Assembly: GCF_029227915.1 (NCBI RefSeq)
Contig: NC_079878.1
Coordinates: 250,001-314,000 of the forward strand
Length of the DNA stretch: 64,000 nucleotides
Reading direction: 5' to 3'
From: Hydractinia symbiolongicarpus
Taxonomy: Eukaryota; Cnidaria; Hydrozoa; Anthoathecata; Hydractiniidae
Of this stretch, positions 1 to 64,000 are shown in pieces; within the stretch, counting starts at the first letter, position 1, and each line of letters starts with the position of its first letter. The notes beneath the pieces were generated by a model. The model had not been told where the DNA came from. It searched no databases and saw only the letters and a list, made by a program, of their open reading frames with translations. Made by a program: the position numbers and the translations under genes.

Positions 1-486
1 AACTTTATTAGCTGATAAGTAAAAGGTGCGCCTTAAAACTCAAGACTTATGAAACGGTGTGAAAGCAACGCTCAAGATATTTACCGTGCCACAACTATTC
101 GTGATTACATGTCACGACAAAATTTCACCTGCAAATTGACAATTCTGTTTAAATATCGAAATAAAACAGCTTCTCCAGCAGAAATTTCTACAGCAGATTT
201 GCATATTATTTACTATCTAGAATTTAAAATTACGTGTAACTGTTCCTGACTGCATCTCCCAATGTTTACTATTTAAGCATGCCTGCTTTAGTTTTTTTTC
301 TCTTGACATTGATATTATGACAAATTTGGAAGTTGAGAAGCACCTTTAAAGTAAACCTTCATAGCATTAGGAGCAGGTAACCTTTTCCACCACAAATAAA
401 AAAAACACAACCACCTTGTAGTATGAATATTTTAAAGAAAACCAATTTTTAACGGCACTGTAAAAAAATGCACTTGCATTATTATC

Positions 487-1241
487 AACTAGTCGTATGT
501 AGTATTAATAACTAGTTGTAAGTATTGTTATTAACTAGTCGTATGTATTGTTACTAACTAGTCGTGTGTATTGTTACTAACTAGTCGTATGCTTTGTTAT
601 TAACTAGTCGTATGCATTGTTATTAACTAGTAGTATGTATTGTTACTAACTAGTCGTATGCATTGTTATTAACTAGTAGTATGTATTGTTACTAACTAGT
701 CGTATGTATTGTTACTAACTAGTCGTGTGTATTGTTATTAACTAGTCGTATGTATTGTTACTAACTAGTCGTATGCTTTGTTATTAACTAGTCGTATGTA
801 TTGTTACTAACTAGTCGTATGTATTGTTATTAACTAGTAGTATGTATTGTTACTAACTAGTCGTGTGTATTGTTATTAACTAGTCGTATGTATTGTTACT
901 AGCTAGTCGTATGCTTTGTTATTAACTATTCGTATGTATTGTTACTAACTAGTAGTATGTATTGTTACTAACTAGTCGTATGTATTGTTATTAACTAGTC
1001 GTATGATTTGTTATTAACTAGTCGTATGTATTGTTATTAACTAGTCGTATGTATTGTTACTAACTAGTCGTATGTATGTATTATTAAATACTTGTACGTA
1101 TTGTTATTAACTAGTCGCATGTATTGTTATTAACTAGTCGTATGTATTGTTAAAAAATAGTCGTATGTATTAGTCGTATGTATTGTTAAAAACTAGTCGT
1201 ATGTATTAGTCGTATGTATTGTTATAAACTAGTCGTTTAAG
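487..1241. repeat. 23-bp minisatellite, roughly 32 copies
   Basis: A unit close to tattgttactaactagtcg plus tat repeats head to tail. Copies differ mainly at ttatta/ttacta, cgtatg/cgtgtg and tattg/tttg. Every intact unit carries the palindrome ACTAGT. The right end decays into shorter units from about 1070 onward. The copy number is estimated from length divided by 23. Confidence 0.9.
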
Positions 1242-1812
1242 TCGTAAAAAGACGTAGGTATAGGAAATAAATTGAAAAAAAGAATTCCATGACTTTTTTC
1301 ACACCAAAATAGAGCTTAAGTTTGTTAAAGAAACATTTAAGTTGGACATAAAACCTAATATATACTCAAAATAGTTTCATTTCTACTTTTTTTAATAACG
1401 TACTCATTGAAACTCAGCAACAACATCACATTTAGATCACTAAAAGTACAGCTAAAAATAAATACCAATTATACCAATTACAGGACACCTAATGATAACA
1501 GAATTTTTTTATTTTCTAATGTGTCGATCCTGTACACAAATATTCGTCAAATAAATAAATAAAATAAGTAAATAAATAAATGTTAGTCGCTGTTTCTGTA
1601 ACTTTTTCAAGAACGTAGTTTCCCCACAACACTCAACAGTTATTGAAATTTCCGTATTGCTACACTAAACTAGTACAGTGACCGTCTCACTAGACTCATA
1701 AATTCTGGATAAAGTCGGAGAACTATTATCTTCTTAAAATTTCTCAACTTTTAAATCTTCTTTTATGACAATAGTTCATTTATTAAGGACATCAACAAAT
1801 AAAACAAGGCAA

Positions 1813-1830
1813 CCCCCCCCCCCCCCCCCC
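1813..1830. repeat. Poly-C homopolymer (18 C)
   Basis: An uninterrupted run of 18 C sits just past the stop codon of the minus-strand gene, so it would be a poly-G run in that gene's 3' UTR. Its length may be unreliable in sequencing. Confidence 0.8.
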
Positions 1831-1840
1831 ACAAAAAAAA

Positions 1841-4800
1841 TTATAACGCAATAAAAAGCATACGGTAAGTCGATGCTTCCATCATTTTCTTTTTTTCATC
1901 CAACTGTTTTCTCGCAATGATTTCGCCTCTTCGCCCTTTTAATTCATCTAGATAACTCAAACCGTGCACTGCTGCCATGTAATGTCTCATTTCCTCCTGA
2001 AAGTTTTTCTTCCGGCCAGTGTATTCATTCTTGTGAAGCTTTGTCACGAAAGTGAGACGAGCTCCTGAATAGTTGAAGCTTGGTGGTCTTGCAGAATGAG
2101 GAATATTTCCTAAATAAATATCAATCTTCATACAGACGACAATAATTTGATTTTATAACTTGCAATTAAAACGTTTCGTCGTAAAAAAAATTTAAAAAAA
2201 CCCTTCAACTCAGTTCTGATCAATTTCGCAAATATGATATATTACTTTAAAAATATCCATTGAGTAACTGTTTGCAAGGTTCTCTAATATATCAACAACA
2301 CAAAAGCATAAAGGATGTAACCAAACATAGCTGTTTATTATTCAACATCCCAGACTGAAAAAAGATACCTCGTTAAATTCGCTTTTGCACACCTGATTCT
2401 ATATCGCTGATAAAATTATGTTGCTTTCAAAACATATAGCAAATTATATTTCACTGAGAATACACAGATTCTTAAATAAATCTGTATTTATTTAAGTGCA
2501 TAACTAAGTAAAATGCATACCATCAAATATCACAGTTCGTCCATAACGAGGTCTTACTTGAGCAACGATTTCCGTGTCATCGCTGTTCTTCTCAAAAAAC
2601 GTCGTTTCTCCATAATTATTTTTTGTCCATTCAGGATTTAGATACACCAAAACTGTGAATTCCTCCTCCCCATAGTAACCAACATCCCCATGGATACGTG
2701 TGTGATCAGAGCTGCGTATAAGGTTAATCGACACATCATAGGGAAACATGTTCGGATTCCCTGTTACGTATGATGCGAGCTATAACATGAAAAAGAATTG
2801 CATCACATAAGGTTCAAAACAAAGTGAAACTCACTTTTATGTCAAAAACAATGCATGTTGAAAATTTATGCATATGCACTACAATTTTTTAAAAAGAACA
2901 TCAAATTTTAGCTCCTTATGTTTTACACATTTATAGCCTCATTTGTGTTCTTATGAAAATAGGAAAATATGGTCACAATGACGAATAGCTGTTACAAGGA
3001 TTAGAAGAAATAGATATCGACGTCATTTGAGTTCCAAAACATTGTTTGATTAGTGATTCTGGGCTTCCATGATTTTGTTCCTATAACCCATGAAGGAATT
3101 TAAGCTGAATACGTTCTACATATGTTCTCAATCTTCGACAAAATCTCATCCTTAACGTTTTTATAAACTAATTTTAAAAAACGTGTTTCTTTATGAAACC
3201 TAAAGATTCAAGATTACAAAAACCTTTTAGTATGTATCTTCGAATCTTTTCTTTCGAAATACAGAAAAAAAGCTTTTTAGTAAAATATTCGAATTTTATA
3301 TTGTGAAAGTTAGTTTTATTCCAATATGAAGCGTCAGATTTAGTAAATTGGTAAAATGTCAACATATAGCCAGTTTTTAATCTGACTGTCTGTCTGAGTG
3401 AGATTTCTTCTTTTTTAGAGATGGTCTATTCACAAAAATATATGCTGCAAATATTATAAGACATTGTGTGAAACAAAAAAATGCTGTTCAATTTGTTTTG
3501 ACAGCTAACAGGAAAATCCAAAAAAAAGCAAACAGCGAAACAAATATTCTCAACGAACATTACTATAAAAAATACAAAAAATAACCATAAAAATATTTTG
3601 ATTTGACTAAAACTTTCTACAATGTACACTATTACTTCATCATATTTTCCATGATGGAAAACCTCAGATTTAAATGCTTCTAAGGAATGCCAATATAAGA
3701 GATATCATATTCGTTTACCTTTCTGATAATTTTCCAGTATGGGCTTTGAATATATGGATTTAGAAGAAATCCTGCAATCCACTGAACATTGTCTGAAGAC
3801 GAGTCAATCGAATCATCATAGAAATAAGTACCATATTTTAAAACAAAACCACGCAAGTGATCCAATAAGTCTTTGGAAAATAAACCATCAAACACAACAA
3901 TTTTACGACCATCAGTTTTAGTGGTGTATTCAAGAACTTTGTGTTTTGCAGGATCAGGAGCAGTGAACGGCTCATCTTCAGAAAGTTTGTATTGTGGTAG
4001 ATACCAGTTCTTATATGAATATTCACGGTCCTGTGAAAACAAGGGTACAATGATGAGTCAAAGGCTGAGCCATAAAATAATTTTGAGCTTCCAAACGACA
4101 ATCTATAGTTGTTTTTAGCATGCATTTACTTATGCTTGCACAAGAGATGTGCGAAAAAGTATGCAAAAAATGCATGGGTTAAATTGTAATTTTTTTATCG
4201 TTTTGTCTTTAATAAATGTTTCTTCACAAAAATTTAATGTTCTTTAAAACTAAAACCCTAAACCTGTCCTTAAAGGAAAAAAAGCATTTTTAAAACATTA
4301 TAACCATGGAAATAAGCACTACAATTTATTCTTCTAATACAAATTGAGAGGAATTCTAGTTGTAACTGTTATTGTTTAATATTGTGATTCTCTTGGTTCT
4401 TAAAGTACTCTAGACAATAGAACATTGTGGAGGTGCATTCTATACCAAAGGGGAAGCAACGATATATAGACCAACAGGTAATATTCCATATATCTCTTTA
4501 ACAGTAACAAACTGTAAAATATGCAATATTATAGAGGATCATAGTTGGTAAAGTTTTACAGTACTTTATTGTTTGCATTAATAAGCAAGTTTATTGTTTG
4601 CATGTAAAATTTCGTTAAAATGATATTCTGTATAATACTCTGAAGCACATCAGTTTACACACAATATACACATAGTACCTTTCTATACTGCAGAAGTTTG
4701 GTATAACTAGCTTCCATTTTTGATTTATCTTTTGAGAATTGAACTTGAAATATAACTTGTCCTTGTAAAAATGAAACAGCTGGTGGTCTGTTGAGCCGAA

Positions 4801-7800
4801 ATATCGTACTTTCCCATACTACAACTCTTCCACCTTTATGAGTAGCTCCGCCAATAATTTCTCGTTTTTTATCATACCTAAAAATAAGAAGTATATAAGG
4901 ATAAAAAAGTATGAAAACCATAAATTGCCGAGACCTAACAATGGAGAATACATTGTAATACTGCCAAAGGATGATACTTTGAAGATGCAGCTATGATGAT
5001 TCATAACATGTAAAAATATAAGAAAATGAAATTTGTGACTGTGAAACAACACCATCAGCATTTTTTTCTGAATTTTGAATTAATAAAACACCCTTGTAGG
5101 TTCAATGATTTAAGAAGAATGGAACAATTAAATAATAATATAAATGCAAAATTCGACAAAGTTATTTTGCTATATTATTTTGCTATATTTATGCATATCA
5201 AAAATTTGCAGTTGCAGCTAGAGAAAAAACAAAAGCTATTTAAATATTTTTAAAACAGCGTATGCACGATTCAACTAAGTTTCTTAATTTTGACATGACA
5301 ACATGTAAAATTTCTTAAAGTACAGTCAATCATAAAAGATAAACCAAGGTTTACAAATATAATGCCCCAGTTTTGACAATTTCAAAAGATTAGAACAAAT
5401 GAAATGTCTTATACTTCAAAAACTTTCAAACATTTATTTAATTTTTCACATTTTGATTACCGCCCATATCAAAAAGAAAAATAGAGATTTAAAGAGACTT
5501 TACCTTGAGAAATAATATAGTAACTTAATGTTTACAAGTTTTATCTTTTTAAGGCAACTCACAATTTTCTTGACTGGTTAAAATATGTAAAGATAGCTTA
5601 ACATCTGAAATCTTAATAGGAGGTTAAGCTACAAATTACTCACAAATATAACTCCCCATAATAATTTTTCTTCCAAAACTCGTTTACGAACATCATCACA
5701 GAAAATTCACCTTCATCTGTGCTATCTGCAGACACTCTGGTATGATCTCCACGACGAATAATTTTGCCAAAAACTCTAAGAATTAATGAGATTAACTTTA
5801 TTACCTTCTCAGCTTTCTACCTATGTGTTTATAATTCTAGAAATCTCTAACTAATGCACTTAGCCAGAAAGAAATGAATTAAATATTTTTTGTTATTTTA
5901 TGTGAATCATCAACTTTGTGTCCCCTAGTAGGTAGTATTTCAAAAAGTCAAAGTGATTATAATTTTTGCTGATTTATTTCTTGAGTCAGTTACATAAAAA
6001 GTTCAAAAACCGTACTTTTCTCACTTAAATTGAGAATGTTTTGAAATCTGCTCTCCAACCTAGATGGTGCTGGTAACTACGATTGATTCATGGGGAAATT
6101 AATGCCACTCAATGAAAATCTAGATGACGCAGCAAAACATTACTTTGTTTTTCACAAGTTTACAAAGAGGTTTTTTAACTGTTTTGAACATAAAATGTGA
6201 GCTTTATTGCACACAGCATTGTATACTTATAAATCCTTAAATGTGGGCCAAACATTTTTATTTTGAATAAAATTTAAATGCAACCTCACAGAAGTTTTTT
6301 TTCCTAAAAGTAACTATTGAATACAGAACATAAAGGTCAGTAATTATAAGTAAACAAATTTATCTCAGCAACTAAGCCTGCTTTTTATCTCAATTTTTAT
6401 CTCTTCATCAAAGAATATTACATTTTTACATTATTACCACTGTTTTTTTTTGACATAGGATAGAGATTTTTTTGGAAAATATTTTAGTTATCCTTATAAA
6501 CAACAAATAATGAATTGCACACTCACCTGTAAGGATAATACGGTCCTTCGTCTTTTGATACATCAATAACAGCCCGTAATAACCTTTTACATAATTTAGT
6601 TTTACTAAATGCTACCGGATCACGATCATTTATCCAGGGTGTATTGTCATGAGTTCTCTAAAAAGTTGTAACATGCTTCAATACATTCATGCCTGAATCA
6701 GTCATTTTTTGCTTTGAACACCCTAGTAGAAAACACAGCAACCAAACCTGCTTGACAAAGATTTGCTTAAGCAACACATGTCAAACTAACAAGCAATTCA
6801 AAAGTTATTTATTACCAAATATTTTGAAACCTGGAATGACAGACATACAATGATATGTAATAAACAGATGCAGATTGTTTTGCAGAAAAGGTTAAGAGGT
6901 TATAGAAAACTCCAAAAGGTTATAAAAAATATTATACGTTTTTTCATGCAAGTGCAATCAAATTTTGTGCCAAATTCCTAAAATTTTGAAATAATTTAAA
7001 AAAATTACCTGCTTGTTTACATCATCAGAATCATAATTATTGAATAACCAACCCTCGTTGTCAAACGTTAAATAATTTTTTACAAGAACTTGATATTTTG
7101 ATGGTATAATGTTGTCATACACAGCGTATGGACGTCCATCTGGTGTTTTTGTGTAGATTAATCGATGCTCGCTGACATTGAACTTCTGGAAAAAAGGCTC
7201 AAACTGTATATATCTATTACATAATCAATAAACACAAAGGATATATTTAAAAGCAATCTTAGGCAAGAAAAAGATGTTGTTGAACTGACTTTGTAGAGCT
7301 TAAAAAATTGTTATCAAGTCTTTGTTATTTCAAATGCATCATCGTCATTCTCAGGTTAACGTCCGTTTTCTATGCTAGCATGAGTGGGACGGGGTATATT
7401 AATGACCCTCTTCCAATCTGATCTAGACTGTGTTAGATCTAAACTTAACTTCCTCTGTATCAAGTCTGTCCTTATAACCTCCTGCCAAGTCTTTCTCGGT
7501 CTGCCTCTGGGCTTGCCCCAGGAACTATCAAGCCTCTACACTTTCTTACCCAATTATCCCCCTCCATTCTTTCCAAGTGCCCCAGCCAATTCAATCTTCT
7601 TATCTGAATAACATCTTTAATTCTACAGATACTTAGCCAGCTTCTTAGCTCACCTGAACTCTTTCTGTCTCTCAGACTGGCGTTACACACCCACCTAACC
7701 ATTCTCATATCATTCCTTTCTAGACGGTCAAGATCTTCCTGCTTCACTGCCCATGTCTCACTACCCTATCGTACAACATAAAACTTTTAATGATGATTTT

Positions 7801-9134
7801 TTATATAAATGGCACATGCACTTAACTATACGGAATAATTTTATATTTAAGCGTTAGGTCATTCCCGTCCCATGAAATTGCTATTAAAACTTTGTTTACT
7901 TAATTGCATAAGAATAGCTATGTAAAGCCTAAAAAGATTTTTTCTTTAAACTTTCTGAATTGAAACTTTATTTTTACATCTTGTATATGGAAAACATTGT
8001 TCCGCGTCCCTAAATTGTTCTTGCTCAAGAGAAGTAATATTGCTGTGACATACTTTGCACACACATAATCTTTGCAAACATTCGGTTAAATTTGATTTGT
8101 GTCTATAATCCAATTATACAGAGGTTAAGTTTAGGTATTCATTGGTGTCATATACACTATCGCTGGGAAAACATCTATTACTTTCTTCAACTGACACACT
8201 TTTTGCTCAATTTGCTCAATTTACTCAATTTAATGAATTTATGTAAGCCTGACTGGCTGTATTAAACAGGGCTACTAATTCAAATGGATTGTAGCTATAA
8301 AACCTGGAACAGACAAACTAATACATGCATCCTAATTTATTTCTTATGTTTAATAATTTTATAAACCTTTGCCGTAAATCCTCTTTTAAGTAAATCCTCT
8401 TTTAATCAAGGGTAGCCTATTCAGGCACGGTAATTTAACAATTTACTAGTTTAAAGGCAGAAGTTGTCAAAAAGAAAGGAGGCTCTATCCAGATATAAAT
8501 ATACAAACACATATAAAAAAACAACAAATAATAAAAAAAAATGCTGAGATTTTGCTAGGGAAGCATTTAAACAAATTAAGTATGAGTGAAAGGAGTTTAC
8601 TTGCCATGAACAAATTAAGAATGACTACTCTTTTGTTTGTCTTACCATAAATCACCATAAATCGTTTAAAAAGCATCAAAATAGAATCGTAAAAGTAAAA
8701 AAAAAGCAATGTAGATCGTTAACTATCAAAACGGGATGCTGGAAAGCAAAAACATTGCTGCACACTGTACATTACAAAACAGTCAAAACAAGATTTTAAG
8801 AATAAAAAATAATAGTTGATAACTTGTGTGTATTAGAATACAATATATATTAGTGAGGTTATTATTATAACTTATCTGGCTTCCTCAAAAGATGTTTTTA
8901 CAGCGAAACCCTAGAATTTTAGGCCTGTCTAAATAAAATAAACATTAAAACAGTATTTTGAAGTAACACTAAAAATAGTTAAGATACCTTTTTCGTACTT
9001 GGAGTAACAGAAGCTTCATCAACTTTTTGACCAACCTTCATAACATTGTCATCAATTACTATGTTGTCAGCATCTTGTTTTGTTGTGGTGAACACCATCA
9101 GAAACAAACACACCAAAATGTGCAATAATTTCAT
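1841..9134 (-). CDS. Secreted/ER protein with tandem 2OG-Fe(II) oxygenase (prolyl-hydroxylase-like) domains
   Basis: Eight exons on the minus strand join in frame with GT-AG borders: 9134-8988, 7185-7009, 6657-6527, 5775-5644, 4877-4679, 4030-3719, 2779-2521 and 2109-1841, about 541 residues. Exon 1 encodes a signal peptide (MKLLHILVCLFLMVF). Two related halves follow. The second (about 265-475) has the family's iron site: H396-G-D398 after DHTRI, then H457 in GNIPHSARPP, with R460 or R470 as the likely 2-oxoglutarate ligand. The first half (about 60-260) aligns with it (DHTRV-SADS, STIFRLNRPP), but S167 and R223 replace the two histidines; only D169 remains. The first half is therefore probably a catalytically dead, structural or substrate-binding domain. 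The charged tail (471-541) looks helical. Enzymes of this fold hydroxylate prolines or other side chains in the secretory pathway; the substrate here is unknown. Intron 1 contains a LINE fragment (7338-7781). Exon borders are read by eye, and exon 1 is the least certain. Confidence 0.85.
7338..7781 (-). mobile_element. 5'-truncated LINE fragment (3' end of the same family as 9655-10745)
   Basis: The minus strand reads the C-terminal part of the reverse-transcriptase ORF (MKQEDLDRLERNDMRMVRW and onward) and ends in the family's 3' terminus with a short ATG-rich tail (plus strand catcatcgtcatt). Relative to the 9655-10745 copy, one T is missing near 7512, which breaks the frame after VPGA. It lies in intron 1 of the oxygenase gene, in the same orientation as that gene. 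Confidence 0.85.
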
Positions 9135-9575
9135 TTTTATTATATATACCCTAATGAAAAATGTTCATAAATAATAACATATCGTCTTCAGGAATACAGA
9201 AACAAATTTCCATTGAAGCACACTATATTCAATTCTTAGTTTTTACCATGTATATACATCAGTTTTTTATAGGAAATTTAAAGGTGCAATGTTCCAGCCT
9301 ATATGACTTGAGTCACTCACATATTGATTGAGAAACCCAATAATGATAGCGCACACAACATGTGAGCATTTTTTGATAAGCAAAAATTTTCCTCTACAGT
9401 ATATAGCTAGATGATAATTAGTTTTTTCAAGTTAGGGTCACTTAAATATTTTCACAATTGAGCCTTAAAACTTCCTTAGTGTCCAAATTCTGAATGTGTT
9501 GTTTCTTAAATGTAGCTAGCTGTTCTCCCCAATCTTAGGGCAATGCTCAATCTTTAGACATAAAAATGCCGCCCC

Positions 9576-9590
9576 GTCTTAAGACTGGAC
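9576..9590. repeat. Left arm of a 15-base inverted repeat flanking the LINE copy
   Basis: The 15 bases gtcttaagactggac here are the exact reverse complement of 10796-10810. The LINE lies between them. The flanks on both sides also share ttgggcag-type motifs, so the LINE may have landed inside an older palindromic element. Confidence 0.6.
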
Positions 9591-9654
9591 AGGGTATTAC
9601 AAGATATTGGGCAGGAGACCAATGTTAGGAACATCTTCAGATGTCTTTTAGATT

Positions 9655-10745
9655 TTAAAGAAGAGATTTGTATATAGTCCTTTGTTGTTTATTTTAGTCT
9701 TAGAAGCGCTGTCGATGGAGTTCAGAACAGGTTGTCCATGGGAGTTATTGTATGCAGATGATTTGGTTCTCATAGCAGAGTCGATGAAAGAATTAGTTGA
9801 AAAGTTTGAGAAGTGGAAGAAAGGACTAGAAGAGAAAGGGCTGAAGGTAAACACAGCAAAGTCTAAAGTCATGATAAGTAGCATTGCAGCCAAGTGTGAC
9901 CTTGTAGTTGGAAAGTGGCCTTGTGGAGTTTGCAGGAAAGGGGGTGGTGGTAACTCAATTTTTTGTCAGACTTGCAAGCATTGGGTACATAAGAAGTGCA
10001 GTAGTATTAGTGAAAGGTTAAAAGCTGACATACAGTTTGTATGCAAGCGTTGCAAAGGTGAGATTATAGAGAATGAAGTATTTCCAGCTTTAATGATGTA
10101 CAACAGTGGCTCGTTAGAGATAGTTAAAAACTTCTGTTACTTAGGTGATATGGTGGGCAGTGAAGGGGGTGTTGGAAGAAGTGTTACTTGCAGGATAGAT
10201 TCTGCTTGGAAAAAGATTAAAGAGTTACTTCCTTTATTGACTAGCAAAGTCCTGTCAATTGAGGTAAAAGGTAGGTTGTATGAGGCCTGTGTAAGAAGTG
10301 TTATGTTGTACGGTAGTGAGACATGGGCAGTGAAGCAGGAAGATCTTGACCGTTTAGAAAGGAATGATATGAGAATGGTTAGGTGGATGTGTAATGCCAG
10401 TCTGAGAGACAGAAAGAGTTCAGATGAGCTAAGAAGCAGGCTAAGTCTCCGTAGAATTAAAGATGTTATCCAGATAAGAAGATTGAATTGGCTGTGGCAC
10501 TTGGAAAGAATGGAGGAGGATAATTGGGTAAGAAAGTGTAGAGACTTAACAGTTCCTGGGGCAAAGCCCAGAGGCAGACCGAGAAAGACTTGGCAGGAGG
10601 TTATAAGGACAGACTTGATAGAGAGGAAGTTGAGTTTAGATCTAACACAGTCTAGATCAGATTGGAAGAGGGTCATTAATATACCCCGTCCAACCCATGC
10701 TAGAATGGAAAACGGACGTTAAGCTGAGAATGATGATGATGATGA
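9655..10745 (+). mobile_element. 5'-truncated non-LTR retrotransposon with an open reverse-transcriptase C-terminal ORF
   Basis: The frame is open for 346 codons (9682-10722). It starts inside a reverse-transcriptase palm with the catalytic YADD box (LLYADDLVLIAES, about residues 25-37), followed by the GLKVNTAKSKVM region typical of LINE enzymes. A Cys/His-rich PHD-like segment comes next (CGVC, CQTC, HWVHKKC, CKRC, about residues 74-125), then the conserved 3' domain (YGSETW, RRLNWL, RGRPRKTW). The copy ends in gatgatgatgatga, a simple-repeat tail usual for some LINE clades. The endonuclease and most of the RT are missing. The lack of internal stops suggests a fairly young insertion. Confidence 0.9.
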
Positions 10746-10795
10746 GATGGGTCTGTTGTTTGCAAGATCCAACAAACATTCTCATAGATTGGGCA

Positions 10796-10810
10796 GTCCA
10801 GTCTTAAGAC
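10796..10810. repeat. Right arm of a 15-base inverted repeat flanking the LINE copy
   Basis: The 15 bases gtccagtcttaagac are the reverse complement of 9576-9590. They are followed by a further ttgggcag motif near 10829. Confidence 0.6.
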
Positions 10811-11635
10811 CGTTCGGTTTCAAGATTGGGCAGAACATAGCTATGTTTGTAGCTTATTTTATACCTGACTAAAAGGCTAAAAAAAGAGGCTATCCCTTGT
10901 GTCCAAATGTGTTCAAATTAGAACACAAAACAAACCTAATACTCCCAGTTTTATGCAGCTAGAACAATACAATCTATAATAATAGGATCATATTTAGTAT
11001 TGTCTCTATGGCTAATTTAGCTGCCTAGCTTGCATCCTTACGTTGTCTTGTCTGCAGCTTCAAAAAAGGAAGACTTTGCACAGCTTAAAAAAACTTCCGA
11101 GAAGCACGCCTCCGTTGAGCTTAATTACTTCCTTGTTTAATACTTGTTCTAAAGGGTCGTTGTTTGTGATAAAGCGCAAAATTCGGCTCTGTTTTAAATT
11201 TCGAGAGTTGTTAGCATAAAGATATATTCCCGGCACTTCGTTATCCTCCTCCGGAACAAAGAAAATCAACACGCAAGAGATTACATGAAGGTGATGAGCC
11301 TATCGTCACTTATTTAGTAAAATCAAAAATGCGATTATTATAATTTTTGAGCTTTTTCTCCTTCCACAAGGAAGCAACAAGAAGGCGTTGAACTACTCCC
11401 CTTCACGACAGAATATTATATTCATGGGATCTGGAGACTAAGGTGCATTAAGCATTTTCTATTGATGTGCGCACAGTTCCTCTCTATTTGAAAACGAAGT
11501 TTTCTTTATATTTTCACTAGGTGCTTTTTATGCAACTTGAACATTTTTCGCGTTATCTTACATCTTCTTTTGAAACCAAGAAAAAGAGCACAATCATACC
11601 ATGACAAAAATAGTGAATTATATCGAAACAACAAG

Positions 11636-11905
11636 GGAGATAGTGTAGTCGTAGCGCATTCGTAATCATAAGGTTTCTGACCAACTGGCCGCAACAGACT
11701 TGTGTGGCAGGCAAGCATGTTAGATCAATGCCATACGTATCCCCATCCTCGTCTCCAGGGTTTCTTGCTTATGTCCAAGACGCTAGCGCTTACTTGACGG
11801 GTCTTTATGTCAAAAAGGCAAAAGCCCCTGGGGACTAGGTAGTACGTATTCTCCTGGCTGGAATACTACATAGTCACAGTCATAGGGCATGAAATTCCCA
11901 AGTAC
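11636..11905 (+). mobile_element. SINE-like repeat with a tRNA-like head
   Basis: The head (tagtcgtagcgcattcgtaatcataagg) resembles a degenerate tRNA A-box region. The body carries tgtgtggcaggcaagcatg and a catagtcacagtcatagggcatg tail. The same order of motifs recurs at 23801-23975, which supports a dispersed family. The B box is too decayed for a functional tRNA gene. Confidence 0.5.
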
Positions 11906-12280
11906 TTTACTCATGTTCTCTTTTTAAAGTTTCGTAGTTAGCTGATGTATAAAAGAAGATAATAGTTTCTCTTTTTGGTGACAGTCCATAAGTGTCCCAT
12001 AAATTTTTGTTCATTGTTGAATGATTCGTTAAACACTAACTCTAAAAAGATGGCCCTACGCCCAAAATAATCTTCCCACTCTCATTCCCAGGAATTTTTG
12101 TTTTTTAGAAAATCCTAGGGGTGGGGGGCGCAGGGGTGCTTATCCTCTCTGCGATCATCTGACACGGGATGTCTGTCGTGTAGAAAAGAACCCCTGGGGA
12201 AAAGCACGTTGCGAAAGTCTGTTAGTGTTTGATGCTTGTATACACAAAGGCTGTGCGAACAACAGCCATTCGCAAACAAG

Positions 12281-15200
12281 ATGGCTACTCACGCACATAT
12301 GAGCCATGAAGTCGTTCCTGACGCTTTACCTTATGTTGATCAGGGTTATGATGAACCAGGTGTTCGTGACATGGTACGTTGCAGACTTTGTGTATTCCTG
12401 TCATAATATTTACTTTAGTTTTACATGTTTTTAATTGATTTGATATGGGTTAAGAGTATTCTGCTGACCATGATCTCAATGTTGAATCTTTTTTCAATGT
12501 TAGTTAATAATGTAAAACAACAAGGTAAATAGATAGCTAGCTAGCTTCATTACAGGTCTCCCTTGTCAGTCGGGAAACTTTTCCCAATTAGAGTAAACTA
12601 TCATTCAGCCCACTATTGGCATTTTCTATCCTTTAACCCGTGCTAGATTAGCTAGCTATAGAAAATACAGGGAGCTGGATGTTCTGTCCCATCTTTCAAT
12701 GCCAGCCCAACTATCAATGCTTCACCATCCCGTTTGTAAGCAGGGTGCTCTGTCAAAAGTTAAGTCAGAGCGTTGAAAGACTGGACAGCCCAGCTATCAA
12801 TGCCTATGTACAGCCCTTGAAGATAATACTACGATGGCCCCTATGGCTCACTTCTCTTCCAAATCAAAAACACTTCTCTTCTATATAACGAAACACTTCT
12901 CTTCTCTATTTTGACACTTCCATTCATCCTTTAAAATAAAAAATATAAGCGAAGTTTATACAAACTTTTTTAATACATGATACGAAATTAAACGAAGTTT
13001 TTTATCATACAAAATGAAATGATACAAACTTTAAACGAAGTAAGTTGCTATACAATCTTGAAACGAACTTCAAAAGTACCGTTGTAATTGTGCATAATTA
13101 TTTCAATACGAAACCAGAAACAAAAGAATTAAAATATACAAGGTTGACTTTTTTGAAAAGACTGCAAAATTGCGTATTCATAGGTTCAATCTACACAATC
13201 TACAGCGATCTCTTAGCTTCCACGATCCCATTTTCATGATTTTTAAACGATCTATGGCGATTTTTTCGATTTCTACGATTCTGTTTTCATGAATTTTTAA
13301 ACAATCTACGGCGATCTTTTCGTTTTCTACGATCCTGTTTTCATGGTTTTTAAACGATCTACCGCGAACGTTTCGTTTTCTACAATCCGCTTTTAATGAT
13401 TTTTAAACAATCTACAGAGATCTTTTGATTTTCTACCATCCCGTTTTCATGAATTTTAAATATTCCACAGCAAACTTTTCGCTTTCTACAATCCTGTTTT
13501 CATGATTTTAAATGATCTACGGTGATCTTTTTGCTTTCTACGATGACGTGGAGACGATCCCTAAAGACCTTAGATAATAAGTCCAATGAAAATATACAAA
13601 GTTCGTATAACGAATCAGACTTTATAGTTGTTAAAAAAATCTCAATATAAAGACTATAGATAATAGTCCAATTATAGCCAATAAACGAACTTCGTATTTT
13701 TATACGAACTTTATTTTAAATAATACGAACTTTTAATTTTGATGATACGAAAAAGTTCATATTAAAAAAAAATGATACGAAAGATTTAATAAATCGATAC
13801 GAAGTTTTTTATACCATTTATACGAACTACATACGAACATTTTGAGACAATCCCTAATGCATTGATAGTTGGGATGGAGCACTGACAAATGGTTCAAGCC
13901 ATTGAAAGATAGGTCCACAGTTGAAAGTTTGGTTATCCTGGGTACAAACAGGAGGGGTCAAGACTCTGATTAGGCTGAGAGAATTTACATCACAGTTTCT
14001 TGTCCATGGTCACATGTGCTTGAGTATCCAGGTAAAAAAAATCATTATTTGTGTAAAAAATCCAAATCATTCAGCAGAAATTTTCATTATTTGGCCAAGG
14101 CAGTGAAGCGCATTTAGCTAACTTAACAAAGCACATAATCTAACATAATTTGTAAAATATGCATGACCTAGATTTCATCATTGTTATTCATTAACGCCTT
14201 TCAAAAGACCTTTAGTTATGTTGTCTTCCCCATTTTTGTTTTGTTTAAAGAAAGAAAAGGGGTTGCATATTCCTGTGTTGCGCATTGCTTTAATCAACCA
14301 AATATGGGACAATCAGTCCATGTCAGGAATATTTCAGTGCATATGCTGCTATTCGCATATGTAGTTTAATTTAGACGTGCTATGATGATCGATTTATTGC
14401 AAATGTTATTTTTTTGCATGTGTGATTTTTTAGTGTTTAAAATGTTTGTTTAAAATGTTGAAAGAAGCAAAAAAAGAAATAGAAATTGATGTCCTTCTGG
14501 TAATATAGTATCATTTTTAGGTGTTATTGGCATGTATTTCACAACTTAGTACCCAGGACTTACTGATAATTACTGATGAAAATAATATAAAATGTTAAAA
14601 TTAAATGTATTAGATGACAATTTTCTCTATCATCAAGCAACAGGTAGCCATTGAAAATATGAAAAATAAATAAAAAATACAATTAGTAAAACGCATGCAA
14701 CTATCTCATCTCAATTGCTACAATTCATTGTATCATACGCACTGTGATTGTTAAAATATAAATGGATAACAAAATTATATAAACATTAGAAAAGAATCTT
14801 CCCTACATCGCTGTTACAGACAATATATATATACATGCTAATTTATACTTTAGGTTTAACCCTAACGAAACCTAAGTGCCAATAAAAAACTTCTCAATAT
14901 TATTTTCAAATATTAAATCTAAAAATCATATCAAATAATGCACCTGGTTCTTTTTGTGCGATTTCAATGAAAAGAAGCATTCTAGATAATAATGTAGCGT
15001 GCTTTAAACTAAGTTTGTAAAATAAAATAGCAGGCTCTTTCAGAAGAGGCGTGCGATCGCACGTGCATGCCTTAACACACCTAAATCGTTTTAGGCGTGT
15101 GATTAATTGCACGCCTGAAAAAAAAATAATTTGAGTTTTGAAAATCAACGTATAAAATCCATTTTGTAGTGTGTGATGACAGCCCTCGAAATAATTTTTG

Positions 15201-18200
15201 GAGACTTGTCAGACATAAATCCCTTTTGCCTGTCCCCTTCGTCGTTGGTAACCAGGTCTTACACAAGAAATCCAGTCATGCGGTTTTAAATTAATGCGGA
15301 GGTGAACGCCCACGGAGCACGGATATAGCAAGTCTGCAAAACTGCACTTACAGGCAGAGCAGACATTTTATTTTGGATTTAATTGTAGATAATTTCTTCA
15401 TTTGACAAAACAATTGAAAACCATAGCAGGTCCGAATTTAATTTAACTTTTTCTTTATGCCTCAAGTGTTATTTTTATTCAAACAATTTTAAAAACGAAA
15501 CCCAAGCGAAGCATATTTTTGCCTATTTGCTTGTGATGACCTGAAAAAGGAGCCCGTATCGCATGCGTAACATTCTTTGCACATGCGTTTTACATCGCAC
15601 GCGTTACTTGAATTGCACATGCAATTGCAAGAGTTGTGTGGGTTTAAACATGTGTGGCCCTGTAGCTTAGTGGTTATAATTCTTGCATTTTGTTTGAGAT
15701 CAGGTGGTTCTTATTTAGTATAAATCATATCTCATTTAGTGTTTATAAAAATTTTCATATGAAAAATCACATATTCATGAGATAGTATTTTTTTCAAGAA
15801 TGCATCAATATAATAATACGACAAGTGTGTCCGTCTGTCTGTGACAGGCAAAGTGGATGTGTTCATTTTCCTTTGATGTAGCCAACATTTCCTTTGAAGT
15901 CTCCGAAAAAGTTATACCATTTTGCTAGCGGGTTTACTTTGTTTACATCACGTGATCAAAATGGAGCAACTTGATTTGCTGAAATAAATTTAACAGCTTT
16001 CTTTACAAAAATGGTGTCCCTCGACACCGAAAAAAACAACAACAAAAGAACGGCCCTTCGTCTGGAAAAAAAGTGCAAAAAGGTAATTCAGAGAAAGAAA
16101 AGTCCAAGAAGTGAAGTAAGAATTGATAGCTAGAGCTAGAAGTAAAGTAGTAAAGTTAGAAGTAGAAAATAAAGGCTAGAGTTTGAAGTGGATTTAAAAT
16201 CAATAATAGTAAGAACTTTGATGTTTTCAGACGTTTAGTTTTATGTCACTGGAGCAAGCAGACTCGCATTTTCCTAGAAAAGTCTCAAATTCTTAGTTTT
16301 ATATTTTAGCGCTTTTTTTTAAAAAAAAACCTAGCCACCATATTTGTTTATGTTTTTGTTGCATAATTAATGTCTCCCCTGGCGCGTAACTAATGTGTTT
16401 GTCCGAAAATTCAAAATGTTACATAAAGCTGTTAGCTGACTAACAAACGGAAAACTTTGGTATGTTGAACTTACTGATCACTGTAATTTTGTTATTTTTA
16501 CATTACTATTGTTTCTCTTTATATGTGTTTTACTAAGCATAAATAGCTAGCCTTAGTTTTAGCTAAGTATTCCCAGTTTAAGTATATTTAACTGGGGCTC
16601 TTAGCTAATGTTAGCCTCCAATGCCTGCTCATCATCCCATGGCTAGCTCTAACCTATGACTTATATTGTTATTCCTCTTTTTTAATTATCTATAGCTAGC
16701 TACCTTAGTTTCCAAACTTCTTTTCTTTTATGATCACGAATTATGATGTAACAAGCTAGCTAGCTACCTACAAAATCTTTCAAAGACTTGAGATTTTGCA
16801 GGATAGTAGGATGTATTTTTATGCCCATAAGAGTAAAATTATTTTCACATTTTCACAGGAGACTACGTGCAATATGACCAGTGCAATAAATTTTTTCAGA
16901 ATTTAAAGCGTGTGTGTTATTTTTTATTGTTTTGTTTCTGACATCCTGCTAAAATTTTGTCAGCCTACATCTACAATACCAGGTTATTTTAACAGGGAGT
17001 TGTAGACATTTGATTGAAAATTTACGTGGGTTTATGACTTTATTTTAATTTATGAGAGGATGGTAAGGTTGTTCCTGTTTTTGTTTGTGTTGCAAACTAC
17101 TGTTTTTTAAAAATTTTTGTAAAATTTTGTGGGGAAAAAACCACACGCAATATACTGAAAGAACAAATTTTGTGGAATTGGCCTCCACTAAAGGCTGTTG
17201 TGTAAAGCTAATGGCTTTTTCATAGTTCGTAATATAAACTTTTGTTGGGAAGAACTAAACTATATATATTTGATGTCATTTTTGCTGGAAGAAAATTCCA
17301 TGGTTTCACGTTTTTGTTAAGAATTTTAAAATTGTAGTAAAAACTGTGCTTAGTGCTGATGAAAAAATTAGTAATTGTTTTGACTAAAACTTTTTTGTTT
17401 TTTATATTTTATGTAATGCCTGATTTTTCTATAATTTGATGTGTTTCATAACCTTTTTTTGGAAGATTTATGGGCAATGGCAATATAGAACATGCTAAAT
17501 GAACTGATTTTTTGTTGATTTGGATGTGCTCCTCAAAAACCGATCTGTTTTACATTTTGTGTTTACTTTTGTGAGGACGGATCGTATATACACTCTGTTT
17601 TCCAAAAATAATATCTTTGTTGATTCAAATTTACTCCTTATTCATTTTTGACATTCACTTTTAAATGGTTGGTAAAGGTCACTACAGATCATCATACTAA
17701 GGAAAAAACTTTTGTGTTCTTAACCTGTTCATTTTTACAATTTGTGTATATTTTTTGGGAACAGGATAGTATGTAATCGAAGAAATCATTTTCCAGATAT
17801 AAATTTGATGTTTTTTGACACTTCTGATTGAATTATTAAAAGTTTTCAATGAAGAAAATATTTGAGATGTGTTATTTCTGACTTTATTATTATTGTTGCT
17901 GTTGTACATGATTCTATACATTATTTTGATTATTGTTTCAAGCTCTACACATTTTGTTGACCTTTGTTGATTCAAGTTTATTCTTTGCTCATTGATTTTT
18001 TGACATTAAGGTTTAAAATTGTTAGTAAAGGGTAGTACGGAACTAAAAGAGAAAATTTTTGTGTTCTTAACTGGTTGATTTTTACATTTTGTGTAAATTT
18101 TTGTGGAAGAGGATGGTATACAACAGAAATGACTGATTTTTCTAGATTTAAATTTGACGTTTTCAAAACTATGGCTTTTTCATATTTTCGTATAAGCTTC

Positions 18201-21200
18201 TAAAGGAATGACAGTATTTAAAATGTGTAAAAAAATTATTTTTGTTGATTTGTGCTAACTCTTGCAGGCCATCTTTTTGACATTTTAGAATAAAATACTA
18301 AGGGTTTTCAACATAATCATTTATAAGATGTACATATTTGAGTTGTGTTTTTTCTGACATTGTTATTATCCGTGTTGTGGCTGTTGGTGTTGTGACTGTC
18401 AGTGTTGTAACTGTAGGTGTTCTTACTGTCAGTTTTGTGAGGTTGGTGTTGTGAGTGTCGATGTTCTCAGTGTCATTGTTGTAACTTTTTATCAACTTGA
18501 TTTTACACCTTGCAAGCTGTTCTTTTTTTTGCGTAAGATTTGTGTGGAGGATTTAATGCAATTTGATATTTGACATTTTGTGTAAGATTTTAAAAGCATT
18601 TATTTTTATATGCACTGCTGACGTCAGAAAAACATCTAAAGCAACCTATTTTTCATAGGCCTTTTGCCTAAGTGGATTTTTTCATGGGCCTTATCGACTA
18701 TCTCTTATAATAATACGGAGAGTGTGTCTGTGTGTCTGTGTCTGTAACAGGCAAAGTGGATATCGTCATTTTCCTTTGATGTCACCGAAAAACTTATATC
18801 TAATATGTTAAATTTTCTGACGTTATGGTGTGACGTCAATAACACTACTTTAACGTCAATATCCTATATTCAATTAATGAAGCCATTACAGTGCACCTAA
18901 AACTTAGAGGCCAAATAACTTGGAAAGGAGGTTGTGACGTCAATGATTTTTCACCGCATAGGTAACTAGGGAGCACCTAGGACCAATTTGGGAAATTTTC
19001 CAAAACCTGGTTTCCCAATCCGTTTCAGAATGGACAGGTTGATGACGTCATCAAAAAACATTCAAACCTTAATATCTCTGCAACCGTTTATCAAAAGTAC
19101 ATAATCCTATACATTTTCTTGATCATCGTTTCAAGATCTATACGATGAAGGCAACAGGTATACAAATTTCTGAAAAAAAATTTTGGGGGGTTTTGACGGG
19201 CCTTTGCTGACGTCAGCAAAAATTTTAAACCCTTATATCTCATTAACCGCTTATCAAAACCACATATTTTGTCTCTTGACAGTTCCTTGCTGATGTCATC
19301 AAAATTTAAACAACGGTTCTTTTTTACTGTTATCCTGTCTAAGTGGATTTTTCCAAGGGTTTATTGACTAGTTAAATATATATTTATATATAAAAAAAAT
19401 AAAATAAAAAAAAATATTTTTTTTACTTTAATAACAAAAATGGTAGCAATTATTTTGGTCTAAATATATTTATATATATATATATTCTTAAAAAATTTGT
19501 TTTTAATTTGCACCGCACAAAACTATGCACCGTTTTATGTGTTTTGCATAATATTTATAATAATATTTCTTGTATCTTATTAGTTAAGCTGTTCCAATTT
19601 GATAAAATTCAAATAAATGTAGTTGGTTGAGTGATGTCTGCCTATAGAATAATGTTTCGATTTTTCTATAACCATATTCTTTTTTGCCTGCCTACAATCC
19701 AAGAAATGAAAATCTAGCCCTTTTAGCTATGAAAAGGGATTGCCACACCTTAATTTTCCTGAAGATTTCTTGTTAAATAAGCAGAGAGAAAATACCTATA
19801 AAGAATACATTATTTACATGGGAGGCTTGATGAAATTCCTAATAATAATAAAGTCATTGTTTCAAGTTGTTGGATTACACCCTGACCATTTAACTCAAAG
19901 TTTTGATATTCAAAATGTCTGGAATTTATAATTATAGTAGAGAAAATTCCTGATATCCTGGTCTTTTTCAGGAATATTTGAGTAGGTGTGCGATGATTCG
20001 CATGTGCAAATCAAGTAAGTTGATCATTGTTGCGCTAAACAAGTGGGGGACGTTTTAAATCGTGAACCCCAAACACGATAATCGAGCGTCTACGTATAGC
20101 GACTCTCTCAATCTTAACTTCCTTATGTACGAAATAGTATGCATGACTATACTGTTATTTTCATAAATTTATTGTTTATTTTGAATTAGCTAGGATGGTC
20201 AGGTTGGCTATAGGCTTGCTTGTGGATTAAAAGGACCAGGACTATTCAATAATTCTGAGATTTAAAAGTGTTCGACCAAGACAGAAATCTATCGGACGCT
20301 TTGTTCTACAAAAGTTCTAAACGAGCTATAGACATGTTCGACGAACTGGAAATGTGGCGGACATTTTGTCTGACGAATCTCAAAAAAATATTTCAAGGGC
20401 TGCCATCGCATGCTACAAAATGGATTCTATAGGTTGATTTTCAAAACTCAATATTCATTTTTCAGGCATGCGATTAATCACACGCCTAAACGATTTAGAC
20501 GTGTGCCAAGGCGTGCACGTACGATCACACGCTGAACAAGCCTGATATCCATTGAAAAACAAAATATATGAATCAATATTATTTAATATTTTAGGTCAAT
20601 GAGCTGATAGAGGAAGAAGTGAAAAGATATCGTCCAACCAAAAATTACTTGGAATTTATGCCAACACCTAATTACAGTTTGTTTGAGGTAATAATAGATA
20701 TGCAATTAGAATTTTATTGCAAAAGAGCCCCTGTAATTTGGCCGTTTAAGAAATTCAAAAATTTCTTTTATGTTAGAAATTTCTGCAAGCAGAATGTTTT
20801 GCAGATTGTGTCATTTTCAAACATTTTGTTAGAAAATATTTTGCTAATCAATTAAATTTATTTTCAGTGATTCACTTTCCATTAAGAAGAAGTTATAATT
20901 TTAATATTAACCCGCTTCTTTTTTTTATTATTCTTTTTGGTATGTTAATGCTTATTATACTTAACTGAGTTTTTGAATTTATCTAATAGGCACCTACATG
21001 CAAAATCGCAGTCTTAGATATTGGCATTACTTAAAAGAAAACCTTAAATTTCTATAAAATCCTTATAATTCATTAGGATTATCCTTAGAACTTGAAACTC
21101 ACAACCAGGCTATGTTGTAAAATTTTTGGTAGGCGTGCAAAGAATTGCATGCCTCAATAATACTGTGTGTGCGGTTCATACTATATAAGTGTGCTAAGTT

Positions 21201-24200
21201 TGATACCATTTGGAAAAGCCTATCAAAGGTTTTGCAGGGGAGAGGTAAAATGTGTTTTGTACATTTAAGCTTTGATGTTGATTTCTGGAAATTACTAAAC
21301 ACTTAACATTTAATTTTGTGTACAGATTTTATTTTGGGAATCGGACAATTAAAATTTGAGCTAGCCAAGAGTGAACTAGCCAAAAAATTTATGTGTAAAT
21401 GAGATTTTTCAGATAACATGCAAAAGATTTTAGTTAAAGCAAGAAAGATCTGTCTCTTTGTTTCAAACCGCTAAAAGAGATATTTCTTTGATTTTTGATA
21501 GACAAAGTTGATGAAGCAAGAATTTGATAGAATATCCAACAGACAGCCCATGGAACTTCTGAGCATGAAGAGGTAAAGATATGAATTTTTTATGATTTAG
21601 GTTTGGCAGATTTGTAGTTATGACTTATAGTGATGTTCTGATGTTGCGAGTTGCTTTATGTGGTACAATAGTTAGATTTATTTCATGACTTTGCGTGTAA
21701 AAAATTTCACAGATTTTTTTGCATTTGCTTTAAAAAAGCGATATTAAAGCATTTTGCACTTTAAGTACTACCCATTCAGATAAATTCTTGGCCACTCTTT
21801 TTGTATTTTACTTAACCTGTTGTTATTCACTCCTTGCAGATATGAATTACCCCAACCAGCTGCTGCTCAGAAAACAGATCTTTCTGCATGGTCTGAGTGT
21901 TTGAAAAACTCAATGGCACAGCTTGAGCATCAAGCTGAAAGGTATTGTCAGAATTTTCAAGATGTGCAACTAAATAATAAGATCTTTTTTTCGTCAATGT
22001 ATTTAAGTGTTTTATTGGTCTTAAACAGTAAAACGCCAAAACTGTTTAGTATTCACAGAATAGTCAACTTATAATATCATCATCATTCTCGGCTTAACGT
22101 CCGTTTTCCATGCTAGCATGGATTGGATGGGGTATATTAATGACCCTCTTCCAATCTGATCTAGACTGTGTTAGATCTAAACTTAACTTCCTCTGTATCA
22201 AGTCTGTCCTTATAACCTCCTGCCAAGTCTTTCTCGGTCTGCCTCCAGGCTTTGCCCCAGGAACTATCAAGTCTCTACACTTTCTTACCCAATTATTCTC
22301 CTCCATTCTTTCCAAGTGCCCCAGCCAGTTCAATCTTCTTATCTGGATAATAATACCAGAGTTTTTAATTCTTAGGGTAGCCAACTTGGAATTGTTGTCA
22401 CAGTATGGAGCGAATTCTTGGAGGTGCCATTGCGATGTCCTACAACGCATGTTTGAAGCACAGCAAAGAAAACACGCAGAAATAAAGTAAGCATTTGAGT
22501 CAAATTACGCTGAGCACCCTACTTCATTTTTTTATCCAAATATTTGTACAGGATAGGCACTTTCGTGTTAAGAACAACTGTTATTAATGTGACTTCTGTG
22601 TTGGTACATAGTTGGTACATATACAACAACTTCAGCTATACTCAGCTCAGTTTCCCATGCATTGCATGCCATCAGTTATAAAAATAATAGGTAACGGTTG
22701 TTCTGATAACATGTCCCTATTTTTTAAATAGCAGGAACGATTTTTCGATAGCCAAGAGTAATAATATTTCATGAATATATTTTAGCGTTTGCTTGTAACA
22801 CTCCGTATTTTTGCGTAAAGAATAGAAAATGCAATTCACAAAACTTCACTCGCGCCCCATGGTTATGCTTTTATTTTCCCTCGCCAATAGTAATTGAGAT
22901 AATTTTACATGACCAACATCAAAAGTGTTCTATTATGTCTATTATACTTACCTCAAGACTAACAGACTGTAGCCGGAACTTGCAGTTGATTAAACCTTTG
23001 AGTTTTTATCAATGAAATAAAATGGCACACAATAGGAGCAAGTTTGCCGAATCTTCGCAAGTGTTTACAATGGCGAATATTCAAAAAAAAATTTGCATGG
23101 GAGAAGTCGGGAAATCGTTTTTCTCTTTCGTTAACATTATTTTTAGTTGTTAGGTTGTTTGTTTATCATTAGCCTATCATTGCCCTAAACAAGAAATTAG
23201 GGGGAAATGAAAAATTACCCCCATTACCCACCATTACCCTTGTGGTGAACAAAGCTCCGTTCCCCTCATATTTTGTGGCCTTAAACATTTCTTTGGAGAA
23301 AATTAATATTGATATATGTACTGTAAATACTGCTTATGAGAGAATTATTTGACACAATTTTTTGAGAACGCAAAAATTTGGAAAGAAAGTATTTGCGGAG
23401 GAAACAGTGCGACTTTGGCGGTTGTTAGAATTTTCTTTAATGTGCCAATTACAATGGCTCTAATATTTTTTTGCCATAAATCAAAATGTATAAAAACCTA
23501 GTCAGAAATACTAGAAAAAGATAAACTAAAGATAAACTACAAACTGTTCTTACCGCAAAATAGAAATAACGTTGCTCCATTTCAAAAAATCACCTAGACG
23601 CACCTTAGTGTAAATTAATTTTATAAAAAAAAGCAGCTGTGTTTTGTTCAAAGTATGTGTCGAATCCCTACTTTATCCTAAGCACGCATAAAATATCCCT
23701 ATGGATACACAACTAATTTATGTATAATTATGTGAAAAATTCACTTAAATGTCATAATTTAACCAGAATTCAGACATCATAATTCTCTTTTTTTTGGAGA
23801 TGATGCGGAAATGCTATAGTGGTAATGCATTTAACCTGTAATCATAAAATTTCAGTTTCGGGTTCTTACTCCGGCTTACTAAACAGATTTGTGTGGTAGG
23901 CAAGCAAATTAAAGCATTGCTTTACATATCTTTGGCGTTAGTGTAACATAGTTACAGTTAGAGGGGGTAGAATGTCCAAAATTGTTATATTATATCTCTT
24001 GTATGTTAAGGGTTTCAAAATATTTAGGCTTAGCGAAAAAGTGTTCACTATAGAAAAATTTCTTAACTTTAATTGAAACGTCTTTTCATGAATTTTTACA
24101 TGTAAATTTTGTGTTTGTTGAGGTTACATTTTTTTACCAGATGTTCCAATTGCTGGTTTTTGTTTCTTATTTTTTTGTGTATTTTTCTAGACGACACATC

Positions 24201-26624
24201 CAAGAAATCAATTGGGATCGAAAAACTGTACAGGTATATTGCAAGCGTAATTTTTTAATTCTAAATGCATATTCTAAATCATATACATTGCACACTCTGA
24301 TAATTTGTTTTGTAGAACTGATATTGTAAGTCTACTTATTACGTTTTTTACCTGGTAAACTCAAGTGAAGTCTGCTATAATAATCTCAAATTTGCGGTTA
24401 CAGACTTGTGTAAAACAAAGTAAATTGTGTAGTGGTAGAACTGTCAACCTGTAATCATAAGGATTCAGGTTTAATTCTCCACACCGCCCCACTTTAAAAG
24501 TAATGTTGTAAGCCTATTTGGAGCCATCTGGAAGAGAAAGAAAAGCCAAACATTGGGATTGAATTCCAAAAGAGATAAAACTTCATGACTAACACAAAAA
24601 TTTCGTTTTTTTATATTTGGCTGGCATAAACATTCGCGAATTATCAAAAATTTTAAATATTTTTAAAAGAAAATGTTTATTTAGGTGGGATAGAAGTACT
24701 ACTTTAGTATATAAATAAAACAATTTTTTTACGAACCTAAAGATATAAATTTAGCTAACAGGTAAAAAATTTTTCGCGTATTTTAACTTTTGTGAAAAAT
24801 TACGATTACCGCGAATTTTGTGTTGCTAAAGTTCGAACGAGTCAAGTAGAATCTTCTCAACTTTGGCCAACGTAAACGTTTGTGACATACGCGCAGCTTT
24901 ACAATTACAGATCAGTTTTTTTTTGTGCCGCTGCATTATGTGCATTACCTTCAGAAAGGAGATCAACTAAACGCACTCCAGTAGTGTGGTGATTTATGTT
25001 CTGTACAAATATTGGCAGGAAATTTGTTTTGTTAGGATCCCCTCCCCCCCCCCTCCCCCGGCTGCGAAAATATCCCCACATATAATATTTGTTTTTATTG
25101 GTTACATCAATCGGTTTTGTTTCCCAAAGTCCACAGTTAACACAAGCTATGGTCTTCTTTTTATTGTTTTAGAAAAAAGCTGGATCTGAATTACAGAGGT
25201 TAGAGGAAAGGTAATAGGTTTCTTTACTCTCGAATGATATTTTCAAATGTACTAAATAACCTAAAAAAAAAATGGAGACTCTCCTAAGACCTGAATAACT
25301 TAAAATTTGGAAATAAAATATTAATTCCTCCTAAAATTGTTTATGTTGGCTCCCATACTCCGTTTTTTTGTGTAAAAAAGATTGAATACATGTGTATCTT
25401 GCAACAGGATTAATAAATTATATATAAGTACTGTAAATTTCAATAAACAGCCGATCTATCCAAAAAAGGAGAGGCTTAATTGTTAGTAACTTTTCATTTC
25501 CTTCTGAATTTTGGCAAAATCTTCTATAATACGGAATGCGTTTGTTAGTTATTTGACTGCAATACCCCTGAGTTCTTAAAGATGTCCTAAAATTTTTGAA
25601 ATTTAAAGTCTGTGGCCACCCTGTTCGGTATAGGCATACGGCAAAGTGCGACCCAATATCCAGGGACGCTAGCGGGGCAAGTTTTGGATTTTAAAAAAAT
25701 ACGAAAACCATAATGCTGCAAACAGAAATATGGAATAAAGAGAACGCCAGTGAGAGACTTAGTTTTTTGCAATGATTTGGTTCTTCTAGAAAAAGATACG
25801 TTATAGATCCGAGAGTGCTAACAAATTTACATGACAATAAAAATAGCGAAGGAACAATGTTTAGCATCGCAAAACGGAAGTAGTTTAAAGCTTTTGTATT
25901 AGTTTCAGACCTGGTGAAAAGAAACTGGATTAATATAGCTGTCTAAATTTAACAGTCAATCTGAATGAATTCTTATACTTTCCCACATATTTGTCTTGCA
26001 GGGCATAGAATTCTTTTCGATTCTTTCGGCGTTTTATTCTTTTTCTTGCTAGCCTAATTAACTAAGCTTTTTCTAAGGAAATTAAATTGAGTTGAACAGC
26101 TTATTCGTCTGATTTCCGACGATAAGAAAAATTACGCTGGCTATCCCGGCTATTGTTTTGTTTGTTTAACTACTCTTGCCTATACTTTTGTGTATTTATT
26201 TATGTTACTTTCACCTGTTCGAAGTAGGGATGTCGCTGTACGAAGTCACAATCCGCATAGACATAGCTACAGATGTATATTTTGAATAGAGCACAAAGTT
26301 CTCATATTTCTCATATGCATTAAAAAATGTAACCTGTATCCCGGATCCCACTCTGTAGAGCCCTAGAATCCTGGGTCCTTCGAACCACGTTCCACTTTTC
26401 TTTTATGCTGTTTGGAATAAATTCTAGTTATTTTTCTTTTCTTGGACCTTCTGTTTTCAATGCATATCTGAAATAGCGCTTTTGTTTTTGAGATCGGTGT
26501 TATCATTTACTTCTTTTTACTTGTATTTAGTTGGATTGGTTTGGTTAGTAAAAATTACGAGATTGAACGAGCTATCGTGGAAACGGAGAGCGAAGTCGAA
26601 GCGTTAAGACAAGAAGTACAATGA
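12281..26624 (+). CDS. BCAS2: Pre-mRNA-splicing factor SPF27 (BCAS2 orthologue)
   Basis: Eight exons join in frame: 12281-12373, 20595-20687, 21502-21572, 21840-21941, 22376-22486, 24191-24233, 25173-25210 and 26531-26624, giving 214 residues against about 225 in vertebrates. Recognisable blocks are [19 protein letters not shown] (exon 1), RYRPTKNYL (exon 2), [15 protein letters not shown] (exons 3-4), [19 protein letters not shown] (exons 4-5), [10 protein letters not shown] (exon 6) and [12 protein letters not shown] (exon 8). SPF27 is a small, largely helical and coiled-coil subunit of the PRP19/CDC5L complex, which activates the spliceosome in the nucleus. All exons are compact; the large locus comes from introns, mainly intron 1 (8.2 kb) loaded with repeats. 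Intron 4 contains an antisense LINE fragment close to its acceptor. An AATAAA at about 26912 is a plausible poly(A) signal. The start is the only ATG giving the conserved N terminus. Confidence 0.95.
12655..13935. mobile_element. Fold-back-like element in BCAS2 intron 1 with internal tandem repeats
   Basis: The two ends carry related sequence in opposite orientation: ctttcaatgc...cccaactatcaatgc near 12692-12720 and its inverted counterpart (gcattgatagttggga...cattgaaaga) near 13858-13910. Inside are stretches dense in cgaa/ttcg (tacgaa, cgaactt) on both sides of a 53-bp tandem array. This is the layout of a non-autonomous fold-back element, but arm identity is imperfect and no target-site duplication was settled. 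Confidence 0.45.
13190..13545. repeat. Degenerate tandem array, unit about 53 bp, 6-7 copies
   Basis: The recurring unit is roughly ttctacgatcctgttttcat followed by gatttttaaacgatctacgg and cgatcttttcgtt. Units vary by substitutions and 1-2 base indels. The array is the core of the fold-back-like element in BCAS2 intron 1. Confidence 0.75.
15030..15225 (+). repeat. Dispersed repeat, copy 1 of an inverted pair
   Basis: This stretch contains cgtgcgatcgcacgtgcatg, aaatcgttttaggcgtgtga, and then gagttttgaaaatcaacgta with aaaatccattttgtag. The same blocks appear in the same order on the opposite strand at 20370-20545. Both copies lie in BCAS2 intron 1. Confidence 0.7.
15655..15730 (+). mobile_element. 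tRNA-like sequence, probably a SINE head
   Basis: The stretch ccctgtagcttagtggttat matches an A-box-like tRNA start, but the B box and acceptor pairing are poor. It is best read as a decayed tRNA-derived repeat, not a tRNA gene. Confidence 0.35.
15812..15930 (+). repeat. 5' fragment of the ~690-bp dispersed repeat family
   Basis: It begins with taataatacgacaagtgtgt and contains gacaggcaaagtggatgtg and cattttcctttgatgt, matching the starts of the copies at 18708 and 36537. Similarity fades after about 120 bases. Confidence 0.7.
17150..18300. repeat. Degenerate tandem repeats with a ~350-bp period
   Basis: Blocks recur in order: tttgttgattcaa at about 17616 and 17963, then tttttgtgttcttaac...ttttacatttgtgt...ggatggtat and a block ending in aaatttgatgtttt. 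A third, weaker unit begins near 17215 (ctttttcatagttcgtaata, compare ctttttcatattttcgtata at 18174). On the minus strand two short open frames have similar peptides (LRTQKF), but this follows from the DNA duplication. Confidence 0.6.
18364..18490. repeat. Short tandem repeat, unit about 15 bp (gtgttgtgactgtca-like)
   Basis: Six to eight degenerate units of the type gttgttgtgactgtcagt run through this stretch of BCAS2 intron 1. Confidence 0.65.
18612..18703 (+). repeat. 3' tail fragment of the ~690-bp dispersed repeat family
   Basis: It contains tgctgacgtcag and the family's 3' end (cctaagtggattttttcatg, ggccttatcgacta). A longer copy begins directly after it at 18708, so the two are arranged head to tail. 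Confidence 0.65.
18708..19372 (+). mobile_element. ~690-bp non-autonomous dispersed repeat, near-full copy in BCAS2 intron 1
   Basis: It starts with taatacggagagtgtgtctg and ends with aagtggatttttccaagggt followed by ttattgacta. It aligns along its length with 36537-37231. Several CRE-like palindromes (TGACGTCA or near matches) recur inside, for example near 18837, 18932, 19042 and 19208. There is no ORF. The family's class is not recognised. Confidence 0.75.
20370..20545 (-). repeat. Dispersed repeat, copy 2 of an inverted pair
   Basis: The reverse complement matches 15030-15225: aaatggattctatag, gattttcaaaactcaatatt, gattaatcacacgcctaaac and tgcacgtacgatcacacg in inverse order. Identity looks around three quarters by eye. 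Confidence 0.7.
22079..22353 (-). mobile_element. LINE 3'-end fragment inside BCAS2 intron 4
   Basis: The minus strand reads [14 protein letters not shown]...RGRPRKTW-type sequence (here GGRPRKTW) and the family's 3' terminus with a catcatcattctc tail, as in the copies at 7338 and 9655. It is antisense to BCAS2 and ends about 22 bases before the exon-5 acceptor. Confidence 0.85.
23801..23975 (+). mobile_element. SINE-like repeat with a tRNA-like head (BCAS2 intron 5)
   Basis: The head tatagtggtaatgcatttaa and a cgggttcttactccgg B-box-like block are followed by tgtgtggtaggcaagcaaat and an acatagttacagttagaggg tail, matching the order seen at 11636-11905. Confidence 0.5.
24425..24500 (+). mobile_element. 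SINE head fragment (tRNA-like)
   Basis: The stretch gtgtagtggtagaactgtca, then cctgtaatcataaggattca and ggtttaattctcc, resembles tRNA A and B boxes and the heads at 11636 and 23801. It lies in BCAS2 intron 6. Confidence 0.45.
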
Positions 26625-28629
26625 GGTAGTTTATGGATTTCCAGTAGAACTTGATCACATTACTCTGCTGCCCTTAATAATGGAAAGTCAATCTGGTAAA
26701 ACAGGCTGGCTCGGTTTGCCGAGATCTTCGTTAACAAATTCTCATAAAACAAAACTTGTTATAACACAAATTGAGTTGGCCCGGTTACCTAGATCCCGAT
26801 AAAACAAGTCATAGCTTTAATTAAGCTTTTGCATTTTTCGACCAAATTGTTTCATTTGTAGGGAATTGTTGCTTTCTGTTCATAAATATAGGGCGAAAAT
26901 ATCAATGTGTTAATAAAGAACTAGAATTTAGTCAAGATGTAAACAATTGTCACGAGACTATTTGTCAGTCCGGGTTGGGAAACTTCTTACGATAACAATC
27001 TTATGTTTACCCCTTATTTTCGAGAGAGGTTAGTTTTTAGTAGAATGCGAAAACCACAAGTGTTGAAAATTGCTTAGTCAGCTTAAAATAGGTTGTTGTG
27101 TATTATTTTAATATTATAATTGTTTTATTATTATTTCCTTTGTTACTTTTTATAAAATGTAGATATATAGCTATATTTATTTTTGTAGTTTTCGATGAAT
27201 TATTTGACCTCAAGTCCAAAGCAAATGTGGACGTGAAGTGATAATAACCTCCGTGGAGAAGAAACATGAAATTCAAAGTAATGGAAACTTAGCTGAGATC
27301 TCGCCAAGTAATATAAAAGCAAGAGGAGGAGAGACATTTTCATAATAAACAGAAGTAACTTGTAGACTGTTTTTTTGGAAGTTGTACAAGTATTTGTATA
27401 GAGTGATTGGTGTTATTACTCACTGTTTAATAAGGACAGACCCACTTCAACTCCGCCCTGTTTGACGTCAACCTACTCTCATAGCAACCCAGTGATATCG
27501 TGCTATAGCAAAAAAGCGATGAAGCTAATTGTTTAGTTATAACATCGTTTAAAAAACGCGTTATGTTATTAACAACTGTCAGCCACTTGATCCATCTGAA
27601 AAATTAAAAAAAAGTGAAACTTTCTTTTAATACAAAAAATTATTTTTCGCACTAAACATTGCTTAGCTACTTAGGGAAAAACAACATTTGGTCTTTTTTT
27701 TTACCCGGGTAAGATCATAGAGTATTATCTATTATTTATTTGCCTATCCAGATTGTTTAAAATTTTCGGGGCGATTGTTGAAAATTGAAATTGTATCTAA
27801 AGGGTGTAACAAAGGGGCAGGATTTCTACGAGATACTACGACGAATAAAAGTGATTTAATATGGCTTGTCAATATTTATCTATGACAGCTTCAGCTTATT
27901 TAAATGATAAGCCTATTGAAGCTGTGTTCAGGTGCGGAGAGGTCATTTCTGCTCGGGGGCTATGTCACTTTTGAATTGCTGTGTATTTTATAGATTAGAT
28001 ACACTGATTTTACATACCAATTCAATTCGTTATTTTTAATGGAGATATTAAGTTGTAATTGAACTTCGTAAACTTTTTACTAAATATTTTGCAGACCAGA
28101 ACTATAAGTTTTTATTCCCTACATCTTTGTAATACTTTTATGAACTTTCACGGGCGCGTAGAAGCAAAGAATTCAACTCGCCGACTTTCCCTCCTTTTTT
28201 GGAATGCTGACTGATGCTTGTAAAGTCATCAAATATTTCTTAGCCGCAGACATGTTTGTTCTGGGAAACTCCAAAACCATGCCTCACGCGGTAAACAACT
28301 TCCTCTCACCAGTCTCACGCGGTAAACGACTTCCTCTCCCCAGGATTACGAGCCAAAAATATATAAAGATAACAGAGTTAAGCATGCTATAAAACTTGAT
28401 AGCGAGATGCCTATGAACGTTTATTGTGATAAATCACTAAAACTAATTTCCTCATTATTCATCACTTTCTTTTGAAATTTGGTACTAACAGATTTTGGCC
28501 CAAGGCCCCTAAAATTGGTTGTCTATTATGTCTATTATGAAAATGCAAGTCTCAAAGTGCGTGAATTTAATAAAGAAAAGGATATAACCTATGTAGTTCC
28601 TTGTGTCAACAAACTTATAAATAGTGTTT

Positions 28630-28935
28630 TATTTTGGTAAGACCAAGACAGGATAACCTCTTCAGGTTCCTATTGGTACTGCCATCAACAAGGGTCCTGC
28701 GAAGGGAGTCCTAGTGCATTTCAAGATCCTATCTAAGCTACAAAAATCGTGCAGGCACAGCAATCACTAACTAGACAACCGCCCAAGATATCAATCCTAT
28801 TCTCATGCTGAACGCTATAAGCAGAAAGGATGGTTTCGTATTTTATGGTCTCTGGCATGACTCGGTCGGGGTTTGAGCCCAAGACCCCCGCACTGGAAGC
28901 GAACGCTCTACCACAAGGCTATCAGTCGGTTTATA
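28630..28935 (-). mobile_element. tRNA-derived SINE, minus strand
   Basis: Read on the minus strand, the head is gatagccttgtggtagagcg (A box) followed about 30 bases later by gggctcaaaccccga (B box), the internal Pol III promoter layout of a tRNA-derived SINE. A body of about 220 bases follows toward 28630. The anticodon stem and acceptor pairing do not form a clean tRNA, so it is not called as a tRNA gene. Confidence 0.6.
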
Positions 28936-29007
28936 TATGAACATAAACTTTGTCTGTCTACTTTTCTGCGTTTACCACTTTGTTACCACGTTCCTATGAT
29001 ACTAAAG

Positions 29008-29096
29008 TGACACAGTTCCAACCTCGAACCCAAGGCTTGCAGCGTTTTTTTATATAAAAAACGCTACGGCCCCTGGGATTGAGGTTGACACAGTTC
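29008..29096. mobile_element. Small hairpin insertion flanked by an 11-base direct repeat
   Basis: Imperfect ~31-base arms (29020-29050 and 29056-29086) pair through aacctcgaacccaaggcttg...agcgtttttt and its near reverse complement around a tatat loop. The direct repeat tgacacagttc lies immediately outside (29008-29018 and 29086-29096), which looks like a target-site duplication. Confidence 0.65.
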
Positions 29097-31171
29097 TTAT
29101 CACGGAATTGCCTTCTTTTATTTTTATGTGGTTTTCTGATCTACAAAGAAAGTGGTGAAAATTTCTAAAATTTAGCAGATAGAGAAAAGCTTTCATTTAC
29201 GTGTAAACAAAAACATAGAGACAGAATTTATTTTCAGAATTTGTTCTTAAGTAGTCGAAGAGCATTTAATAATTAAATCATCAAGTAAGATGCTTGATAA
29301 ATATGCTGAACCTCCATACTGTACTTAATCCCCTTTCCAAACCCTGTCATCTTTATCATTGAAACAAAGAGTCGTATAGCCATATGAAAAAGAAAAGAGG
29401 CGTTGGGACCATGAATAAAATTAGCTGCTGTTATTCCTGCCAGATTCTAAATACTAATTGTACTGTTCACCTATCTAATAATCAGGCATATTATTTCTAC
29501 ATTCAAATAACAACCGGACTTAGTATAAGGAGTACTGAGGAGATTGGAGAAATTTATAGCCAAGTATCACGTTCCGGATAGTTAAATGAGCATTTTCAAT
29601 GGTGCCCTTCTCTCTTCTTCACTTCCTAATTTTTTGCATGGCAATGCCTTATTTGGTATTCTCGTTTCTTTATTTAGTTAAAGTTTTATTTATTTCGATT
29701 GCACATTCCCACCTTAGAAAGCCTACATTTCTAAACTGTTTAATTCAATACCCACTCTATCTTCAAAAGTTCTCCTGACATCATAATCAACTCACATAAA
29801 TAGATTGGGTTCGATGGTTTGTTTATTACGTGTAATCTAGTTCCCAAATCCTCGTGTGAAATGTCAAAACAAAGCCGACAATAAAACAATAATTTGCATC
29901 TTTTGTTTTCTTTCAAACTGAGACAGTTGAGGTTGAATGTATCGCCGCACTTCCTTTACGCTATTTGATGTCACTTACGATATTTGACAAGCAAAAGTGT
30001 GACGTATTTCATGACAGAAATACAATTGTTTTCTCCCTACTATAAGCTTCTGATGCGGTGTGTACTTGAACGCGCCTAACAACGATTTCGTGTTTCGGAT
30101 TTTATTTACAAGGCTTAAAGTCTTTTTTGAGGTGTTAAGAATTTTTTTTAAAAAAAAACATCATCATTAAATAAAGACACTAAGACATAAAAAAAAAACG
30201 CTATACAATATACCGATAAAAAAGTTTTCAGTATTTTCAAATTAAAAGGGAATGTTTTACCCCAGTTTTTTAATTTGTTTTCTTCAGATCTCTAAAACAA
30301 TTTTGACAGCCTTTACCAGACAGTAAAAAGGATTTTTAGGATACGGTATGCTGTGATGTTTAAACAATTTTTTGACAAGGGCTCTCGGCAGCGTCATTTC
30401 TTACTTGTTATTTTGTGATGTTTGCTCTCACTGCTTTCTTTGTTAAAAAATAACATTGACAAAGATGTAGAAAGATAACATTACTTTACTGTCAAATATA
30501 TTTAGCTCTGATAAATAAAACACCCAAGAAACATCACAGTTTAGATTGTCAACAAGCGAGCTGTGTTTCCTAGGATATCAATGAAATATATTGTTCACGA
30601 CGTGACACCAAGTGATATCAAAAAATTTCTGCAAATTTCGCGCCGAAAAAAATTAGCGTTCGCCCACCGAACTCTTTTTGTTAGCTAAAACAGCATTAGT
30701 AAATGGTTAAAAAAACTCCACAAAATTAACAAGGATATGTTAAATGATTTGAACTTCCCTATGCTTTTTATAACATATTTTTTTAAAGGGTTACACAATA
30801 TATGAAGTGTTAAAAATAAACAGTCACAACGGAGGAGAGATATCGGAACTCAAACGCTTGTGTCCGGTATTCTATGACATTGAATTTATCTTCGGACCTG
30901 AATTATTATTACGAGACGCTTCTTCACTGTCTGGAGTGCGTTTTAAAATATATTGTGCAAACAGTTTTTGTATATACTACGATCTCAGTTAAAACAAGAT
31001 TTCGTTGAAACGGCCGAGATAACAGTGGTATTCTGGTAAAATTGAAACAAGTTTTGATTTAAAAGTCATTTAACATTATTTGTTTCATTGTAACTTCTTT
31101 TTCTCTATTATTACATGTGGTATTCAAATTCGGGAACAGCATGAAGTAGAGATAGTAGTAAAAGAAGAAAA

Positions 31172-31541
31172 ATGGAAAAGTGGAGAATTTTTTGTTCCAT
31201 TTTTTTGGTTGTACAAGTGTTAATTTGTACGCGAGCAGAAATTATTGAAAAGAAGAACTTTCTTATATGTCCTGAGGAGAAGGATGTTAGACATATTGCT
31301 GATGTTACAATCAGTGGAAGTATACGCGAAATAAATCGTAATTTCACGTATGCAGATATCAATGTTGATGAAGTATTAAGTGGAAATGAATACTTTCAAG
31401 ACCAGAAAAATATTTCTATTAGTATAACTGCTGAGTATCAAGAGAAATGTGATATTCTACAGACCGGACAAAGATTGGTATTCTATCTAAATAGAGGATA
31501 CAAACTTTTAGGCACATTAAACAATTTGTTGACATTCAAAG
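31172..31541 (+). CDS. Exon 1: signal peptide and NtA/NTR-like domain
   Basis: The start is the ATG before a clear signal peptide (FCSIFLVVQVLICTRA, cleavage near residue 22). The rest, from CPEEKDVRHIADVTISGSI through EKCDILQTGQRLVFYLN, resembles the OB-fold NtA domain of agrin and the related NTR/TIMP fold: an early Cys, a V.G.I strand, a V..VL.G strand, and a C...L..G...VFYL segment. It carries two N-glycosylation sequons (NFT, NIS). The donor after TTCAAAG leaves phase 1, and splicing directly to 33762 makes GAT (Asp). The family call is moderate. Confidence 0.75.
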
Positions 31542-34500
31542 GTATATTTGTCATTTTTTTTTAAAAAAAAATTACCTGTGAAAACTAGAAATATTTAGTT
31601 TTTCTCCTTCCTACTTTGTGTTTGAAAAAAGTTAACACCTTATTTTCAATACCATAATTTTTATAATAACATCCTTCTTTTATTTTATTTCTTTTTAAAT
31701 TCTTTATAAAGGATATTAAAAAAGACGATGTTGTTTCGTCTTTTCTCCTAGTTGAAAAATAGTCGACGGAAATGCATAAACAAAGCCTAGGAAAAACCAG
31801 AGTCACAAATGCTACCGCGCGCCACCTTTTTTTTAAATAGAGACATATATTTTACATTAACCCTGGAACTGTTTTTTAAACTATGCATGAAATCTTCCGA
31901 AAATTTATGGAGTATGTTCCCTGTTTTATAGCTTTAAAATTCTTTTCAGTAATAGACCTTACAATCTATCAATATATTTTTTAATTATCTTAATATTTTG
32001 CAAGTTAGCGGTTTAAATTACCAATAATCAAATCAAGTTAAGAAACATCGTGTTCCTTGTAAAAAAACGTGTAGCACTTTTTTCTTCGACAGGAAATAGG
32101 CTTTAGAGAGAAGGAAAAAGATCATACGCGTTTGAGTTTTGAGGTTAGACGTACTTCAGATCAGTCGAGTAGTATCTTTGCTGCATCATAGTAACCAAAG
32201 GACCACAATGTAAAAATAGTAGTGTATCATCACAGAAAAGACAACAAACATATTAAAAACACAAACATGTTTAGAAATTCTTTTCCAGGCCATTTTATCC
32301 AACGCGGCAAACCATCAAATAAGATACTGATGATAGAAATGGGAACGAGGTTGACGAAACTTTACTTTCGTTTATAAGTTGCTTTGTCTGCCGGCTTATA
32401 TCTTAAGTTTGTTTTTCGGCAACGGTTAATTAAACCGAGAAATAAAAGTAAACATATCCATGTGGTTCACCGCGCGAAACATTCGAATACCAGTGTTGCA
32501 GGTTGTTGCAGACTTCTTGATGTGCAATCAGATTGTTTTCTGAGAATGCTAATCGGCGATTCACAACGAAACTTAGTGGAGTAAGAAATTTTCTTGTTGT
32601 TGGTAATGAGATTTAAATTTGAGTCAGTCAAGGAAAACTGCTAGATATATATTATAATTTTCTGTAAAGAACACACTATATATAAGTTTTATGCATATCA
32701 AAATGTGCAATAAGAGAAATGTCAAATATGAGAGAGAGATCCCGATTTATAAGGTTTTCCATAATTGATTAATTTGACAGTATATTTTTAACTTGTTAAA
32801 AGGACACTCTAATTTAATAATTGATAAATATTTCAAATCCTGATTCAACATTGGGATTTAACATACTTGATACATACAAGGGATGCGATGCCAGTAAATT
32901 AAAGTTATTTAAGATTTTAGTGCTTTTTTGCCTTTGCTGAACATGTTCTTTTAGAGAGAAGCAAGACAATGTAAATTGCCACCAAGGAAAATTTTTTTTT
33001 CAGTTGATCAGAGAAAAAATATCTACGGTTTGGTCTAGATAATTAAGTGGACTTAAATTAAGCTTGAAAATACTGAAATAGTGAAGAATATAAAAATCTA
33101 AAGTCATCTTAATAGCAATATATATGTAAGAACTTTGTGGAATCTTACATTTAGCTAATATTGGTAAAACATTTTCTCCAAAAAAGAACTGTCTAACAAA
33201 CATTAATTGCAGTGCTTTTTGCATCTTTATATCTGTATAAATCTCTCAATTTTATTATTATCCCATTTACCCTATGTATGTGTGCCAGAACTATTTTTTA
33301 GCAGACAGACAGATAGAATTCCCCTTATTATTAGTAAAGAAATATACATCACTTATTCTTATCTTTTCTTAATTTATATCTAACTGAAAATTGCAATCCA
33401 ATAGATTCAGTAATAATAATTAGTAATAATAAAGGTATTGTTGTTTAAGAAATGAGGCATATGAAATCTTTGCGAAAGTTATAGAGACAAACAGACAGAC
33501 ACAGATAGCATATATATATTAGATCAGAATTTTTTATATATATAAAATGACTGTGTAATTCAGTCCTGCAGGCTTTTGTCTTATTTCAATCTTACTATAC
33601 TCAATCTTTTCAGGTTTACACTATTTTACACCAAAATTGTATTCAAGCTTTCAATTTTTTTTTTAAAAAAAATCATGTAATTGGTATTTAACGGGATTAG
33701 AACTATGTATGTAAAGAGACTTTGTTAATGCAAATTTATGTATTTTTTTACTTATATTTAGATGGCAACAATGGCTTTGGAGTTTCAGCTCGTAAAAGAC
33801 GAGCTGCAGAAGCCACATGTTCCAAGAAATGTTCCTATGGTGGTCACTGCGACATTCATCCATACACAGGTCTTGCATTCTGTTCATGTCATAAGATATT
33901 TTGCACAAAAGAATACGATCCAGTTTGTGGTGATGATGATTACACATATCCAAATGAATGTGTTATGAGGCATAATTCTTGCATCAAACAAAGAAAAATT
34001 ACAATTTCTTATCGCGGAGTTTGTAGTAAGTACTTTAACAACTTTTTTGGTTCTAAAATGTTTGTCTATGTAAAACTTTGCCCTTAAAATCTAGAACACA
34101 TTGTTAAAATTTCTCATTCACAATTTTACTAAAAATTAACAAAAAAAAATCAATTCTGGTAATTAACTTCTACTACTTTAGAAAAGAATCTGTTTTCTAA
34201 TGCCACTGCTAAAGCTTTATCATTATCTTCACAATAATAACAAACTAATTTTGTAATCAATATCTCTAATACGTGTTGTAGTTTTCTAAGTAACTGAAAA
34301 TTCAAAATGAGGCTTAGATATGTTTATGTGAAAAACACAATCAAGCTTAGAATATTCTTACAATATGTTTATTGGAAAAAAAACTTGAAAGTTGAAATGA
34401 TCCCTTTTCTTTTAGTAAAAGAACAGAGACAAAATTAAATGTATAATTGCAGAAAGCAAGTTCAGACATTAAAGTGGTGTGCATTAAGTCTTATTGCGTA

Positions 34501-37500
34501 TAAGAGATTAGAAAATTAAAATACACATAACACGAGAAAAACACACATGAGAAGGATTCACCAAGGCTGGGCAATATGCATAGCATATTGCTTAAGCAAT
34601 TCTCGTATCTGAGCCTTAATATGCTTATAGGCATTATATGCTGATAAAAAAGCATGTATGTATCAATAAAAGTTAGGAAAACCAGATATTGGTTTATAAT
34701 TATTAGAAGCAATCAGATTGTTTCACCTTCTTCATATAATAATCCTTTTAAAATCTTTTTAGACCTGTTCAGTTGCAAAGATTTACGTGATTCTGGGTAT
34801 GCTCATCTTGACGGCGAATATTTTTTCAATCCTGTCAAGTCCTGCAATTTTCCAATCAAAGTTTATTGCCATGGTATGAATACAAACAATCCAAAAGATT
34901 ACATCACACTTCCAACTGGCCCTGTTAACAATTATGCTATCATTTATGACAAAAGAATGCCATTTGCTTCAAAGTATAAAGATGAATGCATCAGCCCTCA
35001 AAATAGCATTGTCTATAGCAAATCTGGTATTACTCGATTTAACAAGGTTTGTTTTTAGATTTCCTAATAAGCTGTTTTTTTGTTGTTTTTTTTGAAAGTG
35101 AACATGTTTTTCATTTTTATTTTTCAATTACATCAAGTTTGTTAGCCAGTAATTCTAAGTGCATGGAACCTATATATTGAAAATTTCTGTTGTTAAAGCA
35201 GGATGGGATGGGTTGGAGTTATTCTTTAAAGGAAATATCAAGTTTTTTTGTACAGAAAACCTTTAAAGAGTATATACCTTTTTTTTAAATCTCAGTTGGG
35301 AAAATGATCCTAATATTCTGATATACATGTCCAGGTTAGAGTTAACTTCAACTCCATGGCTATTGTTCAAGATGATTACCAATATGCGGAGACTAATTCA
35401 AATGGTTCTCCCATACCTTTTGGTACAGCTGGTGATTGCTATTCTGCAAGTCTAAATCAAGAATGCAGAAAGGGAGGATTCATGATTGATCTGACAGGAA
35501 CAGGTTTAAAGGTAAAAGACAATGTTGAATGGACTGTTAAATCTGAAACACCTGGCATGAAAATAAGTGGATTCAACAATGATAAAGGTTTGCAAATATC
35601 TGCTAAATGTGGTGGTTGGTGCGGACTATGTTTACCAAAATCTAGCCTGCGAATTGAATTAGTTAGATGCAATATGAATATTGGTAAGTTTTTGCGTCAT
35701 GCAATTTTGCACTATGTTAACATGTCCTTTAGGCAGCCCTGTACATACATAATAATGTATTATTTTTCGTAGAAATGTGTACTGGTATAAGTTGTCCTTA
35801 TTATGGCCGTTGTGAGGAAGTTGGAAACAGCTTTCAATGTCAATGTTCAATTGTGTGCACCAAAGAATTTTCTCCTGTTTGTGGTGATGATGGGAAAACC
35901 TATAACAATGAATGTGAAATGCAAAAAGCTTCATGCAATCGAAAGAAATACATTAAAGTTCAATCAATGGGAGAATGTGGTATGTTTTTTCTTTTGTTAT
36001 AAATAAAGCTTGTAGTTGTTAGTAAAAGTTAATATAAAAATCTATAAAAATATTTGCTTTTAGGCAAAGGATCATGTGCCACTAAAAATTGCCACAATTA
36101 TGCAACCTGTGATGTATCAAGTGGAAAAACTACATGCAAATGTTTTCATCAATGTGACAAAGAGTTTAAGCCAGTTTGTGGGTCTAATTACAGAACCTAT
36201 ATCAATGATTGCCATCTTAAATCTGAATCTTGCAATAGACAAGCCAAAATTACAGTGGCAAACCAAGGCGTCTGTAGTATGTATCCCAATTGTTGTTAAT
36301 AATTAAAAAATAGGTTTTTCATTTTATGATGAGACAATATCTTAACACTATAGTGATGAGGTGTTATTAACACTTGGATGTGAAAAATGTTTTGTTTTAT
36401 AGGCAAAAAATTGTGAAAACTGTGAAAATAATGTAAACTGTATTTTGTTATATAACTCTTAAAACGCTTTTGAACATATTTTAAAAATTGCTATTTTTGT
36501 CATAAAAAATTCTTAGCATTTGCATATATATTTATAATAATACAGAGACTGTGTCTGTCCGTAACAGGCAAAGTGGATGTGCTCATTTTCCTTTGATGTT
36601 GCCGAAAAATGCATGTCTAATATGCTAAGTTTTCTGACGTTATGGCGCGACGTCAATAACACCTTTAATGTCAATATCCTATATTAAATTAATGAGGCCA
36701 TTACAGTGCAACTAAAAATTTGAGGCTAAATAACTTGGAAACGAGGTGGTGACGTCAATGATTTTTCACCGCGTGGGTAACTAGGAACCACTTAGGACCA
36801 ATTTGGTAAATTTCCCAAATCTGGGTCACCAAATCCGTTTCGGAATGGACGGTTTATGACGTCATCTAAAAACCTTCAAACCTTAATATCTCAGCAACAG
36901 TTTGTAAAAAGTATATAATCCTATACATTTTCTTGATCAGCGTTTTAAAATCTATATGATGAAGGCAACAGGTGTACAAATTTCTAAAAAAAAAATTCGG
37001 TTTGGACGAGGCCATTGCAGACGTCTGCAAAATTTTTAAACCTTTATATCTCATTAACCGCTCATCAAAAGCACATGATCATATACATTTTCTTGATCAG
37101 CGCTTTAAGCTCTCCACAAAAGAGGCAATATGAAAACAAAATTCTAAATTTATTTTAGTGGATGGGTTGCTGACGTCATCAAAATTTTTTTTCCTGCCTG
37201 AGTGGATTTTTCCACGGGCCTTATCGACCAGTATATTTATAAAAGTTGTAAAAGCCTTTGTAGATATCCTAAATATCTTTATATGTTGTTATAAAACTGT
37301 TCAGAATCTTCTATGCAAAACATAAACATCTGCGAGTCTTGAAATCTAACTTGTTATTTCGCACATATTTCTAAAATAAGCAAAGTAGGAATTATGGAGC
37401 ATCATTTTGAACACTTATTTTTTTACTAGGATATGCACCAAATAAACCATTTGCATTTGATGTTGTGTTCGCTTTGGGTGGATATGGACCTGATGCTGAT

Positions 37501-40500
37501 GTTTTGTTTAATCGTCAAAAAGAATTTGTCAACCATTTTCTTGATTCTTATCAATATCAAATCGAAAATGGTTATGTTAACATTGGATTGTTGACATATG
37601 ACCGCAATGCATTTATTGTAAAAAATTTTAACGAACACTTTGTAACACCATACATTAGAAAATATGTAAACAATTTAAAGCCATCAAAAAATGGTGCTGC
37701 TATAGAACGTGGAATGGACGCAGCAGCTGATTCAATTTTCCCAAATGGGCAGAAGAACAATTTGAAATTCTTAGTTCTATTTACAGATGTGTCAGGATTT
37801 GCAGATAAGACATTGGTTGCTTTAGCAAGAACGAAGTTGCAGAATCAAGGTGTGGACACCATTATGATAGGTGCTGGTAATAAAGTAAACAAAGTTGATT
37901 TGATTGGTATGGTAAACAAGCCAAATAACATCATAACTGGTTTGACGTCAAAAACCTTTTTGACTGCCTACACTGATGTTATCGAGAAATTTTTTGAAGG
38001 TATGTTTCTATTTTAATTTTTGGTTTTCCATTAACTTTTGATTTTTATGGAAATTTTGTTGATAATCATGTTTAAATAACTGTGGTCATACAAATGCCTA
38101 CATTTCAGCACGTTTTAATCACTAGGTTTTTTTGCTATAAACTCTGGACTTGACATGATCTTGCTTTTTATACAATGTTGTTTCTTCTAATTATTGTGCC
38201 AAGGCGTAAGCATTGACATTATTTCCAATGATGTAAAATTCATTGTGGATTATAGTACTTATCGCTATTTTAGTCTATGACAAAAGCTCTTTATTTTTGT
38301 GAACAACTTGCCTTGATTTTCCAAATTAATGTTAAAAATCAAGCACTAATATGATCAAAGAAGCATGACATAATGCTTGATATTAAATTAACTATCCACT
38401 TCGTAGATCAAAAGTTTTTGTCAGAAGAAGATTAAATGTGTACTTTACTTGTAACAAATTTGTAAAAAAATTAGATTAAGTGCTGAATCATGCTGCAATA
38501 TTTTCTGCTCTAGCACGATGCCGACAGCTTGATTGTCAACAGGGTGAGCTTTGCCAGAAAGATAATATATATGACATAAAATGTGGATGTGCACAGAGTT
38601 GTACCTCAGAGTATGAGCCAGTGTGTGCAAGCAATGGAAAGTCATATGCCAGCTCCTGCTTGCTGAAAAGAGAAGCCTGTATCAAGAAGAATAGTGTTCA
38701 TGTTGTATCAAAAGGATATTGTCGTATGTTAAATTATTATTTTTGTTCTTTTAATTATTTTTTTTTGGGGGGGAGGGGTGTAGATTTGAAACACAGAAGT
38801 TATAAAATTACATCTGCATACATTTAGGCAAAGTCATAAATAGGACTTTACACAAGTAGTAGTTTTACCATATACTGCAATTATATTGATTTATTTTATA
38901 TTTCATATTTTACTTATAAAATTTTAAATTTGTAGGTATTGAGAAAAAAATGGATGTTGTTTTTGCATTTGATGCTTCAGACAGTACATCAGATGACAGT
39001 TTTGCGCAATTCAAAACATTCTTGCAAAATGCTTTGAAAGCATATGAAATTTCCCCTGAGAAAGTTAGAGTTGGTTTACTTCTTTTTGGAAGGCAGACTC
39101 CGATTATTGTAAGTTTGGAGAGGGGAGATAACCAAGATTATGTGCATCAGGCAATTAAAACAATGAGGAAGCAAGGTAAATTAATCCATAGTCAGGACTT
39201 TAAAAGTTTAAGTTGCAAAACTTTTATGTTACCAATTGCAAGTTCAATATGTTTTAAACAGAGACAATTCTTGCCATATGATCACAGTTAAAAAAGAAAA
39301 TTTAATCAAATTGGCAAGCATATCACTAAATTATACTGATGATTAATTTGGTCTCAATACTTTAAGATATATAATTAAAAATTTATCAATTTTTTTTCTC
39401 TGATTCAGGAGGAAAAGGAGATTTACCAAAAGCACTTTCAGATGTACTATCAAAAATGTTTTTGAAATCACCACGGCCAGATGCAGACAAAGAGATTATT
39501 TTGTTTACAAATGGTGCTGATGTTCCCAGCAGTTATCAATTGGAACAAATATTAAAAAAGTTTTCAGAAAACAAGATTAACATGAAATTTGGAATTACTG
39601 GAGAGGTATTAGAAGGGTTGCGCACGACGCTTACTGATGGTAGAAGTGACGATAGTTTGATTACAAAGGCTAATGAAGAAAGTTTTACAAAGTTTGTTGT
39701 TTTTATTTCACCTTCAGAACCTTTACCAGGTATGCCATTTTTTGTTTATCAATTAAAATTTAATAACGGTATTGTTAAATTTAATGTTAACATAAATTTA
39801 ACAATACTGTTAATAATACCCTAGGATAAAAACATTTAAACCAAAAAGTACTTGAAAACATTGATAGATTTTCCTTTGCTTATGTCTACTAATTTCAAAT
39901 TACGGATTTGTATAAAACCTCATGGGAATAAGCAAGTAGGTTTTTCTTTAGAACAATCAGACATAATATTTGCACTTGGTGGAAATCAACAACTTACTTC
40001 AGAGTTTCCGAAACAAAAACAAGCTGCTGCACAATTATTGAAGCAGCTGCAAATCTCAAAAAGTGAAACCAGGATTGGAGTAGTGGTTTATGGGGAAAAA
40101 GCTAGTGTTGTCACACATTTAAAAAACACTGATGATTTTAAAACAATTCAAAATATTATCAAATGGACGGGAAAACCAACCCCAGGCTCAAATGTCAATG
40201 ATGTTTTGCTTGAATTACAAAATATGTTTTCAACAAAAAATGGAGCTAGACCTAACATGCCGAAGGTTGCCATTATATTTGCTGATGATAAAGTCTTACT
40301 AGAGCTTCCCCAATACAGAAAGTCGTTTACTAGTTTAATTGACTCTGGTGTAAAGGTTGTATTTGTTCATTCTGGTAAGGAATATGTCAAGCAACTTTTA
40401 CCTGAGACCATTAGAAAGAAGTTAACATTGGTTCCTGTTGATGAAGAAAAGGGATTGGACAATAAAGATACTGTAGGAAAAATTATTCAACAACTTAAAT

Positions 40501-43500
40501 CAGGTCAGTGATTCCAATTTAATTTCGGGAATCTCGCGTCACTTTACTTAATGTGAAAATCAATAAATTATTTTTAGACTTAACCTTTTTCAATACATTC
40601 AGCATATTAAATGTCATGGGTTTCCATTTTGAAATTTATGTTCAGTCATTGTGACCAAAATTGTAAACTTTGGGTCTTAAAAATAGGGGAAAAGACAAAT
40701 TGTAATTAGTCTTGATCTCCCCTTAATTTTTATAAATAACCATTATTTCTATTATTTGTAGACCCTTGTTTGTTTGTAACATGCGAATACAATGGAATTT
40801 GCAAAGCCATTGACAAATATTCTGCTAGCTGTACTTGTGCTTCTGCATGTCCAAACATTTATGCTCCAATCTGTGCAGATGATGGAAACAGTTATTCGAG
40901 TGAATGTTCTATGAACATTGCTGGTTGCACTCAAAAAAAGAAAATTTTGGTTATAAGAGAAGGACCTTGTGGTAAGTATGATATCATTACGAGCCTGTCT
41001 AATACCAATTTAATCAGATAAGCTTCCCCAATTTTTTGTGATATAAGGTAAAGAAATTTTTAGTGAATCTATTTCAAATCTTGTTGAAAATTAGACATGT
41101 TGATAATTACAAGCAAAGAAAAAAGTTCAATTTGTTTTTTAACCAGAAAATTGAATTGGTTTTTAGATATGTTTTTGGATTTATGTTTTGAAATACAAAA
41201 ATACAAATGTTCATTGAAGGATTTAAATTTATGGAGTTTGTAAAAGTGTCTGTTGAGGGTAATCTGAAAATCGAGATACAATCTTTGGGAATATGATAAA
41301 ACGCATCGAAATGTAATTTGTGTTTGTTAGTGGACAGCTAAACTATATTTATATATATATATAATAATCTGTTGGATATGTTCTTTTGTTAGGCATTGAT
41401 GAACGAATAGATCTGTTTGTGATTATGGATAATTCCAATCAAGTTGACAAAAATTCTCTCAGCCTATTGAAGATATATGCAAAAGGCATTGTTGATGAAT
41501 ATCAATTTGGAGTAGACAAAACACATGGCTCTTTAATAACTTACAGCAACCAACCTGATATATTACTTAACCTAAATGATGGTGTAGATAAGAATGAATT
41601 AAAAAAATTGATTGAGTCTGTTAGTCAAGATAAAAATAATTTGCCTCGACTGGACCGAGCTTTGAATAAAGTCTCAGAATTGCTGGTCTCAAGGTTATCT
41701 CAAGCTGACCGTGATGTACCTGCAAGTGTTTTGATATTATCAAGAGGTAAAGCAGTTTTTTGTGTAAACCCATAATAATATTAAATTAGCGCAAAGTTTA
41801 ACATCATATTTGTCATGTGGGTACTTCATCCTTTGTAATAGTACCTTCATAAGTACCCACTAGAGAGTAGTGCTTTAACTTGTATGCCTGCTACATAAGT
41901 CCGTTCTTGTCGAGTCCTAGGTTGCCCTATGATAAATTTGTACATTTATACAGAAAACTTCCAATAGAGAATAATATTTATATATATTTTTATATACATA
42001 AAAAGGTAAGGTACCTTGCAAATAAAAAAAATTATAACTATTTGTCCAAAATTGAGCAGTTTAACAATTTCTGCAAATTGTAGATTAGCTTTTACCTTCT
42101 AGGTACAAAATCATTTATCTAATAAGAAAAAAACTGCTTATAAAGTTATATCTGCGCTTTTGTTAGTAATTGTTTGTATTTTTCATGATCATAGTACTAC
42201 TTTCTTGTTATTTTTGTAGGCGTGTCTGCAACAGAACTTGCTAACATGAAAAATATGATGAAAGACATACAAGAGAAAGCAAGACTATACATGGTAACCT
42301 TGCATGACAAGAATTTAGAAGACCTAAAAGAATTGTTTAAAGTAAAGAGAAATTTATTTATAACGGACAAGAACCAAGATAGTGGTGTTGCTATTACTGA
42401 TTTAATAAAAGCATTGGTTGAACCCACTGGTAATATATTATAAATAAATTATAATTATTATTGTTTATTAACATAAATACTTGTTTGAGTTATCTTATTT
42501 ATGATGTTTTTATTTATAAACAAAAAAAGTCTGTTCCTTTTATCTTTTATAGATTCACATGTTAGTTATGTTCTAATCTAATTCTTAAATGCATTTAATG
42601 GATAGAATGCAAATATCTACAAAATCTTTCTCAATTATAAGCATGGTACAACACATATTTTTATATTTTTATATTTTGCAATTTCTTGTTTTAGTGAGTG
42701 GAAGACCAACTGACATGGTATTATCATTTGGACTAAGTGGTGATCTAGCTTCTCAACATGCACAAACTGCCAAACTTGTGGCGAACAAAATTATAAACTC
42801 AATGACATTTAATAAAGATGTTTCAGTAGCTGCAGTAAAGTATGGTAATAAAGCTGACAAGCTGTTTGATCTAGATGAATACAAATCAAAGGATCCTGTG
42901 TTGTCACGCATAAAAGCTGTATATCTTCCTGAAGTAGGAAATCAACCAGAAAAAGCACTTGAATTTATATCTAAAGATATTCTTAAACTAGGCACAGGTT
43001 ATCATGTAAACGTACCAAAAGTTATTGTATTTTTAACCAACCAGAAACCATTATTTACTGTGGAGTCTACTGCTAACAAAGTGTTGAATCAAGGTGTAAA
43101 AATTGTTGTTATTGGCATTGGAGATGATGTCAGTAGCCATGATTTTGTACCCCTAACTGGAGGTAAAAAAGATTTGATTGCAGTTGTAACTAAAGAGGAA
43201 GATTTGAAAAATGACAGTATTGTTAATATCGCAAGACCAGGTATTTAGTAATTTATACTATGATGTTGCACCTAGGCTTTCGTCATTTAAGTAGTCATCT
43301 TATTTTTTCTTAACCAAAGAATGCTTTTTTATGTAAAAATTAAAAAAATGAACCTTGTGATGATAAGCTATGAGCCTGTGAAATCAGAGAAATGTCCCTG
43401 TCACATGTATATTTCTTGCATCAGTATCTTGTGTATCCTTGTTTGAATGTTAACATGAAGTCTTTGAAGGAGATTTGAAATAAAGTTGCACTCAGATGAC

Positions 43501-46500
43501 AGCTATTAAAATAGAGATAAACCATAGAAGTCTTAATATGAAATTTTACTAGTGTCATTTTTTTCTGCTTTAAGGTGGCATCTTTTCAATCTTATTTAGA
43601 CCCTTGTTTAACAGCAATTTGTGATCCTCATACTTCCTGTTCACGTAAAGCTGATGGTACCCATCAGTGCACTTGCCCCCTATGTAAAGATTTATATGAT
43701 ATTGTGTGTGCTAGCAATGGCAGAACATACGGCAGTAAATGCGAAATGGAAAGATATGGATGCAACAAGAAGGAAAAAATGTCTGTTGTCAAATTAGGGC
43801 CTTGCGGTAAGTGTAGACATATCCTGAAAGAACAAACATTAGGAATGCATACTTGACCAATATCATTGCATTGATATTAGGTGCAAGTCTAACTTGAACT
43901 TGTGTTGAAACTCATGAATGACGACACATATTTAACTGGCGTAATTTTGTTTAAGCATTTTAAACCTTAAACTGGAATGGAATTGTAGTTGTGCTGCTAA
44001 TCATAACTCTGTTTAACATTGTTTTTTATGTTATGAATTTTTTAGAACTTAATTCTTTATAACACAATTCTTTTTTTACTTCAGGTCTATCCACACCTTT
44101 AGAAGTTGTTTTTCTGTTGGACAGTTCCAATGATGTTTCTTCAGGTGTTTGGTCAGATGTTGTTAAATATGCCAAAACAAACATAGTGAATTATCCTTTA
44201 TCTGCAAATAAAATAAGAGTGTCCATTGTTAATGTTGGTAAAACAGCAAAAATCGAGATACCACTGAAAGAAGGAATCAGTCGACAAGCTTTATTAAAAG
44301 CTTTATATGATGCCAAGCGAATTGGAGGTGACAAAAACGTTGACCAAGGATTTCAAAAAGTTTCTGAAATCTTAGCTAGTGACAAAGTCCGAACTAATGC
44401 AGGACAAGTTGTGGTTGCCATTATTGCTGGAAAGATAGAACAGGAGACTGTCTCAACTGCAAAGCTGGTTGTTGATGATTTACGAAAAAAAAATGTTAAA
44501 GTGTCAATAATTGGTGTTGGTAAAGGAATTGCGTCAGAAGATTTGAATCCTTTATCCACTAAAGATGATTATGTTGTAACTATCAAAGATTCAAGTAAAC
44601 TCCCAGCAACTGTTGACATTGTTTCAAAAGCCAAAGGAGATGCTGCAGGTTTGTATTTATGAAGATGTTTCAAATAATTATGCATTTTCTGACCACAACC
44701 TTTCACATAATTTTTGCGATTCTTATAAAGGCGAAACAGCATTCCCTTACCAATACTCTTCAGTTAGTAGGCTACTTAAGCAGAGGTTTTTTGGCTAATG
44801 TCTCTGTTGATCTGTTTTTGATTTTACTTTTACTAAATTATACTTTCTTCTTTTTTATTTATTTAGCAATAATTGATTCTATATTTGACTATCTATATGT
44901 AGGGTTTGTTAATATGAATAAATGTACTAATTTTTGGACATAAAACTTTTTTTTATAGCTTCATTGTTAGAAAGGGATACATTACTTGTGTTTTGGCCAT
45001 CTCGTTATTCAACACAAGGATCAATGTCACTGATGAAGTCTGTTGGTGCAAATTTTGTTGCAAAGTATCCACACTCACCCACAGGTGCTCATATTGCTGC
45101 ACTAACATATAATAATGAGTTGCTTAATTGGAATGAAGCACATAGTTTAACAAAGAAAGAAATCCTAAAAAAGTTTCAGCAGATTCAAATTACCAAGCCA
45201 AACACTGCGGAGGATGTGCAAAAGTTTGTTAATTCTGTTAACTTCAACCTAAAGTTTTCCCGCCACAATAGTGACATCACTGTTGTGTTTATTATTGATA
45301 GTATGCCTGAGAAAAATGCAATTAAATATATCAATTTTTTGAATGAGAAGTACAAAATCATCTTACTTGGAGTGGGAGAAAATATCAATAACATCGAACT
45401 TAGAAAGGAACTTGATGATGGCATTACTTTATTAACAGAAAAAAATGGCAACTATCCAGAACTTGAGGACATCAACACTTTAATTTTTCCAGGTTAGTCC
45501 TAAAAGATAATTTTTGAACTATGTTTAATTATAAATAAACATATTTGAAGGTAAACTTTGTGCTAAATTTTTATTGGTAAAGTCAACATTATTTTCTGTA
45601 AGATTTTCTTTGGTATTTACAAAGTGCAGAAAAAAGTTGTATATTCAAGAGAAGCAATGAATGAGAACACGAAAGCAAACATCATTAAAAATGTGTTGAT
45701 ATAATGTCTTTTTATTTCTTTTTGAAGATGCTTGCACCAAGATCCAGTGTGAATACCATTCCACTTGTCTTGCGAAACCAGACCAAACAACAGAATGTGT
45801 TTGTCCAGTGTGCCCATCATTACACAAACCTGTTTGTGGAAGTAATGGCTTGACTTATACCAGTTCTTGTCACTTAAAAGCTTCTTCCTGCATAAAGAAG
45901 ACTGCTATAGCGATAGTGAAACAGGAGCCTTGCAGTAAGTTTTTTTTGGTTAAAATCCTCATATCAGTTAAAGGGCTACCGTTTTAATAATTTTTCTCAT
46001 TAACCTAAGTGTGCAGTACTTATCGGAGGGAAAAATTGCAGGGAAAAATTAACCGTAAAACAGAATGGCATTAATTAAGGGGAAGACTGTATTCTTTTTA
46101 GTAAGTTGGCCTTTTTTGTAAACACTTTAGAATGCTTAAGATGCTTTCAATAAGAAGATTTGTTTGTGTTTGTTACTGTTTTCTAAACAGTGCTAAGGCA
46201 CAATTTTTAATAATACTAATTTTAATTTACCAAAAAAAGCAATGTGTTAACTAAGTATATAATTAATATTTAAATTATTTTAATTGATTTTCCCTATTTG
46301 TTACCCTATTCAAGCCAGAGGTGGAGGCCTTCTGGAACATCCTTCCTCTAGATTTTTTTAAATAAACTTCAAGTTAGTAAGTATGGAAATTTGGTGACTT
46401 TTGTACATACGATTACACACATTTTGCCAAAAAAATTTTTTTTTTTGTTATAGCAACAAAAATGTTGTAAATAAATCAAGTTTCTTCATTTTTTTTCTGT

Positions 46501-49500
46501 ATTTGAATTTAATGTATGTAACATGTTTGCTTGTATGTAATATCTGTTATTGTTTTTCCTCACTTTTTTGTCCTCATACAACCTGTAAAGTTTTGCAGAA
46601 AATATTTGGTGAACTTTAAAAAGATGATGATGTCATCACAAAGTTATAACATTATTAATCGCCTTAAAAAGGCGATGCCTCAACAGAGGTTGGAAATCTT
46701 CTAGTCAGAGTAGAGAGTTGCGAGTTCCAAGGTCAGTGAGTTGCTTTTTTACTAAACCGAATCATTTTTACGAACTTGAAACAATAAAGTTATTTCTGTA
46801 GGATCTTTGAATAACAAATTCCAAAATAAATTTTAATTAAATTATACACAAAAACACTTCACTTTGGAAATTTAATAAAATAATATTTAATAAAAGCAAA
46901 CAAACTGAGTATTTTTGTGACTTATGAATTTAATAAAATGATTTGAAATATTGTATCTTTCTACCATCTTATAGCTATATGACATGTTTCTATTCGTAAC
47001 ATCCCCACAAAGGAGCATAAAACATTTTGTTATTGTTTTTTTTGGTCTGTGAGTTATACGCTTTTTTCTATGCAAAATGTAGGACAATGCCCTGAACCAC
47101 ATTTTTCGAACAATCAGAACACACACAAGGCAAAGAGCTAAAGATCTCTTTTTTCGTCCTTTACTGCTAAGAGGTAAAGCAAAACATTTTACAATGAGGT
47201 TAATCACTTTTAAATATATTTTAAAGAAATTGTGTTATGCAAGTTGTAAAAAAAGTTAACCAAAATAATAAAAAGCATGATTGGAGCTGATAGTGAATAC
47301 TTCCATTTTTTTAACGAAGAAATTGTATAAGTTGTTTATAATAAATAATAAATTTTAGTATTGATTAAAAACCGCTCTTTTATTTAAAAAGTTCAAAATA
47401 CCCTAAAAAGTTCAAAATACCCTAAACTACCACACCCTGAATAGTTTGTATGGTATGCTTTTAATCATAAGAAAGTGCATCATACGTTTCATATGCACCA
47501 ATCCCCTATTGATTTTAAAATGGTACCTTTTTCTTCTTCAGGTTCACAAAACCAAAAAAAGTTTTATGACTTTTCTATTGATTCCCCAAGGGGTAAAAAT
47601 TTGATTTATGTTGCTGTGAATGATTTATATTGAATTTAAATTTTCATTTTGTTTCTTTCAAGTCATGCATTATTGTGATGACAAAAAAGTTTTTACCTAG
47701 TTTAAAAACACTTATGGAGAAAATCAAAAAAATTCCCATTTTTAATCTGTTTCCAAGCAAAAATGTTACCTAAAGTCTTTAGATTTTTATAAGCAACTCC
47801 AAATTAATCATAAAATAAGACAACTCACTGATTTGGCAAGTCATAACTAGCAACTCACGGAACTCACAACTCAAAAATTACCGATACCCCTTTAATAGGG
47901 TATAATATTAAGAAGATTATAAACTTCAGGACAGGTAGATTTGTTGTGATCATGTTATTGTATGCCAGAATGTTCATTTTCTTTTTTTATAGGTTCCAAA
48001 AAAGCAGTTGATCTAGTTTATTTAATTGACACTTCGGAACGTATCTCAGAAGAACAACTAAAAACTCTTGCTCAAAGCATAAAATCACAAGTCCAAGGAC
48101 ACAAAATTTCAAAGGATTTAGCTAGGGTTTCCATTGTTACCTATGGAACGAAACCTAGCTCTCTATTATCACTAACTGCTGGTGATAATATAAATGCCAT
48201 AAATAAAGCATTGTCGCAACTAAAGAAAAATGGAGGACCACCCCAACTAGTTGAGGCTATAGAATACGCAAATGACAATATTCTTCCTAATTCAAGAGAT
48301 AATATACCACAAACTATAATTATATTTATGGCTTCTCATCCCAGTGTGACAAAAGAATCTGCAATTACAGAGAAAATCAATATGATAAAAAAGAATGGAG
48401 CTAAAGTTGTTATTGTTGGATTAAATAAAGATGTACTTTCAAAGGACTTAAAGGAAACTACAAATGTTGTTAATGGTGGTATTGTTTCTACTTCAGATGA
48501 TTTAACTGACCTTCTTGAAAAATTGGCATATGCTGTCAGTCAAGCAACTGGTAAAATGCATTATTTTGAGCGATATTAAATACAACAATGATTCAAATGA
48601 CCATTATGCTTTTATTAATTTCGTATACAGATTCTTTTTGTGACATGAAATAAAATTTTCCTATTTTTGTTTTAGTTTCACCACAACCCTTGGATTTGGG
48701 CTTTCTGTTTGCTGCTTCAGAGAATGCTTCATTATTTAGTTATGAACAAGTAATAGCTGCCAAATTGTTAAATGCTTTCAAAATTGAAAAGGATGCAACC
48801 CAAGTAGGGTCTGTAATTTATGGAACTGATGGCAGGCTTGCATTTAAGTTAAATCAGTATGACAATGAAAATGCAGTGTCAAAGGCCATCAAGAACTTAC
48901 AAAATCCTCGATTTGGTTCTGCTATTGATAAAGGCTTAAAGACTGTTGCAGATGAATTATTTATTAAATCAAATGGAGCACGACCCACTGTGCCAAAAGT
49001 TTTAGTTACTTTTGTTGTTAAGAAAATATCACCATTTAACGATAAGTTAAATGCATTGACAGATGTTAAGATAATACCAATTAGTGTGGGCCCTGATGCC
49101 GATAAAGAAGATCTAACAAACCTCGGTAGCAACAAAGAAAAGATTTTTAATATCCCATCTGAAATAGACTTAGATGGTGAAGAGATAAGTGAACTAATCA
49201 AGAATGTCATTGACAATGCTAGACAAGGTGTGTTGGTGTTGACAAATTAGAAAAATTTTTGAACCACTGTTTCAATATGTTTTAATAATTATATAACAAA
49301 TTAATTTGAAAAATATCTTCTTTTTATATATTTCTACTGTGTTATCTAGCTTTTTTATTACCTCATAACTTGTTTAGATCCATGCAATAAGATATCTTGC
49401 AATAGATACTCACATTGTATACGGAAACCAGATAATACTGCAGAGTGTATATGTAAATCGTGTACAGATATATACGAACCAATATGTGGAAAAGATGGCA

Positions 49501-52500
49501 AGACATATTCTAGTGAATGTTACATGAGGCGTTACTCTTGTCAGAATAATATTGCTGTTGGTATTTTTAAACAAGGACCGTGTTGTAAGTTCTTTTGCAA
49601 ATTAAGTATGTTTTATATTTATAACTTTTTCAGTGTTTAAGATTAAAACTTTAACTTTTTAAGGTTTTTAATGTGCACAGTAAATCATTTAAAAATCGAC
49701 GTTTCACCAATCACTTAAACTTGAACAATTTTCTTATATCTTGCTGAGATCTTTTTTGCAATTAATCACTATTAAAATGACTAATAATATAAAGAGGAAA
49801 GGTATCGATTATTGTGAACTAGATGAGAATGCTACTGATAAATCACATGAGTCTCTTACATATTTTTTTTTTGTTTTTAGCTATTAATAGTGATATTGAT
49901 ATGATATACCTTATTGACAGTTCCGATGGTGTTTCCACAGAAACATTTAAAGCATTTAAATCATTTGTTGCCAAAGATGTAAAAACAAAAGACTTTAAAA
50001 GCGGCAAAATCCATGTTGGTATTCTAAACTATGCCTCTGATGCTGTTTTGCAATTATCACCTAAAAATGGTATCAGTGAAACTATTGTAAATAATGTTCT
50101 TTCCAAAATGGGAAGAATAAATGGAAAAAGAAACTTTAAACTCACATTCCAATACATACTTGATGCAATTGTGAAAAATCCACTATTTGTTAGAAAAAAT
50201 TCCAAACGTTTGTTGGCATTGCTTGTTGATGGAAGAAGTCTTTCCTGGACTGATTCAGATGCAGCATTATTCAAAGAAAAGTTTGAAAGTGCTGACATAG
50301 ACCTGCTGATTATCACCACGGACGGAAATGTAAAAGAAGACTTAAAAGGTTTAGTTCCAAATCCTGATAACATTTTAGTTGTTGATAAAACAGATGAATT
50401 ACCAGATACATCAACAAATATTACAGATGTAATTGGTAAAATAACTGGTATGTTATTTTCACTTCACTACAAAAGCTGTGTTAATGTTTAACGTCAGATA
50501 AAAGTTCCTATGTTCTGAGGTTTGAGTGTTATCTTAGATACGTTTCTTTATTCATTATTTGTAACTGAAATTAGATTTTGAAATCTAAACGAGTTATTAG
50601 AAAAGCTCCTAAAGATAATAATAGGTCTAACATAATCATAAATGTTCACAAACGTTTAGATGCATAATCATTTGACCTTTCTTACACACCATTACAAATC
50701 TTTCTTTAGGAAAAAACGTTGAGCATAATATCATGTTTCTACTGGGTGCAACTGGTGATAAAGAACAAGAAATATTTTCTGCAGAAAAACAATTAGTTTT
50801 AAACATGGTTGATTTAGTCTCTGTACCTCCGACTAATATTGGTGTTGTGATTTATGGCTCAAATAATTATGTAGCCATACCGTTCGGACAGTATGCACAA
50901 TCAAGCGAACTTAAAAAACAAATTGCAAATTTACGTGTTTACTCATCAAACGCCAATAAAGGGAATATTATTATGCCGTTATCCCTAGGATACAAGCAAT
51001 TGACATCAACCTCTTCCAATGTCCTTGTTTTATTTGTCAATCAAAAGCCAATTAAAAAAGAAAAAGATTTTGTTCGAAGTATTCAAGATCAGGGGATAAA
51101 AGTCGTTGTCATTGGTATGGGCAACGAAGTCAGTCCCAAAGATTTGATTGATCTTACTGGAAATAGAAACGACATAGTTCTTGTTCCAAATATTAACAAT
51201 ATGAGTGCTGATACAAGCAAAAAGATTGCAGCTGTGATAAAAGCAGGTATTAGCGATGTTATTACACAAAAACGTTATTTGCTTATTTGTAGGTATCTAC
51301 TTAACAAGTCTTGTACTAAAGTCTTAATGTGTTTTTTACATCTAGATCCATGTAGCAATACCAAGTGTGACCTGCCATATTCTACATGTGTTCGGCAAAT
51401 TGATCAAACATCGTTATGTCAATGCCCTACATGTGATGAAGCGTATGCACCAGTTTGTGGGGATAATGGAAAAACATATGCAAGTGAATGTTACCTTAGG
51501 GAGGAATCTTGCAAAAGAAATGTGAAAATAACAACAACCATTGAAAAACCTTGTGGTAAGCATATATTTATTGCACTTGATGTAAATGAATTTTGGTAAT
51601 TTAAGAATGTAGAGAAATATATTAGCCATTGGTACACTTACTTATATATTGGTTGTAACAATATGTGATGAAAACATTTTTCTGTTGCAAAGTAAAATCT
51701 TGTTGTGCTTGTGCAGAAATAATTTAGGGAGGTGATGAAATTAGTACAAATTTTTAAAAAACTTTGTTAATAATACTCAGTGTAATGCTAAATTTACATT
51801 TTTTATATTTGTTATTATGCTTTTTAGGGTCTATTGATAGCGTTGATTTCATTTTTGTTTTGGATATATCAAATGCAGTGAAGTCATCTGAAATAAAAAC
51901 AATCAAAACATTAATAAAGGAATTAGTCAAAACGTCATCTGGAAATACTAATAAAACAGGAATTGGCTTTATTTTATCTGGTTACAAGAGAGACGAAATA
52001 AACAAAGTGTTACCTATTTTGGACGTTAATTCGAAGCCTTTGGAAAACATACTGGCACCTGTCGTCAAAGGAAGTGAAACAAGAGATTTTTTAAAGGCTG
52101 TAAAATTACTCAAGTCACCCATGCTAACACGGAAAGGCATCCCAAAAGTTGTTGTATTCATTTCATCTGCGCCTTTTCCAAATAATATGGAAGACTCGAT
52201 TACGCACTCATTACCCTCGTTATCAAAGCAAGAGAATGTTAGAGTACTGTTTATTGGTTTCGGATCAGCATTCAACAAAGAAAATGTCAGAGATATTATT
52301 GGTAATAGAAATAATGTGAAATTCTTACCTGGCATAAAAAGCTTCCCAAATGTGTTTGATGATATTTATGAAACTGCACAAGATCTTAAAAGTAGGTGAC
52401 AGTTTATTTACTGTACATATTTGCTAACAAATTAGAGAAAATAAGGAAATTCTGCAGTTAGTATCATGGAAAACTTTGTTATTTTCACCTTCGTCATTTA

Positions 52501-55500
52501 AATTATTTCAATCTCAAAGGTGCTTCAAAGATAAACTACATTGGATGCATGCTAACTTTGCACTCTATTGATAAAATGTAGTGTGGTCATGCTAATAATA
52601 TTCTGCAGCATAATAATAACAAAATATATATATTTATGTCCAGTACTTTTATGTTAAGAAATAAAATCAAACATGCCTTTTTTCAGATCCAAAGCCCATC
52701 ATGGATGTAGGTTTTGTACTGGGATTTACATCAGAAATGTCATCAAGTGACTTTGATAAACAACTGGATATTTCTAAAGAGCTTTTAACATCATTATCCA
52801 AGAAAACAGATAATTTGAAGGCTGGAATCATAACATATGGCAACAGTGCTATTTTGCAGGGAAAATTAACAAATACCGATGATGTAGAGAGGCTTCTTTA
52901 TTCGCTTAACCTTAAATCGGGAGATGGTAATTTAAAAGAAGCTTTGCAAGTGGCATCAGATAATTTTTTTTTACAATCTAGTGGTGGAAGACCAAATTCA
53001 GAAAAAACATTGGTTGTATTTGTTAGCGAGACAATGGAAGATGTTGAACCTGCCGTGAAGTTATTACGTGACCAAGGTGTCAACATTGTAAGTATTGGTG
53101 TTGGAGGGAAAGTTGATCAGGATACCGTTGATAAAATCACTGGTGATGGCAAAAACGGCATCCTTATTACCAAAGATAATGATCCTAAAAATATAGATGA
53201 TGTCCTAGAAAAAGCAATAGAGGATTCGTTTACGGGTATGTAATATTCAACAGTTTTTTACTATTATATTTAAAAAAGACCTTATGATTTAATTTTTTCA
53301 ATAACTTATTCAAAGATGTTATTATTGTATGGAAGTTCCAAATACAATATTGCAGAAGGACCTTCATCATTCTAAAAAAATCAAATCCTTTTTTTAATAG
53401 ATCCATGTTTATCTTCACCATGTGGAAAGGATAAAACATGTGTACGTCAATCAGGAAAAGATGTGCATTGTGTATGTCCATCATGTAGTGATGTCAAATC
53501 ACCACATTTTGTTTGTGCCAGTGATGGAAGCACCCAAGCAAGTGAATGTCACATCAAGAAGAAAGCTTGCGTGCAAAAAGAAAATATCTTCCTAATTAAT
53601 AAGAAGCCATGTGGTAATTTTTTTGTTTACACATGTAGTTAAGATCCAAATTTTTTGTTTTGTTTGTATGTTCATTTGTTTTTTATATACTTGTTTTTTG
53701 AAGTTTTCATCAAGTTGATTTCTTTCAATTTTAATTCTTGTCATTGCCGTATTCTGTGCAAATACTTTTTTTGTACCTTTTATTTATTTTTTATTTATAT
53801 AGCATTCGACAAAAAGATGGACTTAATATACCTCTTAGATGTATCCCAATTAACAAATGAAGAAACACTTGAGTCAATAAAGAATTACATAAAGAAAGAT
53901 TTAGATTCTTATAATTTTTCCACTGGAGATAATGTTAGAATGGAAATTGTTTTATTCGATGACAGTGTACGGTCCATTGTAAAGCTTGATCAAGATATAA
54001 CCAAAGATGACTATGTGAATAACATCAACAGCATCACCCTAAAAGAAAAAAAGGAAGCAGATTTCAAAAAAGCATTTTCGTATATACTCTCAAACGTTCA
54101 ATATAGGTTCAGAAAAGATGCTGCAACAGTTTTGGTCCTCATTACAACAAGCAATAACAAAAACAGTGATGCATCCAAAATGTTATCTGATGTGTCTAAA
54201 TTAAAACAAGATGGTGTAAAAATTGTTACTGTAGGCCTTGGAAAACGAGTTGATATTGATGAATTAAATAATATTGCAACTGAGCCAAACTATGTCGTAC
54301 TGATTGACGATTCATCAAAGTTAGATGAGAATGTTTCCAGCATTAAAAGGGCTGTTTCAAAATCAACAGGTAGCTCTTTTTTAGGTTGTTTTATTTTATT
54401 TTTGTTCTTTTAATTACATTATGTTAATGTGAATGTAACTTTAAAATATTTATTTTAAATGTAATTATTGTTGTTTTTGAGTTTTGAGTCTTTATGTAGC
54501 TTTTTATTTTAATATAGCAACTGCATCATCAATGGAAATTCTTTTCATACTTGGCACTGGTCAGTCTAATGAGCAAACTGCTACAAGAAACTTTGAAAGA
54601 GAAAAAGAACTTGTCATAGCACTATTGAAGAAAGATAAATATTCTCAACATGATGTTCATGCAGGTACTATAATATACAGCCCTGCTATATATAAGGATC
54701 AGTTAACTTCTAACAAGGAATATCTCATTAAAAGAATTCTTGAGTATGATAATCTTAGTGGCAATGACGTTACAAATGGATTAAACGAGGCAATTCGGGT
54801 GTTTAAAGCAAGTAATCAAAACTCGAAAACTAAATCAATAGTTTTATTTACCGATCAAAACCTTGATGACATGGCAAAAAATGCTCTTGTAAGTATTAAG
54901 GACAATGGAATGAAAGTTATCGTTGTTACGTTGGGAAAGAACAAAAAAACTGTCAATGACAAGTTCCTAAAAGAAAACAGAATTCCGTTAGTTATTGATA
55001 ATGATGATTCTCTGGTGGAGACTGTTGAGAATATTGATTCAAAATCAGGCAAAGGTAACTCATCACTTTTAATCATAGAAATGTTCCTTGACTGCTTTTG
55101 GAGATGTAAAATAAGGAAATTAGAACTTGACCAATGTGATAGTCTTTTAAAAAAATTTAAACTGAATTTAGATTATCATTAAATATTTTTTATTATTTTG
55201 AGAATATTTTAGAACTTTATCTCCTTTAAACCAAATCATTGTATCAGTGTTTTTTTATTTTTTTTAGATCCTTGCGATGAAAAAGTGTGTCACCAGTTTG
55301 CATCATGTTCACGAACAGAAACAAACACAGCGAAGTGTGTTTGTCGTCAATGTGAAAATAAATATAAAACTGTTTGTGGAAGTGACGGCTTATCATATGC
55401 CAGCCAATGTTATCTTGAATTAAGAGCTTGTCAAACAAATAAAGAGATCAATGTGGCAGCAATCAAACCATGCTGTATGTAATTCTTGTTTACTACTGCG

Positions 55501-58500
55501 TTTGATTTTAACCCTCCATTTACCAACTATTTGGTAAATTGTTCATTTTCTTTTTTCTTTTTTGTAGCTCTTACCTTAGCAAGTGACATTGTTTATGCTA
55601 TTGATACATCAAACAACATAGATTACAATGATATAGCTCAAATAGTTCAATTTATCAGTAATGACATAAATCATCATGGCAGTAAGTCTAAAATGGCCCT
55701 GGTAAACTATGGATCGAAAGCTGAAGTTATTGCTAGTTTGGATACTGATCAACAAAAATTGGTTCATGTTTTATCAAAATTGCAAAAATTGGGTGGTTCA
55801 CGTAGGATTGACAATGTGCTTGCTTTAGTTAAAGACGATATCTTTTCAAATACAGCAAAAAGTAACAACACCAAACAACTCATACTTTTTGTTGGTGGAA
55901 GATATAGCGAATCTGTTAAAGAAAGATTACTTCTATTATTAACAACTCTTAAAGAGAGAAGTGTCAAAATAATAGTTGTTGGTTTTGGAGAAAACATAAG
56001 AAAAGATGACTTCGGCTACATTGCATCTCAAGATAAAAACGTTGTTCTTGTTAATCATGTTACTGATCTTCCCAAAGTTGTTCCTGACGTCTTTGAAATC
56101 GTTGGTAAGAATACAGGTAGGAATACAGGTAAATTTTCATTCATTAAGCTTAACTTGAATCCGTTTTTGGAATACAAGCAATTAACAGAAAATAGAAAGA
56201 AATCTGGTACGGTACTGTTATGTTGTTCTTTATAGCAACATCACCAAAACTTCAACTGCTCTTCATTGTTGGTGCATCGTCATCTGATCAACAGAAGCAG
56301 TTTCACTTACAGAAAGAAACAGTGTTAAGTATTGTTGATAAGTTGTTGATTGGTAAGAAAACCAAAGTAGGAGTTCTCTCTTACGGAAGGTACCCTTCCA
56401 AAGCTATCTCAATGGGAAAGTTTATAACAAATAGGGACTTGAAAGAAGCAATTAAAATTGTAAGCAACCCTGGAGATGGTAAAAGACTGGATCTTGCTTT
56501 ATCATCAGCAAAAACCATGCTAAAGGATGCACAGATTGATGGCGTTAAACAAAAGATAATTGTAATGTTGGACCGAAGGCCTGAACCAGATGTAAAAGGA
56601 CTTATCAGAGAGCTTGAAAACACTGGCATAGAATTAATAACAATTGGATTTGGTAAGAATATAAACGATAATATTTTAAACCAAATAACGGATTCGAGCA
56701 AAAAGCATGTAAAAGGTGACAAAGATATAAAAAAAGTTGTGGATTCAGTCAAGGATGCAGTGACACCAGGTAAAGTTTATGAGTTCTCTACATTAACAGT
56801 ATGTCAGCAATTTAGTTGATTTTTATTGTTATTTTCCATAAGAGTTTCTTCAAGGTAGTGTAGTTAAACAGAAACAAAACATGTGTACTTACACATTTAG
56901 AAGTATAAATGGAACATGATGTGTAACTTTAGAGTAATTTTCATCACCTCATTAAAGTTATTTTTTTCTCTTATTGTTAGATCCATGCAAAGAAAAAGCC
57001 TGTGATTTCTTTGGTAAGTGCCTTGCTAAACCAGACAGAACAACTGATTGTGTTTGTCCAGTTTGTAAAATGGAATACAACATAGTATGTGGAAATGATG
57101 GAAACAGCTATGCTAGCTTATGCTGGATGAAGCAATATGCTTGCCAACAAAATAAAAATGTTGCTTTACTACAGACACAGCCTTGTGGTATGCGTACTTC
57201 TCTTTTTGTTTCCGATGGATGTTGTTCTGACTCCTTGACTTTTTTTTATCAGTTGTGCTACAGGCCGTTATTTTTCTTTTCTTTCTGTTTTACATAATGT
57301 TTTTGCTGTGAAAAAGAATCTGAATTGTATTTCTGTTTTGCTATAGCTATTAAACTGTGAAAATCAACGTTATCTGATCAGTGGCAATCTTTATAACTAG
57401 TTAAAGAATTTATCTGAATGATAAAGAAATTGATTACAAAAGTTTTTCAGATTGTACATATATATATATTAACCACTAGCAGTTGAATGCATTGAAGGCC
57501 CTTTAATAAGTCTTATTAATAACGTTTTTAAGCTATTTAGATAAATAAAAGAAAAGATTCCTAAACGCATTGTATTTCCTTTTTGTTAGTTATTAAGAAA
57601 GAATTGGATATTATCTTTCTACTTGACCTTTCATCTGATGTTACAACCCATCAACTTAGTGCCATGAAGGACTACGTTAAAAACATGCTCAAGTCCTTCA
57701 CTTTGTCGGTTGAAGATGTCCGAGTCGGTCTAATTGGGTTTGGTGAAACAGCACAAGAATTTGTTGAATTAAATCTTGGTACTAATCAAGATGTTATCAG
57801 TAATGGAATTTCTAAAATCAGCAAAATAGGTGGAACACGTAACCTAGATATTGGAATGATGCATATAGTTAACGAAGCCTCTAAGAGTTTTAGATTAAAT
57901 TCGAAAAAAGTTATAGTAGCATTGACAACTGGATCAGAACACCCCAAAAGACATAAAGAATTAACAGAAGCTGTAAAGAAATTAAAAGAGATGCATAGGC
58001 CCAACTTTATATTTGTTGAATTTGGGGATTCCAAATTGCGTTTTCCTAAAGTTGTAGATGAAACGACAGTCAATGCAAACACAGTAGATGAATTACCATC
58101 AACCTTCTCAAAAGTTATAAAAGAAATTGGATCTTCTGCTGGTAGGTATCCTTCACAAATCTTTTTATTTCTACAATAATATTATGTATTTTTAATGTAT
58201 TGTATTTCATCAAAAGATTATGACAAGATGCTTGTGAGATAAAATTTAAATCTTCCTTTTTATAAAAATAACATGTGTTCTGAGAGGTCTTCATTTGCCT
58301 GTGTGAGAAAATGAAAATGAAATCTCTATTGCTGTATTAACTGTATATCAACTACAACTGTTTTTGGTGATTTTGTGATTTGTGATTTATTTTTAGGCAA
58401 TCCCCACCCACTTGACATTGGTGTTTTAATTGGTGCTCAGTCTGGCGACAAGTTTGTTATGGCTAAAGAAATTCTTGAAAGAATGTTGGAAAAATATGAT

Positions 58501-61500
58501 TTCTCAAGTGGAAATAAAACAGTTGGAGTTATTTTATATGGCAAAGAACCTATTTTAAAACTTCCTGTTACCAAAGTAGTGAAAAAGACAGATCTTTTGC
58601 ACGAGATAAAAAGATTGAGGCATCCTGCAGATGGTTTCAGGTTAGATAAAGCATTGCAAAAGGCAGAACAAGAATTCTTTTCAGATTGCAGTCCTGGTAC
58701 TGTTGCTTGTCCAAACAAGATACTTCTTCTATTCACTGATCGTAAGCCAGATGAAAAGAGCATAGTACTGGCTGATAAATTTACATCTAATGATGTAAAG
58801 ATAGTATCAGTTGTGCTTGGTTTGCCAGAAAAGGATGATGTGAATAAGCTAGGGGGAAAGGATGCTGTGATTATCACACCAAAGTCTACTGATGCTGTAA
58901 AAGATATTTCTGATGATATTAAAGATGCCTTATCAATTGGTAAAGTTATTGTTTTTTTGTAGTACTTATTACAGCTTTACTTACAGAAGTAATATCATCA
59001 AGCGTCTTTTACATTCCAATTGTTTAATTTTATGTTTATTTAATCTTCTTTGTCTTGGTAACTTTACTATTATACTTCATTGATATCGATAAAAATTTTT
59101 AGAACATAAGTGGAATTTTAAGCAATGTAACATATGAAGAAAAACAATGACAAAGAACAATGTTCTGTGTCATCAAACCTATGGAGGACTAATTGTGATA
59201 TTATTTTGTTAACAGATGCCTGCAAAAATGTGAAATGTAATCATAATGGGGTCTGTGTGAAACAGGCTGATGGCTCAACGAAATGTTTATGCCCTACTTG
59301 CTCCCTGCCACTGAAAGTAGTATGCGGTTCTGATGGAAAGACATATGGTAATGAGTGTTTGATGAAGAAACGAGGTTGTTTAGATGAGGAAACAATAACA
59401 GTCACTAAGACGGAATCCTGTGGTATGTTCGTTGTAAAAGTTTATGAAATCTTATTGGCCTAATTCTTAAATTAACATATTGAAATATAGAAAAAAAACA
59501 TTCTAAAGTAATAAACTGATGTACGTCCCAGCATTTACTATAGTTTATTCAATGATAAGCATTATTTCAGATTGAATCTGTTGTTTTACTTATGTTTTAG
59601 CTGAATTAGTTTTCAGGTTCAGCATTGACAAAATAATGTGTACTTGATAGAAACTCTTTACTACGAGCCTTTACTACTATGTTTTTTCCAAATTAACCAT
59701 TCGGTTGTTGTTGTATTAGGTATTACAAATTCATTGGATGTTGTTTACATAATTGATGGTTCGTCGTCTGTTCCTCGCAAAGTTTTTGATGAAATGAGGA
59801 AGTATGTAAAAAATTCAATTAAGCTGTATAAAATATCTCCAGTAAAAACTAGATTTTCAATTGCTACATTTGGAAAAGACAGACAACACTTGCCTTTAAG
59901 TGAAGGCAGCACAGAAGAAAGTGTACGTAATGCAATTGATAACATGCAAAAATCTGGTGGAGATAGACGTATTGATCTTGAACTCCGAAAAATTGCAGAA
60001 GAAGTTAAACTTGGAAAGTTTAGAAAAGATGCCGGAAAACTTGTTGTATTGGTATTATATGGAAGAAATAATATTAATGGTGCCATTGATGTTGATGCAG
60101 CATCAAAACTTGTTAGAGGTAATTTTTTTACAGATTTTTTTATCCCTATCAAAAATTATTTGTAGATTGACTTAGATATTTTTGCATACTGTTACTTAGA
60201 TAATTAAAACATGTTAAGGAACAAGCAACAAAGCACCTTTCTTAATTGTGTCTGCAATTAGCATAAGGAAATGTAATACTGCATTGATTGGCAGTGACAA
60301 GATGAATATTTGCTTCAAAATAACATTTGTCTTTCATGTAACTAAATTTTTATAATAAAGTTGTGATTTGCATACGTTAGGTCTTGGTGTAAAAATTGCA
60401 GTCATTGGAGTAGGAGATAAGATCAACAAGGATGAATTGAACGCAATTGGTGGAGAAACGTCACCTGTTATTGTTAAGGATATCAATGAACTAGTTGACA
60501 CTATACCAGATATCTCAAAGATTGCAGCTGAAGCTTCAGGTAATTTTGTTAAGGTGCTACGTTATTACTAGACAGTACATTGCTATGTAGGAATATGAAA
60601 ATTTAACATGACATTTGTAATACAGTAAAGGAAATAAATTACCAAATTCCCTTTTTAGGAAAAGTTCAACAGTTGGACATCACTTTCATTTTGGGAGCTA
60701 GTAATAAAAGAAATGCTGATTTGCAGTCACAAGTGGCATATAAAATGATTGAAGAATATGATTTATCCTCTTCTGCAATTGCTGTGATTTTAAATAAACA
60801 AGCTTTTGCCAAGGTAGCTAAAGATATGGGACAATATGTATCAAAAAATGGACTGTTAAACTACATAATAACTCTGCGGGTAAGTAATAATTTAAATTTT
60901 TTATCTTTTTATATTTAATTATTTTTTATTAAAAAAATTTGTATTTAAATAGACTCCTATCAATGCTCGTAATTTACTGTCATCATTACGAAAAGCTGAA
61001 TCTGAAATCACCTACCGCCCTAATTCATCTAAAACAATTGTTTTATTTGTTGACAAATTGCCAACAACTGCAGATATAGAACAAGCAAGAAAGTTAAGAG
61101 AGAAGAACTTTAGAATTATTGTGGTTGGTGCTGGTTCAAAGGTTAAAAAAGAGAATTTAAAGCCTTTATCGGGTGATGTTGATAATCTCTTAATTGTTAC
61201 TGAAAAGAATGTTAATGATATTAGTAAAGAAGCAAGAGGCAAAACCAGCACAGGTAACACATTTAAAATTAACTTTTAATTTTTATGCATTTATTTATAT
61301 ATTCATTTCAATTTTAATAAACTGTTTTCTTATTTGCGATAAAAATCCCTATCTTTGTTGCAGGCATTTCATGCAATAGCTGTAAAGAACCAAAAACATG
61401 TTTAAAGAAACTCGACAACTCAGTAGAGTGCGTATGTCCACTATGTATTAAAGAAACTTTTAAACCAGTTTGTGGTAGTGATGGTAAAACGTATGCTAAT

Positions 61501-64000
61501 GTTGAATGCATGAATAACGCAGCTTGTACGCAGCATACACGACTTAGTGTGTTAAAGAATACAGCTTGTGGTAAGTTTTATCTATTTTATTATCTGTCGT
61601 TGCTTTTAGTCATTTTGCAGTGCTGAAAATGTTGGATTTTATTATTTTAGGAATGGATAAACCCACTGAAATTGTAATTGCTGTTGATGGTTCAGAAGAT
61701 GTAACTTTTAAAACCATGAACAAAATTAGAGATTATATTGAGAAATTGATCCAAACGTTTGAAATTTCCACAACAAAATCCAGAGTCAGTATTCTTGTGT
61801 ACAGTAATAAAGCAGACGTAAAACTCAGACTTAAAGAAGGAAACACAAAGCAGCGTGTGCTTTCAGCCCTCGACAATCTGAAGGGCAATGGAAAACGAAA
61901 TTTAACATTAGTGTTTAACACCATTAATAAATCAGTGTTAGATAAAAATTCAGTGCGTGAAGATGCAGGTAAGTATATTCTTTTATTTATTAATGGACCG
62001 AATGACCAAGAAAAATCGTCAAAATTTAATGAAATTCTTAAAAAACTGAAACGTGAAAACATACAAATCACTGTGGTTGGTGTTGGAGGTAAAGTAGCTG
62101 ATAATACTGTAAATAAAATCTCATCTTCGCCTGATGATGGAATTGTTGTGAATGAGAATGATTTATTAAAGGCACTTCCAGTTGTCGCTGATGGGTTAGG
62201 AAAATCAGCTGCTAAAGGTTAGACCCTTTCAAATTTTGTTTTTTTAATTTTTTGTATTATGGAAAATTGAGACATGGTTAAGGTTAAATATTTTTTAAGG
62301 CAGTATAAGTTTAGGCAATGTGCTGTAAACCTAAAACCATTCCTGTCACTGTGCTCAGCAATAGAATTAAAAAGCTGTTTCTTTAAATTATGATTTTACG
62401 GAATATTGAGAAATATGTCTGACAAGTTTTGACATTTAGTATTTATCTTTAGGTTCTTCAAAATTGCTTGACATGATCTTTGTTATGGGAATTGATGAAG
62501 GATCATCACAAAAAGAATTTCAAGTGCAAAAAGAAATTGTGAAAAAAATGATTGCTAGGGAAACCATATCGAACAGTGCAACATTAATTGGTGTTGTAAT
62601 ATATGGCTCAGACAGTATTACTGAAATACCACTTGGTTCATTGACTGATCGAAATCAGTTATTACGACGAATTGACACATTGAATGGACAGTCACCTTCA
62701 TCAGAAGGAATAAAGGAAGGTTTGCAGCTAGCAAATACAGAAATGCAATACAGTACACGACAAAACGCAGGAAAATCAATTATTTTATTTACTACTAAAG
62801 CTCCATTTTATGCAAAAGATCCTATTGGCAACATGGAAAAAGATGACATTAAAGTTATTGTTGTCGGTGTTGGGGAAAAAGTTGATAAGAATGACATAAA
62901 AGATGTGACTGGAAATGACAATGTGTTTGTGGTTAAAGACAACGATGATGTTGACAATGTGGTTGGTAAAATAACCGATTCTAGCAGACCAGGTAAAAAG
63001 CTTGATAACATTGTGTAATTTTTACAAAGAGGCATGTAAACAAACTTTCCCTAAATTGACTTTTGTTTTTTGTTTCTTTCAGTTCTGCGTATCTATGCAA
63101 ATTCACAAAAACAACAAGTGCTATTCATGAGTAGGCTGCAGCTAACACCATGCTTTTTTTATAGATCCATGCATAAAAAAAGACTGCCAGTTTTATTCTA
63201 TGTGCTTGCCAAGAAGTGATGGAACAGCACAATGTATTTGTCCATCCTGCGAGAAGTCATTTGCTCCAGTTTGTGATGACAATGAAGAGACACATGCATC
63301 TGAATGCTACATGAAACGTTATGCCTGTCAGAACAACCAAAACTTAAAGGTTACTTCACAAGGAGCTTGTAGTACGTGTTACCTTTGTTTTAAATAAGTT
63401 ACATAACTCTTTTTAAAATAGATGATTTTAATCGTTTAATTTAAATATGTTTTCCCTAGGTATCTCTGGTTATCTGCACGTTGCATACATGATGGACGCA
63501 TCATCAAATAATGCTTTGTATTATAATGCAATGAAAACCTTTGTTAAGAATAATGTGAAAACACTGCCTTTTAATGATGACAAAACTCATGTTTCTATCA
63601 TCAGTTATGGAAAGCCTGGTGATATTGATATTCTTTCTGGAAAACCTTCAAATACATTACTGAATCAGATTAAAGGTTTGTCTCCAAAAGAGGGCCGAGA
63701 AGACGTGCCAGCAGCTTTGATAACATTGAAGCGTTTGTTTGATACAGAAGTTTTCCCTAAAAGACCAGCAAAAGTTTTAATTGTTTTCAGAAATAACGGC
63801 ATACCAGCCGGACAAAAGTCTTCTTCTCTTCAAAGTTTTGACAAAATGAGAACAGATGATGATGTAAAGATAATAACAGTTGGTCTTGGTGAGCAAAACA
63901 AACAAGAAGATCTAGTGAAAATTGCTGACAATAAGGATAGCATTGCTATTATATCAAATGCTGATGAGCTTTATAAGCTGTTCCCTATTGTCAGTCGAGT
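31172..64000 (+). CDS. Giant secreted modular protein: NtA-like, follistatin/Kazal, GON and repeated FS-vWA-vWA cassettes (3' end outside window)
   Basis: I traced 46 in-frame exons with GT-AG borders, about 17.4 kb coding and about 5,800 residues, with no stop before the right edge. Order: signal peptide and NtA/NTR-like domain; RKRR site; FS1; GON; FS2; FS3; vWA B0; then eleven FS-vWA-vWA units and a twelfth begun. All module borders are phase 1, so cassettes can be added or skipped without shifting frame. FS modules follow the agrin/follistatin pattern (C...C.....C....C.C..C.......CG.DG.TY...C......C........C). vWA domains have the Rossmann pattern (hydrophobic strand, MIDAS-position loop, VGVIxYG strand, late VxVIGxG strand). 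No transmembrane segment or enzyme domain is seen. A large extracellular matrix, cuticle or capsule protein, or an adhesive or inhibitory array, is likely; the role is unknown. It could also be split into more than one transcript; continuity rests on matching phases and steady spacing. Module entries follow. Confidence 0.88.
33762..34025 (+). CDS. Exon 2: RKRR furin-type site and follistatin/Kazal module FS1
   Basis: After DGNNGFGVSA comes RKRR, a furin-type consensus, directly before the Cys-rich module. FS1 contains CSKKCSYGGHC and CTKEYDPVCG and ends at YRGVC. The Kazal P1 position (second residue after the Cys) is Lys, as in trypsin-type inhibitors. Intron 1 before it (31542-33761) is empty apart from a doubtful extra exon near 32289. 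Confidence 0.85.
34763..35683 (+). CDS. Exons 3-4: GON domain
   Basis: Exons 34763-35046 and 35335-35683 join in phase 0. They show the GON signature first described in ADAMTS proteases of the GON-1 type: SCKDL, DGEYF, VYCHGM, YITLP, ITRFNKVRV, FGTAGDCYS, GGFMIDLTGTGLKV, then KCGGWCGLC with paired cysteines near the end. About 211 residues match the usual GON length. No metalloprotease or thrombospondin repeat is found in front of it, so the domain sits in a new context. Confidence 0.85.
35773..36276 (+). CDS. Exons 5-6: follistatin/Kazal modules FS2 and FS3
   Basis: FS2 is exon 35773-35979 (CTGISCPYYGRC, CTKEFSPVCGDDGKTY) and FS3 is exon 36064-36276 (CATKNCHNYATC, CDKEFKPVCGSN). Both are phase 1-1 and both keep Lys at the Kazal P1 position. 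The intron between them is only 84 bases. They are the only adjacent FS pair in the protein. Confidence 0.88.
36537..37231 (+). mobile_element. ~690-bp non-autonomous dispersed repeat, near-full copy in the giant gene
   Basis: It starts with taatacagagactgtgtctg and ends with gagtggatttttccacgggc followed by cttatcgacca. It aligns with 18708-19372 over its whole length. CRE-type palindromes or near matches occur near 36648, 36750, 36857 and 37171. Both flanks contain tatatttata, a possible target-site duplication. It fills most of the intron between FS3 and vWA B0. Confidence 0.78.
37430..37999 (+). CDS. Exon 7: vWA domain B0 (type B, MIDAS Asp lost)
   Basis: One 570-nt phase 1-1 exon. The first strand FDVVFALGG ends in Gly-Gly where a functional MIDAS has Asp, which is the mark of the second vWA of every later cassette. 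Strands NIGLLTYD, KFLVLFTD and VDTIMIGAG follow the vWA order. No type A partner precedes it; FS3 is directly upstream. Confidence 0.85.
38514..40503 (+). CDS. Cassette 1: FS4, vWA A1, vWA B1
   Basis: FS4 is 38514-38723 (P1 Ser in CTSEYEPVC). A1 is split into 38936-39175 and 39409-39729 by an extra phase-1 intron; its first loop is DASDS, a complete DxSxS MIDAS motif, but the later aspartate position reads TNG. B1 is 39952-40503 with LGGNQ in place of the MIDAS loop and the strand VKVVFVHSG late in the domain. Confidence 0.87.
40762..43240 (+). CDS. Cassette 2: FS5, vWA A2, vWA B2
   Basis: FS5 is 40762-40971 (P1 Asn in CPNIYAPIC). A2 is split into 41393-41746 and 42220-42429 by an intron at a different position from that in A1; its loop is DNSNQ, so the second Ser is missing. 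B2 is 42695-43240 with FGLSG at the MIDAS position and VKIVVIGIGDDV near the end. Confidence 0.86.
43600..45492 (+). CDS. Cassette 3: FS6, vWA A3, vWA B3
   Basis: FS6 is 43600-43806 (P1 Asp in CKDLYDIVC). A3 is 44085-44648, loop DSSND, late strand VKVSIIGVGKGI. B3 is 44959-45492 and is the most diverged type B domain: its first strand is LLVFWPS and it is short (178 residues), but it keeps YKIILLGVGENI. Confidence 0.86.
45728..49227 (+). CDS. Cassette 4: FS7, vWA A4, vWA B4
   Basis: FS7 is 45728-45934 (P1 Ser in CPSLHKPVC). A 2.06-kb intron with a fold-back-like repeat follows. A4 is 47993-48550, loop DTSER, late strand AKVVIVGLNKDV. B4 is 48676-49227 with LFAASEN at the MIDAS position. The short minus-strand open frame 46887-47207 in the long intron shows no domain. 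Confidence 0.86.
46655..47900. mobile_element. Candidate fold-back element in the FS7-A4 intron
   Basis: Related sequences face each other near the ends: gagagttgcgagttcc with gtcagtgagttgc at 46713-46744, and caactcactg with agcaactcacggaactcaca at 47821-47868. Short hairpins (cgccttaaaaaggcg at about 46660, acccctttaatagggt at about 47884) lie just outside. It explains why this intron is the longest among the cassettes. Confidence 0.45.
49378..51246 (+). CDS. Cassette 5: FS8, vWA A5, vWA B5
   Basis: FS8 is 49378-49584 (P1 Asp in CTDIYEPIC). A5 is 49881-50447, loop DSSDG. B5 is 50710-51246 with LLGATGD at the MIDAS position and VKVVVIGMGNEV late in the domain. The following intron (51247-51345) is 99 bases and free of in-frame stops. 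Confidence 0.87.
51346..53235 (+). CDS. Cassette 6: FS9, vWA A6, vWA B6
   Basis: FS9 is 51346-51555 (P1 Glu in CDEAYAPVC). A6 is 51828-52391, loop DISNA, late strand VRVLFIGFGSAF. B6 is 52687-53235 with LGFTSE at the MIDAS position and VNIVSIGVGGKV late in the domain. Confidence 0.87.
53401..55054 (+). CDS. Cassette 7: FS10, vWA A7, vWA B7
   Basis: FS10 is 53401-53613. Its Kazal loop is longer than usual (nine residues between the cysteines, CSDVKSPHFVC), so inhibitor geometry may be lost. A7 is 53803-54369, loop DVSQL. B7 is 54518-55054 with LGTGQS at the MIDAS position and MKVIVVTLGKNK late in the domain. Confidence 0.86.
55268..56769 (+). CDS. Cassette 8: FS11, vWA A8, vWA B8
   Basis: FS11 is 55268-55474 (P1 Asn in CENKYKTVC). 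A8 is 55568 to 56116 or 56128; a 12-base duplication gives two in-phase donors. Its loop is DTSNN. B8 is 56236-56769 with VGASSS at the MIDAS position. This is the most compact cassette, with introns of roughly 95-120 bases inside it. Confidence 0.87.
56981..58939 (+). CDS. Cassette 9: FS12, vWA A9, vWA B9
   Basis: FS12 is 56981-57187 (P1 Met in CKMEYNIVC). A9 is 57590-58141, loop DLSSD, with GGTRNLD at the usual MIDAS threonine region. B9 is 58397-58939 with IGAQSG at the MIDAS position and an extra Cys pair (CSPGTVAC) not seen in the other vWA domains. Confidence 0.86.
59216..61253 (+). CDS. Cassette 10: FS13, vWA A10, vWA B10
   Basis: FS13 is 59216-59422 (P1 Leu in CSLPLKVVC). A10 is split into 59720-60118 and 60381-60539; its loop DGSSS is a full DxSxS motif. 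B10 is split by a phase-0 intron into 60659-60879 and 60953-61253; it has LGASNK at the MIDAS position. This is the only cassette with both vWA domains interrupted. Confidence 0.84.
61364..62992 (+). CDS. Cassette 11: FS14, vWA A11, vWA B11
   Basis: FS14 is 61364-61570; its Kazal loop has one extra residue (CIKETFKPVC) with Lys at P1. A11 is 61651-62217, loop DGSED, late strand IQITVVGVGGKV. B11 is 62453-62992 with MGIDEG at the MIDAS position and IKVIVVGVGEKV late in the domain. Confidence 0.87.
63165..64000 (+). CDS. Cassette 12 (partial): FS15 and vWA A12, running off the window
   Basis: FS15 is 63165-63371 (CEKSFAPVC, P1 Lys; the usual CG after the loop is CD). A12 begins at 63460 with loop DASSN and is still open at the last base, having passed the late strand VKIITVGLGEQN. 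A type B partner is expected just beyond the edge. Confidence 0.85.

Follow-up and report, generated by a model that had tools for sequence, protein, structure and literature searches.

What kind of protein is encoded by the open exons that run to the end of a 64,000-nucleotide stretch of the Hydractinia symbiolongicarpus genome (NC_079878.1, positions 250,001 to 314,000 of the forward strand; hereafter the window, with its first letter as position 1)? The locus is probably a single gene for a giant secreted agrin-like extracellular-matrix protein, with vWA domains built into its backbone, that would serve as a multivalent link joining cells to matrix.

Gene model and domain order

In our curated model, the forward strand from 31172 to 64000 contains one open chain of 46 exons, encoding 5,808 residues with no stop codon. 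This reproduces the 46 exons in one frame and at least 5,800 residues of a first-pass annotation of the same DNA, a count that was known during curation. The exon-chaining script, which uses a codon score to join open exons bounded by AG and GT, yielded 39 exons and 5,192 residues at strict splice thresholds, and 49 exons and 5,871 residues at loose ones. Curation started from the loose chain; two very small exons within the intron at 45935-47992 were removed, the two halves of B6 were fused, and the edges of six other exons were shifted to domain boundaries. All 45 introns carry GT and AG, and 43 are in phase 1, the two phase-0 introns lying within GON and within B13. Phase 1 holds for every inter-domain intron (40/40), and 40 of the 44 internal exons are symmetric 1-1 exons. 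Ten cysteines are present in each of the 15 FS (follistatin/Kazal) modules. By simple arithmetic, the mass is approximately 0.64 MDa for at least 5,808 residues. Poly(A) signals were uninformative as gene ends, as AATAAA occurs at chance level (227 versus 207 +/- 15 expected), and Rfam and tRNA scans of the window were empty.

The chain opens with exon 1 (31172-31541), which contains the start codon, a signal-peptide-like stretch and an N-terminal domain, followed by exon 2 (33762-34025) with a basic RKRR site and FS1. GON is encoded by exons 3 (34763-35046) and 4 (35335-35683), FS2 by exon 5 (35773-35979), FS3 by exon 6 (36064-36276), and a single vWA ahead of the array, vWA0, by exon 7 (37430-37999; PF00092, 2.9e-14). 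From there on, all modules belong to FS-vWA(A)-vWA(B) units on the same strand, assigned by Pfam and numbered after their FS. Unit 4 (38514-40503) comprises FS4 at 38514-38723, A4 at 38936-39175 and 39409-39729, and B4 at 39952-40503. It is followed by unit 5 (40762-43240) with FS5 at 40762-40971, A5 at 41393-41746 and 42220-42429, and B5 at 42695-43240; unit 6 (43600-45492) with FS6 at 43600-43806, A6 at 44085-44648, and B6 at 44959-45492; and unit 7 (45728-49227) with FS7 at 45728-45934, A7 at 47993-48550, and B7 at 48676-49227. FS8 (49378-49584), A8 (49881-50447) and B8 (50710-51246) form unit 8 (49378-51246), FS9 (51346-51555), A9 (51828-52391) and B9 (52687-53235) unit 9 (51346-53235), and FS10 (53401-53613), A10 (53803-54369) and B10 (54518-55054) unit 10 (53401-55054). 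Unit 11 (55268-56769) is made up of FS11 at 55268-55474, A11 at 55568-56128, and B11 at 56236-56769, and unit 12 (56981-58939) of FS12 at 56981-57187, A12 at 57590-58141, and B12 at 58397-58939. In unit 13 (59216-61253), both vWAs are split between exons (FS13, 59216-59422; A13, 59720-60118 and 60381-60539; B13, 60659-60879 and 60953-61253), and unit 14 (61364-62992) contains FS14 at 61364-61570, A14 at 61651-62217, and B14 at 62453-62992. FS15 (63165-63371) opens a further unit, whose A15 exon (63460-64000) is still open at the window end. The eleven complete follistatin/Kazal-vWA-vWA units of the first-pass annotation, with more to come, therefore stand as FS4 to B14, the twelfth unit being cut by the window end.

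An HMM search of the joined translation, which that annotation had proposed as a check, matched Pfam VWA in all 24 vWA modules and Kazal_2 in all 15 FS modules (E <= 0.001); 20 of the 24 vWA queries were contiguous exon stretches, and four were spliced letters. The vWAs account for about three quarters of the residues. Beyond the array itself, a six-frame scan of both strands with array-derived profiles gave no match in the window below E 0.34.

Elsewhere in the window, an ORF at 9652-10719 (+) combines a reverse-transcriptase fragment with a PHD finger (RVT_1, 5.9e-10; PHD, 5.1e-8). Its C-terminal part repeats at 7359-7765 (-) and 22097-22390 (-) with 83-92% identity, and the ORF therefore belongs to a repeated element. 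A 2OG-Fe(II) oxygenase exon is found at 2507-2779 (-; 2.4e-7), and a weaker copy of 40 residues, 45% identical, near 5652-5765 (-); perhaps these represent two putative oxygenase genes in tandem on the strand opposite to the matrix gene. There are also two tandem arrays, one satellite-like at 478-1171 (23-base unit, approximately 30 copies, 87% matches) and one at 13195-13544 (53-base unit, 6.6 copies).

An octocoral relative and the N-terminal region

The closest relative found is uncharacterized protein LOC114518524 isoform X7 (3,733 residues; P0007 below) of the soft coral Dendronephthya gigantea, also a predicted gene product. When residues 1-760 of a query of 4,258 residues were searched, P0007 was the single match among 6,508 candidates, with 40% identity and 56% of the query covered by the tool's figures. 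A search with residues 1-1650 gave six matches among 5,362 candidates; P0007 was not one of them, even though it fell within the permitted length range. A third protein search returned two matches among 2,003 candidates, P0007 itself and one ADAMTS9. Proteins shorter than about 1,175 or longer than about 7,450 residues were never among the candidates. Because these searches are insensitive, having missed P0007 once, the absence of further relatives is weak evidence.

GON was found within the first 478 residues of P0007 (residues 203-393; 1.7e-49). It is missing from both the precomputed Pfam list and a whole-protein scan, and in scans of this kind single domains may go unseen when the protein is long and rich in repeats. 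Profile searches gave two vWAs and 36 FS matches, of which 35 were counted, the last being a fragment of 26 residues within the LamG region. Ahead of GON there is one FS; 31 more separate GON from the first vWA, one stands between the two vWAs, and two come after the second. In the tail, Pfam detects Laminin_G_2 in three stretches and EGF in one, and a second EGF-like stretch was seen by eye; the best PDB matches of the LamG region were three neurexin chains, then agrin.

P0007 and the Hydractinia protein share a basic site ahead of FS1, the FS-GON-FS start (GON being 40% identical over 204 columns), an FS array, and B-like vWAs that lack the first MIDAS Asp and are set apart by FS (vWA-FS-vWA). 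P0007 differs in having 35 FS but only two vWAs, with no FS-vWA-vWA unit and no A-type vWA, and in its LamG/EGF tail, which in the Hydractinia gene would fall past 64000. The kind of protein that the first-pass annotation could not recognise is therefore only partly new: its FS-GON-FS start, vWA-FS-vWA order and FS array are already present in P0007, whereas the long FS-vWA-vWA array was found nowhere else by these insensitive searches. No FS-vWA-vWA architecture was found in searches of the open-licence PMC literature, which is a weak negative as most subscription literature lies outside that scope, and none is described in the excerpted passages of PMC12549020, PMC4224354, PMC6079037, PMC11291548 and PMC10381214.

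The comparison with P0007 bears on whether two or more neighbouring genes, one agrin/GON-like and the other a separate FS-vWA-vWA gene, have been wrongly chained. In favour of wrong chaining, the model has introns of 2,220 bases (31542-33761) and, between FS7 and A7, 2,058 bases (45935-47992), and the interval from GON to the first vWA holds 31 FS in P0007 versus two here. However, the chain requires no stop or new start, its inter-domain introns share one phase throughout, and FS-GON-FS and vWA-FS-vWA occur together in one predicted protein, P0007. Wrong chaining is accordingly very unlikely, and we treat the locus as one gene below.

At the N-terminus, the GON domain of the first-pass annotation is real (Pfam PF08685, E = 7e-52). 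Its NtA label, which would be typical of a secreted agrin, was not confirmed in the exon-1 domain. Pfam gave no NtA match at a maximum E of 10, a setting at which HMMER drops most matches above approximately 0.1, and only NRG2_N appeared (0.044). A phmmer search against PDB found nothing meaningful, the best match being complement factor H (E 0.12), and an AlphaFold model of exon 1 built without an alignment reached a mean pLDDT of 39.7, unusable for a fold search. The domain may have an NtA/TIMP-like fold. The RKRR site, which is furin-like, lies at model residues 134-137 between this domain and FS1, and its counterpart in P0007 is an RLRR at residue 123 just ahead of the first FS. Judged from these motifs, the N-terminal domain may be released by cleavage at the basic site.

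FS modules, vWA classes and the age of the array

Past FS3, one or two vWAs stand between successive FS, and in a PDB search with unit 8, agrin was the top match through its FS. If P1 is placed by the rule that we assume for these modules, it is Lys in FS1-FS3, FS14 and FS15, Met in FS12, Leu in FS13, and in FS4-FS11, in order, Ser, Asn, Asp, Ser, Asp, Glu, Asp and Asn. Ser, Asn, Asp and Glu are uncommon at P1 of strong inhibitors. These modules raise the question of whether the protein is instead a multivalent inhibitor of proteases or a trap for growth factors, in which the FS/Kazal parts act and the vWAs are spacers. The ten-cysteine pattern of all 15 FS and the presumed P1 residues of the five Lys modules, FS12 and FS13 would fit this, and the N-terminal part of agrin is reported to bind BMPs and TGFbeta1 (PMC2874008). 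On the other hand, eight consecutive FS have presumed P1 residues of the uncommon type, and domains making up such a large share of the chain and falling into two distinct classes would be needless as mere spacers. We regard an inhibitor or trap as a highly improbable main function, and the matrix linker remains the preferred reading.

Position within the unit separates the vWAs into two classes. All 23 vWAs of units 4-15 are nearer to their own positional class, also without the first 30 alignment columns, and vWA0 and both P0007 vWAs score nearer to B than to A. In an IQ-TREE analysis to which six vWAs of protein P0004 were added, all 12 A domains came together (bootstrap 83), the 11 B domains grouped with both P0007 vWAs (84), the B side also took in vWA0 (65), and the A domains were joined by the P0004 vWAs (65). 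FastTree likewise grouped B with vWA0 and the P0007 vWAs (0.93); A formed no clade in that tree, and A9 adjoined B (0.68). Support inside the groups was mostly low in these trees.

The classes also differ at the metal site, as read by the MIDAS rule that we presume to apply here. The first MIDAS Asp is present in 12 of 12 A domains and in none of the 11 B domains, vWA0 or the two P0007 vWAs, and the full DxSxS occurs in only two A domains (A4 and A13). Conversely, the late Asp column, read by eye, is occupied in one of 12 A domains (A8), in six of 11 B domains and in vWA0, and in neither P0007 vWA; with vWAs aligned at 20% identity, loop positions are uncertain. Because the metal site is incomplete in every one of the 24 vWAs, most are expected to be without a bound metal ion, and integrin-type metal-dependent collagen binding is therefore unlikely for most. 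Two further features were seen in single vWAs: A4 contains, in its first exon (38936-39175, +), the sole RGD tripeptide in the 5,808 residues, and B12 (58397-58939, +) has two cysteines, being the only cysteine-bearing vWA of the 24.

On average, A domains are 20% identical to one another, B domains likewise 20%, and the two classes 17% to each other; the low identity within each class indicates that the array is old. Recent tandem duplication is unlikely given these within-class averages; Tandem Repeats Finder covered periods of up to 500, which is below the unit length, and its output was not informative on unit duplication. The FS average 34% identity here, compared with 46% and up to 98.5% in P0007. 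The farther apart two FS lie in the array, the less similar they are (r = 0.50, p = 0.0002); the vWAs have no trend of this kind (A, r = -0.14; B, r = 0.01). Mantel tests for whole-cassette duplication were not significant (A-B, r = 0.05; A-FS, r = -0.06; B-FS, r = -0.02), and the vWA signal is perhaps saturated. Judged from module order, growth by whole cassettes is plausible, with A, B and FS distances uncorrelated.

A more far-reaching and rather doubtful interpretation is that an agrin-type backbone independently gained a vWA array like that of collagen VI alpha-3 without the collagen, that the metal site is split between A and B so that the pair is the working unit, and that the result is an old fibre in which FS, A-type and B-type vWAs alternate strictly, perhaps conserved as a matrix fibre in one cnidarian lineage. 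The split is suggested by the first Asp in all A and the late Asp in about half of B (6/11), the site being complete in neither; that both P0007 vWAs have neither Asp counts against it.

Proposed role and comparison with known proteins

In the linker that we favour, FS spacers braced by disulfides would alternate with vWA pairs along an extended, thread-like chain. Its vWAs would bind other matrix proteins, for which collagens are our first guess in view of collagen VI and PTMP1, and mostly in a manner independent of a bound metal ion. C-terminal LamG/EGF domains would anchor this thread to cell-surface receptors or glycans; this tail is a prediction from one relative, as the C-terminus falls outside the window. 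With the N-terminal domain perhaps cut off at the basic site, the whole protein would span between cells and matrix at many points, and the FS might have a side function in growth-factor binding or protease inhibition. Of the functions suggested by the first-pass annotation, a structural matrix fibre fits best, and direct support was found neither for a capsule fibre nor for an inhibitor array.

A related possibility is that the protein is the framework of a specialised hard or sticky part, such as a skeleton or sclerite matrix, a capsule wall or an adhesive disc, with the vWA array bearing load. Excerpts of several studies point in this direction: VWA is one of three domains common to the skeletal proteomes of four corals (PMC11959691), agrin-like proteins predominate in Corallium biominerals (PMC7853314), the pedal disc of Exaiptasia shows up-regulation of an agrin with 10 Kazal domains (PMC6626399), and PTMP1 is a mussel thread protein (PMC4754843). 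However, the source organism need not possess a skeleton, and the agrin-like proteins of Corallium and Exaiptasia are described in those excerpts without vWA. A specialised framework role thus appears unlikely, and a general matrix linker is retained for the comparisons below.

The GON domain is known mainly from ADAMTS proteases. The likeness to ADAMTS9/20 and GON-1 is limited to this domain, which is 31% identical to that of Phallusia ADAMTS9 over 195 columns, whereas here it lies near the N-terminus between FS modules. No metalloprotease or thrombospondin repeats were found N-terminal of GON, a part that is complete in the model and contains only the exon-1 domain and FS1. GON is also carried by the Hydractinia protein and by an agrin-like octocoral protein, P0007.

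Among PDB matches of the vWA profile, collagen VI alpha-3 ranked first (10 stretches, 1.8e-188) and mussel PTMP1 second (8.4e-50). PTMP1 is reported to bind collagen and to contain a pair of vWA-like domains (PMC4754843); this pair resembles the pairs found here, but the PTMP1 chain is approximately 450 residues with two vWAs, compared with at least 11 pairs, each with an FS ahead of it. Collagen VI alpha-3 likewise carries many vWAs in one matrix protein, but here they stand as pairs with FS between one pair and the next. No collagen triple helix was found in the 5,808 residues within the window or among the domains listed for P0007.

Agrin consists of FS domains and a LamG/EGF tail in the consulted descriptions (PMC3927612, PMC1939731, PMC2874008), which name neither vWA nor GON; for the large agrin-like matrix proteins of Corallium rubrum, the Fig. 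4 legend of PMC7853314 also names neither. The Hydractinia protein resembles agrin in being secreted, by its signal-like stretch, and in its many follistatin/Kazal modules, and its relative P0007 ends in LamG/EGF. It differs in that LE, SEA and LamG are absent from the part within the window, the 46 exons of which belong to other domains. On domain content, we place the gene with the agrin-like proteins, most likely as one of the P0007 type in which the vWA array is new. Follistatin arrays as in agrin and vWA arrays as in collagen VI usually belong to separate building plans. Here, one giant gene unites the two, with phase-1 introns at all domain boundaries, and it gives a starting point for testing how matrix proteins of this kind came together.
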